Part shown: in pieces, positions 1-64,000 of the stretch | Layout of the letters: every line of letters begins with the position of its first letter | Numbering within the stretch: position 1 is the stretch's first letter | Assembly: GCF_000506985.1 (NCBI RefSeq) | Contig: NZ_KI650980.1 | Location: 124,001 to 188,000 of the forward strand | Direction of reading: 5' to 3' | Length of the DNA: 64,000 nucleotides | DNA from: Advenella kashmirensis W13003 | Lineage (GTDB): Bacteria > Pseudomonadota > Gammaproteobacteria > Burkholderiales > Burkholderiaceae_B | Program-made: the position numbers and the translations under genes | Notes under the pieces: model-generated | The model's input: the letters and a program-made list of their open reading frames with translations, nothing else | Databases searched by the model: none | Told to the model about the DNA's origin: nothing

Positions 1-527
1 CTGCCATTCAGCTGGTCAAGGCGTTGGGTGGTATTGCATTGGCCGGTGTGGCTGGTGAAGAACAGGCCGAGGCAGCGCGTGCGCTGGGCGCCGATCACGT
101 TATCGATCTGACGACGCCCAATCTGCGCGATTCGCTCAGGGAGCAGGTGTTCGCGTGCACGAACGGTCATGGCGCGGACGTGGTACTGGACCCGCTGGGC
201 GACGATATTTTCGATGCCGCCATCCGGGCTGTCGCGTGGTGCGGGCGGGTGGTGTGTATCGGGTTTGCTGCGGGCCGGATTCCCACGCTGAAAGTGAATT
301 ATTTGCTGGTGAAAAATATTTCGGTATGCGGGTTGCAATGGAGCGATTATCGTGATCGCCAGCCTGAAAAAGTCAAGGACGTACAACAGCATTTATACGC
401 TATGCATGCCACCGGTGCGTTGCGACCGCTGATTACCGAAGTCTTGCCATTGGAGCGCTTTGCAGAGCCCTTGCGCGTGCTTGCCAGTGGCAAAGGGCGG
501 GGGAAGTATGTGCTCAAATTAAATTGA
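1..527 (+). CDS. NADPH:quinone oxidoreductase family protein, C-terminal part
   Basis: The reading frame is open from base 3 and ends with TGA at 525-527, so the 5' part lies outside the window. The visible part begins inside the Rossmann dinucleotide fold ([10 protein letters not shown], then GADHVIDL) and continues through the usual C-terminal segment of zinc-independent medium-chain dehydrogenases, ending [12 protein letters not shown]. Family members reduce quinones or reactive carbonyls with NAD(P)H in the cytoplasm. A full-length relative of the same superfamily lies at 48817-49794. The substrate cannot be told from this part. Family assignment is secure; the exact reaction is not. Confidence 0.85.
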
Positions 528-750
528 TACTATGGTACATGAGAGCGCATCGCCAGTTGTGTTTGCGCGCTCTGCTTAAAAGAATAACCGGCCTGCCGGC
601 AATTTTTTTAATGTCCTAGTAGATGTTGCTATTTTTGTGATGGCAAACGATGGCTTTGATAAAAGCAAATTGTGTTATCTGCTCATACGGACGACGCCGT
701 TAAGCGCGTGAATGCATAAACCGAATTCATATTCAAGTTTTTTTTGCTAA

Positions 751-772
751 AATGAATGATCGTTCATTCATT
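751..772. promoter_or_regulatory. perfect inverted repeat, probable TetR-family operator
   Basis: Two perfect 9-base arms, AATGAATGA and TCATTCATT, are separated by TCGT. The repeat sits in the 300-base gap before the arginase-like gene at 829, with a TetR-family regulator two genes down at 1767. Operators containing GAACGATCATTC-like cores are common for TetR-type regulators of acyl-CoA metabolism. That this TetR binds here is inference. Confidence 0.6.
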
Positions 773-828
773 AATGCGTTCCAATATGCGTGTGAATGGG
801 CCTTTCCCCGATATTTAAGAGTGACACT

Positions 829-1719
829 ATGACCAAGTTTGACGAAAAAAGTTTGCGGCTAATTTTCCCCTTGTGGCAAGGCGGAGACAATCCTCCTTAT
901 TATCTGGGTTCCAAATTGCTTGCGTGGCTTGCGCCCGAGCCCACCGGACCGGTGGAAGAAGTGCCCGTCGAACCCTCAGGCAACGTCGCACTGCCAGTGG
1001 AAAACAAGATGCGCGGCCGCAGTGTTCTGGTCAGGCAGACCCAGGCCGCGCAGGATATTGTCCAGCGCCGACAACCTGATTCGGTTGTTGTTCTGGGCGG
1101 AGACTGTCTGGTTTCGCTTGCGCCTTTTGCCTGGCTTAGCGAGCGATATGGCGATAAACTGGGTGTTCTATGGATTGATTCGCATCCGGACGTCCAGAAC
1201 CCGGAGCAGTACAGTAATGCGCATGCGCACGTTCTTGGCACGCTCATGGGGCAGGGCGACCCCGATCTGACCCGATTCGTGAGTCGTCCGATCAGCCCGC
1301 GGAATGTTATGATCGCCGGTATTCACAGCCCGTTGCCACATGAGGCAGCGTTCATCGCTCGTCATGGCATCCGGACATGTGCGCCTGAAGCGGTTCGGGA
1401 GGGAGCAGAGCCAGTGATGCAATGGCTCGATGAAAGCTGCATCGAAGTGCTGGCCATTCACTTTGACCTTGACGTGCTGGATCCTGCTCATTTCCGCTCG
1501 GTTCTGTTCGCCCGTCCAGGCAGGGGGCAGGACGACTTTGGCAATGTGGCAGAAGGTAAACTGGACATCTCCGATGTACTGCAACTTATCCGACAGGTCG
1601 CATCAAAGAAAAAAGTAGTGGGGCTGACCCTCGCCGAGCACCTGCCATGGGATGCGGTCAATCTCAGGACAATGCTTGCACAATTGCCGTTATTGTCTCA
1701 TGAGGGAGAGTCAAGTTGA
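829..1719 (+). CDS. arginase/agmatinase-fold ureohydrolase-like protein with altered metal site
   Basis: This 296-residue protein has the arginase/agmatinase fold signatures. GGDC stands at residues 90-93 where the family has GGDH, DSHPD is at 117-121, and FDLDVLDP starts at 212. Five of the six usual dimanganese ligands are therefore present and the first His is replaced by Cys93. Known relatives hydrolyse guanidino or formimidoyl substrates to urea or formamide. ATG 829 is preferred over ATG 796 because homology begins there; neither has a strong ribosome site. It lies behind the palindrome at 751-772 and before a TetR gene, which suggests local control. The substrate is unknown, and loss of a ligand could mean a different metal or activity. 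Confidence 0.75.
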   Translation: MTKFDEKSLRLIFPLWQGGDNPPYYLGSKLLAWLAPEPTGPVEEVPVEPSGNVALPVENKMRGRSVLVRQTQAAQDIVQRRQPDSVVVLGGDCLVSLAPFAWLSERYGDKLGVLWIDSHPDVQNPEQYSNAHAHVLGTLMGQGDPDLTRFVSRPISPRNVMIAGIHSPLPHEAAFIARHGIRTCAPEAVREGAEPVMQWLDESCIEVLAIHFDLDVLDPAHFRSVLFARPGRGQDDFGNVAEGKLDISDVLQLIRQVASKKKVVGLTLAEHLPWDAVNLRTMLAQLPLLSHEGESS

Positions 1720-1766
1720 TAGGTGCACGGGCGGCATAAAACCGCCTGTTTTTACAGGAATGAATA

Positions 1767-2339
1767 ATGCAGAAGGACACCGAGACATTCCAGAAGCTGA
1801 TTAAGGCTGCTGCCTGCTGTTTCTCGGAAAGAGGATTCAGCGCGACCAGTGTCAAGGAAATCGCTGCCCGCGCTGGGATCAGTCAGGGAGCGATGTATAC
1901 CTACTTCAAAAGCAAGGACGATCTGATTGCCGCCATTGTGTTGGAAGAGCAGCACTCGGCACTGGAAAAACAGGGCCAAGATTATACAACGTCGCACTTT
2001 CAGAGGTTGTGTGACCTGGTCGTGTCCTGCATCAGTGATGTTGGGTATCCGGTGACGCATAACCTGTGGGTGGAAATTCTGGCCGAATCGGCTCGCAACC
2101 CAAAGCTGCGGGAGACGTTTGTGGAAAGCGATAAGGCCATGCGTAAAGGCATTGCACGTATTATTGATCAGGGTGTGAGCAATGGAGAGTTCCGCCCGGG
2201 TATCCGTTCGCGCGAGGCCACCCTTTATATTTTTGCGCTGATGGACGGGTTGATCGCAAGAAAGGCCATTGATCCGAATTTTTCCGTATCGAAATCGTTG
2301 CCGTCGTTTGTCAGGGTGCTGCGAAGCATACTTTCCTGA
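1767..2339 (+). CDS. TetR/AcrR-family transcriptional regulator
   Basis: This is a 190-residue protein. Its N-terminal helix-turn-helix reads GFSATSVKEIAARAGIS followed by GAMYTYFKSKDDL, the TetR hallmark, at about residues 24-56. The remaining all-helical part would be the ligand-binding and dimer domain. The gene is 47 bases after the arginase-like gene and upstream of a CaiB CoA-transferase, Bug and crotonase set. A likely role is ligand-relieved repression of this block through the palindrome at 751-772, the latter being inference. The ligand could be an acyl-CoA or the imported acid. Confidence 0.9.
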   Translation: MQKDTETFQKLIKAAACCFSERGFSATSVKEIAARAGISQGAMYTYFKSKDDLIAAIVLEEQHSALEKQGQDYTTSHFQRLCDLVVSCISDVGYPVTHNLWVEILAESARNPKLRETFVESDKAMRKGIARIIDQGVSNGEFRPGIRSREATLYIFALMDGLIARKAIDPNFSVSKSLPSFVRVLRSILS

Positions 2340-2470
2340 TGCGGGCAGCGTAGAGCCGGATTATTCGTCTTGCCTTGAATAATTTCGAACGCCGCGATCA
2401 AATACTTCAACTGGATATACTTTTGATTCCATCATAGACTTTCTTCCATATTGTAGAAGAAGGCATACAC

Positions 2471-3658
2471 ATGTTGGGTTCGGCACTGAAGGGCATAAAA
2501 GTAGTAGATCTATCGCGCATACTGGCCGGGCCGTGGTGCACTCAGAATCTTGCAGACCTGGGTGCGGAAATCGTCAAAATTGAACGACCGGGCAGTGGAG
2601 ACGACACGCGCGGATGGGGACCGCCTTATCTGGAATCCGCCGATGGCGATAGCATGTCCGCCTATTTCATGAGCTGCAATCGCGGCAAGAAATCGGTTGC
2701 ACTGGACTTTACGCAGGAAGCCGACAGGCAGACGTTGCTGGCGCTTATTCGTGACGCCGACGTGCTGGTTGAAAACTTTCGTGTTGGTACGTTGAAGAAG
2801 TACGGATTGGATTACCACAGTATCAAGACCGTGAATCCGCGTCTGGTTTATGCGTCCATCACAGGTTACGGACAAACGGGCCCCAAGGCGCATCGACCAG
2901 GCTATGACTATATTTTCCAGGGCCTGGGCGGGTTAATGAGCTATACAGGTCGGGCTGATGGCGAGCCAGGTGCCGGGCCTTTGCGCACGGGTGTTGCCGT
3001 TGTGGATATCACAACCGGCATGTATGCGACGTCCGCAATCCTGGCGGCCCTGTTTCAGCGCACGCAGACGGGGCAAGGCGCCTGGCTGGATTTGGCGCTG
3101 CTTGATGTCGCTGTCGCCATGAACGCCAATCAGGCGGCCAATTTCCTGGTGTCGGGTAAAAGCCCGCAGCGCACAGGCAACGCGCATCCCAATCTGGCCC
3201 CTTATGAAGTTTTCCGGGCAAGCGATGGTTTTTTCATTCTGGCTATCGGTAACGATACGCAGTTTGCGCGCTTTTGCGATTTCTGCGGCCAGCCCGGGCT
3301 GGCGCAGGATGAGCGGTTCAGGACTAACAGCGGCAGGATAAACAATTTATCTGTACTGCGACAAATCCTGAATGAAATACTGGGCGCAAAGCCGCGCCAG
3401 TTCTGGACCGACGCGCTGGATACGCTGGGCATATCCTGGGGGGCGGTCAATTCGCTGGAGGAGGTGTTTCAGGATGAACAGGTCCGGCATCGCCTAATGC
3501 TTCAAAAAACGATTCATCCCAAGCTGGGTGAAATCAACCTGGTCAAGAATCCCATGTTGGCCGGAAATCCGCAGGCCGGCACTAACCCTGACGCTCCGCC
3601 GTTACTGGGCGAGCATACTGAGTTGGTGCTTGGATGTCTGAATACACATATTGAGTGA
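2471..3658 (+). CDS. CaiB/BaiF family III CoA-transferase
   Basis: This 395-residue protein has the family III CoA-transferase sequence from the N-terminus: VVDLSRILAGPWCTQNLADLGAEIVKIE, shown here by its core DLSRILAGP and LADLGAEVIKIE-like stretch, then NRGKKSVALD, ENFRVGTLKKYG, and YASITGYGQTGP. Enzymes of this family move CoA between carboxylic acids through an aspartyl-CoA thioester. AAGAAGG precedes ATG 2471 at a good distance. It is followed after 6 bases by a Bug receptor and then a crotonase, so uptake, activation and hydration of one acid is a reasonable reading. Its paralogue is at 16919-18082. The CoA donor and acceptor are unknown. Confidence 0.9.
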   Translation: MLGSALKGIKVVDLSRILAGPWCTQNLADLGAEIVKIERPGSGDDTRGWGPPYLESADGDSMSAYFMSCNRGKKSVALDFTQEADRQTLLALIRDADVLVENFRVGTLKKYGLDYHSIKTVNPRLVYASITGYGQTGPKAHRPGYDYIFQGLGGLMSYTGRADGEPGAGPLRTGVAVVDITTGMYATSAILAALFQRTQTGQGAWLDLALLDVAVAMNANQAANFLVSGKSPQRTGNAHPNLAPYEVFRASDGFFILAIGNDTQFARFCDFCGQPGLAQDERFRTNSGRINNLSVLRQILNEILGAKPRQFWTDALDTLGISWGAVNSLEEVFQDEQVRHRLMLQKTIHPKLGEINLVKNPMLAGNPQAGTNPDAPPLLGEHTELVLGCLNTHIE

Positions 3659-3664
3659 TAAAAA

Positions 3665-4630
3665 ATGCATAAAAACTTTAAAGTTTGTGCCGCGGCATGC
3701 CTGTTTTCATTGTCCAGCATTGCCGCTGCGCAATATCCTGATCGTACTGTTGAGCTCATTGTCCCGTATGCGCCAGGAGGAACAACAGACTTGATTGCAC
3801 GTATCGTCGCGGCAAAACTGAGCGACGTGCTGGCGCAGTCCGTGGTGGTGGTCAATAAGCCCGGGGCCGGAGGAGCGGTGGGTAGCGCCTACGGTGCGAG
3901 GCAAAAGCCTGACGGATACACACTTGTCATGGCTGTCGAAAGCTCGCACGCTGTGAATCCTAGCGTACAAAGCAAGCAGCAATACGATCCCGTGAAGGAC
4001 TTTACGCCCATCAGCAATCTGGTTAATGTGCCCGGGGTGCTAGATGTCAATGCCAAATCTGATATTAAGACTTTTCAGCAATTGCTCGCTGCCCTGAAGG
4101 CAGAACCGGGAAAGTTCTCTTTTGGCTCATCGGGATTAGGGGGGTACAGCCATTTATTCGGAGAGCGTTTCCTGAGCGAGACCGGCACCGATATGCTTCA
4201 TGTTCCGTACAACGGGCTTGGACCTGCGTTGACTGCGCTTCTGGGTAATCAAATCCAGGTTGTTTTTGACAATCTTCCATCATCAACCGGCCAAATCGAG
4301 GCTGGCGCGTTCCGTCCGCTGGCTGTCGCGGCGCCCACCCGGGTAAAGAGCCTGCCCGATGTGCCCACTTATGCCGAAGTGGGTTATCCCCAGTTGAATA
4401 CGCCGTCCTGGTTCGGCATTGCAGCGCCGGCCAACATTCCAGCTGATGTGCTCAGCACCCTTAATAAAGCCGTAGGCGAGACACTGGCCGATCCCAAGGT
4501 GATCGACCTGATCGAAAAGCAGGGCGGCATACCCGACCACACGTCTCCCGAGGAATTCAAGCAACTTATTGAGGAGTCCAATAAAAGATGGCAAGACGTT
4601 GTGCAGGATATCGGTTTTGAAAAACTTTGA
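3665..4630 (+). CDS. Bug/TctC-family periplasmic solute receptor
   Basis: This 321-residue protein has a signal peptide ending near SSIAAA-QYPDR. The mature part shows Bug family marks: VPYAPGGTTDLIAR, VVNKPGAGGAVGS, KPDGYT, and the ligand loop FGSSGLGGYSHL. It would bind a carboxylate-type ligand in the periplasm. It lies between CaiB CoA-transferase (6-base gap) and a crotonase (8-base gap), so it probably supplies that pathway. No TctA/TctB membrane gene is present in the window. It may act with a distant transporter or purely as a sensor. The ligand is unknown. Confidence 0.93.
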   Translation: MHKNFKVCAAACLFSLSSIAAAQYPDRTVELIVPYAPGGTTDLIARIVAAKLSDVLAQSVVVVNKPGAGGAVGSAYGARQKPDGYTLVMAVESSHAVNPSVQSKQQYDPVKDFTPISNLVNVPGVLDVNAKSDIKTFQQLLAALKAEPGKFSFGSSGLGGYSHLFGERFLSETGTDMLHVPYNGLGPALTALLGNQIQVVFDNLPSSTGQIEAGAFRPLAVAAPTRVKSLPDVPTYAEVGYPQLNTPSWFGIAAPANIPADVLSTLNKAVGETLADPKVIDLIEKQGGIPDHTSPEEFKQLIEESNKRWQDVVQDIGFEKL

Positions 4631-4638
4631 GGTGAATA

Positions 4639-5424
4639 ATGAACACAAATGCGAATTCTGAGTACTGCGATCTGTCAGTAGACGATAACGGCATCGGGAC
4701 ACTATGCATTCAGAATGCTGGAAAATTGAATATTCTGGGCACGCCTGTTATTGGCGCCCTGACTGATGCACTAGGCCATGTGGCTGAACGAGATGACATT
4801 CGTGTGCTGGTGGTGCGCGGGGAGGGCGATCGGGCGTTTATCGCCGGTGCCGATATCAAGGAAATGGCACATTTCGACATGCAACGTGCCGAGATATTCA
4901 TTGATGGTTTACGCAAGTTATCCGATGCAGTGCGGCTGCTGCCCAAGCCTGTGATTGCCAGGATTCCCGGCTGGTGCCTTGGCGGGGGCATGGAGTTTGC
5001 ACTCGCGTGCGACTTGCGCATCGGAGCCGATGCAGCAAAAATGGGGATGCCCGAGGTCAAGGTTGGTATCCCCTCCATTATCCAGGCCGCGCTCCTTCCC
5101 CGGTTAATCGGGACGGCTCGTTCCAACTGGATGTTATTGACCGGCGAAATTGTGGCGGCTGACAAGGCATTGAATTGGGGGCTGTTCGACAGTGTCGTGC
5201 CACTGGCTGAACTGGATGAAGAGGTCACTCGCGTGGCCGGTATGCTGGCTGGGCTGGCGCCTGCCGCGTTGGCTCAGCAGAAACGTCTGTTGCGCGAATG
5301 GGAAAACGAGCCTCTCGAAACATCCATTCTGAATGGTGTGCGTGAGTTTGCGCAGGCATTCAACACGGGCGAGCCGCAGAAGTACATGGGCGAGTTTATT
5401 AAGGCAAAACAGAAGTCCAGTTAA
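4639..5424 (+). CDS. enoyl-CoA hydratase/isomerase (crotonase) family protein
   Basis: This is a 261-residue crotonase-fold protein. The first oxyanion-hole region reads AFIAGADIKEMA at about residues 71-82, and the second reads IPGWCLGGGMEFALACDLRIG at about 112-132, given here by its GWCLGGGMEFALACD core. An acidic residue at MGMPEVKVGI occupies the position of one catalytic Glu of hydratases. It acts on CoA thioesters in the cytoplasm, adding water to or isomerising a 2-enoyl-CoA. It closes the CaiB-Bug-crotonase run, with hairpins following at 5429-5469 and a terminator at 5591. The exact acyl chain is unknown. Confidence 0.9.
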   Translation: MNTNANSEYCDLSVDDNGIGTLCIQNAGKLNILGTPVIGALTDALGHVAERDDIRVLVVRGEGDRAFIAGADIKEMAHFDMQRAEIFIDGLRKLSDAVRLLPKPVIARIPGWCLGGGMEFALACDLRIGADAAKMGMPEVKVGIPSIIQAALLPRLIGTARSNWMLLTGEIVAADKALNWGLFDSVVPLAELDEEVTRVAGMLAGLAPAALAQQKRLLREWENEPLETSILNGVREFAQAFNTGEPQKYMGEFIKAKQKSS

Positions 5425-5428
5425 CAAG

Positions 5429-5469
5429 CCATCCATCAATGTCGACTGTCCAGGGCAGTCTTTGGATGG
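5429..5469 (+). other. nested inverted repeats directly after the crotonase gene
   Basis: An outer stem CCATCCA (5429-5435) pairs with TGGATGG (5463-5469), and inside it GACTG (5444-5448) pairs with CAGTC (5456-5460). It begins five bases after the stop codon. There is no T-tract, so it is more likely a 3'-end stabilising or processing structure than a terminator. Confidence 0.45.
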
Positions 5470-5590
5470 TTAAAGCAGTCTATGTGCGTGTAGCCAACAG
5501 TAAGCAAAAAATAAATTACACTTACAGCAGTAACGGTAGCATGGTGATTGAGTGATGTATCGCTAAAATATGACAATCATCATTTTTAAT

Positions 5591-5620
5591 CCTGGTCTTT
5601 GCATGCAGAGACCAGGTTTT
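5591..5620 (+). terminator. intrinsic terminator of the CoA-transferase/Bug/crotonase operon
   Basis: CCTGGTCT (5591-5598) pairs perfectly with AGACCAGG (5609-5616) over a ten-base loop, followed by TTTT. It lies 167 bases after the crotonase stop and before the LysR gene, separating the two transcription units. Confidence 0.65.
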
Positions 5621-5702
5621 GCCGTTCGGACGAAAATTATCTATTAAATAATTTATTATTCGCCGCTTAGCTGTTTGCGTCACGATCTACGGAACACATA
5701 AT

Positions 5703-6632
5703 TTGCGCTACGAACTCAAAGATCTGAAGCTCTTTCTTGCGATTGTTCAGGCCCAGAACCTTTCGGTGGGGGCTGCCCAAATGCACATGACGGCCTCGTC
5801 CGCCAGCTACCGCTTGAAGAATCTGGAATATACAGTGGGCAGCGGGCTATTTGTGCGGACCTCAAAAGGCATGATAACAACGCCTGCGGGAGAGGTTTTG
5901 GCCCGTCATGCGAAGAAGCTATTGGCAAGTGTTGAGCTGATGCACACTGAACTCAATGAGTATTCCGGCAATTTGCGCGGTTCGATCAGGGTGCTTGCCA
6001 ACAGCAGTTCGCTTAATGGTTTTCTGATTCCCAGCCTTGCCAGATTTCTGACGGGTAATACCGGTATTAATGTGGATCTGAATGAGAAAGAAAGCCTGAA
6101 AATCAGTCATGCAATCGAGGAGGGCGTGGCCGATATCGGGATTGGCGCCGATCTCGATCAGCTACCCAGTCTGGAACGCCATCTGTACGCGCAAGATAGA
6201 CTGGTTTGTGTGGTCCCGCGGGATCACCCCTTGGCCGGTATGTCAGACACCTCTTTCGAAGAAATTCTGGATCATGATCTGGTGTCCGTACAACAGGCAA
6301 GCAGTAACTTTCTGTTCTTGTCCAACCAGGCGCGGTTATCCGGAAAATCCATGAAAGTACGGGTGCATGTGCATAATTTCAATTCGGCGCTCTATATGGT
6401 CGAGGCTGGAGTGGGTATTGCCATTGTTCCCGCCAGCATTGCCATTGCGGCGACTGCGCCGGGCCTGCTGGTCGCGCTTCCCATGACTGATGTCTGGGCA
6501 GAACGAACGCTGCATTTGGTAATGCGCGTAGATTCAGGCGAACAGACGGGCCTCATACGGGAGTTTGCCGATATTCTGTTGAATGATCCGCAGGTGGCTG
6601 AGGCACGGCCGGCGCAGATGTCGCCAGCATGA
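5703..6632 (+). CDS. LysR-family transcriptional regulator
   Basis: This 309-residue protein has an N-terminal winged helix-turn-helix typical of LysR regulators (DLKLFLAIVQAQNLSVGAAQ then TASSASYRLKNLE), followed by a periplasmic-binding-like effector domain (VDLNEKESL, DIGIGADL, LVCVVPRDHPLA). The frame opens with TTG at 5703; no ATG or GTG fits the family start as well. It follows a terminator and is 40 bases before the phosphotransferase gene at 6673 on the same strand, so the two may be co-transcribed. The effector is unknown and no LysR box was identified with confidence. Confidence 0.9.
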   Translation: MRYELKDLKLFLAIVQAQNLSVGAAQMHMTASSASYRLKNLEYTVGSGLFVRTSKGMITTPAGEVLARHAKKLLASVELMHTELNEYSGNLRGSIRVLANSSSLNGFLIPSLARFLTGNTGINVDLNEKESLKISHAIEEGVADIGIGADLDQLPSLERHLYAQDRLVCVVPRDHPLAGMSDTSFEEILDHDLVSVQQASSNFLFLSNQARLSGKSMKVRVHVHNFNSALYMVEAGVGIAIVPASIAIAATAPGLLVALPMTDVWAERTLHLVMRVDSGEQTGLIREFADILLNDPQVAEARPAQMSPA

Positions 6633-6672
6633 GGTGAAGCGCGAATGACATTGACGCCATTTGGGAGAAAAA

Positions 6673-7410
6673 ATGAGTCGTGAACGATTAACGGTAGATG
6701 TTCCCGACGACATCGTAAATATTCCGGACTCAGTTTTGGATATTGCGGGGACAAATCGAGTCGAGCTCGTTTGGCGCAATGAACTGGGTGGCCTGACGTT
6801 TCGTTTCCATGGTAAGGAAGGAACCCGTTACATCAAATGGCAGTCTTCAGCGGAATTGAGTCCGGCAGAATATGAGGATGTGAACCTCATTACAGAGTCC
6901 GAGAAGCTGCGCTGGGCGGGGCAGTACGTGGCCGTTCCCAGAGTTATTGACTGCGGCAAACAAAATGGCGCGGTCTGGCTGGTCACCGAGGCAATCGACG
7001 CGATACCTGCTGTTGACCAGCGATGGCGAGACCAAGCGGAAGTTGCCGTGCGTGCCATCGCGACGGGACTACGCCGATTTCACGACGCTTTGCCGGTGGA
7101 AAGTTGCCCCTATCGGGGTGCATGGCTAAGAACGACGTCGGTGCCGGAGCCGGAGCGCCTGGTTGTTTGTCATGGGGATCCATGTGTGCCGAACACACTG
7201 CTGACCAGGCAGGGCGGGTTTTCTGCACACGTTGATCTTTGTCGGCTAGGTATTGCGGATCGGTGGGCGGATTTGGCGATTGCGACCTACAGTATCAGTT
7301 GGGAAGGGAATTTTGGACAGAGTTATGATGATCTTTTTTTCTCGACCTACGGCATTGAGCCTGACGCCGAGAGAATTCAGTTTTACCGGGACCTCTGGGA
7401 CAAGGACTGA
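6673..7410 (+). CDS. APH(3')-like aminoglycoside phosphotransferase, shortened
   Basis: This 245-residue protein belongs to the aminoglycoside 3'-phosphotransferase-like kinases. CHGDPCVPN near residues 167-174 holds the catalytic Asp169 and Asn174. VDLCRLGIADRWADLA near 187-201 holds the metal-binding Asp188, and an ATP-site Lys is likely in RYIKW. ATG 6673 is chosen over TTG 6661 because GGGAG lies 5 bases ahead of it. Compared with typical members (about 260-270 residues) the segment between CPY (145-147) and the HGD motif is roughly 35-40 residues shorter, from memory of the family. That may reduce or change activity. It need not confer resistance; chromosomal relatives exist with unknown substrates. 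Confidence 0.75.
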   Translation: MSRERLTVDVPDDIVNIPDSVLDIAGTNRVELVWRNELGGLTFRFHGKEGTRYIKWQSSAELSPAEYEDVNLITESEKLRWAGQYVAVPRVIDCGKQNGAVWLVTEAIDAIPAVDQRWRDQAEVAVRAIATGLRRFHDALPVESCPYRGAWLRTTSVPEPERLVVCHGDPCVPNTLLTRQGGFSAHVDLCRLGIADRWADLAIATYSISWEGNFGQSYDDLFFSTYGIEPDAERIQFYRDLWDKD

Positions 7411-8109
7411 CAGGTTGGTAGTCTGCTGATTTTGACCTTCCATACAGACCTTGGAATATATATTGAAAGAAGAAATCGGACCTATATTTGTCCGTAATTT
7501 CAGTATATGGATATCATTTCTTGAGGCCGACGGATGGTCTCTGTAGGGAGTTGTGTATACGCATCATGTCCCTGGGTCAATCAGTCTAGTTGTCAAGATC
7601 ACCGACGGTGAGCACAACGGGGAGGTGACTATCAATTTCCCAATAGGACACACGCCTAAACACTACTGATTCAGTTGTGAGGCAACTGTCTGGAATATCC
7701 AACGCGTCCTGGAAGAGCGGCATGTCAAAGACAAACTTCTAGCACTTGGACTACAAAACGAATTCCACGGCGCTGTGAGTTTTCAGAAATATATTGCTTC
7801 AGAGCAGAGTCGATGGAAAAAGCTCATCGATCAAGCAAGAATAGCAGCTAAATATAAGCGTTTCTGCTCAATGCTCTCTCGATCACTATCATCATAACTA
7901 AGAGCAAAAAAATCCCCGGACGTGCGTATGAATACATGGATCATCTCCTGGGAGTCCGAGAAATTGTTCGTGCCTCCCAGGGGGCAAGGTTGAGTTGCCG
8001 TTGACATTATGTGATTTATGCCTGATTTGTAATGCTTAGATGTATGTTCGTCTCTCCCCGAGTCATCTGTTTGTCGCTGGTAAGACGCTACTTTCCAAGG
8101 GGCAATTTA
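7411..8109. other. gene-poor, degraded stretch
   Basis: No intact gene is seen here. It contains the Bug fragment at 7670-7897. A short inverted repeat, CCTGGGAG (7947-7954) and CTCCCAGG (7974-7981), lies after it without a T-tract. Another frame after 7908 gives about 30 residues of readable protein before a stop but matches nothing I recognise. The stretch looks like a decayed remnant between two catabolic blocks. Confidence 0.5.
7670..7897 (+). pseudogene. C-terminal remnant of a Bug/TctC receptor gene
   Basis: After an in-frame TGA (7667-7669) the frame reads WNIQRVLEERHVKDKLLALG, then FQKYIASEQSRWKKLIDQA, and stops at TAA 7895-7897. This matches the usual C-terminal end of Bug receptors, in which a VKxRLxALGL stretch is followed by a FxxYIxSExxRWxKVIKxAGI-type helix. 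There is no start codon, signal peptide or ligand-binding part. It has no ATG near its beginning. It is the seventh trace of this family in the window. Confidence 0.7.
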
Positions 8110-9756
8110 TCAACTCCTCGACGAAGAATATTGCAAAACCTTCCAAGGATCTGGCATTGATGACACCGGGACTTCGATAACGACAGGACCATTAATATTT
8201 ATAGCTTTTTTTAAAGCGTGTTGTAGTTCACCTGGTGTTTTCGCGAAAAGATAGTGTGCGCCAAAACTGTCGGTCAGTTTCTTAAAATCGGGATTGCGCA
8301 ATTCGCTTCCGATGCGTCGGCCTCCATATTTATTGTCCTGAATGCGCATTACGTTTCCGTAGGAATTGTCATTCGCCAGGATAGTGATGAAGGGGATGTT
8401 ATGTTGAACTGCGGTTGCCATTTCTTGTACTCCAAACATAAATCCTCCATCACCGATCACTGAAACAACCGGCACATCAGGGCAGGCCACTTGTGCGCCA
8501 ATAGCGGCGGACGTTCCCCATCCGAGGGTTCCTTGATAGCCTGGGGAAATATAAGTTCGAGGGTGGTAAACGGGAAATGCGGCTCGACTTACGTAACTGA
8601 TTTGTGTCAAATCGTCTACAAATATGCCTTCATCGGGCAGTGCGTTACGTATTGCCTTCAGATATTCAATTTGAGGGGCAAGTGTTTGTAGTTTCTTTTG
8701 TCCCGAAGCGCGAGCGAGTTCGATTTCTTTGCTCTGACTGTGGGTGTTGTTAACCGCCGGAATTGATTCTATCAATTCGCGCAGAATTGTTTTTGCATCT
8801 CCAACTAGTCCTACCGTAGGCGCATGAATTCGTTCTAACTGGTCAGGATCTGCGTCAATACGTATCACTTTCAGCTTGTCGTCCACACCCCATGTCATCA
8901 GTTGTAGTTGCAAGCGAGTGCCGATGGCGAGGACGACATCGGCTTTCCCCCATAAAATATGTCCGGTAACCGCATCCACCCATAAAGGATCTCGGGCAGA
9001 GACTACCCCTTGTCCCATGCGATTCGCGGTAACAGGCGCATGTAACATGGTGGAAAGCTCTCTGACCTCTGCGCTTGCGTCTTGCGCTCCACCACCTACA
9101 ACAATTAAGGGACTTTTCGCAGAGCCCAGAATTTCAGCTGCTCTTTTCACCGCATCGAAATCAACAGCATCACATTCGTGTTCTCGCATGGCAGGGCGAC
9201 GCGCGACGCCTTCTTTCCCCCAAACGTCCATCGGGCATTCCAGCCCAACGGGACGGGAGGGTTTTTTCGTCAGTTCAAAAAGAGCGTCTGCGGCAATGCA
9301 CGCGGCTTGGGACGGCGCTTTGATTTGGGCTGTCCATCTGGTAAATTGCTGCATGACTGAAAGCTGATCAGGGATTTCATGCAGTTGTCCAGTCATGCGC
9401 CCCATCAGAGACGATTTTATTTGACCTACCAGAGCCAATACAGGGGCACAACATCCATAGGCTGTTGATAATGCTGCGGTCGTATTCAAAAAGCCTGGGC
9501 CCGGAACTACTGCGTAGGTTCCTGGTTGGCCTGATGTCATAGCATATCCGGCTGCCATGTAGGCGGCACCTTGTTCATGTCTGGTGTGAATTGTTCGTAA
9601 GCCAGTCGTTTTATAGAGGGCGTCAAACAAATCATCATTTTGAATTCCAGGCAAAGCGAAAATATCTTTTACACCTCCCTCTACCAGGACCTTCAACATA
9701 ATTTCTGCAGCCGTCCCTTTTAGCAGATCATCATCGGCTTGATCTTTTTTCGTCAT
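8110..9756 (-). CDS. thiamine-diphosphate-dependent decarboxylase/synthase, acetolactate synthase-like
   Basis: This 548-residue protein has the three-domain layout of the pyruvate oxidase/acetolactate synthase family. The N-terminal pyrimidine-binding domain holds the catalytic Glu61 in RHEQGAAYMAAGYA. A middle Rossmann-like domain follows (PLIVVGGGAQDA), and the C-terminal diphosphate-binding domain has IGDGGFMFGVQEM and NDNSYGN. Such enzymes decarboxylate a 2-oxoacid to an aldehyde or ligate the product. It is third in a minus-strand operon after an ALDH (10953) and Bug (9796-10776), so decarboxylation to an aldehyde then oxidised by the ALDH is plausible. It is not likely the housekeeping IlvB. 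The substrate is unknown. Confidence 0.87.
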   Translation of the reverse strand: MTKKDQADDDLLKGTAAEIMLKVLVEGGVKDIFALPGIQNDDLFDALYKTTGLRTIHTRHEQGAAYMAAGYAMTSGQPGTYAVVPGPGFLNTTAALSTAYGCCAPVLALVGQIKSSLMGRMTGQLHEIPDQLSVMQQFTRWTAQIKAPSQAACIAADALFELTKKPSRPVGLECPMDVWGKEGVARRPAMREHECDAVDFDAVKRAAEILGSAKSPLIVVGGGAQDASAEVRELSTMLHAPVTANRMGQGVVSARDPLWVDAVTGHILWGKADVVLAIGTRLQLQLMTWGVDDKLKVIRIDADPDQLERIHAPTVGLVGDAKTILRELIESIPAVNNTHSQSKEIELARASGQKKLQTLAPQIEYLKAIRNALPDEGIFVDDLTQISYVSRAAFPVYHPRTYISPGYQGTLGWGTSAAIGAQVACPDVPVVSVIGDGGFMFGVQEMATAVQHNIPFITILANDNSYGNVMRIQDNKYGGRRIGSELRNPDFKKLTDSFGAHYLFAKTPGELQHALKKAININGPVVIEVPVSSMPDPWKVLQYSSSRS

Positions 9757-9795
9757 GATATTCTCTTTAAGTAAATATTAGTAATTTAATTATTG

Positions 9796-10776
9796 CTATT
9801 GTCCGAACTGAAGATTATTTTCTTTTACCAAAATTGAATAACGCTCAAAATCACTCTTCATTCGTTTTGCAAGATCATCCGCTGACATCGGATCTGCATA
9901 AATATAGAACTCCTCAAGCTTTTTCTGTACATCAGGCATTGCAAGAATTTCGTTCAGTTCCTGGTTGGCTTTCGTAACGATCGCCGTTGGGGTATTTCGA
10001 GGAAACGTCATTGCATACCAGGTATCCAGCTCCCATTTTCCGGGAACGCCAACCTCATTCAGATCTGGAATATCCTTCAGATTAGGTACACGTTCGCGCC
10101 ACATAACGGCTAATGCTCGCAGACGTCCGTCTGAACCAAGGAAGCTTCTTGCGGCCATTGGCGTATCTACCGTAAAACTTGTGTCTCCCGAAATGACAGC
10201 CATCACAGATGGAGAGCTACCTTTATAAGGTATGTGCTCACCCGCCAGGTCTGCATCTTTTTTAAGCATTTCCACCGCAAAAAGCATCGCTGTGCAGCAT
10301 GAGCTAAACTGAAGTGATTCAGGTTTCTCAGTTGCGATATGTTGCAAATCCTTGAACGTCTTTATAGGTGAATTTCCTTTTACAAGAAGCAAGAGGGGCG
10401 TTTTACCGACCATACCTATTGGCGCAAAATCCTTGAATGGATCATATTGTTGTTTGGGGCGAATAATCAGGCTTTGGATAATGCCCATCGTAAATAAACC
10501 CATGGTGTAGCCATCGGGTTTGGCATTGGCAACTGCACCTGCACCTACCATAAATTCTCCGCCAGGCTTATTCTCAACGACAGTGTTTACCTTCCATTTT
10601 TTCTGCAGCTTCTCTGCCAGCAGGCGGGCAATTGAGTCTGCGGCCCCTCCTGGACCAAAAGGAACAACGATACTTAATGTCTTACCTTGCTCGGGATAGG
10701 CATCAGCCATAGCGATATGTGGTGTCACCGCTAATAGGAGTGCGCATATGGTATTACTTAATAATTTTGACTTCAT
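9796..10776 (-). CDS. Bug/TctC-family periplasmic solute receptor, Cys-Cys loop type
   Basis: The mature receptor follows a signal peptide ending near HIAMA-DAYPEQ. Family marks are VPFGPGGAADSIAR, VVENKPGGEFMVGAG and KPDGYTMG. In place of the usual SxGxGS loop it has FSSCCTAMLFAVEML, shared with the Bugs at 24457 and 31325. ATG 10776 is chosen over GTG 10782 because GAGGAGA abuts the GTG but stands at good distance from the ATG. It lies between the ALDH and the thiamine-diphosphate enzyme, so it likely captures their precursor. The ligand is unknown. Confidence 0.9.
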   Translation of the reverse strand: MKSKLLSNTICALLLAVTPHIAMADAYPEQGKTLSIVVPFGPGGAADSIARLLAEKLQKKWKVNTVVENKPGGEFMVGAGAVANAKPDGYTMGLFTMGIIQSLIIRPKQQYDPFKDFAPIGMVGKTPLLLLVKGNSPIKTFKDLQHIATEKPESLQFSSCCTAMLFAVEMLKKDADLAGEHIPYKGSSPSVMAVISGDTSFTVDTPMAARSFLGSDGRLRALAVMWRERVPNLKDIPDLNEVGVPGKWELDTWYAMTFPRNTPTAIVTKANQELNEILAMPDVQKKLEEFYIYADPMSADDLAKRMKSDFERYSILVKENNLQFGQ

Positions 10777-10952
10777 TGTCACGTCTCCTCAAGAAAAGCT
10801 TGCTTACAAGCAAGGTTTCGTAAATTTGTTTGTTTAAAATCAATAGCTGTTTACTGAATATGCAGGCATAGAATTCGTGCAAACGAGCGTTCAAATTTCT
10901 CTTTAAAGTTGCAAAAGCATTTGCCGTCAAGGGCAAAGCGCTGTCGTCATTT

Positions 10953-12386
10953 CTAAATTTGCGTAATGAATTTGGTCACCAGGTAGCCCTCGAAGGTCTC
11001 GGTGCCGCCTTCGCTGCCGATACCGCTGTCCTTGATGCCGCCGAACGGGGTTTCCGGCAATGCCGAACCGAAATGGTTGATATTCACCATGCCGGCTTCC
11101 AGTTCATTGGAAACCTTGATTGCGGTTTGCAGCGACGTCGTGAAGACGTAAGAAGAGAGGCCGAACGGCAGGCTGTTTGCGCGTTTGATGACTTCGTCGG
11201 TATCCGAGAAACGCACGATAGGCGCGATCGGTCCGAATGGTTCTTCGGTCATCAGGCGTGCGTCGTCTCCGATATTGGTCACGACAGTAGGGGGGAAGAA
11301 AAAACCTTGGCCACCTAGCGCATCTCCACCCAGTTCAATGGTCGCGCCGCCCTTGCGTGCGTCTTCGACAAACGAAGCCATGGTGCCGACACGACGCTGG
11401 TGCGCCAGTGGTCCCATGTCGGTATCCTTGGCCGTGCCGTCGCCGACCTTGATGCCCTTAAGGGTGTCAAGGAAAACTGAGAGGAACTGGTCGTAGGCCT
11501 TTTCTTGTACGTAGAAGCGGGTCGGCGAAACGCAAACCTGACCCGCATTGCGGATCTTGAGTTTAGCCAATTGCTGGGCCGCCTTTTCGATATTGGCGTC
11601 GTCAAAGACGAGAACCGGCGAATGGCCGCCCAGTTCCATGGTGATTCGCTTCATGTGGGCGCCGGCCAGCGCGGCCAGTTGCTTGCCCACGGACACCGAA
11701 CCGGTGAACGATACCTTGCGCACAATCGGCGAGCGGATCAGGTGGTCGGAGACTTTCGGCGGGTCGCCCCAGACGATATTCAGAACGCCGTTGGGAAGTC
11801 CCGCGTCGTGGAAAATGCGTCCGATCGCCATAACGGCACTGGGCGCATCTTCAGGGCCTTTCAGAATGATCGTGCAACCGGCGCCGATGGCAGCGCAGAT
11901 CTTGCGGATAGCTTGGTTGTAAGGAAAATTCCAAGGTGTGAAAGCTGCGCAGACGCCAATAGGTTCGCGCACGGCAATTTGGCGCACGGCGGGGGTGCGC
12001 GGCGGGATGACCCGACCGTAGATGCGGCGGCATTCCTCGGCGTGCCAGTCGCAATGGTCGGCGCAACTGATGATTTCACCAACCGCCTCCGCCAAGGGCT
12101 TGCCCTGGTCGCGCGTCAGGTTCAGGCCGATCTCCTGGGCGCGTTCGCGCGATAGTTCGCCTGCCTTGCGCAAGATGGCTGAGCGATCCATGGGGGAGCT
12201 GTGCTTCCAGGTCTGGAACGCGCGCTCTGCCGCTTTCAGCGCGTGGTTCAGGTCCGCCTCGCTGGCGTGGGGCAACTGGCCAAGCACTTCGCCGGTGGCC
12301 GGGTTGATGACATCCTGGGTGGTACGACCGTCTCCTGACAAAAATTCACCATCAATATAGAGACTTAGCGCTTCATACTGGCTCAT
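10953..12386 (-). CDS. NAD(P)-dependent aldehyde dehydrogenase, succinate-semialdehyde dehydrogenase-like
   Basis: This 477-residue protein of the aldehyde dehydrogenase superfamily has the catalytic Glu251 in TMELGGHSP and the nucleophile Cys285 in GQVCVSPTR. The oxyanion Asn lies in TPWNFPYN (residue 153 region). It oxidises an aldehyde to the acid in the cytoplasm. The sequence most resembles the succinate-semialdehyde dehydrogenase type, yet the neighbours (Bug and a thiamine-diphosphate decarboxylase) suggest an aldehyde made from a 2-oxoacid. GAAGGA precedes ATG 12386. It is the first gene of the minus-strand operon, with a 176-base gap before the Bug that may hold a second promoter. 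Confidence 0.92.
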
Positions 12387-13129
12387 TACTTATCCTTCAT
12401 TTTGAAATTGTTCAATCTGTTATTCGTATAAATCACGAGAATCCTTTTTATTGTTCTCGGGGCGCAAGCAATCCAGTTAGAAACGGGTTCGGCGTCGGCT
12501 CTGTGACCTGGATCTGGTAATACACTTTTCACGACGATTCCCGTGGGTAGGGCAAGTTGACCGACCCTTTTCCGCAACGCGTGATAAGTGCTCATTTCAA
12601 GGTTGGCAGGATGAACTGGTTGCCATGAAAATTGCGATACTTATAAATATCAAATAATAGGATTGTTGTTCTTAATAACAGGATTTAATTATCGAGTTCA
12701 TAGATAAATGCGTCAAGTAGGGATAACCCAGCATATGTGTTCGAATTACTATTTTTTGATTATTAGTATGTATATTCCATTTTTCATTTACTATGAAATA
12801 TTAGGCTCTGAACTTGTATTTGATTCGATAAAAATAAATGTGCTCTATTCCGCTCGGAAGCCGGCTAATTCCCGCAGGCGCGCCTATGCCATGCGTAACT
12901 GCAATAATGACTTTAACGCATTAAGAAGATGCTTTCGAGAGGCATTCTGGTATCTTCCCTGTTTACTCAGAGAGCCGGGATTACTTAATTTTAAATGCAA
13001 GATGCGCCGCCAGATAGCCCCATATGCAAGGACCAATTTACCGCCAGCGTGCGTATGTAATATATGCTGGCGGTAAGTAATTACACTTATTTGAAGATGA
13101 AATAAAGCTACTGCAGATTATCGACGTTT
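12387..13129. other. AT-rich gap between two minus-strand operons
   Basis: No gene can be supported. The part next to 12386 must carry the promoter of the ALDH operon. AATAGGAT occurs near 12655-12663, the same octamer found inverted around the Bug promoter at 24331-24370. A perfect hairpin lies at 13038-13076. Open frames on either strand, including one at 12708-13076, have no family features. Confidence 0.5.
13038..13076 (-). terminator. hairpin at the end of the acyl-CoA operon
   Basis: TTACCGCCAGC (13038-13048) pairs perfectly with GCTGGCGGTAA (13066-13076) around a 17-base loop, 54 bases past the stop of the ligase gene. No T-tract follows on the minus strand, so it may be a transcript-end stabiliser rather than a strong terminator. 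Confidence 0.5.
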
Positions 13130-14605
13130 TCACTGCATACTTTCTAATTGTTCTTTTAAGGCCTTGCGATCAACTTTACCAACTGAATTTTCAGGCAGAG
13201 CATTAACAATATGAATCGATGCTGGTTGGTATATACGCGACAAATTGGTTTTGAGTAGTTCGCTCACTTCCTGAAGGTTCAGTGTGCAACCCTGCCTTGG
13301 AGAAACAAAAGCGATAGGAACTTCACCAAGATCCTCATCGGACTTGCCGATGACGCAGCAATTGGCGACATCCGGATGCATGGCGATGACGTGTTCAATT
13401 TGCGACGGCGAAATATTTTCCCCCCCTCGGATTATCACATCTTTAATGCGACCAGTAATGTATAAATATCCGTCTTCATCTATATAGCCAATGTCTCCGG
13501 TATGCAGTGAGCCCAATAGCGGGTCGAGCTGGCCCTCGGCCGAGACACCTACGTAGCCGAGCATCAGGCTTTCACCGTCGATACAGATTTCTCCATTCAC
13601 GTTTGGCTCGGTAATGCGATCGCCATTCGCCGACAGTAGAAATACATCTTGATTGTCCAGCACCTTGCCGATCGAACCGATTTTCCTGCCCGTGGGAGGA
13701 TTCATCGTAGATGTGCAGGTGGCCTCGGACAAGCCATATGAAATGACAAGCGGAAGCCCAAAGTAGTGCTCGATTTTTTTGTGTAATTCGGTCGTAATTG
13801 GAGCTGAACCGCAGCGTGCTAGCCGTAAATGAGCAACGGCCTCTGCCGGTAACGGGTGTGCCAGCATGCGTGAATACATCGTCGGCACGCCGGTAATAAT
13901 AGTCGGCTTTACCGCCGCCATAAGACCCGGCATGGTTTTGGCGGAGAAGCGGGGTGCAAAATAAATCGTCGCGCCCGTGATCAGCGGACTGAATAACTGA
14001 TTGTTCAATCCATTTGTGTGATAGATGGGCATCACATGCAGCAGAACATCATCCGGGATGAGTTCGGTCATAGAGATGACGCCTCGGGCATTGTTCAGCA
14101 CGCCTTGGTGACTTTGGAGTACTCCTTTAGGCTTGCCCGTGCTACCCGACGTAAACAACATTAATGCAGGATGAGACGGTTGTACAGTCTGCGACCAGTG
14201 CGGCTCACTTGCAGGTAAAGTTGAAGGGTTCAATACTTGCACATTATCGCAGGGCGCAGTAGGCGCAGCCTCATCTGTCAGCAGCCATGTCAGTCCACCG
14301 CCGCGCAGGCGATCCATGCGCTCCGTAGCACCCAGTTTCGGTTCCAGTGGACACGGGCAGGCACCCGTAGCCATGACAGCGAGAAGCACAATGACGGCAT
14401 CAAGCCCGCGCTCCATATCAATAGCCACACGCGCTTGTTCGCGAACGCCCGCCGCTCTCAGGCGGCCGGCCATGTCTGAAACGTCTTGATATAGCTCACT
14501 GTAACGGATATTTCTATTACTGTCCTGCAACGCGATCCGATTGGCAATGTCGATATTGCGCCAAGTTGATTGCCATATATTTAAGATAGTGTGGGAAGCT
14601 GTCAT
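13130..14605 (-). CDS. AMP-forming acyl-CoA synthetase/ligase
   Basis: This 491-residue adenylate-forming enzyme has the phosphate loop LFTSGSTGKPKGV (about residue 151), YGLSEATCTSTMN in the adenine-binding region, GDIGYIDEDGYLYITGRIKD for ATP ribose binding and the hinge, and the C-terminal Lys in NSVGKVDRKAL. It joins a carboxylic acid to CoA using ATP through an acyl-adenylate. AGGAGA stands ahead of ATG 14605. It is the last gene of the minus-strand set with two CoA-transferase-family activities and a crotonase, so this locus can activate an acid in more than one way. Chain or ring specificity is unknown. Confidence 0.9.
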   Translation of the reverse strand: MTASHTILNIWQSTWRNIDIANRIALQDSNRNIRYSELYQDVSDMAGRLRAAGVREQARVAIDMERGLDAVIVLLAVMATGACPCPLEPKLGATERMDRLRGGGLTWLLTDEAAPTAPCDNVQVLNPSTLPASEPHWSQTVQPSHPALMLFTSGSTGKPKGVLQSHQGVLNNARGVISMTELIPDDVLLHVMPIYHTNGLNNQLFSPLITGATIYFAPRFSAKTMPGLMAAVKPTIITGVPTMYSRMLAHPLPAEAVAHLRLARCGSAPITTELHKKIEHYFGLPLVISYGLSEATCTSTMNPPTGRKIGSIGKVLDNQDVFLLSANGDRITEPNVNGEICIDGESLMLGYVGVSAEGQLDPLLGSLHTGDIGYIDEDGYLYITGRIKDVIIRGGENISPSQIEHVIAMHPDVANCCVIGKSDEDLGEVPIAFVSPRQGCTLNLQEVSELLKTNLSRIYQPASIHIVNALPENSVGKVDRKALKEQLESMQ

Positions 14606-14618
14606 GTGTTTTTTTCTC

Positions 14619-15353
14619 CTACCTCAGCTTAACGCCAGCATCTTTTTCAAATTGTCCGTCAGGATCCAATGCGTGCAATGCAGCAATTTCTGCAGCGGTC
14701 GGTGGATCAGTAGGTTTTGCCTGCTGATGATCAAAAGTAAAACCGGTTCTGCTGATGACTTCCTCGACCGAAGATTCAGGATGGTAGGATTGCAGTGCGA
14801 GTCTATTGTCTTGTTTAACGAATACGGCAATCGGTGTGACCACACCATGAAAGCCACCCCAGGAAGTGCGGAAGTCCAGTTTGTCAACAAAGGTGCGCGT
14901 CGAATGTTCTGTTCTCCAGGTGCAGGCGCGTCGAGCGGTTGGCAGCATGACGGCGCCTCCGCCTCCGCCTGGCAGGCGAACCTTGGGCGAGTGCCAGTCG
15001 CCGATGCAGGAGTTGTTGGCATTGCCTTCGCCGTCGATCTGGGCGGCGCCCAGAAAGGTCAGATCCATTCTGCCGCGTGAGCATAGATCGTAGAAGTCTT
15101 CGTTCGCAAAGATGGATGCCGATTGCTGCGCAAGCACAGGATCGGAGCTGGACAGGGGGATCGAAGAAGGCTGCGGATCCACACCACCAGCCACGTTGAT
15201 GTAGATAAAATCCCAGTCGTAGGCCTTCTTGGCCATCAGGCACGCCAACATGGGCATGGTGGAGTTGACGCCGCTGAATGTAATCTCATTGGGATGTATA
15301 AAACGCGCCAGATTGGTAACGATGTAAGAGAAAGGAGACCAGCTGTTTTCCAT
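14619..15353 (-). CDS. CoA-transferase family I protein, B subunit (glutaconate CoA-transferase/IpdB-like)
   Basis: This 244-residue protein resembles the beta subunit of glutaconate CoA-transferase and the related ring-cleavage hydrolase IpdB. Features include NEITFSGVNSTMPMLA, FLGAAQIDGEGNANNS and RLPGGGGGAVML. Transferases of this class carry a catalytic Glu near ESG or EAG. At the position I align with it, this protein reads NVAGGVDP, so the classical glutamyl-CoA mechanism may be absent; this alignment is by eye. The start ATG overlaps the stop of the A subunit by one base (TAATG), showing translational coupling. It might be a C-C ring-opening hydrolase rather than a transferase. Confidence 0.78.
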   Translation of the reverse strand: MENSWSPFSYIVTNLARFIHPNEITFSGVNSTMPMLACLMAKKAYDWDFIYINVAGGVDPQPSSIPLSSSDPVLAQQSASIFANEDFYDLCSRGRMDLTFLGAAQIDGEGNANNSCIGDWHSPKVRLPGGGGGAVMLPTARRACTWRTEHSTRTFVDKLDFRTSWGGFHGVVTPIAVFVKQDNRLALQSYHPESSVEEVISRTGFTFDHQQAKPTDPPTAAEIAALHALDPDGQFEKDAGVKLR

Positions 15354-16183
15354 TATGCAACTTCCTTTGCTTCGGGAGCTTCGTTCATATGCGTTTTGAA
15401 TGCGGTGTCGTCCGGATTCAGGTAGGCTTCCACTGCCGGATAATCAATTTCGTAATCGGGCCAGCAGGAGCCTGGCCAGGCGCCATTTTTGACGATAGAG
15501 AAAGCTTCCACCATAAAGTAGGGGATCAGAGTCGTCTCTGGGTTTTCCGTGAACACGGTGTCGTCGACCAGACGTTCCGCAACAACCAGTACGCTTTTGG
15601 CCGAACGGGACATAATCCGGTCCCAATGATAGGTGCCCAGCACACGCACATTGCCTTTGCTGTCAACTTCATTGGCATGGATGACTGCGTAATCGGGCTG
15701 GATCGCTGGAATAACCCATACATCTTTTCCTGACCCATAAGGATCGGGAATTTTTGCCCATTCGTTCAATTGGGCCAGCTCGCTGCCTTCAATGCCGGCG
15801 CACGGTTGGAAGGGAATTCCGAAAGCGGCAGCACGCAGTCCGGCCGTCAGCGACGCGCAAGCATGTTCTTCCAGTGCCAACCGCTGTTGCTCGACTGCTT
15901 TGCGATAGTTCTGGGCAAGACCGAAGTTGCCCTCCATGGCCACAATGCCGGCGCGCGCCCTGGTTGCATTGCCTGTGCGGCACAGAATATCAATATCGTA
16001 ACCCGGCGACTGCTTGATGATCTCCAGGTCTTGTTTGTCCTGGCGAATGAGTTCGCGAACAAAAGAAAAGGGTCCGCGATGCAGAAAACTGCCGCCCAGC
16101 GCCAGCGATGCGCCATTGGGAATACGGCTGACCAGTTCCTGTAGGGAAACACATTTATCTGTTTGGTTAAATCCTGATGTCAT
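15353..16183 (-). CDS. CoA-transferase family I protein, A subunit (glutaconate CoA-transferase/IpdA-like)
   Basis: This 276-residue partner of the B subunit at 14619 has ASLALGGSFLHRGPFSFVREL at the N-terminus, of which GGSFLHRGP is characteristic, then ALEEHACASLTAGLRAAAFG around residues 103-121 and VWVIPAIQPDYAVIHAN. The pair would form a cytoplasmic heteromer handling CoA thioesters. Glu105 or Glu106 sits where IpdA is reported to have its key Glu, as far as I recall; this needs alignment. GGAG precedes ATG 16183. Upstream is the crotonase at 16197 with a 13-base gap, in one operon. Confidence 0.8.
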   Translation of the reverse strand: MTSGFNQTDKCVSLQELVSRIPNGASLALGGSFLHRGPFSFVRELIRQDKQDLEIIKQSPGYDIDILCRTGNATRARAGIVAMEGNFGLAQNYRKAVEQQRLALEEHACASLTAGLRAAAFGIPFQPCAGIEGSELAQLNEWAKIPDPYGSGKDVWVIPAIQPDYAVIHANEVDSKGNVRVLGTYHWDRIMSRSAKSVLVVAERLVDDTVFTENPETTLIPYFMVEAFSIVKNGAWPGSCWPDYEIDYPAVEAYLNPDDTAFKTHMNEAPEAKEVA

Positions 16184-16196
16184 GGTTATCTCCGGA

Positions 16197-16922
16197 TTAA
16201 TTGGGTTTCAGGTAGGCACGGATCCTTTCTTTGAGCCCTGGCGCTGCGGCTGATCGCACCAGGGCGGCCAGATTCTGGTCGGACTCAGTATCAGGATAAA
16301 GCACCTTATAAAGATTCCGGCGCGTGACATCAGACAGGATCGCGTTGTTGTTTTCTGCTTGTTCGATCAGGGACTGCCAATCTTCCGGCTCTCGTACCTG
16401 CTGGATAAGTCCGATGTTCAGCGCCTCACCGGCTTCGAACGTGCGGGTGCTGGAAAGAATGTCCAGGGCATTTTGCGTTCCAACAATGTTTTGAAAACGG
16501 CGCGTCCCCAAGATAAGACCGAACTTGATTCCGGGGAAGCGAAAGGTGGTGTTGGCGGTGGCGATACGTTTTTTGCAAGAAGCGATAATATCCACGCCGG
16601 CGCCGAAGTTGCGTCCGTGGCAAAGCGCTACTGTCATGGCTGGAGACGTGGCCAGCAGATCCAGCAGGATTTCGATATGGATTATTCGCTGCAACAAATC
16701 GCCCTCGCTGGCGGTATCCAGATCGGAAAAATCGAATCCAGCGCAGAAGTTTTTACCGCTACCTTTGAATATCATGAGCGGAATATTTTCCTGATGGGCG
16801 GCCTCTATGCCTTCTGTTAATGCCTGCACAAGCTCTGGCGCCAGTGCATTCATTTTCTGCGGACGGTTCAGTGTGAATATCCATGCCTGATTTCGCCGTT
16901 CAATTTCAAGCACTTCGCTCAT
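16197..16922 (-). CDS. enoyl-CoA hydratase/isomerase (crotonase) family protein
   Basis: This 241-residue crotonase-like protein has FTLNRPQKMNALAPEL at the N-terminus. The first oxyanion segment reads GKNFCAGFDFSDLD, and the second reads VALCHGRNFGAGVDIIASCKKRI near residues 98-120, given by its GRNFGAGVDIIASC core. The position after GIKFGLILG lacks the acidic residue common in hydratases. This could indicate an isomerase, hydrolase or other crotonase reaction. Its start overlaps the CaiB stop by four bases, so both proteins are translated together. It is somewhat diverged from the crotonase at 4639. The substrate is unknown. Confidence 0.85.
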   Translation of the reverse strand: MSEVLEIERRNQAWIFTLNRPQKMNALAPELVQALTEGIEAAHQENIPLMIFKGSGKNFCAGFDFSDLDTASEGDLLQRIIHIEILLDLLATSPAMTVALCHGRNFGAGVDIIASCKKRIATANTTFRFPGIKFGLILGTRRFQNIVGTQNALDILSSTRTFEAGEALNIGLIQQVREPEDWQSLIEQAENNNAILSDVTRRNLYKVLYPDTESDQNLAALVRSAAAPGLKERIRAYLKPN

Positions 16923-18082
16923 GCATTTTCTCCCTGAGCGGCAATCGATGACAGAACTTCGTCATTATGTTGACCCAGCGCCGGAGGCCCGGCCGTGATG
17001 CGGCTGGTCTTGCCGTCAAAACGGATGGGCGAAGCAAAGGTGCTGGCAGTCAATCCATTGGGCAGGGGAATACTTTGTACCCATTCCATATGAGCCACCT
17101 GTTCGTCCGCCAGTATGTCTGAGTACTGGTTGATAGGCGCACAAGGTACGCCTGCACCCCGGAACTGCGCGAGCCAGTGCTCTGATGATTCGTCTGCAAA
17201 AATCGCTTCCAGTATTTCGAGCAAGTCGTGTTGATGTTGCGCTCGTAATGAGGTTGAGGCAAAACGTTCATCGTCAAGCAAATCAAGCCTATTCACCACT
17301 TGGCAGACGGACTTCCATAGAGAATTGTTACCCGCAGCCATGCCGAAATAACCATCTTTACAGCGAAAGACCTGATAGGGTGCGTTGCGGGGGTGGGCTG
17401 AGCCCATTTTTTTGGGATTATTGCCACTGCCAAAATACTCGGACGTTTGCAGGGCAGCAATACCTAGTGTCGCTCCCAGCATGGAAACATCAATATGCGT
17501 GCCTTCACCCGATTTCTCCGCCAATCTTAACGCCGAAACAATAGCGAATGCAGCATATAAACCAGCAGAAAAATCGCATACTGGCACCCCACATTTGACG
17601 GGAGCGCCGTCAGCTTCACCGGTAATGCTCATGAGTCCGCTCATGGCCTGAACCGTCAAATCGAATCCACCTTCCTGACTACGCGGGCCATTTTGCCCAT
17701 AAGCAGAAATCGAACAATAGACAATTTTGGGATTGAGCGCTTTTATCGCTGCAAAGCCTAAACCTAGCCGGTCCATCACTCCGGGACGATTGTTTTCGAG
17801 AACAATATCTGCTTCACTCATAAGTTGCTGTGCAGCCTTGACATCAGCAGGATCTTTTAAATTGAGTGTTATCGATTTTTTATTCCGATTCAGCGAAGCG
17901 AAATTTTCACTATACCCATCGCTGATTGGCGGCCAGCTTCTCAACGTATCTCCACCATTGGGGTTCTCTATTTTGATTACGTCGGCACCCATGTCGGCAA
18001 GTAGCATACTGCAGAACGGGCCTGCGGCAACATTGCAAACTTCAATGACTTTGACGCCTTGTAGCGTGGATTCTTGTTTCAT
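16919..18082 (-). CDS. CaiB/BaiF family III CoA-transferase
   Basis: This 387-residue family III CoA-transferase shows VIEVCNVAAGPFCSMLLADMGADVIKIENP at the N-terminus, recognisable by LADMGADVIKIE, then LNRNKKSITLNLKDP, ENNRPGVMDRLGLG, and YCSISAYGQNGP. It is a paralogue of 2471-3658. It transfers CoA to an acid without using ATP. It is the first enzyme gene of the minus-strand acyl-CoA operon, 27 bases below the IclR gene, and overlaps the crotonase by four bases. The ribosome site before ATG 18082 is weak. Donor and acceptor are unknown. Confidence 0.9.
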   Translation of the reverse strand: MKQESTLQGVKVIEVCNVAAGPFCSMLLADMGADVIKIENPNGGDTLRSWPPISDGYSENFASLNRNKKSITLNLKDPADVKAAQQLMSEADIVLENNRPGVMDRLGLGFAAIKALNPKIVYCSISAYGQNGPRSQEGGFDLTVQAMSGLMSITGEADGAPVKCGVPVCDFSAGLYAAFAIVSALRLAEKSGEGTHIDVSMLGATLGIAALQTSEYFGSGNNPKKMGSAHPRNAPYQVFRCKDGYFGMAAGNNSLWKSVCQVVNRLDLLDDERFASTSLRAQHQHDLLEILEAIFADESSEHWLAQFRGAGVPCAPINQYSDILADEQVAHMEWVQSIPLPNGLTASTFASPIRFDGKTSRITAGPPALGQHNDEVLSSIAAQGENA

Positions 18083-18109
18083 AAATATTCGCTCACAGAA
18101 TGGTTTGTA

Positions 18110-18880
18110 CTAATTCGATTCGCCAAAATAGCCCCGACGATATCCCGATTCCCGAGAAATTTCACGCGCAGCGTCCAGTACCACTGGCGACCAGCGTTTC
18201 ATGTTTTCGATCGTGAATCGGTCCAAGGGGCCCGAAATGCCGAAAGCGGCGATAACTTTGTTATGCCCGTCAAAAATGGGCGCAGCGATGCCACCGACAT
18301 TGCTGCGCCATTCCCCACGATTGATTGCATAACCAATACGGGAAATGTTGATCAGTTCTTCCTTAAGTGCAGATAATGTGGTGATTGTCGTTTCTGTATG
18401 ACGGATGAGATCCGTGGCGTTACGTTCCAGGTATTCGCTGGGCTGAAAAGCCAGCAGGGCTTTGCCGGTGGCAACGGCGTAAGCAGGAGCTCGACCACCG
18501 ATGATTGAGTAGGCGCGGACAGGATTGGGGCTGTCTATTTTATCGATATAGATCACGTCAAATTTATCAAGGACGGAAAGATGCACGGTCTCCTGTGTTT
18601 CTTGCGCCACGCTGCGCATTAAGGGCGCTGCAATTTTCCGCACATCCAGCCGGGCAAGGCGTTGAGCCGCCAGTTCGAAGACTTTCAGTGTCGGCCGGTA
18701 GCCGCCCGTATGGCTGCTTTTGCCTACGTACCCAGCCGCTATCAGCGTTTGCAATGTGCGATGGGTATTGCTTTTAGTCAGACCAGCGGCCACGGCAAGA
18801 TCGTCAATCGTGTTCGGTTGATCTTCCTGCGCGCATATGATTTCAAACAATCGCAATCCTTTCAGTAGGGTCTTATCCAT
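18110..18880 (-). CDS. IclR-family transcriptional regulator
   Basis: This 256-residue protein has the two IclR domains. The N-terminal winged helix reads GLRLFEIICAQEDQPNTIDDLA then GLTKSNTHRTLQTLIAAGYV. The C-terminal effector domain contains ETVHLSVLDKFDVIYIDKID, RAPAYAVATGKALLAF and AAPIFDGHNKVIAAFGISGP motifs, quoted as short cores. It opens the minus-strand acyl-CoA operon and is divergent from the Bug gene at 19060. Autocontrol and control of both directions from the 18881-19059 gap is the simplest reading. The effector is unknown. Confidence 0.92.
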   Translation of the reverse strand: MDKTLLKGLRLFEIICAQEDQPNTIDDLAVAAGLTKSNTHRTLQTLIAAGYVGKSSHTGGYRPTLKVFELAAQRLARLDVRKIAAPLMRSVAQETQETVHLSVLDKFDVIYIDKIDSPNPVRAYSIIGGRAPAYAVATGKALLAFQPSEYLERNATDLIRHTETTITTLSALKEELINISRIGYAINRGEWRSNVGGIAAPIFDGHNKVIAAFGISGPLDRFTIENMKRWSPVVLDAAREISRESGYRRGYFGESN

Positions 18881-18889
18881 TTCTATCTC

Positions 18890-19043
18890 AAATATTGATA
18901 TTTAGAATCCCATATTTTATATCAAAAATTAGAGACTCATTAGTCAATGGATTTGAACCAAATATTCGTTGACCAAGTAGCCATTATATGCGATTCTTTA
19001 TAAAATACAACAAGTAGTATTTATGTCCTAAATATTAAGATTT
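18890..19043. promoter_or_regulatory. divergent IclR/Bug promoter region with AAATAT repeats
   Basis: The gap between IclR (minus) and Bug (plus) holds AAATATTGATATTT, a palindrome with a two-base centre, at 18890-18903, and a related AAATATTAAGATTT at 19030-19043. The first 13 bases of the latter recur upstream of the Bug at 24457. They may be regulator sites or simply AT-rich promoter sequence. AGGAGG stands before ATG 19060. Confidence 0.4.
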
Positions 19044-19059
19044 AAAACAGGAGGTATAA

Positions 19060-20025
19060 ATGAGATTATTTATCAAAATGGCCGCAATAGCATGTTTTGC
19101 TCTTTCATCAACAATTAGCTTTGCCGCCGACTGGCCAGCAAAACCGGTCACGCTGATCGTGCCTTATCCGCCAGGCGGAGCGAATGATTTTTCAGCCCGG
19201 ATCTATGCGCAATATCTTCCTGAATTGATCGGTGCGCCGGTCGTGGTCGATAATCGGGCAGGTGCTGGAGGTGAAATAGGTGCTGAACTGGCTTCACGCT
19301 CCAAGCCTGACGGCTATACAATGCTTTTCGGCGCAATTGGAAGTTTGGCGATCAATTCAGTGTTGCCATCGAAACCCAAAACGTATAATTTCCCAGATGC
19401 ATTTGAGGGAGTCTCCTTCGGCACGGCCGTGCCACTGGTCGTTGCCGTTCGCAACGGGTTAGGCGTGAACTCGCTAGATGAACTCATTAAGAAAGCGAAG
19501 GAGAATCCGGGAAAAATTTCGTACGGTTCAGCAGGTGTGGGTTCATCGCAGCATATGGCCGTGGAAAAATTCCAGCTGGCAACCGATACCAAACTACTGC
19601 ATGTCCCTTATAAGGGTAGTGGCCCAGCAGTAACCGATTTACTTGGCGGTCAAATCGACATGGTCATTGAAACACTGACTACTTTGTATCCACAAATGAA
19701 AAGTGGCAAGATCAAATTGCTTGCCGTCAGCACGCAGGATCGGGTCAAGACCATTCCTGACGTTCCAACTTTGCAAGAATCTGGAGTTAAAGATTATGTG
19801 CTTACCACTAACTACGGTCTTCTAACTCCTGCCAGCACTCCTAAGCCAATTGTGGAAAAGATGTCTAAGGCAATGCAGGCTGTGGCAGCACGCAAAGATG
19901 TGGAAAATAAACTAATCGAATCTGGGGCGAACGCATATGCAACGACTCCTGAGCAAACTGACCGCTTGTTGCTGGACGAAGTCAAGAAATGGCAAGATGT
20001 GGCTACACGAGCCAAAGTAGAGTAA
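19060..20025 (+). CDS. Bug/TctC-family periplasmic solute receptor
   Basis: This 321-residue protein has a signal peptide ending near SFAADW. Mature family marks are VPYPPGGANDFSAR, VVVDNRAGAGGEIGAE and KPDGYTMLFG. The ligand loop is of the usual kind, YGSAGVGSSQHMAVE. A strong AGGAGG ribosome site precedes ATG 19060. It is divergent from the IclR-led acyl-CoA operon and 19 bases before an FAD/NAD(P)-binding protein gene, so it could serve either. The ligand is expected to be a carboxylate but is unknown. Confidence 0.93.
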   Translation: MRLFIKMAAIACFALSSTISFAADWPAKPVTLIVPYPPGGANDFSARIYAQYLPELIGAPVVVDNRAGAGGEIGAELASRSKPDGYTMLFGAIGSLAINSVLPSKPKTYNFPDAFEGVSFGTAVPLVVAVRNGLGVNSLDELIKKAKENPGKISYGSAGVGSSQHMAVEKFQLATDTKLLHVPYKGSGPAVTDLLGGQIDMVIETLTTLYPQMKSGKIKLLAVSTQDRVKTIPDVPTLQESGVKDYVLTTNYGLLTPASTPKPIVEKMSKAMQAVAARKDVENKLIESGANAYATTPEQTDRLLLDEVKKWQDVATRAKVE

Positions 20026-20044
20026 AAGGTCGACGGACAGATAT

Positions 20045-21595
20045 ATGAATAAGAATCATCATCTTGCTATCGTAGGAGGCGGCTCTGTTGCCGTCTCTTT
20101 TCTTGCGCAGTTCATCGCGCGGTTGCAAAACACGGAAATGGGAACATCCCGTCTTCGGATTACACTTTTCGAACCGACTGGCATCATCGGACAGGGAACA
20201 GCCTATCAAGCAGATCTGAACACGAATCTCCTTAATGTCCCTGCGAACAATATGTCCCTATATGATGAAAATCGGGGTCACTTTGTTAACTGGATCTCCT
20301 CCTTGAGTGAAAAGGAGCTCCAGGGGTACGGAATAGAGCGAGTTGATGGCAATGAGTTTTATCCCCGGCCTTTGTTCGGACGCTATGTAGGCGATCAATT
20401 TAACAGAGTCGTCAGGCAAGCCAATGCCCTTGGCGTGGAGGTTGAGGTCGTACACGAGTCAATCATCGCCATTGAGAAACAACCAAACAAAAATATCCTG
20501 CTTCGGGATGGCTCGGGTCACCGATATGAAGCTGACCGTATTGTTTTATGCAATGGGAATTTATCATCCGATAAATTCGATGCACTGTTGCCACACACAG
20601 GCTTTTTCAATAGCCCTTATCCTGTTAATGGATTACTCGAAACGATACCCAGGGATGCAGCTATCGGCATTCTGGGTAGCAATTTGAGTGCGATTGATGC
20701 CATTGTGGCATTAATGGCTGGAGGGCATACCGGACCAATTCACTGTTTTTCCCGGCAAGGGAAACTGCCTTCGGTCAGAAGCACGAGGCCCACAGCGGTA
20801 GGCAACAAGATGACCCGTGGGGCAGTCCTTGAACTGGTTGCGCAGCAAGGGGGGCATCTCAAAATAAACCATATATTCGAGAGACTACGGGAGATGATTC
20901 AGTATCATTCTTCCACCGTCGATTTTCAGGACGTAAGAGGACAAGGTGAGAATGCCAAAGAACAATTAGACTGTGAAATCCTGGCCTCCCTGAGCCAAGA
21001 GAGACCTTGGCAATCAGTGCTCGCCTCAACTAACGAGGTCATCGACTTACTTTGGTATTACCTGGCTCCTCCGGAAAAACGTGAATTTCAGGACAAATGG
21101 TTATCCCAATGGATGTCTCGTCGTTCCATGTTTCCGATGAAAAACGCACTGAAGATCCAGTCTATGATGGTCAAGGATCAACTGCATGTTCACGCTGGCT
21201 TCCAATCTTGCCGCCCGGGAGCTGGAAAGCAGTATTTTGATATGGACTATCGTGACAAGCTTGATGTTATCCAGTCGTTAAGGTGTGATTTCGTTATTAA
21301 TGCCACCGGATTTTCGCAGAACGTGGAAAAGTCAACTGATCCCCTGGTAGTCAATTTATTAAAGTCTGGACTTGCAACGCCGTCTGAATACGGAGGATTG
21401 AAACTTGATTTTCCAACCGGAGGCCTACTGAGTTCTGACGGTAAGTTGACTGAAGAAATAACGGTTTTAGGTAGCCTGGCACGTGGTACCTATTTTTGGA
21501 CGATTTCAATGGATGTCAACGCACGGCTTGCGAATCAACAGGCACGACAGATAATTGCAAAACTCGCATTCCAGAGCGAAAGTGTCAAGGCGTGA
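20045..21595 (+). CDS. FAD/NAD(P)-binding protein (NAD_binding_9-like)
   Basis: This 516-residue protein begins with a dinucleotide-binding fold, HLAIVGGGSVAVSFLAQFIA (residues 5-24), followed by IIGQGTAYQADLNTNLLNVPAN, whose core GTAYxxxxxxxLLNVPA is typical of the FAD/NAD(P)-binding group often annotated as a hypothetical oxidoreductase. A second Rossmann stretch reads AIGILGSNLSAIDAIVAL near residue 205. The ending ARGTYFWTISMDVNARLANQ is also typical. Related proteins occur beside siderophore, amine or opine-type metabolism, but no reaction is established. It follows the Bug gene by 19 bases, so a redox step on the imported compound is possible. Confidence 0.75.
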   Translation: MNKNHHLAIVGGGSVAVSFLAQFIARLQNTEMGTSRLRITLFEPTGIIGQGTAYQADLNTNLLNVPANNMSLYDENRGHFVNWISSLSEKELQGYGIERVDGNEFYPRPLFGRYVGDQFNRVVRQANALGVEVEVVHESIIAIEKQPNKNILLRDGSGHRYEADRIVLCNGNLSSDKFDALLPHTGFFNSPYPVNGLLETIPRDAAIGILGSNLSAIDAIVALMAGGHTGPIHCFSRQGKLPSVRSTRPTAVGNKMTRGAVLELVAQQGGHLKINHIFERLREMIQYHSSTVDFQDVRGQGENAKEQLDCEILASLSQERPWQSVLASTNEVIDLLWYYLAPPEKREFQDKWLSQWMSRRSMFPMKNALKIQSMMVKDQLHVHAGFQSCRPGAGKQYFDMDYRDKLDVIQSLRCDFVINATGFSQNVEKSTDPLVVNLLKSGLATPSEYGGLKLDFPTGGLLSSDGKLTEEITVLGSLARGTYFWTISMDVNARLANQQARQIIAKLAFQSESVKA

Positions 21596-21736
21596 CTAAC
21601 GCGTCCGTGTTGTTTGTAGTTCGAAGCAGCGTAGCTGCAGCAGTGCGCAGTTCGCTGCTTTGTGCAGGAAAAAGATAAGACGGATGCTGTAATATACCTG
21701 GATCTTTTAACACTTACCTATTCGCAAGATACATCC

Positions 21737-22228
21737 ATGTCCAAAGTCACTTTCCGACGAGCAATCGTCAATGATGCATCACGCTGCTACGAAATTGAAA
21801 TAAACGCCTATGAGGGCGAAGAGGCAGCGACGCTCGAAAAAATCGCGACCCGTATCCGCCTATATCCCGAAGGGTTTTTAGTGATGGAGCAGGATGGCCG
21901 GATCATTGGTTTCATTAATAGCGGCTGCGCTTATGACGTAATCATGGCTGATGAAAAATTTAAAGAACTCATTGGGCACGATGCGTCGGCTCAAAATGTC
22001 GTCATTATGTCTGTCGTTATTGAACCTTTATGCCAGGGAAGAGGGTACAGCACTTTACTGATGGAGCATTTTATAGGCGAAATGAAAAAAAATAATAAGA
22101 AAACTATCCATTTGATGTGTAAGGAACATCATGTAGATCTATACAAGCGACTGGGCTTTCGATACGTCAGGCAGTCAGATTCGGACCACGGAGGCATGCT
22201 TTGGCATGAAATAGTTATGGAGTTGTAA
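21737..22228 (+). CDS. GNAT-family N-acetyltransferase
   Basis: This protein is about 163 residues long from ATG 21737; a longer frame from GTG 21662 adds 25 residues without family homology. VIMSVVIEPLCQGRGYSTLL shows the acetyl-CoA pyrophosphate loop, with core QGRGYS. The next part, HLMCKEHHVDLYKRLGF, resembles the arylalkylamine acetyltransferase branch, in which YxRLGF is conserved. It would acetylate an amine, perhaps to detoxify it. It lies 141 bases after the FAD-binding gene and converges with the LysR gene at 22248. The substrate is unknown. Confidence 0.82.
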   Translation: MSKVTFRRAIVNDASRCYEIEINAYEGEEAATLEKIATRIRLYPEGFLVMEQDGRIIGFINSGCAYDVIMADEKFKELIGHDASAQNVVIMSVVIEPLCQGRGYSTLLMEHFIGEMKKNNKKTIHLMCKEHHVDLYKRLGFRYVRQSDSDHGGMLWHEIVMEL

Positions 22229-22247
22229 TGGCTCTTGGTAAAAAAAA

Positions 22248-23132
22248 TCACTGCTTTTCCGATATTGTCATTTTTATGGCGTCGACTACTCTTTGTATCA
22301 GAAGATTGCTGCCCGTCGACAGATAGGTAATAAAAAAGTCAACACCGTCGACCTCTGGTTCTACCTCAAGAACTTTCAGTTTGCCTGCATTGATGTCAGG
22401 TGTGTAGTAGCCTTGAGGTAGCAGAGCGACACCCTGCCGTCTGACCACGAGTCGTGCCAACACATCCATATTGTTGGAGCTGACCGCAATTTGAAACGGA
22501 ACACCAGCATCTGTAAACCACTTTTTAACAACGGGATAATGATGCGAATCTTCCGGAAATGAGAGAATGGGCCAGTTTGCCAGCCCTTTGGGGTTCAGGC
22601 AATGATCGGGAATATTCAATTCGGGGCTGGCCATCCAAACGAACGTGTCGTGGGCGATCAGGTCAAATTTCAAAAGAGGATCTGCAGGCGCACCGGCAAC
22701 CAGCGCAAAATCCAGTCTTCCTTCGTGCAGATGCTGCAATAAGGTTTGCGTGAGCGCAACGTGGATGCGGATTCTCAAAGTAGGATAGCGTCCTCGCAAA
22801 TTTGCAATCAGGATTGGTAGCCACGTACTGGCAATATACCCAACTACGCCAAGGCGTAATAGTCCCTCCATGCGATGCGTATCGCCGATTCGTTCTCGTA
22901 GATCGCGGGCTCTTTCGATCAGGTCGTGCGCTTCGAAATAAAGAGCTTGCCCTTGCTGGGTAAGTTGATTGCGATGACCTGACCGGTCGAACAGCGTGAC
23001 GCCAAAGTAATGTTCCAGCTCCTTGACGCGGGCAGAAATTGTAGACTGGGTAATGTGCAGAATGCCCGAGGCAGCTGCGAAGCTGCCTGCATCGACAATG
23101 TGAACGAAGGTTTCAAGCAGCTTGATATTCAT
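22248..23132 (-). CDS. LysR-family transcriptional regulator
   Basis: This protein of about 294 residues has the LysR N-terminus: LLETFVHIVDAGSFAAASG then ITQSTISARVKELEHYFGVTLF, of which TQSTISARVKELE is diagnostic. The effector domain follows (LRLGVVGYIASTWLPIL, FALVAGAPADP). Either GTG 23138 or ATG 23132 could start it; the ATG, two bases after the dioxygenase stop, is preferred. The gene is translationally linked to the dioxygenase upstream (GTGACAATG overlaps the TGA), which makes the dioxygenase its likely target or partner. The ligand is unknown. Confidence 0.9.
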   Translation of the reverse strand: MNIKLLETFVHIVDAGSFAAASGILHITQSTISARVKELEHYFGVTLFDRSGHRNQLTQQGQALYFEAHDLIERARDLRERIGDTHRMEGLLRLGVVGYIASTWLPILIANLRGRYPTLRIRIHVALTQTLLQHLHEGRLDFALVAGAPADPLLKFDLIAHDTFVWMASPELNIPDHCLNPKGLANWPILSFPEDSHHYPVVKKWFTDAGVPFQIAVSSNNMDVLARLVVRRQGVALLPQGYYTPDINAGKLKVLEVEPEVDGVDFFITYLSTGSNLLIQRVVDAIKMTISEKQ

Positions 23133-23134
23133 TG

Positions 23135-24148
23135 TCACCCATTATAGAAACGCCGGCCATTCTCCCGCAGCCACAAGCGAATCAAGTGTCGCTTACGTTC
23201 AGGTTCCTCGTGATCCACGAACCCGGTTCGCCGATGGCCCAGGCGCTTGTTATCAACAATCTGAATTTGCCCTGGCTCAAAGAAGAAATCGCGGCAAAAC
23301 TGTGGCTCACGCATGATGGATTCCAATGTTTCCAGCGCTGCTTCCGTTGTTGTATCCATGTCATATCCGGCCATCCGATAGCCGTTCACAACGTGCCGAT
23401 GAGAAAGACGACATGCGAGACGCCCGGCTTTTATTTCCATCAGGGGATGGCTGATGATAGACGGAGCGCTTGGGGAATGTTCTTTCTGTCTGTCAAACAG
23501 ATAAGGTTCAAATAAGCGACGAACGAGTTCCGGATGTCGCTCAAGCATCTCGTTAAATACCGAATAAAAGCTGACAATGCTGCTTATACCGCCTTCTTTC
23601 GCCGGTTGCAGACAGAGTAATGAAACGTAGTCTGGAGGACAAAGATTATAGCTGTTGTCTGTGTGAAAATTTTGTTCCGAATTAGTGACATCAGGCCGCA
23701 CCCCGTTTCCGGGGGGCCGGCCAAAATCGCGCACATCATATATGAGTTTGCCGTCCCAGCTTTGGGCGACGGGCCGGGACAGCAACTGGGATAGCAACCA
23801 ATAGGCCAATTTTGCTTCATCTTTCGAATATCTATCGATAGGCAAGCGATCAATAATGACGAAACCAACACCTTCCTGAAGTATCTGGCGACATTCATTC
23901 ATCATTGTTGTGCATGCAGCCAGCTGAAACATCGCAGGTTCAAGCACTTCCAGCGCTAACGGATTAGCGCGCCATGTTTCTATCGCCTGATTAAGTTCGG
24001 ACAGACATGCCGCATTGAGGCGCACCAGTCCGTCTTCTGGTTTCAGTGTGTCCCAGCGCCAGACAATAGCCCCCGTTTGCGGTGCCAGTGAACCTTCATT
24101 TATTTCGGTGGCCGGGCTTTCATTCAAAATCATTGATGCTGTATCCAT
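23135..24148 (-). CDS. TauD/TfdA-type Fe(II)/2-oxoglutarate dioxygenase
   Basis: This 337-residue protein (from ATG 24148, preceded by AAGGAGAC) shows the facial triad of 2-oxoglutarate dioxygenases. His and Asp lie in NFHTDNSYNL, and the distal His in NKRLGHRRTGFVD. The 2-oxoglutarate-binding Arg lies in KRHLIRLWLRE near the C-terminus. Such enzymes hydroxylate the substrate using O2 and 2-oxoglutarate. Members include taurine dioxygenase and the alkylsulfatase AtsK, which is relevant to the nearby sulfatase genes but not proven here. A longer frame to 24178 is less likely. It lies head to head with the Bug at 24457 and is coupled to LysR. Confidence 0.87.
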   Translation of the reverse strand: MDTASMILNESPATEINEGSLAPQTGAIVWRWDTLKPEDGLVRLNAACLSELNQAIETWRANPLALEVLEPAMFQLAACTTMMNECRQILQEGVGFVIIDRLPIDRYSKDEAKLAYWLLSQLLSRPVAQSWDGKLIYDVRDFGRPPGNGVRPDVTNSEQNFHTDNSYNLCPPDYVSLLCLQPAKEGGISSIVSFYSVFNEMLERHPELVRRLFEPYLFDRQKEHSPSAPSIISHPLMEIKAGRLACRLSHRHVVNGYRMAGYDMDTTTEAALETLESIMREPQFCRDFFFEPGQIQIVDNKRLGHRRTGFVDHEEPERKRHLIRLWLRENGRRFYNG

Positions 24149-24330
24149 GCTTTGTCTCCTTGGTGGTTTGCGATACAAATTTCAGATTTGAAGGGTTTAG
24201 TCTAAAGGATGGGATGCCGGTATGTAAGCGGAATCTGTCGATCAATTTTGATCGAAATTATCGATGAATGAGCTATTTACCAGGGTGGAGGATGTCGATA
24301 AACGATTGACGATCTCGCCACATTTCTATA

Positions 24331-24404
24331 ATATCCTATTTATCAATCTTTGTGTTTCATATAATAGGATTTTTATCTAAAACCTTCATTCAAATATTAA
24401 GATT
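24331..24404. promoter_or_regulatory. inverted AATAGGAT repeat and AAATATTAAGATT motif before Bug
   Basis: ATCCTATT (24333-24340) is the exact reverse complement of AATAGGAT (24363-24370). The motif AAATATTAAGATT starts at 24392 and recurs at 19030 upstream of another Bug. The region is the divergent gap between the dioxygenase and the Bug-GMC-sulfatase operon. A regulator site is plausible; no regulator is assigned. Confidence 0.4.
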
Positions 24405-24456
24405 GATCGGCGGGAAACAAAAAAATCGATATCTATAGAATCAGGAGAGACAAACG

Positions 24457-25440
24457 ATGAGCAAATTTTTATCAACATTGACAACGGCATTTTTACTGCT
24501 GGGTGTTTCGCTTTCTGTGCCAGCTCAGGCTGCGGATTACCCTGAAAAAGGCAAAACAATCATGTTGACGGTACCTTTCCCGCCTGGAGGCGCTTCAGAC
24601 GTCATAGGAAGACTGATTGCCCAAAAACTATCGGAAGCCTGGGGGGTTGATGCGGTCGTGGACAACCGAGCTGGCGGGGAAAGTATGGTTGGCGCATCCG
24701 TGGTGGCAAATAGCAAGAAGGATGGCTATCACATGGGGCTCTTCACGCTTGACTTTGTATTGAACCGAATTGTCCATGCCAAAAATCAGTCTTATGATGC
24801 AGCGAGGGATTTCACTCCGATCAGTCTGCTGGCCAAGTCTCCGTTGTATCTGGTTGTGAATGGCAAATCTGACATCAAAAATTTCGCAGATCTCAAGAAA
24901 CTCTCAATAGAAAAACCGGATGGCGTTTTCTACAGCTCTTGCTGCAGCGTGATGAATTTTTCGACCGAAATGTTAAAAAACGCCAGTGGCATCAAAGGCG
25001 AACATGTTCCCTACAAAGGAAGCTCTCCGTCAGTAAACGCTGTGGTCGCTGGAGAGACCACGTATGCAATCGATACGCCAGTATCCGTACAGAGTTACAT
25101 ACAGGCAGGCAGGCTAAAAGGATTGGCCGTCACGTCTCGCAAACGTGATCCAAGCTTTCCAGACATTCCAAATCTGAATGAGGTAGGAGTGCCTGGAGAT
25201 TTTGAGCTGGCGACTTGGTGGGGCATTTTGATGCCATCGGGCGTGCCGAACGACATCGTGCAAAAACTGAACGCGCAATTGCACAAGATTCTTGCACAGG
25301 ATGATGTGAAAAAGAAACTTGCAGAGTTCGGTGTACAAGTGGCTCCCACGAGCCCCGCTGATTTTGCAAAGCTAATGGAATCGGACTATCAGCGCTATCT
25401 ACAAGTGGCGAAAGACAATAACTTGTTGTTCTCAGAATAA
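24457..25440 (+). CDS. Bug/TctC-family periplasmic solute receptor, Cys-Cys loop type
   Basis: This 327-residue protein has a signal peptide ending at SVPAQAADYPEKG. Family marks are VPFPPGGASDVIGR, VVDNRAGGESMVGAS and KDGYHMG. The ligand loop is FYSSCCSVMNFSTEML, the Cys-Cys form shared with the Bugs at 9796 and 31325. A ribosome site AGGAGAG stands before ATG 24457. It heads an operon with two GMC oxidoreductases and a sulfatase. This context suggests it binds the anionic compound that the operon degrades; the ligand is unknown. Confidence 0.92.
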   Translation: MSKFLSTLTTAFLLLGVSLSVPAQAADYPEKGKTIMLTVPFPPGGASDVIGRLIAQKLSEAWGVDAVVDNRAGGESMVGASVVANSKKDGYHMGLFTLDFVLNRIVHAKNQSYDAARDFTPISLLAKSPLYLVVNGKSDIKNFADLKKLSIEKPDGVFYSSCCSVMNFSTEMLKNASGIKGEHVPYKGSSPSVNAVVAGETTYAIDTPVSVQSYIQAGRLKGLAVTSRKRDPSFPDIPNLNEVGVPGDFELATWWGILMPSGVPNDIVQKLNAQLHKILAQDDVKKKLAEFGVQVAPTSPADFAKLMESDYQRYLQVAKDNNLLFSE

Positions 25441-25474
25441 CAACTGAAACTTTGACCTGGAACGAAATTTAAAA

Positions 25475-27097
25475 ATGAGCACAACGAGTCAGTCCTTTGA
25501 CTATATCGTGATCGGTGCCGGTTCTGCCGGCGCTGTGGTCGCATCACGATTATCCGAAGATCCCAGCATCCGTGTCCTGCTGCTTGAAGCCGGACAGGCC
25601 GACACCAGCCCCTTTATCCATATTCCGCTGGGTGTTGGCAAACTGTTGGGAAAAAAAATAGCTATTTGGGACACCGAAACGGTCCCCCAAACAGATATGC
25701 ACGGAATCAAAGTTAATTGGCCAAGCGGTAAAGTATTGGGCGGGTCAAGCTCGGTCAACGGTATGTTGGCCGTTCGCGGACACCCTGCCCGCTACGACGA
25801 ATGGGACAGCGCCGGCTGCTCAGGGTGGTCTTATAAGGATGTGCTGCCGGCGTTTATGAAGCTCGAATCTTATGAGGCTGGCGACAAATTGGCTCATCGA
25901 GGCAACAGCGGTCCAATCACAATTGTGAAGTCGAAGCCCAACCCTCTGTCTCACGCGTTTGTTCAGGCTTGCGTGGAATACGGTATTCCTTTGACCGAAG
26001 ATTACAACGATGCGAAATCGGAAGGCGTCTCGCATATGCAAATGAATATGCGCAATGGAAAGCGCTGCAGCACGGGGGTGGCTTATTTGAAACCCGCATC
26101 GCATCGGAAAAATCTGACCATTGTGACTGGCGCGACCGTTTCAAGAATTGTATTTAGCAACAAAGTTGCGCTCGGAGTCGAATATTCGACAACGACCGGC
26201 AAGGTTATGACTGTCGACGCTAAGAAAGAGATCATCTTGAGTGCCGGCGCCACACGTTCACCCCAGATTCTGGAACTGTCCGGTGTCGGTAACGGCAAAC
26301 TGCTTCATGACCTCGGTATTCCAGTCGTAGTGGACAATCGTCATGTGGGCGAAAACCTTCAGGATCATTTGATGCCGCGGTTAAATTACCGTTGCAACAT
26401 GCCCTATACGGTGAACGATTTGCTTCGACAGAAACATCGTTTGTTGGGTGAGTTGGGCAAATATTTCATAAAAAAAGAGGGATTGTTCACCACCACTGGA
26501 ATAACGGGAACCGCGTTTGTCAGAACGCGCGATGGCTTGGGTTATCCGGATGCTCGCCTTCAGGTCGGTCTGACTAGCGGAACCCAGAGAACGGCAACAA
26601 GCATTAAAACAGGAATAGACAATTATTCTGGCTTTCATATCGGCGGCTATTTCCTGTACCCCGAGTCCAAAGGTCACATTCATATTGTTTCTCCAGATGT
26701 GAACGTCTCCCCGGCCATTGATCCAAGGTACCTCTCGGCTCAAGTTGACCAGGAAGTGATTGTCAACATTATGAAAATGCTGAGAAAGATTGCTGCTCAA
26801 CCTTCTTTATCTTCTGTCATTAGCGAGGCAACGCGTCCTCCATTAAGCCTTAATTCTGACGAGGACTTATTGGATTATGCGCGCAGAAACAGCAGCACAT
26901 GTTGGCATCCGGTGGGGACATGCCGAATGGGCGCCGAGCAGGAATCAGTAGTCGACAATCGAATGCGGGTATATGGGGTTACCGGACTGCGTGTCGTAGA
27001 CGCATCGGTCATGCCGTTTCAAATGTCAAGCAACACGAATATTCCTTCGATTATGCTGGGTGAACGGGCTGCCGAGTTTATACGTGCGGATGCGTGA
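25475..27097 (+). CDS. GMC-family oxidoreductase (choline dehydrogenase-like)
   Basis: This 540-residue flavoprotein has FAD motif YIVIGAGSAGAVVASRLSE near residue 10, GMC signature 1 GKVLGGSSSVNG, and signature 2 around SAGATRSPQILELSGVG. The active-site His is in CWHPVGTCRMG and Asn in SNTNIPSIM near the C-terminus. GMC enzymes oxidise primary alcohols to aldehydes, passing electrons to the respiratory chain or O2. It is second in the Bug-led operon and has a close paralogue immediately after it. Two alcohol oxidations, or two alcohols, may be handled. No signal peptide is evident. The substrate is not choline by necessity. Confidence 0.9.
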   Translation: MSTTSQSFDYIVIGAGSAGAVVASRLSEDPSIRVLLLEAGQADTSPFIHIPLGVGKLLGKKIAIWDTETVPQTDMHGIKVNWPSGKVLGGSSSVNGMLAVRGHPARYDEWDSAGCSGWSYKDVLPAFMKLESYEAGDKLAHRGNSGPITIVKSKPNPLSHAFVQACVEYGIPLTEDYNDAKSEGVSHMQMNMRNGKRCSTGVAYLKPASHRKNLTIVTGATVSRIVFSNKVALGVEYSTTTGKVMTVDAKKEIILSAGATRSPQILELSGVGNGKLLHDLGIPVVVDNRHVGENLQDHLMPRLNYRCNMPYTVNDLLRQKHRLLGELGKYFIKKEGLFTTTGITGTAFVRTRDGLGYPDARLQVGLTSGTQRTATSIKTGIDNYSGFHIGGYFLYPESKGHIHIVSPDVNVSPAIDPRYLSAQVDQEVIVNIMKMLRKIAAQPSLSSVISEATRPPLSLNSDEDLLDYARRNSSTCWHPVGTCRMGAEQESVVDNRMRVYGVTGLRVVDASVMPFQMSSNTNIPSIMLGERAAEFIRADA

Positions 27098-27165
27098 CGG
27101 TTCGGTATGACGGGATAGGGCTCAGAGCAGCTCGTCAAGAGAATAACTTTTAATGGTGACCAAGC

Positions 27166-28779
27166 GTGGATGCTTATTTTGACTATATCGTAATAGGAGC
27201 GGGATCAGCCGGGTGCGTACTGGCCAACCGTCTTACAGAATCTGGTAAGCACTCGGTGTTATTACTGGAGGCTGGGCCAAAGGATACGTCCCCCTGGATT
27301 CACATACCGTTGGGTTATGGCAAAGCCGTATATGACGAACGTATCGCCCGGCAGTTTGAGGCGACCTCCAAAAATACGCTCGGCGAGCGCGTCATCATTT
27401 GGCCCAGAGGGGTTGTCCTGGGAGGTTCAAGTTCGATAAACGGTCAAATATTCATTAGAGGCCAGCCGCAAGATTACGATGAGTGGGCTGAGGCAGGCAA
27501 TACCGGCTGGGCCTGGCGTGACGTGCTGCCTTATTTCATTAAATCGGAACATAATACAAGAGGAGAAGGGCCGCTACACGGTACCGGCGGGCCCTTATGG
27601 GCCAGCCATATGACTGAACACAATCCGTTAATGGAAGCTATTTTTGACGCCGCTACCGAAATGGGTTTGCCGAGAAACGACGATTTTAACGGGGCCTCTC
27701 AAGAGGGAGCAGGCTATTATCAGTTTTTTGTTAAAAATGGCAGACGTTGCAGCGCTGCAGTCGCCTATTTGAAACCTGCGATGCGGCGGGCGAATCTGCA
27801 CGTGGAAACGGAGGCGCTGGCTGAGAAGATTCTCTTCAAGGACGCACAGGCCACAGGTATTCAGTATCGTCAGCACGGCAGGCTTAAGCACGCCTATGCA
27901 CATAAAGAAGTCATTGTTGCCGCTGGAGCACTGCAAAGTCCACACTTGCTGATGTTATCGGGAGTAGGCGACGAACAGCAATTGAGAAAACACGGCATTG
28001 TACCCGTTCACCATTTGCGCGGCGTGGGTAAGAATCTGCAGGATCATTTCAATGCGAAGCTTGTCTATCGTGTTTCCCGTCCGCTGACGCTCAATGACAG
28101 TTTATCAACACTTTCCGGAAAAATAGGCCTGGGCATGAACTATCTGCTCCGGCGCCAAGGGGCATTAGCATGGCCGGCCGCCACGGGAGGGCTGTTCGCT
28201 CGCGCGTTGCCGGACTCGCTACGGCCGGATATCCAGTGCCATTTCGGCTTGTTGTCCGCTGAGGGCAAGCGGTACATTCCTCATAAATTTTCCGGAGCCA
28301 CGCTTCAGGTCTGTCAACTTCGGCCCGAGTCGCGTGGCGAAATTACGCTTAAATCGAACAATCCAGCGGAGCCTCCGCTGATTGATGCGAACTATTTATC
28401 AACCGACCTGGATCGGCGATGCATGCTGGAGGGGTTAAAACTGACACGCCGGTTAGCGCAGCAAAAAGCCCTTCAAGAATACTTTACAGAAGAATATCAG
28501 CCCGGTAAGGACGTGATGAGCGATGATGATCTGCTCGATTATATCCGCGAGACGAGCGCCACAATTTTCCATCCTGCCGGAACATGCAAAATGGGGGAAG
28601 ATAAAGAGGCTGTCGTCAATGCAAGGTTGCAAGTACATGGAGTAGCAGGTTTGCGAATCGTGGATTGTTCCATCATGCCTACGCTTGTGTCGGGCAACAC
28701 AAATGCTCCTGTCATTATGATCGCTGAAAAAGCCAGTGAAATGATTCAAGCAGATGAAGGGAGCAGTGTTTTCGGTTGA
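27166..28779 (+). CDS. GMC-family oxidoreductase (alcohol dehydrogenase-like)
   Basis: This 537-residue GMC flavoprotein starts at GTG 27166; nearby ATGs are out of frame. It has YIVIGAGSAGCVLANRLTE at its N-terminus, GVVLGGSSSINGQIFIRG, AAGALQSPHLLMLSGVG, and active-site His in FHPAGTCKMG with Asn in GNTNAPVIM. It is 68 bases after the first GMC gene and 59 bases before the sulfatase gene. Its sequence is nearer to the third GMC enzyme at 37274 than to its neighbour, judging by shared motifs. It most likely oxidises the alcohol released by the sulfatase. The exact substrate is unknown. Confidence 0.9.
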   Translation: MDAYFDYIVIGAGSAGCVLANRLTESGKHSVLLLEAGPKDTSPWIHIPLGYGKAVYDERIARQFEATSKNTLGERVIIWPRGVVLGGSSSINGQIFIRGQPQDYDEWAEAGNTGWAWRDVLPYFIKSEHNTRGEGPLHGTGGPLWASHMTEHNPLMEAIFDAATEMGLPRNDDFNGASQEGAGYYQFFVKNGRRCSAAVAYLKPAMRRANLHVETEALAEKILFKDAQATGIQYRQHGRLKHAYAHKEVIVAAGALQSPHLLMLSGVGDEQQLRKHGIVPVHHLRGVGKNLQDHFNAKLVYRVSRPLTLNDSLSTLSGKIGLGMNYLLRRQGALAWPAATGGLFARALPDSLRPDIQCHFGLLSAEGKRYIPHKFSGATLQVCQLRPESRGEITLKSNNPAEPPLIDANYLSTDLDRRCMLEGLKLTRRLAQQKALQEYFTEEYQPGKDVMSDDDLLDYIRETSATIFHPAGTCKMGEDKEAVVNARLQVHGVAGLRIVDCSIMPTLVSGNTNAPVIMIAEKASEMIQADEGSSVFG

Positions 28780-28838
28780 TGGAACGGGCGAGCACAAGGT
28801 GAAAGCGTTTTATATTTACACGAAAATAGGATCATAAG

Positions 28839-31175
28839 ATGAGTCAGAGACGAAAACTACCGCTTGAAGAAGAAGCATTTGACGGAAAAATTGGTGAGAC
28901 AGCGAAAGAGTCTGTTCAGAGCTTCCCGCAGGTTGTCGCGCCTCCCAAAGGGGCACCCAATATTGTGCTCGTGCTTCTGGACGATGTTGGCTTCGGTCAA
29001 CCGAGTACATTTGGCGGACCAGTGGAGATGCCAACGTTGGATCGTCTGGCTGGTAACGGTTTGCGATACAACCGCTTTCATACCACGGCAATGTGTACGC
29101 CGACCCGCGCTGCATTGCTCACGGGGCGGAATCACCATAGTGTGGGCAACGGTTCCATTACCAATCTGGCAACGGGGTTTCCCGGATACAATTCCATTTG
29201 GCCACGCAACGCGGCCTGCATAGCAGAGGTCCTTCGGGCTAACGGTTATGGCACGTCAGCGTTTGGAAAATGGCATAACACACCGGAATGGGAAACAAGT
29301 CCTGCGGGTCCATTTGATCGATGGCCAACGGGACTGGGGTTTGATTATTTTTATGGGTTCTTGGGCGCTGATGCGAACCAGTGGGATCCCGTGCTGGTGG
29401 AAAATACGAGGCCCGTTAGCAGACCCGCCGACGATCCCCCGATGCATTTGGATGAAGACCTGGCTAATAAGGCGATTTCGTGGATCCGTCTACAGCGGTC
29501 CGTGACACCCGACAGGCCATTTTTTCTTTATCTTGCTCCGGGCACAGCTCATTCGCCGCTACATGCGCCAAAAGAATGGATTGACAAATATCGTGGCTGC
29601 TTCGATCACGGCTGGGATGAAGAGCGTCGTCGTACCTACGCGCGTCAGCTTGAGATGGGTATTATTCCTCATAACACAAAGTTGACCCCTCGCCCGGCCG
29701 AGATACCGGCCTGGGAGGACGGTTCTGAAGCGGAAAAGAGGTTGGGTGCGCGCCAAATGGAAGCGTTTGCAGGCGCTTTATCGCATTGCGATTATCAGAT
29801 CGGCAGGGTGATTGATGAGCTGAATGTGCAGGGTATTGCTGATGACACATTGGTAATATTTATTGCTGGCGATAATGGTCCCAGTGCCGAAGGCACTCTG
29901 ATTGGCCAAGTGAATAAGTGGAGTAATTTGAACGGAATGCCCGAGACGCTGGAAGAGCAGTTAGCCAGAATCGACGACATCGGGGGACCGAAGAGCTATA
30001 ACAGCTATCCGGTAGGCTGGGCATGGGCTGGATCGTCGCCTCTGCAGTGGGTCAAGCAGATTGCTTCGCATCTGGGTGGGACACGTAATGGCATGGTCAT
30101 GTCCTGGCCAAATGGGATTCTTGATCATGGTAAGCTGCGAGAACAATTCCATCATTGCATTGATATTGTCCCCACGTTGCTGGACGTAGCCGGAATCCCG
30201 ATGCCGGAAGAGGTGAATGGAGTATCCCAGTGTGATGTGGAGGGGCTTTCCATGACTTACACATTTCAGGAGTCCGAAGTCAAATCTCAACGCACGACGC
30301 AATACTTCGAATTGCTGGGACATCGGGCTATTTTTCACGATGGCTGGATTGCGACCGCGCGTCACCAAGGACGCCTGCCGTGGCAGATCGGCGGAGGCAA
30401 TGCGACCGGCGATTTCGACTCAGACACATGGGAACTCTACAATATAGAGAACGATTTCTCACAGGCAAACGATCTTGCTCAGCAATTTCCGGAAAAACTA
30501 AAAGAGCTTCAGGCACTTTGGCGAAAGGAGGCGGTTAAGCACAAGGTCTTCCCGCTGGATGATCGCTATGGTGAGCGATATCATCAAGGCCCGTCTCCGG
30601 CTCGCAATCGGACGCACTTTACCTATGCCTCAGGCGTATTCGGTATTCCGGAAGGTAGCGCCCCGAATGTAAAGGGCCGTTCGCACAAGATCACGGCCGA
30701 CGTCGTTATTCAAGATGCGACAGAAGGCGCCATAGTGGCAGCAGGCGGTCGCTTCGGTGGTTATGCTCTGTACATCCAGAATCAGCGTCTGCATTATGTT
30801 TATAACGTTTCCGGGCTGGAGCGGCATCGGGTCAGTTCGGATCACGCGTTACCCGCCGGAGAGCATTGCCTGATAATGATATTTGAATCCGAACGTACGA
30901 CTCCAGGTTCTGGCGGCGAGGTGATACTCCAGGTTGACGGACAGGAAGTAGGCCGGGGGAAAATTCCACGGACGGTACCAATCCAATATTCCTATACCGA
31001 AACATTTGACATCGGCAGGGACAATGGAACGCCTGTGGATGAAGCGTATCGTTCTCCGTTCGTATTCAATAGCGTTATACGTTCTGTGGTCATTGAAATA
31101 TTGACCCCGCTGAGCGACAAAGAATGCGCGGTCGAAAATCAGGCTCAGATGCGCGCCAGATATGAGAACGAATAG
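28839..31175 (+). CDS. AtsA-like type I sulfatase, Cys-type
   Basis: This 778-residue protein is of the size and layout of mycobacterial AtsA-type arylsulfatases. PNIVLVLLDDVGFG near residues 40-53 holds two metal Asp residues. The sulfatase signature is CTPTR with Cys86 (AMCTPTRAALLTGR), which must be converted to formylglycine. Downstream FGKWHNTPEW and AGDNGPS carry further catalytic and metal-binding residues. The C-terminal third has a beta-rich domain, including FGGYALYIQNQRLHYVYN. No signal peptide is seen, so it is probably cytoplasmic. A formylglycine-generating enzyme lies two genes on at 32326. It hydrolyses a sulfate ester; aryl or alkyl specificity is unknown. Confidence 0.93.
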   Translation: MSQRRKLPLEEEAFDGKIGETAKESVQSFPQVVAPPKGAPNIVLVLLDDVGFGQPSTFGGPVEMPTLDRLAGNGLRYNRFHTTAMCTPTRAALLTGRNHHSVGNGSITNLATGFPGYNSIWPRNAACIAEVLRANGYGTSAFGKWHNTPEWETSPAGPFDRWPTGLGFDYFYGFLGADANQWDPVLVENTRPVSRPADDPPMHLDEDLANKAISWIRLQRSVTPDRPFFLYLAPGTAHSPLHAPKEWIDKYRGCFDHGWDEERRRTYARQLEMGIIPHNTKLTPRPAEIPAWEDGSEAEKRLGARQMEAFAGALSHCDYQIGRVIDELNVQGIADDTLVIFIAGDNGPSAEGTLIGQVNKWSNLNGMPETLEEQLARIDDIGGPKSYNSYPVGWAWAGSSPLQWVKQIASHLGGTRNGMVMSWPNGILDHGKLREQFHHCIDIVPTLLDVAGIPMPEEVNGVSQCDVEGLSMTYTFQESEVKSQRTTQYFELLGHRAIFHDGWIATARHQGRLPWQIGGGNATGDFDSDTWELYNIENDFSQANDLAQQFPEKLKELQALWRKEAVKHKVFPLDDRYGERYHQGPSPARNRTHFTYASGVFGIPEGSAPNVKGRSHKITADVVIQDATEGAIVAAGGRFGGYALYIQNQRLHYVYNVSGLERHRVSSDHALPAGEHCLIMIFESERTTPGSGGEVILQVDGQEVGRGKIPRTVPIQYSYTETFDIGRDNGTPVDEAYRSPFVFNSVIRSVVIEILTPLSDKECAVENQAQMRARYENE

Positions 31176-31324
31176 TCGGTGCGGGGCAGGACGGTTCGAT
31201 TGTAAGTGGTTCTATTGACATGTCATGCCCGTACCAGGGCGCTTGGACTCCAAGACCCGAACAAAGCGTAGACAACATGGATTGAGGTGAAACGGCTGTC
31301 TATTCATAATAATGGAGGAGAGAA

Positions 31325-32311
31325 ATGCAAAGAACACTGAAATCGTCCTGGATAATGACAATGACGACAACGCTTTGTATGGCGTTGCCAATAAGCCCGG
31401 CATGGGCTGAAAACTATCCTGAGCCTGGCCGAACACTGACGATGGTGGTGCCTTTCGGCCCCGGCGGTGCCTCGGATGCGATCGGACGCGCCCTGGCACA
31501 AAAGTTTTCTGAGCAGTGGAAAGTCAATACCGTTGTCGAAAATAAGCCAGGGGGCGAGTTTATGGTCGGGGCTGCCGCGCTGGCCACTGCGAAACCAGAC
31601 GGATACACGATGGGCTTATTGACGCTGGGGTATGTGCAGAACCAGATCGTCAAACCCAGCCAGCGATATAATCCGATGACCGACTTCGAAACGATAGGCC
31701 TGGTTGGCTCGACGCCTTTAGCCCTTGTGGTCAATGGCAAGTCTGATATTTCTTCGTTTAAAGATTTACAGAAACGTTCCGCTGAAGATCCGGCGTCACT
31801 GACATTCAGTTCGTGCTGCACTGCTATGTTATTTTCCGTAGAAATGCTCAAGCGTAACGCCGGATTAGCCGGAGCGTATATTCCGTATAAAGGGAGTGTG
31901 CCGTCTGTAAATGCAGTTTTGGGAGGCGACACCGTGTATACGATCGATACGGCATATAGCGTGAAGGAATTTGTGAAGGTGGGTAAATTGCGAGCCCTGG
32001 CCGTGACGATGCGCGATCGAATTGATGCGATGCCTGATGTGCCGAATCTGACTGAAGTCGGCGTGCCGGGTACGTTTGAAATGGATACATGGTATTACCT
32101 TGCCTTCCCAAAAGAAACGCCGTCGGAGTCGATTGAAAAAGCGAACGAGACGCTCAGGAAAATACTATCGATGCCGGATATCAAGAAAAAGTTCGAGCAA
32201 TTTGTGGCGATTCCCACTTCATCAACTCCCGCAGAGGCGACAAAAAAAATGCGATATGATTTTGATCGATATTCGAAGCTTGCCCGTGAGAATCAACTCA
32301 AATTTGAATAA
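31325..32311 (+). CDS. Bug/TctC-family periplasmic solute receptor, Cys-Cys loop type
   Basis: This 328-residue protein has a signal peptide ending around SPAWA-ENYPEPG. Family marks are VPFGPGGASDAIGR, VVENKPGGEFMVGAA and KPDGYTMGLL. The loop FSSCCTAMLFSVEML is nearly identical to that of the Bug at 9796. A strong GGAGGAGAGAA ribosome site precedes ATG 31325. It lies between the AtsA-like sulfatase and the formylglycine-generating enzyme, so a sulfated ligand is a plausible guess. No membrane transporter partner is adjacent. Confidence 0.92.
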   Translation: MQRTLKSSWIMTMTTTLCMALPISPAWAENYPEPGRTLTMVVPFGPGGASDAIGRALAQKFSEQWKVNTVVENKPGGEFMVGAAALATAKPDGYTMGLLTLGYVQNQIVKPSQRYNPMTDFETIGLVGSTPLALVVNGKSDISSFKDLQKRSAEDPASLTFSSCCTAMLFSVEMLKRNAGLAGAYIPYKGSVPSVNAVLGGDTVYTIDTAYSVKEFVKVGKLRALAVTMRDRIDAMPDVPNLTEVGVPGTFEMDTWYYLAFPKETPSESIEKANETLRKILSMPDIKKKFEQFVAIPTSSTPAEATKKMRYDFDRYSKLARENQLKFE

Positions 32312-32325
32312 CGCTGGAGACGTCT

Positions 32326-33270
32326 ATGTCTGACGTTGTACTTGATGATAATGCCTTACGCAATATGGTCTGGATCGAGGGCGGGTGTTTTGCCATGGGC
32401 AGTGACAGCCATTATTACGAAGAAGCGCCTGCGCGCCAGGTAACCGTAGGTGGATTCTGGATAGATGTGACGCCAGTCACGAATGCTGCGTTCACTCATT
32501 TTGTGAACGAAACGGGATATATCACGGTTGCCGAACGAACGCCTGACATAGCCGATTACCCTGGAGCGGCCGTTGAAACGCTCATGCCTGGCGCGCTGGC
32601 TTTTGTTCCACCTGACGGGCCCGTGTCGATGGACGATCCGTACCGCTGGTGGAACTTTGTGGCGGGCGCAAACTGGCGTCATCCCTACGGTCCGGATAGT
32701 TCGATTGATGGACTTTCGGATCACCCGGTGGTGCAGATTGCCTACGAGGACGCGGCAGCGTTCGCTCAGTGGTCGGGTAAGCGTTTGCCGACGGAAGCGG
32801 AATGGGAGTACGCGGCACGTGGAGGCCTTGATGGCGCGACCTATTGCTGGGGGGATGAATTGATGCCGCAAGGAAAATTCATGGCCAATACATGGCAAGG
32901 TTCGTTTCCCTGGCAGAACCTGGCTCTGGATGGCTACGAGAGAACTTCGCGCGTCGGCGCTTTTCCCGCCAATCAGTATGGTCTATTTGATATGGCAGGC
33001 AACGTATGGGAGTGGGTGGAGGATTGGTATGTTGCGCAGCCGCGGGCAAATGCAAGATCCTGCTGCGTTATTGCCAACCCTGCAGGGCCCAAAAAGTCCG
33101 ATAGCTACGATCCTGTTCAGTCTGACATTGCGATTCCCAGAAAAGTGGTGAAAGGTGGATCGTTTCTGTGCGCTCCTTCTTATTGTGACCGGTTTCGCCC
33201 GGCTGCCCGACAGGCGCAGATGATCGATACCGGGGCTTGTCATATTGGTTTTCGCTGCGTCGTCAGATGA
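32326..33270 (+). CDS. formylglycine-generating enzyme (sulfatase maturase)
   Basis: This 314-residue FGE-sulfatase family protein has MVWIEGGCFAMGSD at the N-terminus, GFWIDVTPVTNAAFTHFV, KRLPTEAEWEYAARGG, FDMAGNVWEWVEDWY, and the decisive GGSFLCAPSYCDRFRPAARQ. In the last motif Cys282 and Cys287 match the copper-binding catalytic pair of true FGEs, so it is likely active and not just a structural relative. It uses O2 to convert the Cys of CxPxR in sulfatases into formylglycine. Targets in this window are Cys86 of the sulfatase at 28839 and Cys52 of that at 44885. It follows the Bug by 14 bases. Confidence 0.95.
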   Translation: MSDVVLDDNALRNMVWIEGGCFAMGSDSHYYEEAPARQVTVGGFWIDVTPVTNAAFTHFVNETGYITVAERTPDIADYPGAAVETLMPGALAFVPPDGPVSMDDPYRWWNFVAGANWRHPYGPDSSIDGLSDHPVVQIAYEDAAAFAQWSGKRLPTEAEWEYAARGGLDGATYCWGDELMPQGKFMANTWQGSFPWQNLALDGYERTSRVGAFPANQYGLFDMAGNVWEWVEDWYVAQPRANARSCCVIANPAGPKKSDSYDPVQSDIAIPRKVVKGGSFLCAPSYCDRFRPAARQAQMIDTGACHIGFRCVVR

Positions 33271-33412
33271 AGGGCAGTTGCGATCACTAAATTTTGGTGT
33301 GTACGCACGCGTTCCGGCTGTCGCCAGCTCCAATAATGAAGCATCCTGTTTTTGCCTATTTAACCGCAGCTCATGGTTGACAATAAGCTGCCCATCTTCC
33401 ATAATCCGTTTA

Positions 33413-33426
33413 TTGTATTAATACAA
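33413..33426. promoter_or_regulatory. 14-base palindrome, probable GntR operator before aconitase X genes
   Basis: TTGTATTAATACAA is a perfect palindrome 140 bases ahead of ATG 33567, in the gap after the FGE gene. The half-sequence TTAATACAA recurs exactly at 35430-35438, just before the GntR gene itself. HutC-type GntR regulators are known to use TTGTAT...ATACAA sites. The assignment to the GntR at 35452 is inference. Confidence 0.6.
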
Positions 33427-33566
33427 CCCAATACAACACAATTCATTGCATGATGAATGTCGCCTCTTGTTTTCTTTGGAAACTGTCTTTTAGTACCGTT
33501 TCAATGGCGAAATCGGGATCGATATCTCTTCACGCAAAAACCTTGGATCAGAAAGGGAGATAGCGC

Positions 33567-34802
33567 ATGCGTCTTAACGAAGAGGAAACCGCCATGCTCA
33601 ATGGCGAGCAGGGTAGTGTATTACAGCGGGCGCTCCAGCATCAGCTGGCGGTCGGCGATTTTTTTGGCGCCGTTGATTTTGTTCCGGTGACTCAGGCTCA
33701 TATCATGGCCGATACAGAGAGTCTGGGGCAGGCTGGCGTAGTGTGGCTCGAGGGTCTGTCGGATAATTCCGATTCTGCTCGCTCCGTCCGTATTCCCACC
33801 ATCACGGATCCGCGCGGCACCGATTTCGGTATGGCAAACGAGCTGGGCCAGCGGGACTGGATGCTTGAACTGGAGCGCCGGACAATTAATGCTTTCGAAC
33901 GCCTTGGCGTCAGCATGACCGACACCTGCATTAATTATCAAACTGTGCTTGCTGCGACGCGCGGCGAACACGTCGCTTTTGGCGATACGGGCGTCGTGAT
34001 CTATACGAATTCCGTCTGTGGTGCCCGTTCCAATTTTGAAGGCGGGCCTTCCGCGCTTGCCGCCGGCCTGACCGGACGTACCCCGCGCTACGGATTTCAC
34101 CTGGATGAACATCGTCTGGCGACATTGCGGTTTGAAGTGGATTTTATCCCGCAAAGCCTGAACGAATGGGGGGCCCTGGGTGGCGTGATTGGGCGCGCTG
34201 CCGGAAACTATTGGCAGGTACCTGTGATTGAGGGAATCCGCGCCGCTCCGACCTCCGATGAGCTGAAGCATTTCGGTGCCGCGATGGCAAGCTTCGGCTC
34301 TATTGCGCTCTTTCATATGGTGGGGGTTACCCCCGAAGCCCAACGCATTGAGGATGTTGGCGGGCACCGTTTGCCGATTCATCAGCGAGTGACACGCAAC
34401 GACATAGAAGCGCTGACAGCCAGTTACGCGGTGACCAGTGAAGTAGATGTTGTCGTGTTCTCTGCACCACAACTGAGTTTGTACGAACTCCGTTCACTCG
34501 CCGAACTCTGCGATGGACGTCAATTGAAGGTTCCCTTGCTCGCAGTGACGAGCCCGCAGGTCGCGCCCGACTCTGAAAGATTCGGATATACCCGGCGAAT
34601 TGAGCAGGCAGGGGGAGCAGTACTGTCCGGTATGTGCTTTTATCAGTCATACGCGCGTGAAATGGCGGAAGCAAAGGGATGGAAAACCCTGGCAACGAAC
34701 AGCGCCAAATTGGTCAACATTCTGGGTGGGTACGGATACACGCCCATGCTGGCATCAATGGAGAAATGCGTAGAAGCGGCTGAAACGGGAGAGCTGAGAT
34801 GA
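33567..34802 (+). CDS. aconitase X large (catalytic) subunit, DUF521
   Basis: This 411-residue protein has aconitase X features: MTDTCINYQTVL, YTNSVCGARSNFEGG, and a late Cys in SGMCFYQS, consistent with iron-sulfur binding. Aconitase X enzymes are dehydratases. Bacterial two-subunit forms include cis-3-hydroxy-L-proline dehydratase; archaeal ones dehydrate mevalonate 5-phosphate. GGGAG precedes ATG 33567 and its stop overlaps the start of the small subunit by four bases. No hydroxyproline genes are adjacent, so the substrate here may be another hydroxy acid. The palindrome at 33413 likely controls it. Confidence 0.88.
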   Translation: MRLNEEETAMLNGEQGSVLQRALQHQLAVGDFFGAVDFVPVTQAHIMADTESLGQAGVVWLEGLSDNSDSARSVRIPTITDPRGTDFGMANELGQRDWMLELERRTINAFERLGVSMTDTCINYQTVLAATRGEHVAFGDTGVVIYTNSVCGARSNFEGGPSALAAGLTGRTPRYGFHLDEHRLATLRFEVDFIPQSLNEWGALGGVIGRAAGNYWQVPVIEGIRAAPTSDELKHFGAAMASFGSIALFHMVGVTPEAQRIEDVGGHRLPIHQRVTRNDIEALTASYAVTSEVDVVVFSAPQLSLYELRSLAELCDGRQLKVPLLAVTSPQVAPDSERFGYTRRIEQAGGAVLSGMCFYQSYAREMAEAKGWKTLATNSAKLVNILGGYGYTPMLASMEKCVEAAETGELR

Positions 34803-35290
34803 GTGGATTAGTATTGAAAGCAAGGCATGGCCTAGGGGAAAAAGTGTGCGCAGAAGCGCTGGTTGCCAAAGATGGGTTCTCTGCGAGATATGATTTAAAT
34901 CGCTGGGAAGGGGTTTTCTCGCGACCGGCGCATAAACTGGTGGGTTATTCGTATGTCGGGAGGATACTGGTTCTTGACACAGCCAAAGGCGGTGTGGCCA
35001 GCGCCTGGATGCTTCACGAAATGCAATCTCGCAATATGGCGCCTGTGGCGATTGTTTTTAACACTGTCAATCCGATCCTCGCACAGGGCGCAGCGCTTGG
35101 TGGCATTACGATGCTCGCGGGCTTTGATATTGACGTCACCCAGGCGGTTCCGCACGGAGCGACTCTTGAACTGGACCCGGCAAAGAAAACGCTGCGTGTT
35201 GTGCGTGAAGCTGATGGGGTACCGGTATCCGCTCAGTTTTCACACGGGCAAAGAGAAGCGTCACCCATACACATCTCACCCAGAAATTGA
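34799..35290 (+). CDS. aconitase X small (swivel) subunit, DUF126
   Basis: This 163-residue protein is the swivelling-domain partner of the gene before it. It reads VGRILVLDTAKGGVASAWMLHEM, with core DTAKGGVASAWML, then MAPVAIVFNTVNPILAQGAALGG. In fused or archaeal forms this domain completes the active site; a Ser in the VAS motif is in the region thought to contribute. The overlapping ATGA at 34799-34802 implies coupled translation and a 1:1 complex. The GntR gene starts 161 bases downstream. The substrate is unknown. Confidence 0.87.
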   Translation: MSGLVLKARHGLGEKVCAEALVAKDGFSARYDLNRWEGVFSRPAHKLVGYSYVGRILVLDTAKGGVASAWMLHEMQSRNMAPVAIVFNTVNPILAQGAALGGITMLAGFDIDVTQAVPHGATLELDPAKKTLRVVREADGVPVSAQFSHGQREASPIHISPRN

Positions 35291-35451
35291 TATTGGCGCG
35301 CCAATGGCGGCGTCAGCACTGGCGCAAATGAGAGAAGCCCAGGCAGGATGTATCTGCGCGATCAGGCCTGGCTACAATGCCAGGTTGGCTGATCACTGCA
35401 TGGAATTTGTTATGATGATTCCTTACATCTTAATACAATGTGAGTAAATCC

Positions 35452-36258
35452 ATGAATGCCAGGCCAGATTTTATCTCTACGTTAAGGCGGACGTCGCTGG
35501 ACAGCAAGTCTTCCGAACCCCTATATATGCAATTGGCGACGTTAATTACCTCGGCAATTGCAGAAGGCGTATTCAGTCAGGGCCAGCAGCTTCCGACAGA
35601 GTCTGAATTAACGGAGGCTTGTGGGGTAAGCCGGGTTACGGTTCGTCAGGCGTTTCAGCTATTGATTCAGAATGGGCAAATTGTCTCCCGGAGAGGCAAG
35701 GGTACTTTTGTTGCACGCCTGAATGTTCAGCACGATTTGTCCGGATTGCAAGGTTTTCTCGAGGTGCTCAGAAGCCAGGGGGTAGAACCCGAGACAGAGT
35801 TGCTTGAATTCTCTGCTTCTGCCGGCAGGAAAGACCTATCCCGGCCGCACAATACGAACTTACCAGTGCGTTTGCGTCGTCGATATCGGGTCGATGGCGA
35901 AGCATTCGCAGTAGTGGAAGCCTACATGCCTCCGGCTGCTGGACAGGTCGGGTTTGAACGCGCAGAATATCTCTCCGTTTATGAGATACTGAAGAATTTC
36001 CTGGGGATATCGGTCGCTCGGGCCGATGTATCGATCCAGTGCGCCAGGCCGAGCTCCAGAATACTGAAGGAATTGGATCTCGACCCTAAAAGCCAAGTGT
36101 TGATCATGAGTCGCTCGTCGTTCAACGCTGCCAATGTAATATGCGAGCATATGAGAATTTATATCGTACCGGAGCGATACACCTTCAAAATGAGCGTGGC
36201 GGGGCCGTTGAATTTGGCAAGCAGCGTTTCTCCAAATATATTGAATGTGAGTGAGTAA
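35452..36258 (+). CDS. GntR-family (HutC/UTRA) transcriptional regulator
   Basis: This protein of 268 residues (from ATG 35452; GTG 35440 adds four) has a GntR winged helix, LYMQLATLITSAIAEGVFSQGQQLPTESELTEACGVSRVTVRQAFQLL, recognisable by GQQLPTESEL and VSRVTVRQAF. It is followed by a UTRA effector domain ending SRSSFNAANVICEHMRIYIVP. Its neighbours are aconitase X genes, and the perfect TTGTATTAATACAA site lies before them, with a half site at 35430-35438 overlapping its own leader. It therefore probably represses the aconitase X operon and itself. The effector is unknown. Confidence 0.9.
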   Translation: MNARPDFISTLRRTSLDSKSSEPLYMQLATLITSAIAEGVFSQGQQLPTESELTEACGVSRVTVRQAFQLLIQNGQIVSRRGKGTFVARLNVQHDLSGLQGFLEVLRSQGVEPETELLEFSASAGRKDLSRPHNTNLPVRLRRRYRVDGEAFAVVEAYMPPAAGQVGFERAEYLSVYEILKNFLGISVARADVSIQCARPSSRILKELDLDPKSQVLIMSRSSFNAANVICEHMRIYIVPERYTFKMSVAGPLNLASSVSPNILNVSE

Positions 36259-36330
36259 AAACTGCTTTCGTTGCTACGCCGTCATGCGGTGCGTGAAAAA
36301 GCAGCGCGTTATTAAACGGGAGGAATTGCC

Positions 36331-37092
36331 ATGGAAAAAGGCGATGAACAGCGAGTGCTCCGCTCCCTGAGAATCATGGAAGCAATCGTGGGCACCTCTA
36401 TGCCGATGAGTCTGGCGCAACTGGCCGCAAAAACCAATATTCCTAAAGCGAGCGTGGCAAGAAATGTGGAGGCCCTGATCAATTCGGGCTACGTGGCGCT
36501 CATACCAGACAGACGAGAATTGATACCAGGCCCTCGGGCTGTGAGCATGAGCATAGGGGTATTGGGTAATGGCCATTTCCGGCGGGAATGCCGGGCGATT
36601 CTGCGCAAACTGGTGCAAATGACAGGTGAAACCTGTAATTTCACGGTCCTGGATGGAGATCAGGTCAAATACATAGAAAGAGTCCAGACAAAGATGCCTT
36701 TGCAGGTTCATCTTGAAGCCGGCACTCGGGCTCCGTTATATTGCACGGCAGGGGGAAAGTTGTTCTTATCAAATATGACCCAACCGGTTCGTGAGAGCAT
36801 TCTCATGACGCTGCAGCTGGACGCCCTGACAGAAAGAACGATCACTGACCCCATTGCTTTGAACCGGGAGCTGGATCGTGTACAAAAACTCGGATACGGT
36901 GTCGATAACCAGGAATTTATTTTCGGGATGATCGGTATGGCAGTCCCCGTCAAAACGTCCAAGGCAGGAGTAACCGTTGCCGCCCTGGTATGTCATGCCA
37001 CCGTTGCACGCACTTCCATAGTTCAGCTTGAAAAACATCTCCCCGCATTCCGGAGCGCCGCCTTAGAACTCTCCGCCTTGATTTTGCAATGA
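36331..37092 (+). CDS. IclR-family transcriptional regulator
   Basis: This 253-residue protein begins VLRSLRIMEAIVGTSMPMSLAQLA then IPKASVARNVEALINSGYV, an IclR winged helix. Its effector domain has ETCNFTVLDGDQVKYIERVQ and APLYCTAGGKLFLSNM. GGGAGGAA precedes ATG 36331. It is 181 bases upstream of the third GMC gene on the same strand, so it likely controls the GMC-MFS-decarboxylase group at 37274-41505. It is only moderately like the IclR at 18110. The effector is unknown. Confidence 0.9.
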   Translation: MEKGDEQRVLRSLRIMEAIVGTSMPMSLAQLAAKTNIPKASVARNVEALINSGYVALIPDRRELIPGPRAVSMSIGVLGNGHFRRECRAILRKLVQMTGETCNFTVLDGDQVKYIERVQTKMPLQVHLEAGTRAPLYCTAGGKLFLSNMTQPVRESILMTLQLDALTERTITDPIALNRELDRVQKLGYGVDNQEFIFGMIGMAVPVKTSKAGVTVAALVCHATVARTSIVQLEKHLPAFRSAALELSALILQ

Positions 37093-37273
37093 CACTCTCC
37101 CTGTGTAGAAAATAGCATGACGAGTCGACGCTCGCTTCACCGGTAATGAGATGATATTGCAATGTTTTGTCCCATTAATTGCTAATAAAGCAGTAAACCC
37201 AAGCCTGATATTCCCGCACTCACTATAGTTTGGAAAAAACGAACACATAGGGCGTTTATCAGGAGACTCAGTT

Positions 37274-38878
37274 TTGAATAAAGAAGTGGATTACATTATT
37301 GTCGGTGCCGGTTCTGCCGGTTGTGTCTTGGCGAATCGCCTGACCGCCGATGGCAAACATACCGTCCTGCTGCTTGAGGCAGGACCTGCTGACCGCTATC
37401 CCTGGATACACATTCCTATCGGTTACGCGAAGACGATGTTTCACGAACGCTACAATTGGGGATTCAGGACCGAACCCGAATTGCATCTGGGAGGACGATC
37501 GATTTACCAGCCCCGCGGGAAGGTACTTGGGGGATCCAGCTCGATCAACGGGCTGATGTATATACGGGGTCAGCAGCAAGACTACGACCATTGGGCCAGG
37601 CTTGGCAATGAAAAATGGGGCTGGGACCAGTGCTTGCCCTATTTCCGCAAACTGGAACACAATGATCTGGGCGCAGGTGCCACCCGAGGCGCTAGTGGGC
37701 CGCTATGGGCGAGCACGGTGCCAGGCGGCGGAAAGCTTGCGGATGCTTTTATCGAAGCCGGTGCGTGCCTGGGTGTACCAAAAGTAAATGACTTCAATTC
37801 TGGCCCGCAGGAAGGCGTCGGATATTACCAATTGACGACCCGCAAGGGATTTCGTTGTTCTACCGCGACCGCTTATTTGAAACCGGTCAGAGCTCGTAAA
37901 AATCTGTCTGTTGAAGTCAATGCTCACGTTACAAAAGTTGTATTCGATGGTTCCAGAGCGGTTGGTATTGATTACTCTCAGGGGCGTTCCATGCATACCG
38001 TCAAAGCGCGCAAGGAGGTGCTGCTTTGTGCGGGTGCGCTTCAATCCCCTCAACTGCTTCAATTATCAGGTATCGGATGCGCGCGCCATTTAAATGAACT
38101 TGGTATTCCTGTTATCGCCAATTTACCTGGCGTAGGCGAAAATCTGCAGGACCACTTCCAGGTTCGGCTGATGTATGAGGTAAGCGAGCCAATCACGACA
38201 AATGACGCCTTGCGCTCCGTCGCAGGTCGAATTGGCATGGGACTGCAATGGCTTTGCAGTAGAAAGGGACCGCTGGCAGTAGGCATCAATGTTGCAGGTA
38301 TGTTCTGTCGTGTCATGCCCGAAAGCGAAACGCCTGATGTGCAATTTCATTTTGGAACGCTTTCTGCTGACCATGCTGCGGGCAAACCCCATTCTTTTTC
38401 TGGATGCACCTATTCTGTTTGTCAGTTAAGACCGCAGTCGCGCGGTCAAGTCCGCCTCAAGTCTCGCGATCCTATGGAACATCCTGCGATTAAGTTCAAT
38501 TATCTGGAGGCCGAATACGATCAGCGGGTTACTGTGGAAGCGGTCAAATTCGCCCGCCAGATGGCAAGTGCTGCTCCTCTTCGCAAGCTCATGAAGCAGG
38601 AATTCAAGCCAGGTGCGCAGGTTCAAACCGATGATGACATTCTGGCGTTTTGCAGGGAAAACGGCACCACCATATTCCATCCTTCCGGGACCGCGCGTAT
38701 GGGAGATATCAATGATCCACAGGCCGTCGTAGATGAGAAGTTGAACGTGCTGGGCGTGACCGGCCTGCGTATCGTTGATTGTTCAGTCATGCCCACTCTA
38801 ATTTCGGGAAATACCAATGTTCCTACGGTGATGATTGCCGAGAAGGCGGCTGACATGATTCTGGAAGACTCATGCTAG
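37274..38878 (+). CDS. GMC-family oxidoreductase (choline dehydrogenase-like)
   Basis: This 534-residue GMC flavoprotein starts with TTG at 37274, with AGGAGA 7 bases ahead. Motifs are YIIVGAGSAGCVLANRLTA, GKVLGGSSSINGLMYIRG, CAGALQSPQLLQLSGIG, and the active-site pair FHPSGTARMG (His) and GNTNVPTVM (Asn). It probably oxidises an alcohol to an aldehyde. It is 63 bases before an MHS-type transporter gene and downstream of an IclR regulator. It is the third GMC enzyme in 14 kb. The substrate is unknown. Confidence 0.92.
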   Translation: MNKEVDYIIVGAGSAGCVLANRLTADGKHTVLLLEAGPADRYPWIHIPIGYAKTMFHERYNWGFRTEPELHLGGRSIYQPRGKVLGGSSSINGLMYIRGQQQDYDHWARLGNEKWGWDQCLPYFRKLEHNDLGAGATRGASGPLWASTVPGGGKLADAFIEAGACLGVPKVNDFNSGPQEGVGYYQLTTRKGFRCSTATAYLKPVRARKNLSVEVNAHVTKVVFDGSRAVGIDYSQGRSMHTVKARKEVLLCAGALQSPQLLQLSGIGCARHLNELGIPVIANLPGVGENLQDHFQVRLMYEVSEPITTNDALRSVAGRIGMGLQWLCSRKGPLAVGINVAGMFCRVMPESETPDVQFHFGTLSADHAAGKPHSFSGCTYSVCQLRPQSRGQVRLKSRDPMEHPAIKFNYLEAEYDQRVTVEAVKFARQMASAAPLRKLMKQEFKPGAQVQTDDDILAFCRENGTTIFHPSGTARMGDINDPQAVVDEKLNVLGVTGLRIVDCSVMPTLISGNTNVPTVMIAEKAADMILEDSC

Positions 38879-38941
38879 TTTGCGGGTGATTTTATTCGGG
38901 CAATCGTAATCAATATAAAAATCTTAAATCGGGAGACAAAT

Positions 38942-40309
38942 ATGCAATCTGACAAAAAGGCGCTGCGTAGAGTAGCAATGGCCAGCGTGATCGGGGCCAC
39001 CATAGAGTGGTACGATTTTTTCCTGTACGGAATCGTTGCGGGAATCGTTTTCAATAAATTGTATTTTCCGGCGGGCGACCCCACGATCAACACGCTACTT
39101 GCGTACGCCACTTTTGCCGTAGGCTTTGCAGCAAGGCCTATTGGTGGCATTGTTTTCGGCCATTTCGGTGACAGAGTTGGAAGAAAGAGCATGCTGATCA
39201 TTACGCTTGTCATCATGGGTCTGTCGACATTTGCGATGGGGGTCATACCGACTTTTGAGCAAATCGGGTATTGGGCACCGGCACTGTTGATTTTATGCCG
39301 GGTAGTCCAGGGTATCGGCCTGGGTGGCGAGTGGGGAGGAGCGATTCTGATGGCCTACGAGTTTGCGCCGACATCCAAACGTGGCTTCTATGCCAGTCTG
39401 CCGCAAGTTGGACTTTCGCTCGGCGTATTATTGTCCGCTGGCTATTTGGGTCTGATGTCGGCAATACTTACTGATGAACAATTTATGCTCTGGGGATGGA
39501 GGGTAGGGTTCATTGTATCCTGTGGCTTGGTTTTTTTCGGCTTGTGGATTCGTTTGAAAATAGTTGAAACTCCCGATTTTTCCAAGGTCAAGGAAAAAAA
39601 TAAGGAAGCTGCCATTCCGTTCTTCGACATGATTAAGCGCTATCCGCGCAATACGTTATTGGGGCTGGGCGCAAGACATATCGATGGTGTATTTTTCAAT
39701 ATTTTCAGTGTCTTTTCCATCAACTATCTGACACAGACGCTGCACTTTCCGCGCGATACATCTTTAATCGGCGTCATGATCGGCGCTGTCACGCTGACCG
39801 TCTTCATTCCCGTCTTTGGGCATCTTTCCGACAAATTGGGTCGCATTCGTCTATATGGTTGGGCCTCACTGATCACCGCAGCCAGCTGTTTTCCGGCATT
39901 CTGGCTTATGCAAAGTGCAAACGGGAATATCTATCTAGTATGGCTGGCAATTGCTGTACCGTTTGGAGTGATTTACGCTGCAGTGTATGGGACCGTTTCT
40001 TCCTTTCTTTGCGATTTATATGATGCCAGGGTCAGGTACACCGGTATCTCGTTTGTGTATCAATTTTCAAGTGTAACGGCTGGCGGGCTCACGCCCATCA
40101 TTGCGACGATGCTGCTTGCGACAGGCAACGGCGATCCTATTTATATTTGTGCCTATGTACTTGCAAGCGGGATTCTTTCGGCGTTATGCACCTACCTTAT
40201 CGGTCGCGGAGATAAAGCGACACCTAGTCCCGAAGCGTTCAGTTCGGAGCCGGGTCAATATCGAATCCCGCAAGCAGACTCAACCCGCATTACGAATCCG
40301 ACTTTATAA
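38942..40309 (+). CDS. MFS transporter, metabolite:H+ symporter (MHS) type
   Basis: This 455-residue integral membrane protein with about 12 hydrophobic segments has the MHS subfamily N-terminus, ASVIGATIEWYDFFLYG, with core GATIEWYDFFLY, and FGHFGDRVGRKSMLI as motif A. CRVVQGIGLGGEWGGA is also characteristic. MHS members import dicarboxylates, betaines, proline or aromatic acids with protons. It is 63 bases after the GMC gene and 14 bases before the decarboxylase genes, so it likely imports the compound they process. Unlike the Bugs, it is a complete transporter. The exact substrate is unknown. Confidence 0.92.
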   Translation: MQSDKKALRRVAMASVIGATIEWYDFFLYGIVAGIVFNKLYFPAGDPTINTLLAYATFAVGFAARPIGGIVFGHFGDRVGRKSMLIITLVIMGLSTFAMGVIPTFEQIGYWAPALLILCRVVQGIGLGGEWGGAILMAYEFAPTSKRGFYASLPQVGLSLGVLLSAGYLGLMSAILTDEQFMLWGWRVGFIVSCGLVFFGLWIRLKIVETPDFSKVKEKNKEAAIPFFDMIKRYPRNTLLGLGARHIDGVFFNIFSVFSINYLTQTLHFPRDTSLIGVMIGAVTLTVFIPVFGHLSDKLGRIRLYGWASLITAASCFPAFWLMQSANGNIYLVWLAIAVPFGVIYAAVYGTVSSFLCDLYDARVRYTGISFVYQFSSVTAGGLTPIIATMLLATGNGDPIYICAYVLASGILSALCTYLIGRGDKATPSPEAFSSEPGQYRIPQADSTRITNPTL

Positions 40310-40323
40310 AGGAGAAGGTATAC

Positions 40324-40860
40324 ATGCACAGTCTCGACTCTAGATACTCAGTTGGCGCCACCCAATTCATTAGAACATTCAGGGAAAACAATATTCAGTT
40401 TGTGACAACCGTACCGGATATGCTGCAAATTGCTTTGCATCAGGAACTCGAGAACCCGATACATGAGATCAGAAGCATCAATTGTACGACTGAAGATCAG
40501 GCGATAGAAACGGCAGCAGGGATTTATGCCGGTGGCAAACGGTGTGCGGTGCTGATCCAGAATCAGGGTTTTTACGCCGCCATAAATAGCATTCGAGCAC
40601 TGGGACTGGATGGACATATCCCCCTTTTACTTGTGATCGGACAATTCGGAAGAGAGTTTGCCAATCTGGGGCATGATCCTCGCCTGTCGAATCGTTTGAT
40701 GGTCAGAATGCTCGAACCTGTCCTTGAAACGCTGGGCATCCCTTACCAACGCCTGGAGAGTGAGAATGATACAAACAATATTGATATCGCCTGCAAAACC
40801 GCGTTTGAACGTAATGGACCCTCGGCACTGCTCGTCGGCCATTTCGTCTCTTTCAGTTGA
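40324..40860 (+). CDS. sulfopyruvate decarboxylase-like, alpha (N-terminal) subunit
   Basis: This 178-residue protein is the pyrimidine-binding half of a split thiamine-diphosphate decarboxylase. It reads FVTTVPDMLQIALHQEL, CTTEDQAIETAAGIYAGGK (Glu57 in TTEDQ is the likely activating Glu), and LIQNQGFYAAINSI. Homologues include the alpha subunits of sulfopyruvate decarboxylase (ComD) and of phosphonopyruvate-type enzymes. GGAGAA precedes ATG 40324. It needs the partner encoded at 40903. Sulfopyruvate is converted to sulfoacetaldehyde in known members; whether that holds here is unproven, but the sulfatase-rich locus makes it attractive. Confidence 0.82.
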   Translation: MHSLDSRYSVGATQFIRTFRENNIQFVTTVPDMLQIALHQELENPIHEIRSINCTTEDQAIETAAGIYAGGKRCAVLIQNQGFYAAINSIRALGLDGHIPLLLVIGQFGREFANLGHDPRLSNRLMVRMLEPVLETLGIPYQRLESENDTNNIDIACKTAFERNGPSALLVGHFVSFS

Positions 40861-40902
40861 ACCCAGCCTGGACTATTTACACTCGACTTAGGAATCCATG
40901 AA

Positions 40903-41505
40903 ATGACAATGACCGCTGAACAAGTCGTCTCCATTACAGAATCTTTGCGCGTCGATGCTGTCGTCGTGTTCACGATGGGGGCCATGAACGAGTACGATCG
41001 ACTACCTGCCAATGATCTGAACGTTGCTTGCGTGCCGTTGATGGGCGGCGCTGCGTCTTTGGGGCTGGGTATTGCTTTAGCCTGCCCGGACCGCAAAGTG
41101 GTCGTCCTGGATGGCGATGCGAGTCTGCTGATGGAACTGGGCGGATTGGTATCGGTCGCCACGGCAGCACCCCAAAATCTTATTCACATCGTATTGAATA
41201 ATGGCGTTCAGTTTGCAGGCTTGGGCAATCTTCGCACACCGGGTGCTGCAAGCGTTGATTTTGAGGCAATGGCTAATGCAGCTCGCTACCACAGCACAGT
41301 GCGATGTTCGACGGCCGAGACATTCTCGCAAGAATTGAAAAATAAGTGGAAGCGACCCGGTCCGCATTTTATTGAAGCGATAACAGAGTATGGAGAAGCG
41401 ACACTCGGTCGGAAGATTCATTCACTTGAAATGACCGATCACCGATTCAGCAGAATGGGAGAAGAGCTTAGGAGAATTCGGAAATTTATGGTGAATGAAA
41501 TTTAA
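40903..41505 (+). CDS. sulfopyruvate decarboxylase-like, beta (C-terminal) subunit
   Basis: This 200-residue protein is the diphosphate-binding half of the split enzyme. It reads VPLMGGAASLGLGIALACPD, VVVLDGDASLLMELGGLVS and HIVLNNGVQFAGLGN, quoted as cores. The usual GDG of the thiamine-diphosphate motif is GDA here; some related enzymes use GDA too, so activity is not excluded. It follows the alpha subunit by 42 bases and ends the GMC-MFS-decarboxylase group, which converges with the DUF202 pair at 41514. The reaction is probably removal of CO2 from a small anionic 2-oxoacid. Confidence 0.82.
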   Translation: MTMTAEQVVSITESLRVDAVVVFTMGAMNEYDRLPANDLNVACVPLMGGAASLGLGIALACPDRKVVVLDGDASLLMELGGLVSVATAAPQNLIHIVLNNGVQFAGLGNLRTPGAASVDFEAMANAARYHSTVRCSTAETFSQELKNKWKRPGPHFIEAITEYGEATLGRKIHSLEMTDHRFSRMGEELRRIRKFMVNEI

Positions 41506-41513
41506 AACCAGTA

Positions 41514-41843
41514 TCAAATCACACTAAAACGATTGACGATTATAAAGAGAATATTGCTCATGGCGGCGGCCAGTCCGATCAGCGTCACGCTTCTGATTGA
41601 GGCAATGGGCAAAGGGATTGGAAATAGATTGAGCGCCAGCCCTTTGGCTCGAAAGACGCCATATACGAATGTGATAATAGTGGCTATTAACAGTATGCCG
41701 GTTAAAATGGCAAGAAAAATCGATGCGTTCATGTAAGCCGAACGCATGGTGACAAATCCATTCAGCAGCAATACAGCGGAGGTACGTCGCCATGCCAGGG
41801 ACGTACGTTCTGGCTGCAGGCCGGGGTCTTTAAGTGTCGCCAT
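41514..41843 (-). CDS. DUF202 inner-membrane protein
   Basis: This 109-residue protein begins DPGLQPERTSLAWRRTSAVLLLN, with the DUF202 core ERTSLAWRRT, and has three hydrophobic segments spanning roughly residues 22-40, 45-65 and 80-103. Such proteins are small membrane proteins of unknown function, often in tandem pairs as here. It starts 9 bases after the stop of the DUF202 gene at 41853. It converges with the decarboxylase operon, so it is probably unrelated to that pathway. Confidence 0.85.
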   Translation of the reverse strand: MATLKDPGLQPERTSLAWRRTSAVLLLNGFVTMRSAYMNASIFLAILTGILLIATIITFVYGVFRAKGLALNLFPIPLPIASIRSVTLIGLAAAMSNILFIIVNRFSVI

Positions 41844-41852
41844 TATTTACAC

Positions 41853-42212
41853 TCAAAGGAATGACTTTATTAGCAGGATGACCAAAACCAGAGCCGTCCC
41901 CATTCCACCCAGAGCAAGCAGACCCAAAGCAGGGGATCGGGGCAGCGTTCGTTTCAGTCGCATCGCTAATTCGACATCTCGCCAATGAATATATGCAACG
42001 ATAAACAATACACCTGCTAACACGCATAAACCAAGTGCAATTGCGAAAATAATGACCGGAGAAGCTAAGTTATGCGCGAATTGGTCCAGTAGCACGCCAG
42101 CTGCCAATATTGCCAAAGCGGTACGGACCCACGCCAGGAATGTGCGCTCATTAGCAAGTGTGAATCGGTAGTCGGGCTCTTCACCCATTTCGCGCCAATT
42201 TGAGTTTTTCAT
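41853..42212 (-). CDS. DUF202 (YidH-like) inner-membrane protein
   Basis: This 119-residue protein reads FTLANERTFLAWVRTALAILAAGVLLD, with core NERTFLAWVRTALA, and has three hydrophobic segments typical of YidH. It is the first of a two-gene operon with 41514-41843. Function is unknown in the family; a membrane role is all that can be said. Its promoter region faces the candidate small RNA at 42354. Confidence 0.88.
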   Translation of the reverse strand: MKNSNWREMGEEPDYRFTLANERTFLAWVRTALAILAAGVLLDQFAHNLASPVIIFAIALGLCVLAGVLFIVAYIHWRDVELAMRLKRTLPRSPALGLLALGGMGTALVLVILLIKSFL

Positions 42213-42318
42213 TGTAAGTTACGTCTTAGAAAATATGAATGAAAGTGCTAGTTCAAAGTAGGATTTCGTGATTGCTTAGTAAAAGGTCGGTTAGCACTTA
42301 GTGGTTCTCCTGAAACTA

Positions 42319-42347
42319 TTGACTTATTGAAATTAAGTCGGTATCTT
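42319..42347 (+). promoter_or_regulatory. sigma-70-like promoter of a candidate small RNA
   Basis: TTGACT (42319-42324) and TATCTT (42342-42347) are separated by exactly 17 bases on the plus strand. No plus-strand protein gene follows before the terminator at 42453-42474. Transcription would start near 42354. Confidence 0.45.
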
Positions 42348-42353
42348 AGCCGC

Positions 42354-42474
42354 ACTAGCTAACAGAATTCTTAATCGCTGTTAGCTGATTCCATCACTCA
42401 TTGGGTTGCATTTTAGTCTTGGGCTAATCCTTTTTCTGCAATCCAATTTTTTGCGGCTACGGCCGCTTTTTTTT
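42354..42474 (+). ncRNA. candidate structured small RNA, about 120 nt
   Basis: Downstream of a plus-strand promoter (42319-42347) lie three hairpins. AGCTAACAG (42357-42365) pairs perfectly with CTGTTAGCT (42378-42386). ATTGGGTTGCA (42400-42410) pairs with TGCAATCCAAT (42437-42447) with one G-U pair. GCGGC (42453-42457) pairs with GCCGC (42462-42466), followed by eight T residues, making an intrinsic terminator. All adjacent genes are on the minus strand, so this plus-strand terminator serves no known gene. No long open frame is present. I recognise no known RNA family. It could instead be an antisense leader or a chance arrangement. Confidence 0.5.
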
Positions 42475-42534
42475 GAATGACGAAATTAACTCTATAGTCC
42501 TAGTAGTCATCAATCCATATCTAAACCTTTGACG

Positions 42535-43737
42535 TTAATCTGTTAAATAACCCGAGATGTCGAATTTTGGGGAATAGATAAATGCTCGGAGAGCGAGCGA
42601 AACAGCCGCTTCTTCGTATGTCATTTTTGAAGACAAGATTGGAATTGCTGAATTTTCTGAAAATGATTTTCGCACACCCATCGAATAACTCTCCGATCGA
42701 CCAAGCTGGCCGGCTAAAAAAATAATCTCTGGATCGGATACAGTGGTTAACGATTTTAGTGCTTTCCCTAGATGCTGACCTGCTGCGAATAAAATCTGAA
42801 TAGCATTATCATTTCCTGTTTTGGCAAGGGCAATGGCCTCTTCAAGCAACTTAGCGTGTTCAACCTGATGCCTTGGTTTACGTCGATCTCGGGAGATCAC
42901 ATTGAGTTGCTCCAAGATAGCGTGACCCGAAGCGAGTGTGTCGAGACAACCAATTTTTCCACATGTGCAGACTAGTGTGCTTTCGCTCATCGTCAAATGA
43001 CCGATTTGGCCCGCGCGATAGCTTTGTCCCCGCAGAATTCGGCCATCAGTCATGATTGCGCCACCTATACCTAGAGTGGGCAGAATCAGTGCTGCATTAT
43101 CGATTTTTTGGTTTTTCAACGAATATTTTTCTGCTAGTAAAAGCGCGATCGGACGACTTTCAATTTTGGCCGGTATATTCAGTACCGTTTCAATCATCGA
43201 CGCTAGCGGAACTGTGGGCCAGCCGAGATTGGGTGACTCAAGAAGCATACCTTCATTCGTATCCACCGGCCCCGCGACGGAAACCCCAACACCAGCCAGC
43301 CTCGGAAGAGGGATCTCGGAGGCTTGAATTAATTTTTTGATTTCGTTAGCGGCACAGGTGACGACTGTAATTGGATTGGCGACATCCTTCAAAGATAGGC
43401 TGTGCTTGGCGATCAATTCGCCTTTTAGATTAGCGATGCAAACCCATTGACTGTCAGCGCTCAAGTTTATTGCTGCGACATAGGCTCCGTCACCGCGTAA
43501 GCGTAGGCCAATGACTGGGCGACCGCGCCGTGAGGGCGCCGGATCACTTTCAACCTCTTCAATAATTTGGGCGTCAACAAGTTCCCGTGTTATGCGGGAC
43601 ACTGCAGGCTCGGTCAAGTTGCATAATCTGGCAATTTCATTCCTTGCTAAATCGGGTGTTCTTTGCAGCATTTCAAGTATTCGACATCGATTTTCCTTGC
43701 GAATATCTTGTGTCGAGGTAACCGGTATCTCTTTCAT
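42535..43737 (-). CDS. ROK-family transcriptional regulator
   Basis: This 400-residue protein has an N-terminal winged helix (RCRILEMLQRTPDLARNEIARLCNLTEPAVSRITREL, core LTEPAVSRITREL) fused to a ROK sugar-kinase-like domain. The zinc motif is CTCGKIGCLDTLASG, and glycine-rich AGVGVSVAGPVDT and LGIGGAIMTDGRIL resemble nucleotide and sugar contacts. ROK repressors commonly sense sugars or sugar phosphates. It is divergent from the Bug and choline-sulfatase-like genes at 43899 and 44885, which it most likely controls. A sugar or polyol inducer would suggest a sulfated sugar-like substrate; this is inference. Confidence 0.9.
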   Translation of the reverse strand: MKEIPVTSTQDIRKENRCRILEMLQRTPDLARNEIARLCNLTEPAVSRITRELVDAQIIEEVESDPAPSRRGRPVIGLRLRGDGAYVAAINLSADSQWVCIANLKGELIAKHSLSLKDVANPITVVTCAANEIKKLIQASEIPLPRLAGVGVSVAGPVDTNEGMLLESPNLGWPTVPLASMIETVLNIPAKIESRPIALLLAEKYSLKNQKIDNAALILPTLGIGGAIMTDGRILRGQSYRAGQIGHLTMSESTLVCTCGKIGCLDTLASGHAILEQLNVISRDRRKPRHQVEHAKLLEEAIALAKTGNDNAIQILFAAGQHLGKALKSLTTVSDPEIIFLAGQLGRSESYSMGVRKSFSENSAIPILSSKMTYEEAAVSLALRAFIYSPKFDISGYLTD

Positions 43738-43898
43738 TTTAATGGATAACCCTTATTTACTTGTTGTCGGTAAGTATATCATTATATATTAAATTGCCGT
43801 CTGTAATTTATTAATAATCGAAGATGAAATGGCAAAAAAATGTCGCTGTTCTAAAGGTAGAGTCAGCGGATCAGGAGGATAAAAAGGGAGCTGCGTAT

Positions 43899-44867
43899 AT
43901 GTTTAAAAAATCAGTTGTTTATGTTATATCGTGTATCGCTTTGATATGCGGAACTAGTGCCTATGGACAGGAAGAATGGCCTGCACAACCGATTACATTG
44001 ATCGTGCCATGGCCAGCGGGTGGCGTGGCCGATTTTGTCGGGCGGCTCGTTGCGCAGAAAATTTCGGCGCCACTCAAGCAGACTGTCGTAGTCGAAAACA
44101 AACCTGGTGCGGGAACAAATATTGGTATTTCAACTGTTGCTCATGCCAAAAAAGATGGATATACATTGCTGTTAGCCAGCAGTAACAATGTGGTTAACAA
44201 ATTTCTGTTTAAGGATCTTTCCGTTGATCCGGTAAAAGAGTTCCGACCCGTTTCGTTGTTGGTTAATGTTCCGAATATATTGGTGGTCAATCCGAAGATC
44301 CCAAGTAAATCAGTGACCGAGATCATCAATTATGCAAAAAAGCATCCTAATGAACTGACTTATGCTTCCGCTGGGAACGGTAGTCCTGCGCATATGGCGG
44401 CAGAGTTGTTCAAGTCGCTAGCCGATGTAGAAATCCTGAATGTACCGTATAAAGGTGCATCACCTGCGGTCAGTGACGTTATGGGAGGCCGAGTATCAAT
44501 GATGTTTACCAATATCCCAGCTTCGTTGGGAGCAATTCAGTCTGGCCGGTTATTGGCGCTCGGAATTGGTAGCAAGGAACGTTCTCCAGCATTGCCTGAT
44601 GTGCCTACGGTTGATGAGGCTGGGTTGTCGGGATACGAGGCAAGTGCATGGTATGGTTTGATGGCGCCGGTCGGCACGCCCAACCAGGTGATCGAAAAGA
44701 TTCAGCGTGCGCTGGATGCTGTTCGTACGACAGAATCACTGGACACTCTCCGGCAAAGGGGAACCGAGCCGCTCATTTCTACTCCGCAGGAGATGGATGT
44801 ACAAATAGACAAAGATATGAAAACCTATGGCGATCTCATCAAGCGCATTGGGGTTACGATTCAATAG
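43899..44867 (+). CDS. Bug/TctC-family periplasmic solute receptor
   Basis: From ATG 43899 (GGGAG 8 bases ahead) the protein is 322 residues with a signal peptide, FKKSVVYVISCIALICGTSAYGQ, whose core is the hydrophobic VVYVISCIALICG. A frame from 43824 adds 25 residues and would bury the signal, so it is rejected. Family marks are VPWPAGGVADFVGR, VVVENKPGAGTNIG and KKDGYTLLLA. The loop is the ordinary YASAGNGSPAHMAAE, unlike the Cys-Cys Bugs. It is 17 bases before the choline-sulfatase-like gene and divergent from the ROK regulator. Confidence 0.92.
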   Translation: MFKKSVVYVISCIALICGTSAYGQEEWPAQPITLIVPWPAGGVADFVGRLVAQKISAPLKQTVVVENKPGAGTNIGISTVAHAKKDGYTLLLASSNNVVNKFLFKDLSVDPVKEFRPVSLLVNVPNILVVNPKIPSKSVTEIINYAKKHPNELTYASAGNGSPAHMAAELFKSLADVEILNVPYKGASPAVSDVMGGRVSMMFTNIPASLGAIQSGRLLALGIGSKERSPALPDVPTVDEAGLSGYEASAWYGLMAPVGTPNQVIEKIQRALDAVRTTESLDTLRQRGTEPLISTPQEMDVQIDKDMKTYGDLIKRIGVTIQ

Positions 44868-44884
44868 GCGAGGCAGGAATCAAC

Positions 44885-46438
44885 ATGAAGCGACCAAATA
44901 TTATTCTGATCATGGCAGACCAGCTCACTGTGTCTGCACTGGCAAATTATGGCAATACTATTGTCAATGCGCCGCATATCAACTCATTGAGTGAAAAAGG
45001 TGTCACCTTTGATAATGCTTATTGCAACTTCCCGATATGCGCGCCGTCGCGATACTCGATGCTGACAGGCAGATTACCGCATTCAATCCAGGCATATGAT
45101 AATGCGAGTGAGCTTACTGCAGATCAGCCTACGCTGATGCATTACTTGAGAAAGTTGGGCTATAGCACTACCTTGAGTGGCAAAATGCATTTCGTAGGTC
45201 CCGATCAGCTGCATGGTTATTCCGAGAGATTAAATACGGACATTTACCCGGCGGACTTCGCCTGGGTTCCAAACTGGAAAGAAGGGCCTCGAAATGCGCC
45301 GACAGGCATCAGTATGCGCGCTGTAGTAGAAGCAGGCTCCTGCTTGCGGAGCCTGCAATTGGATTATGATGAGCAAACGGCGTTTTTGACGAAGCAAAAA
45401 ATATATGATCTCGCAAGGAATTCGCGTGGTCAGCCTTTTTTTGTGACGGTTTCGTTTTCTCACCCCCATTCCCCATACACCGCATATCAGGACCATTGGG
45501 ATCGGTACAGACACGAAGACATCGACATGCCGCAAGTTCCGCCGATTCCGCTTGAGTCTCTAGATACGCATAGCAAATGGCTTTATTATTCGCATGGACG
45601 AGATCGGATTTCGGTAACAGAAGAGCATGTTCGGAATGCTCGCCATGCTTATTACGGAATGGTGAGTTATGTCGATGATAAAGTCGGCGAAATCATCGCG
45701 TTATTAAAACACACCGAGTTGTTGGAAGACTCTATCATCATTTTTACAAGCGACCATGGTGAAATGCTTGGCGAGCGCGGGATGTGGTTTAAACAGACAT
45801 TTTTCGAAAGCGCTTCCCGCGTTCCGCTTATTATTAGCGGACCAGGTATAGCCGGAGCCCGCCGTGTTCAATCGAATGTGTCGCTTGTGGACTTGATGCC
45901 TACCATATTGGCGTTGGCAAATGATGGCGAAGCAACGCACACGACACCCATTGACGGTTGTAATCTGACAGAGTTGTTCGATGAAAAAGAGGTAGATAAT
46001 AATAGGGTTGTGCTGTCTGAATATAGCGACATGGGCGTATGTGCTCCCTGCCGCATGATCAGACAAGGCAAGTACAAGTATGTTTATGTGCATGGGCACG
46101 AATCGTTATTGTTTAATCTCGAAAACGACCCTCTTGAATTGCATGATTTGAGCAGTGATACGACGCATCAGGAGATAAAGGCAAAGTTGCACTCAGCAGT
46201 ATTGACTAATTGGGACCCCGAAGGGTTGAATCAGTTGATATTGGATAGTCAGGCCAGGCGTGAAGTCATCTGGTCGGTCGTCAAGGGAAGTTCCCATAGA
46301 GAGAATTGGTCATATGTCGTTTCCAAGGGAGATGAGCAGAAGTATGTAAGAGGAGGTGGCGATAACGAAGGGACTATTGCGGTGAAAGGACGAGCTAGAT
46401 TTCCATATGTAGAACCGGCCAAGCTTAAATCTTTCTAG
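44885..46438 (+). CDS. choline-sulfatase-like type I sulfatase, Cys-type
   Basis: This 517-residue protein (ATG 44885, AGGCAGGA ahead) has RPNIILIMADQLTVSAL at the N-terminus and the sulfatase signature CAPSR with Cys52 (ICAPSRYSMLTGRLPHS). SGKMHFVGPDQLHGY and ERLNTDIYPADFAWVP are hallmarks shared with choline sulfatase BetC. TSDHGEMLGERGMW holds later metal-site residues. It hydrolyses a small sulfate ester, probably in the cytoplasm. It is unlikely to be housekeeping BetC with betAB, which are absent. The FGE at 32326 can mature it. It forms an operon with the Bug at 43899. Confidence 0.9.
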   Translation: MKRPNIILIMADQLTVSALANYGNTIVNAPHINSLSEKGVTFDNAYCNFPICAPSRYSMLTGRLPHSIQAYDNASELTADQPTLMHYLRKLGYSTTLSGKMHFVGPDQLHGYSERLNTDIYPADFAWVPNWKEGPRNAPTGISMRAVVEAGSCLRSLQLDYDEQTAFLTKQKIYDLARNSRGQPFFVTVSFSHPHSPYTAYQDHWDRYRHEDIDMPQVPPIPLESLDTHSKWLYYSHGRDRISVTEEHVRNARHAYYGMVSYVDDKVGEIIALLKHTELLEDSIIIFTSDHGEMLGERGMWFKQTFFESASRVPLIISGPGIAGARRVQSNVSLVDLMPTILALANDGEATHTTPIDGCNLTELFDEKEVDNNRVVLSEYSDMGVCAPCRMIRQGKYKYVYVHGHESLLFNLENDPLELHDLSSDTTHQEIKAKLHSAVLTNWDPEGLNQLILDSQARREVIWSVVKGSSHRENWSYVVSKGDEQKYVRGGGDNEGTIAVKGRARFPYVEPAKLKSF

Positions 46439-46767
46439 TTCGTTTAATCGACATTATCGCGCTTAATGTTTTGAGCGCACGCAGTTTCTTTTTTTACCCC
46501 TGTTCGCACTGTCTCCTTGTGCCCGAGGAGTTGTGCGATGGGGAATTTTTTTCTGTTTCATGCGTATCGAACCGTAATCAGCAGCAAGCACGAGCTTGGT
46601 ATATTTGGTGTTGCATTCCTGAGTAGGTGTCCATTTTTTTTCAGATACGTGAGTCACTTTTGGATGTTGGTATCATGTCATTCCGTGCAGAAGTGCCAAC
46701 CATTCCACCTCGCAGGACTGGCTTTTCACGGCCATTATACAGTTGGATATAACGCAGACAAGGCCAG
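46439..46767. other. non-coding or degraded stretch
   Basis: No gene is supported here. GCGCT (46459-46463) and AGCGC (46474-46478) form a weak hairpin after the sulfatase with a T-rich run starting about nine bases later, which may end that operon. The rest is downstream of the ATPase fragment at 46768 and may belong to the same decayed insertion. Confidence 0.4.
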
Positions 46768-47285
46768 TTAATCATTGAGATCACCCAAATAATCTGTCTG
46801 CTTCCCCAAGTGCATTGGATGGTCAGCACCTTTATGCCGTGGCAACCATCGTTTATCTGATGGTCCTGTCCGATGATCGTACTCTGTAGATGAAAGAATA
46901 AGTTGCGCATTTTTAGAAGCGCAGAGTTTCTCAAGCTCTGTCAGATATTTTGATAAATCTTCCGTATGGAGCTCTTGTTGTTTTGACGTATCCAGAATCA
47001 AAAATCTGAAAGGACGGGAAGGTTCCGAAATATACGTTTCAAAAAGGGCGGCATGGATAGCAATACCAATCTGATCTCGGTGCTGCCGGAAAAAAGATCG
47101 AGAGATTCATTGTTAAATTTAAATCGCATATCCAAATCGATATCAACATTTCTTGAGACATTTTTGGTTTCAAGAATATCCATCCATCTGACCGCCAGTT
47201 CACGCAACTGAGTACGAAGCTTGTTAAAACTATGATCAGATTTTCCCGTGTTGGAAAGGTTGAGGGCATTGCCCGACCTGGACAT
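46768..47285 (-). pseudogene. frameshifted C-terminal fragment of an SMC-like ATPase
   Basis: Two minus-strand frames join into one protein if a single base is restored near 47066. Frame one reads NVDIDLDMRFKFNNESLDLFSGSTEIRLV, and frame two continues IAIHAALFETYISEPSRPFRFLILDTSKQQEL and LILSSTEYDH, quoted by core motifs. GSTEIRLV plus FRFLILDT looks like the signature and Walker B region of an ATPase head such as those of large coiled-coil ATPases. The N-terminal part with Walker A is missing and an in-frame TAG lies at 47298-47300. Original function is unknown; DNA repair or phage defence are possible but not shown. Confidence 0.5.
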
Positions 47286-47362
47286 GAAGAAGAAACGCTA
47301 AATTTACATGCCACGATTCGTCAGGCTCAGATCCGGGCCGTAGGAAAAGTCACGCAGATACG

Positions 47363-47398
47363 AAAAAGCCGCTTAAAGAATCGCGCTCTTTAAACGGC
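47363..47398 (-). terminator. intrinsic terminator of tRNA-Pro
   Basis: On the minus strand GCCGTTTAAAGA pairs with TCTTTAAGCGGC (one mismatch), positions 47398-47387 and 47379-47368, followed by TTTTTCG. It lies 29 bases past the tRNA 3' end. Confidence 0.75.
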
Positions 47399-47426
47399 TA
47401 AGTATTTGATATCACTATATTTTTAA

Positions 47427-47503
<77 letters not shown>

Positions 47504-47532
47504 ACATATTCACTAAATCAGCGAAGAAAAGG

Positions 47533-47562
47533 ATATTAACATAAACTTCATTTTAATGACAA
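47533..47562 (-). promoter_or_regulatory. probable promoter of tRNA-Pro
   Basis: On the minus strand TTGTCA (47562-47557) is followed after 18 bases by TAATAT (47538-47533). The transcript would start about 28 bases before the tRNA. Confidence 0.45.
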
Positions 47563-47595
47563 GAGGGGGCATCGCTAAAACCTGAAATTGTTGTA

Positions 47596-47976
47596 TTAGC
47601 GATTCTGACCCGAGCGCATTTCTTTCAGTCGACGATCTGCATTGTGCAGATTGCGCATCGTTTCACGATTGCTTGGCCTGTTCCAGCTGTTGCCGCGGTC
47701 ATGGTCTCGACGATCCCGCCAGTCATTGCGATCGCGTCGTGCTTCCCGGCGAGCGGCATCCCGTCGCGCATCCTGACGACGTTCCCAATCGCGGCGGTCA
47801 TGGCGTCGGTAGTCAACATTGCGATAACCGCGATTATATCCACCACCGTAGTAAGTTGTGCCGGGACCGTAATTGTCGTAGCGGTCAGCGTAGCGTCCAT
47901 AACCATCCCCCGCATAGCCGACACAGCCGGTCAGCGTACCCAGCGCAACGGAAATCATGAGCAATGTTTTTTTCAT
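47596..47976 (-). CDS. small Arg/Asp-rich lipoprotein
   Basis: This 126-residue protein has a lipoprotein signal, LLMISVALGTLTGCVGYAG, with lipobox LTGC (Cys18). A Tyr/Gly-rich stretch (YDNYGPGTTYYGGGYNRGY) is followed by a strongly charged part rich in RR, DR and RD pairs, such as RRQDARRDAARREARRDRNDWRDRR. It would be anchored to the inner or outer membrane. The function is unknown; comparable small basic lipoproteins are annotated as hypothetical. The opposite-strand open frames here are shadows of the repetitive codons. It is divergent from nothing and ends 93 bases before the tRNA-Pro. Confidence 0.75.
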   Translation of the reverse strand: MKKTLLMISVALGTLTGCVGYAGDGYGRYADRYDNYGPGTTYYGGGYNRGYRNVDYRRHDRRDWERRQDARRDAARREARRDRNDWRDRRDHDRGNSWNRPSNRETMRNLHNADRRLKEMRSGQNR

Positions 47977-48416
47977 ATCGACCTCCAGATTTTTGAAAGT
48001 GGTTAATTTCTATACAAAAGCTTATCCGCCATTTGTATTTGTGTAAATGACTGTTTGGTTTTGATTATTATCGTTCTTAAGCGTCGGGTGAGGTGTTTCT
48101 GAAATACGACAGATGAAAGCAAGGCAGCGGGTGCTGTTACAAATCGCCTAGTTTATTTATAACCTATTGAATTTAAATATAAAAAATCGTAATCAATAGA
48201 AATGTGTGCTTTCGTGGCGCAGCGGGGTGTCGTGTTTGCACGTAGAGGGCCTGTCCGGGCCATGCTCCATGAAATCACGCTCATACATCCCAAGCACTTG
48301 GGTGTCGCATTCGCGTCACGAAACAATGATTGAATAGACAGTTTTATGGCGATATCTACGCCTGCGTCTGGACGTTTATAAATTAGATGTGCTATATTCT
48401 CGTTTCTCCAGTTCAC
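47977..48416. other. intergenic region before the tRNA-Leu/tRNA-Ser operon
   Basis: It holds the lipoprotein promoter on the minus side and the tRNA promoter on the plus side, where TATATT (48393-48398) may be the -10. A palindrome CCCAAG-CA-CTTGGG lies at 48289-48302. Short open frames on both strands around 48202-48333 cannot be assigned to a family. Confidence 0.4.
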
Positions 48417-48504
48417 GCACTCGTGGTGAAATAGGTAGACACAAGAGACTTAAAATCTCTCGGGCATTGCGCCCGTGCCGGTTCGATTCCGGCCGAGTGC
48501 ACCA
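48417..48504 (+). tRNA. tRNA-Leu(UAA)
   Basis: Acceptor arms GCACTCG and CGAGTGC pair, with discriminator A and encoded CCA. The anticodon stem AGAGA/TCTCT encloses CTTAAAA, giving anticodon UAA. The long variable arm CGGGCATTGCGCCCG is typical of class II tRNA. Confidence 0.95.
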
Positions 48505-48525
48505 GAGGTGGGTCTCATCAAAACA

Positions 48526-48615
48526 GGAAGCTTGGCAGAGTGGTTGAATGCACCGGTCTTGAAAACCGGCGAAGGGTTAAACCTTCCGTGAGTTCGAATC
48601 TCACAGCTTCCGCCA
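48526..48615 (+). tRNA. tRNA-Ser(UGA)
   Basis: Acceptor arms GGAAGCT and AGCTTCC pair, with discriminator G and encoded CCA. The anticodon stem CCGGT/ACCGG encloses CTTGAAA, giving anticodon UGA. The long variable arm is present. It lies 21 bases after tRNA-Leu(UAA), in one transcript. Confidence 0.95.
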
Positions 48616-48660
48616 ATAACCCCACGAACCGGTCTATGTAGTATGAGCTGGCACAGCAAG

Positions 48661-48692
48661 CCCCGATCATTTCAGCAATGACGGGGTTTTTT
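48661..48692 (+). terminator. intrinsic terminator of the tRNA-Leu/tRNA-Ser operon
   Basis: CCCCG-A-TCATT (48661-48671) pairs with AATGACGGGG (48677-48686) with one bulged A, followed by six T residues. Confidence 0.8.
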
Positions 48693-48816
48693 GTTGCCCG
48701 CTTTATTTTTCGCATGCTGTCTGTCATTCGGGTGCACCGAGGTTTCAACGTTAAAATCGATTGATTAACCGTGGCGCGTTCGCCCGAGACTCTATTTAAT
48801 TTGCAGGAGAAGACAG

Positions 48817-49794
48817 ATGAAGGCAGTTGAAATTTCCACTCCCGGTGGTCCTGAGGTATTGAAGCTTGTGGAACGTGAAAAGCCCGTTCTGAAAGCTGGC
48901 GAGGTTTTAATCCGTGTGACGGCGGCGGGGATCAATCGCCCCGACGTATTTCAGCGCAAGGGTGCGTATCCACCGCCGCCTGGCGCATCGGATCTGCCTG
49001 GGCTGGAAGTGGCCGGCGAGATTGTTGAGGGCGATGTTGGGGGTACGTCTTTCAAGATTGGAGATCGGGTGTGCGCGCTGACGCCGGGTGGTGGTTATGC
49101 GGAATATTGCGTGGCGCCTGCGGGCAACTGTCTTCCCATTCCCGAGGGGTTCAGTGATGTGGAAGCGGCTGCATTGCCTGAAACGTTTTTCACCGTCTGG
49201 ACAAATGTGTTTGACCGCGGTGAGTTGGCTGATGGTGAGGTGCTGCTGGTCCATGGCGGTGCAAGCGGCATCGGGACAACGGCTATTCAGATTGCTCGTG
49301 CGCTGGGGCACAAGGTGTATGTCACCGTAGGAAGTGATGAGCGGGCTGCGGCCGTCGAGGCGCTGGGAGCGACCAGGGCAATCAATTACAAGACACAGGA
49401 TTTCGTGGAGGAGATCAAGGTATTGACAGATGGCAAGGGAGTCAATGTGATTTTGGACATGGTATCGGGTGAATATATCAATCGTGATATCAAGTGCCTG
49501 GCTGATGATGGTCGTATTGTCATTATTGCGCAATTGGGTGGCAGTAAAGCAACGATTGATACGTCGCAGGTCATGCGGCGTCGCCTGACAATTACCGGCT
49601 CTACATTGCGTCCGCGCAGCGCAGCGTTCAAGACCCAAATTGCCCGCGCGTTGCAGGAAAGGGTTTGGCCCTTGCTGGCGGCAGGCAAGATCAGGCCGGT
49701 TATTCATGCGACTTTTCCGCTGGCGCAGGCCAGTGATGCGCATGCCATGATGGAAGGGGGCGAAAATATCGGGAAAATCGTCCTGACATTTTGA
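48817..49794 (+). CDS. NAD(P)H-quinone oxidoreductase, PIG3/zinc-independent MDR type
   Basis: This 325-residue medium-chain dehydrogenase/reductase has GVPEVLKLVERE-like start (GGPEVLKLVERE), GINRPDVFQRKGAYPPPPGASDLPGLEVAGEI (core GINRPDVFQRKG), and the nucleotide-binding motif VHGGASGIGTTAIQIAR near residue 146. The zinc ligands of alcohol dehydrogenases are absent. PIG3-type enzymes reduce quinones with NADPH. A ribosome site AGGAGA precedes ATG 48817. The gene lies 66 bases before tpiA, as in many betaproteobacteria. Its likely role is in redox protection; the native substrate is unknown. Confidence 0.9.
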   Translation: MKAVEISTPGGPEVLKLVEREKPVLKAGEVLIRVTAAGINRPDVFQRKGAYPPPPGASDLPGLEVAGEIVEGDVGGTSFKIGDRVCALTPGGGYAEYCVAPAGNCLPIPEGFSDVEAAALPETFFTVWTNVFDRGELADGEVLLVHGGASGIGTTAIQIARALGHKVYVTVGSDERAAAVEALGATRAINYKTQDFVEEIKVLTDGKGVNVILDMVSGEYINRDIKCLADDGRIVIIAQLGGSKATIDTSQVMRRRLTITGSTLRPRSAAFKTQIARALQERVWPLLAAGKIRPVIHATFPLAQASDAHAMMEGGENIGKIVLTF

Positions 49795-49818
49795 GTTTCC
49801 TTTTAGATATGAAAAGGT

Positions 49819-49824
49819 TATAAT
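49819..49824 (+). promoter_or_regulatory. probable -10 element of the tpiA-secG transcript
   Basis: A perfect TATAAT lies 36 bases before ATG 49861. No good -35 at 17 bases is seen, so the promoter is only partly supported. Confidence 0.4.
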
Positions 49825-49860
49825 CTCTGGTTTTGTAAAAAACCTTATACCGGGAATAAT

Positions 49861-50631
49861 ATGAGTATGCGTCGGCGACTGGTCATCGGGAACTGGAAAA
49901 TGAATGGCAACAGGGCTGAAAACCAGCAGTTGTTGTCAGATCTGGTCAACTTGCAGAAAGTCGGCGGCGCTGGTGCGGATGATGGGACTAAGGGGGCGGA
50001 TGTCGAGCTGGCAGTATGCGCGCCGTTTCCTTACCTGCCGCAGGTCGCCGATGCGCTCAAGGGTACCGGTATTACATGGGGTGCGCAGGACGCCAGCGAA
50101 CACGCCAAAGGCGCTTATACCGGCGAAGTGTCGGTCGCCATGCTTGCCGAGTTTGGTTGCTCATGGGCTCTGGTCGGGCATTCCGAGCGTCGCGCCTATC
50201 ATGGCGAGACCAGCGATGTCGTGGCGCGCAAGGCTGCCGCAGTCATTCAGGGCGGCCTCACGCCGGTAGTCTGCGTGGGTGAAACTCAGGCTGAGCGGGA
50301 AGCGGGTGATACGCTGAAGATTATTGATGAGCAGCTGGCGCCTGTATTGGCGCTGGGCGCAGATGCAGTGAAGAACATGGTGCTGGCTTATGAGCCGGTC
50401 TGGGCGATTGGTACGGGACTGACGGCCTCGCCAGAGCAGGCGCAAGAAGTGCATGCACATATTCGCAAGCTGCTGGCTGCGGCCGGGGCGCCCGAGCAGC
50501 GCGTGTTGTATGGCGGCAGTGTCAAGGCGGCGAATGCGACCAGCCTGTTTGCCAAGGAAGATATTGATGGTGCGCTGGTAGGCGGCGCTTCGCTGGTTGC
50601 GACCGATTTTCAGGGAATTGCCGACGCATGA
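49861..50631 (+). CDS. tpiA: triosephosphate isomerase
   Basis: This 256-residue enzyme interconverts dihydroxyacetone phosphate and glyceraldehyde 3-phosphate. It has the N-terminal VIGNWKMNGN (catalytic Lys), LVGHSERR (catalytic His), the catalytic Glu in AYEPVWAIGTG, and the phosphate-binding YGGSVKAAN near the C-terminus. An insertion of about ten residues (VGGAGADDGTKGAD) lies in the N-terminal part, making it slightly longer than E. coli TpiA. It sits before secG, the arrangement common in Burkholderiales. It is a core gene with no sign of transfer. Confidence 0.98.
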   Translation: MSMRRRLVIGNWKMNGNRAENQQLLSDLVNLQKVGGAGADDGTKGADVELAVCAPFPYLPQVADALKGTGITWGAQDASEHAKGAYTGEVSVAMLAEFGCSWALVGHSERRAYHGETSDVVARKAAAVIQGGLTPVVCVGETQAEREAGDTLKIIDEQLAPVLALGADAVKNMVLAYEPVWAIGTGLTASPEQAQEVHAHIRKLLAAAGAPEQRVLYGGSVKAANATSLFAKEDIDGALVGGASLVATDFQGIADA

Positions 50632-50678
50632 TGGCGTGGCGTTTCCCTTATATAGAATTTTTCTGGAGTAATACTTAA

Positions 50679-51242
50679 ATGCCATCGTTTATATACCCTT
50701 TACTGGCTGTCTTGCAGGTGCTGTCTGCCTTGACGGTAATTGTCCTAGTGCTGTTGCAGCAAGGGAAGGGCGCGGATATGGGGTCGTCTTTCGGTGGTGG
50801 ATCGGCCGGGAGTCTTTTCGGTGCCACCGGTGCGGCCAACTTTTTTTCGCGCGCAACAAAATGGGTGTCGATTCTGTTTTTTGCCTGCACGCTGGGTCTG
50901 GCCTATCTCGGTAGCAATGTGAACCGCAACGCCAGCCCGGCGACTGGCGGTGGTGTCATGCAAGGGTACGAAGCGCCTGCGCCGTCTACAAGTGCGCCGG
51001 CACCTGCGCAGGCGCCGTCGAATGATTTGCCGTCCGCGCCTGCGACACCGGCTGCGCCATCAACGCCTGATATGCCGGCAGCCCCTGCAACTCAGTCTGC
51101 GCCATCGGCTTCTGGTGTGTCTGCTGCTCCTGCTGCTCAGCCTGAAACGACGCCGCCTGCAGAAAGTCCGGCACCTGCGGAAAATACAACACCGACAGCA
51201 CCAAATACGGGGTCAGGTGAAAATTCCGACTCAAAACAGTAA
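50679..51242 (+). CDS. secG: preprotein translocase subunit SecG
   Basis: The N-terminal 75 residues are SecG: two hydrophobic segments (LLAVLQVLSALTVIVLVLL and WVSILFFACTLGLAYLG) flank GKGADMGSSFGGGSAGSLFG. SecG assists SecYE in protein export. The C-terminal tail from about residue 90 is an unusually long Pro/Ala/Ser-rich segment, making the protein 187 residues against about 110 in E. coli. Long tails are common in this bacterial group. The tail probably faces the periplasm given two membrane passes. A shadow frame on the other strand is not a gene. Confidence 0.95.
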   Translation: MPSFIYPLLAVLQVLSALTVIVLVLLQQGKGADMGSSFGGGSAGSLFGATGAANFFSRATKWVSILFFACTLGLAYLGSNVNRNASPATGGGVMQGYEAPAPSTSAPAPAQAPSNDLPSAPATPAAPSTPDMPAAPATQSAPSASGVSAAPAAQPETTPPAESPAPAENTTPTAPNTGSGENSDSKQ

Positions 51243-51262
51243 TTGTTTTAATTATTTGATGC

Positions 51263-51268
51263 TATAAT
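51263..51268 (+). promoter_or_regulatory. -10 element of tRNA-Leu(GAG)
   Basis: A perfect TATAAT lies 17 bases before the tRNA 5' end, just after secG. A weak -35 may be within the secG end. The tRNA may have its own promoter besides read-through from secG. Confidence 0.45.
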
Positions 51269-51285
51269 CCTCTGTCTTTACAGAT

Positions 51286-51370
51286 GCTCACGTGGTGGAA
51301 TTGGTAGACACGCTATCTTGAGGGGGTAGTGGCGAGAGCTGTGCGAGTTCGAGTCTCGCCGTGAGCACCA
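51286..51370 (+). tRNA. tRNA-Leu(GAG)
   Basis: Acceptor arms GCTCACG and CGTGAGC pair, with discriminator A and encoded CCA. The anticodon loop TTGAGGG between CTATC and GGTAG gives anticodon GAG. It lies between secG and, in relatives, the nuo operon. Confidence 0.95.
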
Positions 51371-51402
51371 ACTGTTAAATCAAGTCGTATTCCGTAGTCA
51401 TC

Positions 51403-51435
51403 AAGCCCTTGTTCAAATTAGAACAGGGGCTTTTT
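51403..51435 (+). terminator. intrinsic terminator after tRNA-Leu(GAG)
   Basis: AAGCCCTTGTTC (51403-51414) pairs with GAACAGGGGCTT (51421-51432) with one T-G pair, and a T-tract follows. It separates tpiA-secG-tRNA-Leu from azurin. Confidence 0.8.
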
Positions 51436-51635
51436 GGTTTTTGGCTTGTGCTTTTGTGTCTGTTTCTTGTTGTGGGCTGATGGCCCTGATGTGGTGGCTC
51501 AATCCGGTGAGGTGGCAGGGCAATATGGGTGGGTTGATATGGATCAGTTGCGGCTGCTGTATTCGTACCGTGGCATATACGAAGATGGTATAGTTATGTC
51601 GATTATTCTGTTTCAACAACCTAAGGGAGAGCATA

Positions 51636-52094
51636 ATGGCTTTTACGTTTAAACTGAAACATTTATTGGTTGCAACCGCATTGTCTGTGGCTTCTCTGCC
51701 CGTAATGGCGGCGGAGTGCTCGGTTGATGTTGAGGCCAATGACGCCATGCAGTTCAATACCAAGGAAATTACTGTCAGTAAATCGTGCAAGGAATTCACG
51801 ATTAATCTGAAGCACACGGGGCAGTTGCCTAAAGCGGCAATGGGGCACAATATTGTGATTACCAAGTCTGCTGATATGCAGGCTGTCGAAACTGATGGCA
51901 TTGCTGCCGGCGCCGACAAAAATTACGTTAAAGACGGCGACGAGCGCGTGATTGCCCACACAAAACTGGTCGGTGGCGGCGAATCTGATTCCGTCAAGGT
52001 GCCTGTGGATAAGCTGACGGGTGATGATGTGTTCTTTTGCTCATTTCCTGGGCACGGCAGCATGATGAAGGGTACGGTCAAGCTCGTTGACTGA
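51636..52094 (+). CDS. azurin (type I blue copper protein)
   Basis: This 152-residue protein has a signal peptide ending [11 protein letters not shown]. The mature part has the copper ligands of azurin: His in MGHNIV, and Cys, His and Met in [14 protein letters not shown]. Azurin is a periplasmic electron carrier that can feed nitrite reductase or oxidases. GGGAG precedes ATG 51636. In relatives, nuoA usually follows tRNA-Leu directly, so azurin and porin are an insertion of genes here. An FNR-like box lies further downstream, upstream of the porin, not directly at azurin. Confidence 0.96.
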
Positions 52095-52151
52095 TCGCCC
52101 GGCGTAGTGCGCCGGTCATGCTGGCGCACATAGAGTGCCAATGCTTGAGAG

Positions 52152-52171
52152 CCTCCCTTTGGGAGGTTTTT
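52152..52171 (+). terminator. intrinsic terminator of azurin
   Basis: CCTCCC (52152-52157) pairs with GGGAGG (52161-52166) over a TTT loop, followed by TTTTT. It lies 58 bases after the azurin stop. Confidence 0.8.
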
Positions 52172-52586
52172 GTTTTTTTGAGGGCATTGTTTTTTTTGGG
52201 GGGGGGCTGATTTGGGTCAAGTAAATCGGGCGGCGATTTTGATCACTTCGCCGGCCGCTTGGGGTAGGGGAATGGGTTGTCTGTATTTGCTGATCAAATC
52301 ACTGGCAGATTGTGTGTGTTTAAACAACGTTTTGTTTTAAAAAAACAACGCATTCCTGGTTTTGATGGCGTTATATGTGAAGGTGTGGATTTTTTGCTAC
52401 GAGACTGCCGTATTATTACTTCAGGGAAACACAGTTTAGCTATAGGTATCTGATTTTTATAGGCTTCTGCAAGTTAAAGTAATTTCTAGAATAGTTGCAT
52501 CTTTCTTTTGATTTTACAGTTGTTACTGACCCCGGAATTTGCTGTTTTGTTGCACACAGCCTACAGAAAAGCAAAAAAAAGGGTTC
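52172..52586. other. long leader region upstream of the porin gene
   Basis: This stretch holds a run of eight T followed by nine G residues (52190-52206), the remainder of the azurin 3' region and no open frame of note. It ends at the FNR-type box at 52587. The T8G9 run is liable to slippage but sits far from the porin promoter. Confidence 0.4.
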
Positions 52587-52600
52587 TTGATGCAGATCAA
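52587..52600. promoter_or_regulatory. perfect FNR/ANR-type box upstream of porin
   Basis: TTGAT-GCAG-ATCAA matches the FNR/ANR consensus TTGAT-N4-ATCAA exactly, with a C and G extending the palindrome. It is 126 bases before ATG 52726. A -10-like TAACTA at 52631-52636 would place it about 50 bases upstream of the start. Oxygen-responsive control of the porin is inferred. Confidence 0.65.
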
Positions 52601-52725
52601 GGTAGCCAGATGCTTAAAAATTTGGTGCAATAACTACAACTTCCCTTCGCGGAGTTTTATAGAGCGGTAGAACATAACGTCTTGATCGCTGCTCTGATCA
52701 CTCAAAATCTACGGAGATTTAACAA

Positions 52726-53931
52726 ATGAAAAAGACTTTGCTTGCTGCGGCTCTGGTTACCGGCTTCGCTGGTGTGGCTCACGCAGAAACTTCAGTAACG
52801 CTGTACGGTCTGGTTGATGCTGGTATTGGTTACCAACAAACCAAAGTCACTCAGGGTGATGCGTTCACAAAAACACGCGATATCGGTCTGATCAATGGCG
52901 TTAAAAACGGCAACCGTTGGGGCCTGAAAGGTACCGAAGATCTGGGTAACGGTACAAGCGCTATTTTCCAACTGGAAAGCGGCTTTGATCTGGGTAATGG
53001 TCGTTCATCACAAGGTGGTCGTCTGTTCGGTCGTAAAGCAATCGTTGGTTTGACTGGTGACAACTGGGGTACGCTGACTCTGGGTCGTCAGTACAACGTT
53101 GCTGATGATTTCATCTCTCCAATCGATCCATTCGGTACAAGCTTCTTCCAGGCTGGCGTGACTGACGGTGCATTCGGTGCATCTCCATCTGCCCGTATGG
53201 ACAACTCTATCAAGTACATGACACCTGATTTCGCAGGTTTCAAAGCTGCTGTTGGTTACGCTGGTAAAAACACCAAAACCACTTCTGAAGACATGTTCGG
53301 TAACGACTTCGAAGAGCGCGATACATCCAACTGGATCACAGCTGGTCTGGCTTACTACAATGGCCCGATCTCTGTAGCTGCTTCTTATGACCGTTTCCGC
53401 ACAGACGTACGTGGTACAGACGGTGACTTCAAAGGTACTACACACATGTGGAACCTGTTCGGTGCGTATGACTTCGACGTTGTTAAACTGCACCTGGGCT
53501 ACGGTCAGATCCGTGGTTCTGTAGCTAACGACGTAGTTGCTGAAGCTGGTGTTGGTAGCGTTGGTCTGAATGGCGCGCTGGCTGAGTTCACCGACGGTAT
53601 GCGTACTGATGGTCTGAACTACACACAAACTAACGGCTATCGTCAACAGTCTTGGATGGCTGGTCTGACTGCACCTGTTGGTGATGATGGTAAAGTACTG
53701 TTCTCTTACCAGGGCAACACTTCCAAAAACACTGGCGACGCATTTGATGGTGTAAAAGGCAACCTGCACATCTTCAGCCTGGGTTATGTACACAACCTGT
53801 CTAAGCGTACAAGCCTGTATGCCATCGCTTCTTACGGCTCTGGCAAACTGAAGTTTGACGACAGCGACGTAAACGAAAAAGTTAAACTGAAATCAACTCT
53901 GGTTGGTGTAGGTATGCAACACCGCTTCTAA
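52726..53931 (+). CDS. general Gram-negative porin
   Basis: This 401-residue protein has a signal peptide MKKTLLAAALVTGFAGVAHA and the mature start ETSVTLYGLVDAGIGY typical of betaproteobacterial porins. NGNRWGLKGTEDLGNGTSAIFQLE and LGRQYNVADDF are characteristic, and it ends in Phe (MQHRF), needed for outer-membrane assembly. It forms a trimeric diffusion channel. The codons are strongly biased (GGT, CTG, GTT, AAA), unlike its neighbours, as in very highly expressed genes. It has its own FNR-type box at 52587 and a strong terminator at 53973. Confidence 0.96.
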   Translation: MKKTLLAAALVTGFAGVAHAETSVTLYGLVDAGIGYQQTKVTQGDAFTKTRDIGLINGVKNGNRWGLKGTEDLGNGTSAIFQLESGFDLGNGRSSQGGRLFGRKAIVGLTGDNWGTLTLGRQYNVADDFISPIDPFGTSFFQAGVTDGAFGASPSARMDNSIKYMTPDFAGFKAAVGYAGKNTKTTSEDMFGNDFEERDTSNWITAGLAYYNGPISVAASYDRFRTDVRGTDGDFKGTTHMWNLFGAYDFDVVKLHLGYGQIRGSVANDVVAEAGVGSVGLNGALAEFTDGMRTDGLNYTQTNGYRQQSWMAGLTAPVGDDGKVLFSYQGNTSKNTGDAFDGVKGNLHIFSLGYVHNLSKRTSLYAIASYGSGKLKFDDSDVNEKVKLKSTLVGVGMQHRF

Positions 53932-53937
53932 TGAAAC

Positions 53938-53995
53938 GCATCGCTTAGCGATGCTTTCATAGAGCAAGAAAAACCACCCTTCGGGGTGGTTTTTT
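53938..53995 (+). terminator. double hairpin terminator of the porin gene
   Basis: GCATCGC (53938-53944) and GCGATGC (53948-53954) form a hairpin seven bases past the stop. ACCACCC (53973-53979) and GGGTGGT (53984-53990) over a TTCG loop, followed by TTTTT, form a strong intrinsic terminator. Confidence 0.85.
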
Positions 53996-54318
53996 GCGTT
54001 TCCGAGCCAATTTTCTGAGGACGCTCGTTGTTTCGTAGTTTGCTTTCGGGCAGATAAATCGATATTCGGGGGGTGATGATTTTTGCCGCCAATTGCTCTG
54101 TGTGCGGCGCCGCAATTCTAAAAAATACCGGTGTTAATTTGCTTGAAAGTTCAATCTATTAAGCTGTGATTCAGTTCCCCTCATAACTGTTGTATCAAGG
54201 TCCCGGCAAGGGGTGAATTATCTGTTTTTTACCGGATGAAACCGCGCGCGGTTGTTTGTGAAATGATACAATCTAAAAGTTTATAGAATTTCATCCTCAA
54301 TCTTTGTGGCGGCGTTTT
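53996..54318. other. leader region of the nuo operon
   Basis: No gene is seen. It must hold the nuo promoter: TACAAT at 54267-54272 resembles a -10, but no clear -35 precedes it. A 14-base palindrome AACCGCGCGCGGTT lies at 54240-54253, immediately before this. It may be a regulator site for nuo. Confidence 0.4.
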
Positions 54319-54678
54319 ATGTCTATCGCTGAATACTTCCCGGTCCTTCTTTTCATTGTGGTCGCTGCCATTATTGGCGTTGCGTTGCTGGCCATGGGAT
54401 CGTTTCTTGGCCCCCGTCAGCCTGGCGCTGAAAAAGACGCTCCTTACGAGTGTGGCTTTGATGCCTTCGAAGATGCGCGCATGCGCTTCGATGTTCGCTA
54501 TTACCTGGTGGCTATCCTGTTTATTCTGTTCGATCTGGAAATTGCGTTCCTGTTCCCCTGGGCGATTGCCAACGGGCAGGTCGGTCTGGTCGGCTTCTGG
54601 ACAGTCATCGTGTTCCTGACGGTGCTCACCGTCGGGTTTATTTATGAATGGAAAAAAGGTGCACTGGACTGGGATTAA
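54319..54678 (+). CDS. nuoA: NADH-quinone oxidoreductase subunit A
   Basis: This 119-residue membrane subunit of complex I has three hydrophobic segments. [40 protein letters not shown] contains the family signature ECGF plus [13 protein letters not shown] and FDLEIAFL. It is part of the proton-pumping arm near the quinone site. ATG 54319 is chosen over the in-frame earlier GTG because homology starts at [10 protein letters not shown]. It is the first gene of an operon running past the window end. Confidence 0.97.
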
Positions 54679-54702
54679 CCGATCCCCGGAGTGTAAGTCG
54701 CT

Positions 54703-55191
54703 ATGTCTTCTGAACAAAACGTATTGAACAAGCAGGGCTTTCTGGTTACATCAACCGACGCCGTGCTCAACTGGGTGAAAACGGGCTCCATGTGGCCCGT
54801 CACCTTCGGTCTGGCCTGTTGTGCGGTAGAAATGATGCACGCCGGCGCCGCCCGCTATGACCTTGACCAGTTCGGTATTATTTTTAGGCCCAGCCCGCGG
54901 CAGTCTGACGTCATGATTGTTGCCGGCACATTGTGTAATAAAATGGCGCCGCCATTGCGCAAGGTGTATGACCAAATGGCCGAGCCGCGCTGGGTGGTCT
55001 CCATGGGCTCCTGTGCCAATGGTGGCGGGTACTACCACTATTCGTATTCCGTTGTCCGCGGCTGTGACCGCATTGTGCCGGTCGATATCTACGTCCCGGG
55101 CTGTCCGCCCACGGCAGAAGCGCTGGTTTATGGTCTGCTGCAGTTGCAGAACAAGATCCGTCGCACCAATACTATCGCACGCGAAGCGTAA
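54703..55191 (+). CDS. nuoB: NADH-quinone oxidoreductase subunit B
   Basis: This 162-residue subunit carries the N2 iron-sulfur cluster next to the quinone site. The ligands appear as [28 protein letters not shown] and [11 protein letters not shown]. It is 24 bases after nuoA. It is the typical length. It belongs to the peripheral arm of complex I. Confidence 0.98.
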
Positions 55192-55233
55192 CCGGCTGAT
55201 GGCCGCACCTCTTTTTGTAGAAGCGTCAATGCT

Positions 55234-55848
55234 ATGACCCGTTTAGAAACCTTGGAACAAGCCCTGCGCGCACAGTTCGGCGATCAAGAATCGTTTGTGC
55301 TGACAAGCGCCTTTGGCGAGCTTAACCTGGACATTCCAGCCGACAAATGGATAGAAACCTGTCAGTTTCTGCGTGATGATGCTGCGTTTCGGTTCGAATC
55401 CTGTATTGACTTGTGTGGCGTAGATTACCTTACTTATGGCCAGCCCGGCGCACATGTCAAACCGACATTTCCGTCCCGTTTTGCGGTAGCAGTTCAGTTG
55501 CTGTCTGTGACGCATAACTGGCGCTTGCGGGTGCGGGCCTGGGTGCCGAATGATGAGTTTCCGGTGGTGCCAAGCCTGATCGATGTCTGGCCTGCGGTGA
55601 ACTGGTTCGAGCGCGAAGCATTTGATCTGTACGGCATTGTGTTCGAGGGGCACCCCGACCTGCGTCGCATTCTGACCGACTATGGCTTTATCGGTCATCC
55701 GTTCCGCAAGGATTTTCCATTGTCCGGCTATGTTGAAATGCGTTACGACGAGGCTTCTCAGCGAGTGATCTATCAACCCGTTACGATCGAGCCGCGCGAA
55801 ATTACCCCTCGCGTGATCCGCGAGGAAGGTTACGGAGTAGGACGTTAA
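55234..55848 (+). CDS. nuoC: NADH-quinone oxidoreductase subunit C
   Basis: This 204-residue subunit of the peripheral arm has the signature [24 protein letters not shown], with core [13 protein letters not shown], and [24 protein letters not shown]. It helps link NuoB and NuoD. It is separate from nuoD here, ending two bases before its start. No unusual features. Confidence 0.98.
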
Positions 55849-55849
55849 A

Positions 55850-57106
55850 ATGGCAGAAATCAAAAACTACACGCTGAACTTCGGCCCCCAGCACCCGGCA
55901 GCACACGGGGTGCTTAGGCTGATTCTGGAACTCAGCGGCGAGGTGATCCAGCGCGCCGACCCCCATATCGGGCTGCTGCACCGCGCTACCGAAAAGCTGG
56001 CCGAGCATAAGACCTATATCCAGGCGCTGCCCTATATGGACCGTCTTGATTATGTGTCCATGATGTGCAATGAACACGCCTATGTGATGGCGATCGAGAA
56101 ACTGCTGGGTATTGAGGTGCCTCTGCGCGCCCAGTATATCCGCGTGATGTTCGACGAAATTACCCGATTGCTCAATCACCTGATGAGCGTCGGCACGCAC
56201 GGTCTGGACGTGGGTGCCATGGCGGCCATGCTGTATGCCTTCCGCGAACGCGAAGACTTGATGGACTGCTACGAAGCGGTCTCCGGTGCCCGCATGCACG
56301 CGGCTTACTACCGTCCTGGTGGCGTATATCGCGATCTGCCCGATAGCATGCCGCAGCACAAGATGGATTCCAAATACCGCAGCAAGCGCGAAATCGAGCA
56401 GTTCAACGAAACCCGTCAGGGCTCGCTGCTTGATTTTATCGAAGCTTTCACGGAACGTTTCCCCAAATGCGTGGACGAATACGAAACACTGCTTACCGAC
56501 AACCGGATCTGGAAGCAGCGTCTGGTGGGGATCGGGGTGGTTGATCCTGACCGGGCCATGGCGCTGGGCTTTACCGGCCCCATGTTGCGTGGCTCCGGTG
56601 TCAACTGGGACCTGCGTCGCATGCAGCCCTATGAAGTCTACGATCGCCTGGAGTTCGATATTCCGGTGGGCACCAACGGCGACTGTTACGACCGTTATCT
56701 GGTACGGATTGCCGAAATGCGCGAAAGCAATCGCATCATTTCTCAATGTGTGCACTGGCTGCGTAATAATCCCGGCCCGGTTATCAGTGATAACCACAAG
56801 ATCACGCCGCCGAAGCGGACCAGCATGAAATCCAATATGGAAGAGCTGATCCACCACTTCAAGCTGTTTACCGAAGGCTTTCCGGTGCCTGCCGGTGAAG
56901 TGTATTCTGCGGTCGAACACCCGAAAGGGGAGTTTGGTATTTACCTGGTGTCAGACGGCGCGAACAAACCGTATCGCCTTAAAATCCGTCCGCCGGGCTT
57001 TGTACACCTGCAGTCGCTGGATGAAATGTCCCGCGGCCATATGCTGGCCGATGCTGTCACGATTATCGGCACTCAGGATATCGTGTTTGGTGAAATTGAC
57101 CGCTGA
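55850..57106 (+). CDS. nuoD: NADH-quinone oxidoreductase subunit D
   Basis: This 418-residue 49-kDa-type subunit forms the quinone cavity with NuoB. It begins with [19 protein letters not shown] (the conserved His and Asp-bearing loop, core [13 protein letters not shown]), then [28 protein letters not shown] and ends with DIVFGEIDR. It has usual family length. It lies between nuoC and nuoE. Confidence 0.98.
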
Positions 57107-57131
57107 CTGCAGCGGATTACTGGATTAAAAA

Positions 57132-57626
57132 ATGTTGCTTTCTCAACAGGCGTATACAAGGATAGACAAAGAGCTGGCCAAATATCCGGCCGATCAGCGT
57201 CAGTCCGCCATTATGTCGGCCCTGCGCATCGCGCAGGTGGAAAAAGGCTGGGTATCGGCAGACATCATTGCTGATGTTGCACGGTATATTGGCGTGGAGC
57301 CCATCGCGGTCCAGGAAGTAGCCACCTTTTACAACATGTTCAATACTAAGCCCATGGGCCGGTTCAAGATCAGTGTGTGCACCAATCTGCCCTGTGCCTT
57401 GCGCGATGGGGAAAAGACGGCCGATTACCTGAAACAGAAACTCGGTATCGAGCTGGGTGAAACAACGGCCGACGGCCTGTTTACCCTTCAGGAAGGCGAG
57501 TGCATGGGCGCTTGCGGCGATTCCCCCGTGCTGATCGTGAACAATCACCATATGTGCGTGCGGATGTCGACGGAAAAAATCGATGCCATGCTGGCTGAGC
57601 TTGCACAACAAGGAGATGCTGCATGA
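57132..57626 (+). CDS. nuoE: NADH-quinone oxidoreductase subunit E
   Basis: This 164-residue subunit of the NADH dehydrogenase module binds the 2Fe-2S cluster N1a through Cys residues in [12 protein letters not shown] and [12 protein letters not shown]. It pairs with NuoF. Its stop overlaps the nuoF start by four bases, so synthesis is coupled. Length is typical. Confidence 0.98.
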
Positions 57627-58984
57627 GCGTCATTCTGAGCAAGTATTCACAAGGTCTGAACGCCAACCCTGCAGGCGATCTGAATTCGTCCATGGCGTTG
57701 CACGGCCGTCATATCCAGCCACAAATCATGGCTGATCTGAACGGCGACAACTGGCGTCTTGAAGACTACGTCAAACGGGGCGGCTACGAAGCTTTGCGCA
57801 AGATTCTGACCACCGGGATGACGCAGGAAGACGTCATCGCCGAAGTCAAAGCCTCGGGTCTGCGTGGCCGTGGCGGTGCCGGTTTTCCGACAGGCCTCAA
57901 ATGGAGTTTCATGCCCCGTAATTTTCCGGGACAGAAATATCTGGTCTGCAATTCCGATGAAGGCGAGCCCGGTACGTTCAAGGATCGCGATATTCTGCGC
58001 TCCAACCCTCATATCGTGATCGAGGGCATGGCGATTGCCGCCTATGCCATGGGCATCACGGTGGGCTATAACTACATCCACGGTGAAATTTTCGAAATCT
58101 ACGAACGGTTTGAAGAAGCGCTGGAAGAAGCGCGCGCCGCCGGATTTCTGGGTGACAAAATCCTTGGTTCTGAATTTTCATTCCAGCTGCATGCGCACCA
58201 TGGTTACGGTGCGTATATCTGCGGCGAAGAAACGGCATTGCTCGAATCCCTGGAAGGCAAGAAAGGCCAGCCCCGTTTCAAACCACCGTTTCCGGCCAGT
58301 TTCGGCCTGTACGGCAAGCCGACGACGATCAACAACACCGAAACCTTTGCGGCGGTCCCATGGATCATCCGTAATGGCGGCCAGCAGTATCTGGACATCG
58401 GGCTGCCCAATAATGGCGGCACCAAGCTGTTTTCCATTACCGGTGATGTCGAGCGTCCCGGCAACTACGAAATTCCGCTGGGCACGCCGTTTTCCAAACT
58501 GCTGGAGCTGGCCGGCGGCATGCGCGATGGTCGCAAGCTGAAAGCTGTGATTCCAGGTGGATCCAGTGCGCCCGTATTACCTGGCGATATCATGATGGAC
58601 ACCACCATGGATTACGATGCCATCGCCAAGGCCGGTTCAATGCTCGGTTCCGGCGCGGTCATTGTCATGGACGAAACCCGTTGCATGGTCAAGTCGCTGT
58701 TGCGCCTGTCGTATTTCTATTTCGAAGAAAGCTGCGGCCAGTGCACGCCTTGCCGTGAAGGCACCGGCTGGCTCTATCGCATGGTCAATCGCATTGAACA
58801 CGGGCAGGGGCGCCAGGAAGATCTGGATCTGCTCGATACCATTGCCGGCAATATCATGGGCCGCACCATTTGTGCGCTGGGCGACGCGGCAGCAATGCCG
58901 GTTCGCGGATTTTTGAAGCATTATCGCGATGAATTCGCATACCACATTGAGCATAAGCAATGTGTGGTTCCTCAATATCTGTAG
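57623..58984 (+). CDS. nuoF: NADH-quinone oxidoreductase subunit F
   Basis: This 453-residue subunit binds NADH, FMN and cluster N3. [16 protein letters not shown] is the NADH/FMN glycine-rich loop, [16 protein letters not shown] is conserved, and [15 protein letters not shown] with the later TICALGDAA holds the cluster Cys residues. Electrons from NADH enter complex I here. Length and order are typical. Confidence 0.98.
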
Positions 58985-58992
58985 GTCAAAGC

Positions 58993-61332
58993 ATGGTTGA
59001 ACTTACCATAGACGGAAAACCCGTATCAGTGCCCGAAGGCAGCATGGTCATGCATGCCGCCAGCGAACTGGGGCTGTACGTTCCGCATTTCTGTTACCAC
59101 AAAAAGCTGTCCATCGCTGCCAACTGTCGCATGTGTCTGGTTGAAGTGGAAAAAGCGCCCAAAGCGCTCCCGGCTTGCGCCACTCCTGTCACACAGGGCA
59201 TGGTGGTGCACACCTGCTCGGCCAAGGCAGTCGCTGCGCAAAAAAGCGTGATGGAGTTTCTGCTGATCAATCATCCGCTGGATTGCCCGATCTGCGACCA
59301 GGGCGGTGAGTGTCAGTTGCAGGACCTGGCCGTCGGTTACGGCAGCGACGAATCCCGCTATCGCGAAGAAAAGCGCGTGGTGTTCCACAAGGATGTCGGC
59401 CCGCTGGTGTCCGCCGAGGAAATGAGTCGTTGCATTCACTGTACCCGTTGCGTACGTTTCGGCCAGGAAGTGGCCGGCGTCATGGAACTGGGCATGCTCA
59501 ATCGTGGCGAGCACTCTGAAATCCAGACGTTTGTCGGCAAGGCCATCGAGTCAGAACTGTCAGGCAATATGATCGATATCTGTCCGGTCGGCGCCCTCAC
59601 GTCCAAACCGTTCCGTTATACGGCCCGGACCTGGGAATTGGCGCGCCGTCGCTCTATCAGTGCGCACGACAGCGTCGGTGCCAATCTGGTGGTGCAGGTC
59701 AAGGGTGAACGCGTGATGCGCGTGGTGCCTTTCGAGAATGAGGAGATCAACGAATGCTGGATCAGCGACAAGGATCGCTGGTCTTACGAAGGGCTCAATG
59801 CCGAGGACCGTCTTGAAACGCCCATGATCAAGGGTGATGACGGTGTCTGGCGCGAGTCTTCCTGGAGCGAAGCGCTGACTGCCGCTGCCCAGGTGCTGGA
59901 ACGCATCAATCAGACGCATGGCGATGGTCAGATCGGTGCCCTGGCCACTGAATATTCGACTGTCGAGGAGCTGGCTTTGCTTGCCCGTCTGACACGTAGT
60001 CTGGGTTCGCAACATATTGATTTCCGCCTGCGTCAGACCGATGTCGGCTTTGAGCGAGCCCTGGAAGGCGCTCCCTGGCTGGGCATGCCCATTGCCGAAC
60101 TCAATACCCTTGATCGCGTGTTGATTATCGGTTCGGTGCTGCGTAAGGATCATCCGTTGTTTGCACAGCGCCTGCGCCAGGCAGCCAAGCACGGAACGCA
60201 AATTGTCATTATCGACACCACCGGTGAAGATCCACTGATTCCGACAGCGAAGCGGCTGACCGTTGCGCCCGATCAATTGCTGAACACGATCGCGCAGATT
60301 GCAGGCACGAGCGCCGAGGCCGATCAGAACGGGCAGGGTAGCGCCGTACAATCTGCTGACGCACCCCTGACGCCTGCGCAGATTGCAGACATCATGGGTT
60401 CCGGTACAAAAGCCGCAGTCTTTCTGGGCAATATGGCGGTGAATGCGCCCCAGGCGACACAGCTGGCCGTCCAGGCACAGGCGATCGCCGATAACGCCAA
60501 AGGCACGCTGGGCTTTCTGACCGCCGGCGCCAATACGGTGGGTGGTTATCTGGCCGGTGCGGTGGCGACGGAAGAGGGCATGAACGTTGTCAAAATGATG
60601 GACAACCCTCTGAAAGCCTATCTGGTTCTGCACGCCGAACCGTCGCTTGACATGAACGACGGAGACAAGGCCGAAAAAATGCTGGCTGGTGCATTCTCCA
60701 TTGCATTGACGTCCTATAAGTCTGCCGCTGAAAAATGGGCACGCATTATGCTGCCGGTTGCACCGTTTACCGAAACATCGGGCACCTTCGTCAATGCCGA
60801 AGGGCGGGCCCAGAGCTTCAAGGGTGTGGTTGCCGGATTGGGCCAAAGCCGTCCTGCATGGAAAGTGTTGCGGGTGCTGGGCAATATCCTGAAACTGGCT
60901 GACTTCGAAGACGAGACTTCCGAGTCTGTTCGCGACAGCGTGCTGCTCAACGGCTTTACGTCACGCTTGTCCAATCGGGTCACTGCAACAGCGGTTGCGT
61001 CCGCACAAACAGCGGATGCCGCTGCCGGACTGCAGCGTGTCGCCGACTTGCCGATCTACCGCACCGATGCCATCGTGCGTCGTGCCGGTTCCCTGCAACA
61101 GGCGCCGGCCAGTGCCGTACCCGTTGCCCGTCTGAACGCCGCGACGCTGACCCGTCTCGGTATTCAGAGTGGTGAGGACGTGCAGATTCGCGGCGGCAAC
61201 GGTAATCAGATCCGCATCCAGGCGCAGGAAGACAATCGCCTGGCAGACAATACAGTGCGCATCGCCCAGGGCTTTGCACAAACTGCCGCACTCGGCAGTG
61301 CTTTCGGTAACGTATTCGTGGAGAAACTTTGA
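58993..61332 (+). CDS. nuoG: NADH-quinone oxidoreductase subunit G
   Basis: This 779-residue subunit begins [16 protein letters not shown]; an earlier in-frame ATG at 58960 lies inside nuoF and is not used. Cluster ligands are [20 protein letters not shown], the HxxxCxxC-type region [19 protein letters not shown], and [11 protein letters not shown] followed by [13 protein letters not shown]. The C-terminal two thirds resemble molybdopterin oxidoreductases and are structural. It carries electrons through the peripheral arm. Confidence 0.97.
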
Positions 61333-62426
61333 TGGATATCTGGTCCTGGTTTACCGATGGCGTCAGGGCAGTCAATGCCTGGGGAACAGATCTGCTTGGC
61401 CCGATCGTATGGCTTGTCATCTGGACGCTGGTCATGATCGTGGTCATTGCGTTGCCCATCATCATCTGTGTGGCTTTCCTGACCTTATGGGAGCGCCGCA
61501 TGATCGGTTACATGCACGTACGGCGCGGCCCGAATCGGGTCGGTCCTGGCGGGTTGCTGCAGCCCTTTGCCGACGTGCTCAAGCTGCTGACCAAAGAGGT
61601 CATCGTGCCGGCTAAGGCGAACAAAATTCTGTATTTTGTTGCACCGGTGCTGACCCTGATCCCGGCGCTGGCCGCCTGGGCGGTGGTGCCTTTCGGTCCC
61701 GAAGTGGTGCTGGCCAACGTTAACGCGGGTCTGCTGTATGTGATGGCCATTACTTCTGTCGGGGTATATGGGGTGATCATCGCCGGCTGGGCGTCAAACT
61801 CCAAGTACGCTTTCCTGGGTGCGATGCGCGCATCTGCACAAATGGTGTCCTATGAACTGGCCATGGGCTTTGTTCTGGTGACCGTACTGCTGGTCTCAGG
61901 CACGCTGAACATGAACGGCATCGTACAAGGCCAAATGCAGGGCTGGTTTGCCTCGCACGGCCTGACGTTCCTGTCATGGAACTGGCTGCCGTTGTTGCCG
62001 CTGTTTGTTATTTATGTTATTTCGGCTGTGGCTGAAACCAACCGTCACCCCTTTGACGTGGTCGAGGGCGAGTCCGAAATCGTGGCCGGTCATATGGTGG
62101 AGTATTCAGGGATGGGTTTTGCCCTGTTCTTCCTGGCTGAATACGCCAATATGATTCTGCTGTCCGCCATCGCTTCGGTGATGTTCCTGGGCGGCTGGTC
62201 TGCGCCGCTCGATATCGTGCCCTTTACCTGGGTTCCCGGCTGGTTGTGGCTGGGTCTGAAGGCATTTTTTGTGGTGTCGCTGTTCATCTGGTTCCGCGCT
62301 TCTTTTCCGCGGTACCGCTATGACCAGATCATGCGTCTGGGCTGGAAAATATTTATTCCGCTCACAGGGATCTGGCTGCTGGTTGTGGCGATCTGGATGC
62401 AGACACCCTTTAATATCTGGAAATAG
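61332..62426 (+). CDS. nuoH: NADH-quinone oxidoreductase subunit H
   Basis: This 364-residue membrane subunit has about eight hydrophobic segments and forms part of the quinone entry channel. [36 protein letters not shown] is the conserved loop, core [17 protein letters not shown], and [20 protein letters not shown] is the other hallmark. Its ATG overlaps the nuoG stop by one base (TGATG). Confidence 0.97.
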
Positions 62427-62438
62427 GCTGACAGAGAC

Positions 62439-62927
62439 ATGAGTGCAATTAAAGATTTTTTCGGCAGCCTGTTACTGACTGAGTTGCTGAAAGGCATGAG
62501 TCTGACGGGCAAGTACTTCTTCAAACGCAAGATTACGTTGCAGTATCCGTACGAGAAGACACCCGCGTCGCCGCGGTTCCGTGGACTGCATGCGCTGCGT
62601 CGCTATCCCAATGGGGAGGAGCGATGCATTGCCTGTAAGTTGTGTGAGGCGGTATGCCCCGCGCTGGCCATCACCATTGAATCGGAAGAGCGTGATGACG
62701 GCAGCCGTCGCACCACGCGCTACGATATTGATCTGACCAAGTGTATTTTCTGCGGCTTCTGCGAAGAGAGCTGCCCGGTCGATTCCATCGTCGAGACGCA
62801 TATCCATGAATACCACGGAGAGAAACGGGGCGACCTGTATTTCACCAAGGATATGCTGCTGGCGGTAGGCGACAAGTATGAATCCGAGATCGCTGCGCGC
62901 CGCGAAGCTGATGCCCGGTATCGATAA
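62439..62927 (+). CDS. nuoI: NADH-quinone oxidoreductase subunit I
   Basis: This 162-residue subunit binds two 4Fe-4S clusters (N6a and N6b) through [16 protein letters not shown] and [16 protein letters not shown]. It passes electrons towards NuoB. It follows nuoH by 12 bases, with family-typical length and order. Confidence 0.98.
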
Positions 62928-62947
62928 AGGCAAATGAGAAGATAACC

Positions 62948-63586
62948 ATGTTTACAACTGTTCTCTTTTATATTCTGGCCGTTATCCTGATCATTGCAGG
63001 GGCGCGGGTCATTACTGCGACCAGTCCGGTGACGGCGGTGTTGCACCTGATCCTTACGTTCTTTACGGCCTCCATGTTGTGGATGCTGCTGGGCGCGGAG
63101 TTCCTGGCATTGTTGCTTGTTCTGGTGTATGTGGGCGCCGTGATGGTGCTGTTCCTGTTTGTGGTGATGATGATCGATATTACGCCATCCGGTCTGCGCT
63201 CAGGGTTCAAGACCTATCTTCCCCTGGGGCTGGTGGTCGGTGGCGTCATGGTGCTGGAAATCGCCTTCGTGCTTGGCAATATGTACCTGGGTTCCGGCCC
63301 GTCCATCGCCATGCCGGCAGAGTACAACAACACCCGTGAGCTGGGCATTGCCCTGTATTCACAGTATTCGTATGCAATTCAGGTCGGTGCGGTGACGCTG
63401 CTGGTCGGGATGATTGCGGCAATCGCGCTGACCTTGCGTGAACGTCGCAACCGCAAGTACGTGACCTCCGATCAGCAACTGCATGTGAAGGCGAGCGACC
63501 GCCTGAAAATGGTCAACATTCCTTCACAGCGAGAAGTGCCGGCAGCAGACGCCGATGCCGCAAAACCAGTAGGGGAAGGCAAATGA
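62948..63586 (+). CDS. nuoJ: NADH-quinone oxidoreductase subunit J
   Basis: This 212-residue membrane subunit has about five hydrophobic segments. [22 protein letters not shown] holds the family motif [16 protein letters not shown]. The C-terminal tail after residue 165 is hydrophilic. It overlaps nuoK by four bases. It takes part in the proton-pumping arm. Confidence 0.97.
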
Positions 63587-63909
63587 CCATATCACTTGCT
63601 CATTATTTGATTCTTGGTGCCATTATGTTTGCCATGGGCGTGTTCGGGATTTTCCTGAACCGCCGCAATCTGATCAGCCTGCTCATGTCGATCGAACTGA
63701 TGCTGCTGGCAGTCAATATCAATTTCGTGGCTTTTTCCAGCTGGTTGCCGGGCGCCAATGGCATGCCCGATACCGCCGGACAGGTATTCGTTTTTTTCAT
63801 CCTTACAGTGGCGGCTGCCGAAGCGGCTATTGGTCTGGCGATTCTTGTGATGCTGTTCCGTAAAATCAATTCAATCAATGTGGACGACATCGGTCGTTTG
63901 AAAGGGTAA
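63583..63909 (+). CDS. nuoK: NADH-quinone oxidoreductase subunit K
   Basis: This 108-residue membrane subunit has three hydrophobic segments, with conserved Glu residues in [13 protein letters not shown] and [13 protein letters not shown] short loop [15 protein letters not shown] is a few residues longer than in typical family members of about 102 residues. Its start overlaps the end of nuoJ, giving coupled translation. Confidence 0.97.
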
Positions 63910-63918
63910 GGATCCGGA

Positions 63919-64000
63919 ATGAACAACGCCTTATCATCTTCACTGCTTCTGGTCATCGCCCTGGCTCCCTTGCTGGGCGCCATCATTACCGGCCTGTTCG
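63919..64000 (+). CDS. nuoL: NADH-quinone oxidoreductase subunit L, N-terminal part
   Basis: ATG 63919, preceded by a purine-rich AAGGATCCGGA, starts a hydrophobic frame, LLLVIALAPLLGAIITGLF, running to the window edge. Position directly after nuoK and the hydrophobic N-terminus fit nuoL. Only 27 residues are visible, so the call rests mostly on gene order. Confidence 0.85.
   Translation, partial: MNNALSSSLLLVIALAPLLGAIITGLF

Follow-up and report, generated by a model that had tools for sequence, protein, structure and literature searches.

Sulfate esters make up a large pool of soil sulfur and, to our knowledge, few bacterial routes have been described in which the carbon part of these esters is used as well. 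Among the characterized systems to which the locus studied here can be compared is the choline-sulfate operon, in which a formylglycine sulfatase of the BetC type is accompanied by BetA, BetB and a solute receptor, the regulator being presumably BetI. According to PMC5870055, residue Glu386 binds the quaternary ammonium, sets choline specificity and is invariant across more than 80 choline sulfatases. Other parts of the locus are related to a type I arylsulfatase, to 3-methylglutaconyl-CoA decarboxylase and glutaconate CoA-transferase, to type II aconitase X and to sulfopyruvate and phosphonopyruvate decarboxylases.

The window (the whole 64,000-nucleotide stretch of Advenella kashmirensis W13003 DNA that was analyzed) contains an island of about thirty genes, spanning from about 9.8 to 46.4 kb and counted here as 31 proteins. 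On balance, we consider it probable that these genes form an accessory island of several operons through which an aliphatic sulfate ester is catabolized as a source of both sulfur and carbon. The original prediction had placed between positions 24457 and 46438 a block that imports a sulfate ester or sulfonate and degrades its carbon part. All gene families named for that interval were recovered by Pfam and motif searches, GntR, IclR and ROK regulators being additionally present, and the linkage of these genes stands, whereas membership in a sulfopyruvate route and the proposed borders do not. The border at 24457 has to be moved, as genes down to about 9.8–10.9 kb belong with the functional unit, and the conserved core also takes in a CoA block at 10.9–18.9 kb, outside the block first proposed.

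The first of two sulfatases, SulfA (28839..31175, + strand), had been recognized by its CxPxR motif. It scores 215 bits with PF00884 (cut-off 25), and its motif, CTPTR, is found in all five sequences compared, that of the window included. Family and motif are plain; the activity as a sulfate-ester hydrolase is predicted and the substrate putative. A signal peptide is not evident. The closest solved relative is 1hdh (216 bits over residues 39–564), presumably the arylsulfatase of Pseudomonas aeruginosa; both are type I sulfatases, but SulfA is longer by about 210 residues at the C-terminus, and its gene lies within a carbon-catabolic island. A plasmid origin of SulfA was rejected, since none of its best matches among 429 plasmid records reaches 60% identity. 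The formylglycine-generating, sulfatase-maturing enzyme (FGE; 32326..33270, + strand) gives 270.8 bits with PF03781 (cut-off 23.3) and, as anticipated, has both catalytic Cys residues, which we take to be those of the motif GGS..C....C: the window sequence reads GGSFLCAPSYC, and GGSFLCAPxYC is found in five of five sequences. The island FGE is the sole PF03781 match in the whole genome, where PF00884 has eight matches, seven of them with a CxPxR motif. That the genome encodes a single FGE, and encodes it here, speaks for the preferred explanation. This single enzyme may, however, serve all seven CxPxR proteins and hence would not be dedicated to SulfA, which counts against that explanation.

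Conserved linkage was found in several related genera, in shuffled gene order. SulfA orthologs with 67–77% identity occur in Cupriavidus sp. 2SB, Paraburkholderia piptadeniae, Caballeronia calidae and Candidimonas nitroreducens, genomes obtained with a scan that requires short conserved peptides, so that remoter islands may be missed. In all four, no more than about 20 kb separates SulfA from FGE (62–70%), from a GMC enzyme and from the CoA block; near SulfA in each are FGE, the GMC enzyme GMC2, the family III CoA-transferase CoAT3, a crotonase, both Gct-fold subunits, a ligase, an IclR regulator and an aldehyde dehydrogenase. When a match is defined by at least 40% identity and at least 80% coverage, rows below being dropped (e.g., the Caballeronia FAD/NAD(P)-binding protein at 39%, and DUF202), one-to-one matches amount to 27/31 proteins in Cupriavidus, 22/31 in Paraburkholderia, 24/31 in Caballeronia and 12/31 in Candidimonas. 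If targets shared by several queries are admitted, the numbers are 29, 23, 24 and 15 of 31; as several queries could share one target in this looser count, we prefer the one-to-one count. None of 22 window proteins from outside the island, used as a control, matches in the four regions. With the cut loosened to 35%, the controls match 1, 0, 0 and 1 of 22 (a Bug receptor), and a control CoA-transferase paralog reaches 34–39% in all four genomes. Because the four genomes were chosen as SulfA carriers, these counts measure the surroundings of SulfA and not independent events.

Samples of the order were draws of 399 or 359 genomes. SulfA at 67% identity or more is present in one of 398 other sampled genomes, and the C-terminal half of a split thiamine-diphosphate (TPP) enzyme, at 54% or more, likewise in one of 398; both fall in the same genome, on the same contig. 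No description of the gene set was found by title or abstract start among open-licence PubMed Central papers, and the available excerpt of an Advenella paper (PMC5373536) does not mention a sulfatase.

The CoA block (10953–18880) comprises carbon-degrading steps common to all four relatives. All of its genes lie on the − strand and are matched in 4/4 islands: an aldehyde dehydrogenase, predicted to convert aldehyde to acid (10953..12386; PF00171, 522 bits; 47–65%), an AMP-forming acyl-CoA ligase (13130..14605; PF00501; 49–52%), Gct/Aib/Ipd-fold subunits B (14619..15353; PF01144; 79–82%) and A (15353..16183; PF01144; 69–71%), a crotonase-fold enzyme of the enoyl-CoA hydratase family (16197..16922; PF00378; 44–50%), CoAT3 (16919..18082; PF02515, 422 bits; 67–72%) and an IclR protein that probably regulates the block (18110..18880; PF01614; 53–59%). 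The aldehyde dehydrogenase is SSADH-like and, among the 25 models listed, stays under the equivalog cut-offs, that of BADH included. CoAT3 is closest to succinate–hydroxymethylglutarate CoA-transferase (9br7, 300 bits) among solved structures. Subunit B is closest to AibB, and subunit A to AibA (102 bits), followed by GctA (92) and IpdA (80), Aib and Ipd being the names that we assume for these solved entries.

By sequence, the AibA/AibB 3-methylglutaconyl-CoA decarboxylase and glutaconate CoA-transferase are thus the closest solved relatives of the A/B pair. Unlike both, the island subunit B has Val where the transferase has its Glu and AibB its Cys56, and Ser in place of Aib Glu72. The Val replacing the catalytic Glu of class I (Gct type) CoA-transferases is found in five of five sequences, the window included, and was placed through the AibB alignment. 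The AibAB decarboxylase residues are likewise replaced in that alignment (Cys56 to Val, Glu72 to Ser). Excerpts of PMC7756340 equate the transferase Glu position with AibB Cys56, and report that changing Cys56 to Val does not eliminate activity. The pair is probably not a transferase, and the plain name of Gct-type CoA-transferase was rejected, as the transferase Glu is Val.

To the right of the block, the window contains a Bug receptor (Bug00, 19060..20025, + strand; PF03401; 51%, Cupriavidus only), a FAD/NAD(P)-binding protein (20045..21595, + strand; PF13454; 42% in Cupriavidus, 40% in Paraburkholderia, 39% in Caballeronia), a GNAT acetyltransferase (21662..22228, + strand; PF00583; 57–67% in 3/4 islands), a LysR regulator (22248..23138, − strand; PF03466; 43–45% in 3/4 islands) and a TauD-fold dioxygenase (23135..24178, − strand; PF02668; 60–64% in 3/4 islands) whose closest solved relative is FrbJ (5eqn, 115 bits). 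The CoA block also occurs without SulfA, as a second copy in the window genome (70–91% identical) and in two related genomes. Bug00 homologs adjoin it in the genome's own second copy (81%) and at loci L129 and L130 (55–56%).

The presence of three GMC enzymes was borne out by PF00732/PF05199. GMC1 (25475..27097, + strand) is 65% identical to a protein adjoining SulfA in Candidimonas, its 41–43% matches in the other three islands being different GMC genes. GMC2 (27166..28779, + strand), a predicted alcohol dehydrogenase, is matched at 55–60% in 4/4 islands, and GMC3 (37274..38878, + strand) at 64–66% in three and at 52%, by a paralogous protein, in Candidimonas. The three TctC/Bug receptors of the original interval were confirmed as well: Bug1 (24457..25440, + strand; PF03401; 66% in Cupriavidus), Bug2 (31325..32311, + strand; PF03401; 68%, beside SulfA in Cupriavidus) and Bug3 (43824..44867, + strand; PF03401, 231 bits; 63%, directly 5′ of the sulfatase in Caballeronia). 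A further one, Bug0 (9796..10782, − strand; PF03401, 155 bits; 57% in Cupriavidus, 59% in Candidimonas), matches in Cupriavidus the same gene as Bug2 and is absent from the one-to-one count. Among those window proteins that were scanned there was no TctA/TctB membrane partner, which counts against the preferred explanation.

Directly after Bug3 lies the second predicted CxPxR sulfatase (44885..46438, + strand), which has the motif CAPSR, scores 181 bits with PF00884 (scanned as a longer ORF from 44648) and is matched at 66% in Cupriavidus and 72% in Caballeronia. This protein and the GMC enzymes could together be read as a choline-O-sulfate pathway, the sulfatase being BetC and the GMC enzymes choline dehydrogenases. 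It passes the choline sulfatase equivalog TIGR03417 (573.6 against a cut-off of 433.45), its closest solved relative is the S. meliloti choline sulfatase 6fny (399 bits), and GMC2 (605.7) and GMC3 (636.4), though not GMC1 (521.8), are just over the cut-off of 605 for the broad choline dehydrogenase subfamily PRK02106. As in the choline-sulfate operon, a BetC-type formylglycine sulfatase stands with a solute receptor, and a GMC gene is adjacent in the Caballeronia and Cupriavidus islands. However, an ungapped local alignment to 6fny places Met at the choline-specifying Glu386, and the same Met is found in both orthologs (3/3 sequences with that of the window). The BetA model TIGR01810 (cut-off 732.1) gives 435.7 for GMC1, 494.6 for GMC2 and 541.5 for GMC3, and none of its nine matches in the whole genome reaches the cut-off, the best being at 541.1; the island aldehyde dehydrogenase, which was the one tested, has 402 against 668.6 for BADH. 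The place that BetI would presumably hold is taken here by a ROK regulator with an HTH domain (42535..43737, − strand; PF00480; 55%, Caballeronia only), whose gene in Caballeronia is divergent from GMC-Bug-sulfatase. We regard choline-O-sulfate utilization as very improbable, this substrate having been rejected because of the Met at Glu386 and the missing BetA. Judged from its residues, the BetC-like protein is something other than a plain choline sulfatase; it has its own ROK/Bug unit.

Aconitase X (AcnX) was correctly predicted, Pfam identifying a large subunit (33567..34802, + strand; PF04412, 387 bits; 76–84% in 3/4 islands) and a small, swivel subunit (34799..35290, + strand; PF01989; 66–78% in 3/4 islands). 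It has the two-subunit type II architecture and is nearest to the archaeal enzyme 7cnr (200 vs. 108 bits), of which it keeps Lys361, but Glu129, Ser130 and Tyr365 are Asp, Thr and Ile in the window. The residues of mevalonate-5-phosphate dehydratase (AcnX IIb) are thus replaced, with the same stretches in 4/4 sequences, and no landmark residues of enzymes of known function are present. The score of 184.4 against a cut-off of 700 is explained in part by the split form, the model being built for the one-chain form. Bacterial AcnX types IIc–IIf are described, in an excerpt of Watanabe (2021; PMC8184944), as lacking landmark residues and uncharacterized. AcnX is more widespread than SulfA: at 70% identity or more it is found in 12 of 358 other genomes of the order and in three of the four SulfA genomes; the idea that it is an unlinked passenger is weakened by the latter. 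In two of these it is on the SulfA contig, 42 and 50 kb apart. A GntR/UTRA regulator (35440..36258, + strand; PF00392/PF07702) travels with AcnX: the order GntR-Bug-AcnX is seen at loci L034–L037 and in Cupriavidus. In the 20 kb read at L034–L037, the four closest AcnX loci listed (74–76%), nothing matched a sulfatase. SulfA is nearest to Cupriavidus (77 vs. 72), AcnX to its counterparts in Paraburkholderia and Caballeronia (84 vs. 76); these different closest relatives suggest that the modules differ in their history.

Further downstream are an IclR protein (36331..37092, + strand; PF01614; 43–47% in 3/4 islands), probably the regulator of a module of GMC3 and the TPP enzyme, and the expected MHS-type metabolite/H+ symporter (38942..40309, + strand; 65–67% in 3/4 islands), an MFS protein by Pfam (PF07690) with 413.5 bits for TIGR00883 (cut-off 443.45). 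The TPP enzyme is indeed split into an N-terminal half (40324..40860, + strand; 26.1 bits, slightly short of the Pfam cut-off of 26.8; 61–63% in 3/4 islands) and a C-terminal half (40903..41505, + strand; 55–56% in 3/4 islands). The pair had been called sulfopyruvate-decarboxylase-like. It shares with sulfopyruvate and phosphonopyruvate decarboxylases the family group, whose TPP enzymes are split or fused, but matches three models at 17–46% of their cut-offs: 67.8 against 147.95 for TIGR03845 (N half), 88.5 against 221.5 for TIGR03846 (C half) and, for phosphonopyruvate decarboxylase TIGR03297 (cut-off 312.5), 52.2 for the N half and 101.8 for the C half. As the pair is far below the ComD/ComE cut-offs, its likeness to sulfopyruvate decarboxylase is a resemblance only, and membership in a sulfonate route via sulfopyruvate was rejected. 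A full-length TPP enzyme at 8110–9756 was likewise rejected as Xsc (256 vs. 676). It has no island match at 40% identity and 80% coverage, reaching 27% in Cupriavidus and, in a piece of 18% of its length, 44% in Candidimonas.

In three further genomes of the order, homologs of the TPP pair are adjacent or close to GMC genes, and the stretches fetched there contain no match to SulfA. This arrangement favors a division of the island into a core sulfate-ester pathway (SulfA, FGE, GMC1/2, aldehyde dehydrogenase, CoA block) and an independent route for 2-hydroxy or 2-oxo acids, made of AcnX, GlcDEF-like genes (in two relatives), the TPP pair, GMC3 and the MHS symporter. Candidimonas, with its 12/31 one-to-one matches, has essentially the core alone: from ligase to IclR, at 213.0–231.5 kb of its contig, all window-matched genes are on one strand, and the 60 kb read showed no AcnX, TPP pair or second sulfatase. 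In Cupriavidus and Caballeronia, AcnX has GlcDEF-like genes at its flanks, though these were not found at L034–L037. On the other side, three of the four SulfA genomes also carry the TPP and AcnX modules, two of them on one contig with SulfA; in Caballeronia they lie on two contigs joined by inference only, the AcnX contig ending with the N half and the SulfA contig starting with the C half. We rate such a division at little short of an even chance; it is a refinement of the explanation by an accessory sulfate-ester island and compatible with it.

A more sceptical reading is that of a catabolic hotspot, in which unrelated modules for small acids and sulfate esters have accumulated in a variable region and share transfer rather than one pathway. 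The region does vary within the genus: SulfA was found in 0/9 same-genus genomes (E 1e-120) and AcnX in 0/6 among those listed, and in 40-kb stretches of three of the latter nothing matches the DNA to the left of 47.3 kb. The scrambled gene order, and the occurrence of the CoA block, AcnX and TPP-GMC homologs away from SulfA described above, point the same way, as do the separate regulators. These are five (LysR, two IclR, GntR and ROK) and suggest independent induction of the modules rather than a single switch, which we count against the preferred explanation. Yet the only sampled genome of the order with SulfA or the TPP C half at the identities given has both of these rare families, three further genera have one-to-one matches to 22–27 of the 31 proteins, and Candidimonas keeps SulfA and the CoA block together on one strand, with no AcnX, TPP pair or second sulfatase in the 60 kb. 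A mere hotspot is in our opinion rather unlikely. Operon borders within the island are based on gene spacing alone, since scans of 27500–47400 for promoters (24 found vs. 23.6 expected) and terminators (25 vs. 20.5) are near chance level; the gaps between the Bug1, GMC1, GMC2 and SulfA genes are of 34–68 bp.

Returning to the sulfate-ester island, all its modules may serve one substrate, although the CoA, AcnX and TPP modules also occur where SulfA is not close by. The Bug receptors and the MHS symporter would import an anionic ester, from which SulfA, matured by the adjacent FGE, would remove the sulfate inside the cell. The alcohol so released would be oxidized by GMC enzymes to an aldehyde, which the aldehyde dehydrogenase would convert to the acid; the ligase and CoAT3 may then form a CoA ester, which the crotonase and the Gct-fold pair may shorten. 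The side modules, most of them with their own regulator, probably act on breakdown products or on esters of a related kind. They comprise the second sulfatase, a derivative of choline sulfatase, the AcnX dehydratase, and a GMC enzyme with the split TPP enzyme, which would decarboxylate a 2-oxo acid. In its strictest form, the whole island would be one undescribed pathway for a branched or hydroxylated aliphatic sulfate ester, with two differently specialized sulfatases and, in order, import, desulfation, GMC oxidation, dehydration by AcnX, decarboxylation by the split TPP enzyme and cleavage of a CoA ester by the Gct-fold pair without transferase chemistry; taken jointly, these steps make an unlikely proposal. 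For this reading, the solved relatives of CoAT3 (hydroxymethylglutarate), of AcnX (mevalonate phosphate) and of the A/B pair (3-methylglutaconyl-CoA) give a hint of a C5–C6 carbon skeleton with a 3-methyl branch.

The curated choline-sulfatase model TIGR03417 accepts proteins that do not have the residue determining choline specificity. The shared context narrows the search for the reactions of AcnX, the BetC-like sulfatase, the Gct-fold pair and the split TPP enzyme, and the island is a recurring, defined gene set in named isolates, open to deletion and feeding.

The gene families named in the original prediction were all found in their places by Pfam and NCBIfam profiles and motif checks. 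The first sulfatase, SulfA (28839-31175), contains CTPTR, the second sulfatase (44885-46438) contains CAPSR and the formylglycine-generating enzyme (FGE; 32326-33270) contains GGSFLCAPSYC. Three of the names used need changing, and so do the proposed borders, 24457-46438, as the conserved block starts at about 9.8 or 10.9 kb. SulfA relatives were located at 37 loci in a search of named genomes. Identity to SulfA is 67% or higher at four of these (Cupriavidus sp. 2SB, 77%; Paraburkholderia piptadeniae, 72%; Caballeronia calidae, 72%; Candidimonas nitroreducens, 67%) and does not exceed 53% at the rest. These four orthologs are surrounded by the same genes, in shuffled order. The regions fetched (96, 80, 70 and 60 kb, in the same genome order) were chosen for carrying SulfA or aconitase X (AcnX), and the match counts therefore describe the SulfA/AcnX neighbourhood: at 40% identity and 80% coverage, 27, 22, 24 and 12 of the 31 island proteins have one-to-one matches, rising to 29, 23, 24 and 15 when queries may share a target. 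Under the same one-to-one criteria, none of 22 control proteins, encoded in the window but outside the block, has a match in the four regions. When the cut is lowered to 35% identity, 1, 0, 0 and 1 of these controls match, the match being a Bug receptor; a control CoA-transferase paralog lies just under the 40% cut in all four regions (34-39%). Conserved linkage in other genomes had been proposed as a check on the idea that the block imports a sulfate ester or sulfonate and degrades its carbon part, and this strong result favours that central inference.

All four SulfA regions contain an aldehyde dehydrogenase (ALDH), a ligase, both Gct-fold subunits, a crotonase, a family III CoA-transferase, an IclR regulator, the GMC oxidoreductase GMC2 and FGE; in Candidimonas, the stretch from ligase to IclR has all its window-matched genes on one strand. 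Given this core set, the simplest reading is that the sulfatase would release an alcohol, which GMC and ALDH enzymes would oxidise, the CoA enzymes then breaking the product down. We lean slightly towards this core sulfate-ester pathway as stated; that every island module serves one and the same substrate is doubtful. FGE is the sole PF03781 match in the 4.85-Mb genome, which holds eight PF00884 matches, seven of them with a CxPxR motif. As both sulfatases and FGE start without an evident signal peptide when read by eye, desulfation is probably cytoplasmic. Searches of open-access papers, which miss most subscription journals, yielded no described system with this gene set.

SulfA is rare. In a sample of 398 other genomes from the order, only the Cupriavidus genome has it at 67% or more, and the same genome alone has the C-terminal half of the split thiamine-diphosphate (TPP) enzyme at 54% or more, on the same contig as its SulfA. 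Within 267 other family genomes only Candidimonas reaches at least 67%, and no SulfA match passes E 1e-120 in nine same-genus genomes. AcnX, at 70% or more, is commoner than SulfA (12 of 358 other order genomes); in the SulfA genomes it is 76-84% identical in three of four and only 36% in Candidimonas. The Gct-fold B subunit reaches 80% in 3 of 398 other order genomes, two of them showing no SulfA match in the order scan, and has a second copy in the window's own genome.

The conserved block ends at 46.4 kb on the right and at about 9.8 or 10.9 kb on the left, the Bug receptor gene at 9796 being common to Cupriavidus and Candidimonas only. At the 40% cut, the four regions contain no counterpart of the genes tested outside it: eight upstream, the one for the TPP enzyme at 8110, and 13 from 48.8 kb onwards. 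In 40-kb stretches from three of the nine same-genus genomes, shared DNA starts at 47.3 kb, around the tRNA-Pro gene at 47427, and nothing to the left matches; the island is thus probably an accessory one, bordered on the right by tRNA genes. That border (47262-48616) contains tRNA-Pro, tRNA-Leu and tRNA-Ser and, since shared DNA starts there, may be an insertion hotspot. A separate cluster at 1767-6632 (TetR, family III CoA-transferase, Bug receptor, crotonase, LysR) is matched by the islands at only 25-39%. A TauD-fold dioxygenase (23135-24178), 60-64% identical in three islands, has FrbJ as closest solved relative, with the phosphonate hydroxylase TmpA further down the list.

The second sulfatase passes the choline-sulfatase model (573.6 against a cut-off of 433.45), and its closest solved relative is the choline sulfatase of S. 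meliloti. According to Van Loo et al. (PMC5870055), the ammonium group is recognised by Glu386, a residue with full conservation across a set of more than 80 choline sulfatases; the change Glu386Leu costs 5.1 kcal/mol with choline sulfate as substrate and has virtually no effect on aryl activity. In an ungapped alignment (EYAAEASYAP against EYSDMGVCAP here; chain numbering assumed offset by 3) the site holds Met, as it does in both orthologs, from Cupriavidus and Caballeronia. No BetA scores over the cut-off in the genome. Most probably the enzyme is an alkyl sulfatase whose alcohol is uncharged or carries a different charge. Caballeronia has CAPSR like the window, and the Cupriavidus ortholog (1618-3243 of locus L054) has CASSR, not CxPxR, at the maturation motif. 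The Caballeronia arrangement, ROK / GMC-Bug-sulfatase, once more puts a GMC enzyme together with a sulfatase. No match is present in the Paraburkholderia and Candidimonas regions read (80 and 60 kb).

The island AcnX is of type II. It scores 200 bits with the archaeal mevalonate-5-phosphate dehydratase, to which it is nearest, and 108 with the hydroxyproline enzyme; Lys361 is retained, and Asp, Thr and Ile stand where the archaeal enzyme has Glu129, Ser130 and Tyr365. Bacterial types IIc-IIf lack the landmark residues and await characterisation, as stated by Watanabe et al. (PMC8184944). Three GlcD/GlcE/GlcF-like genes, named from Pfam domains, lie near AcnX in Cupriavidus (L111:11663-15718) and Caballeronia (L117:8522-12369), which suggests hydroxy-acid oxidation. 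Such genes were not found beside four AcnX loci of 74-76% identity in other family members, nor among the window proteins scanned.

The TPP pair had been proposed as sulfopyruvate-decarboxylase-like; its scores fall far under the model cut-offs for sulfopyruvate and phosphonopyruvate decarboxylase, and it was assigned to neither family. Two small ORFs (41514-42212), one of them DUF202, lie between the TPP genes and ROK, and a DUF202 protein also occurs near SulfA in Cupriavidus. Neighbourhoods were viewed for TPP homologs of 47-49% identity, a fourth homolog (40%) being left out. They have a GMC gene nearby in each of three other genomes of the order: directly adjacent twice in one genome (L133:4916-7646 and 13691-16452) and once in another (L135:7971-10693), and about 5 kb away in the third (L134). 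GMC-TPP pairing thus recurs as a module without being bound to SulfA, and the split TPP enzyme with GMC constitutes a recurring uncharacterised pair.

The CoA block (10953-18880) is not private to the sulfatases. A second copy, 70-91% identical and comprising Bug, IclR, family III CoA-transferase, crotonase, A, B and ligase, lies on contig 1 of the same genome (about 846.6-853.5 kb; L127:8634-15499), and the block occurs in two family genomes at 47-81%. For the island family III CoA-transferase, the closest match is succinate--hydroxymethylglutarate CoA-transferase. The A/B pair most resembles AibA/AibB, followed by glutaconate CoA-transferase and IpdAB. Database labels of the Aib/Ipd entries read CoA-transferase subunits only, the Aib name being confirmed by entry codes in PMC7756340. 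The same paper reports that AibB has Cys in place of the transferases' catalytic Glu and stays active with Val there. All five island B subunit sequences have Val at this position, which makes transferase chemistry unlikely, to judge by the residues; Ser aligns with the second Aib acid, Glu72. We infer a decarboxylase or hydrolase. In another family of the order, L132:8228-13884 and L131:7741-13281 show a further arrangement, the A/B pair with family III CoA-transferase, crotonase and a cysteine-dioxygenase-like cupin; such a cupin is also present in three islands. No SulfA match was found in the stretches read around the second copy and the two family-genome copies. As the block recurs in this way, the core has the look of a general block for acid degradation coupled to a front end for sulfate esters, and the second copy provides a natural control for the function of the block.
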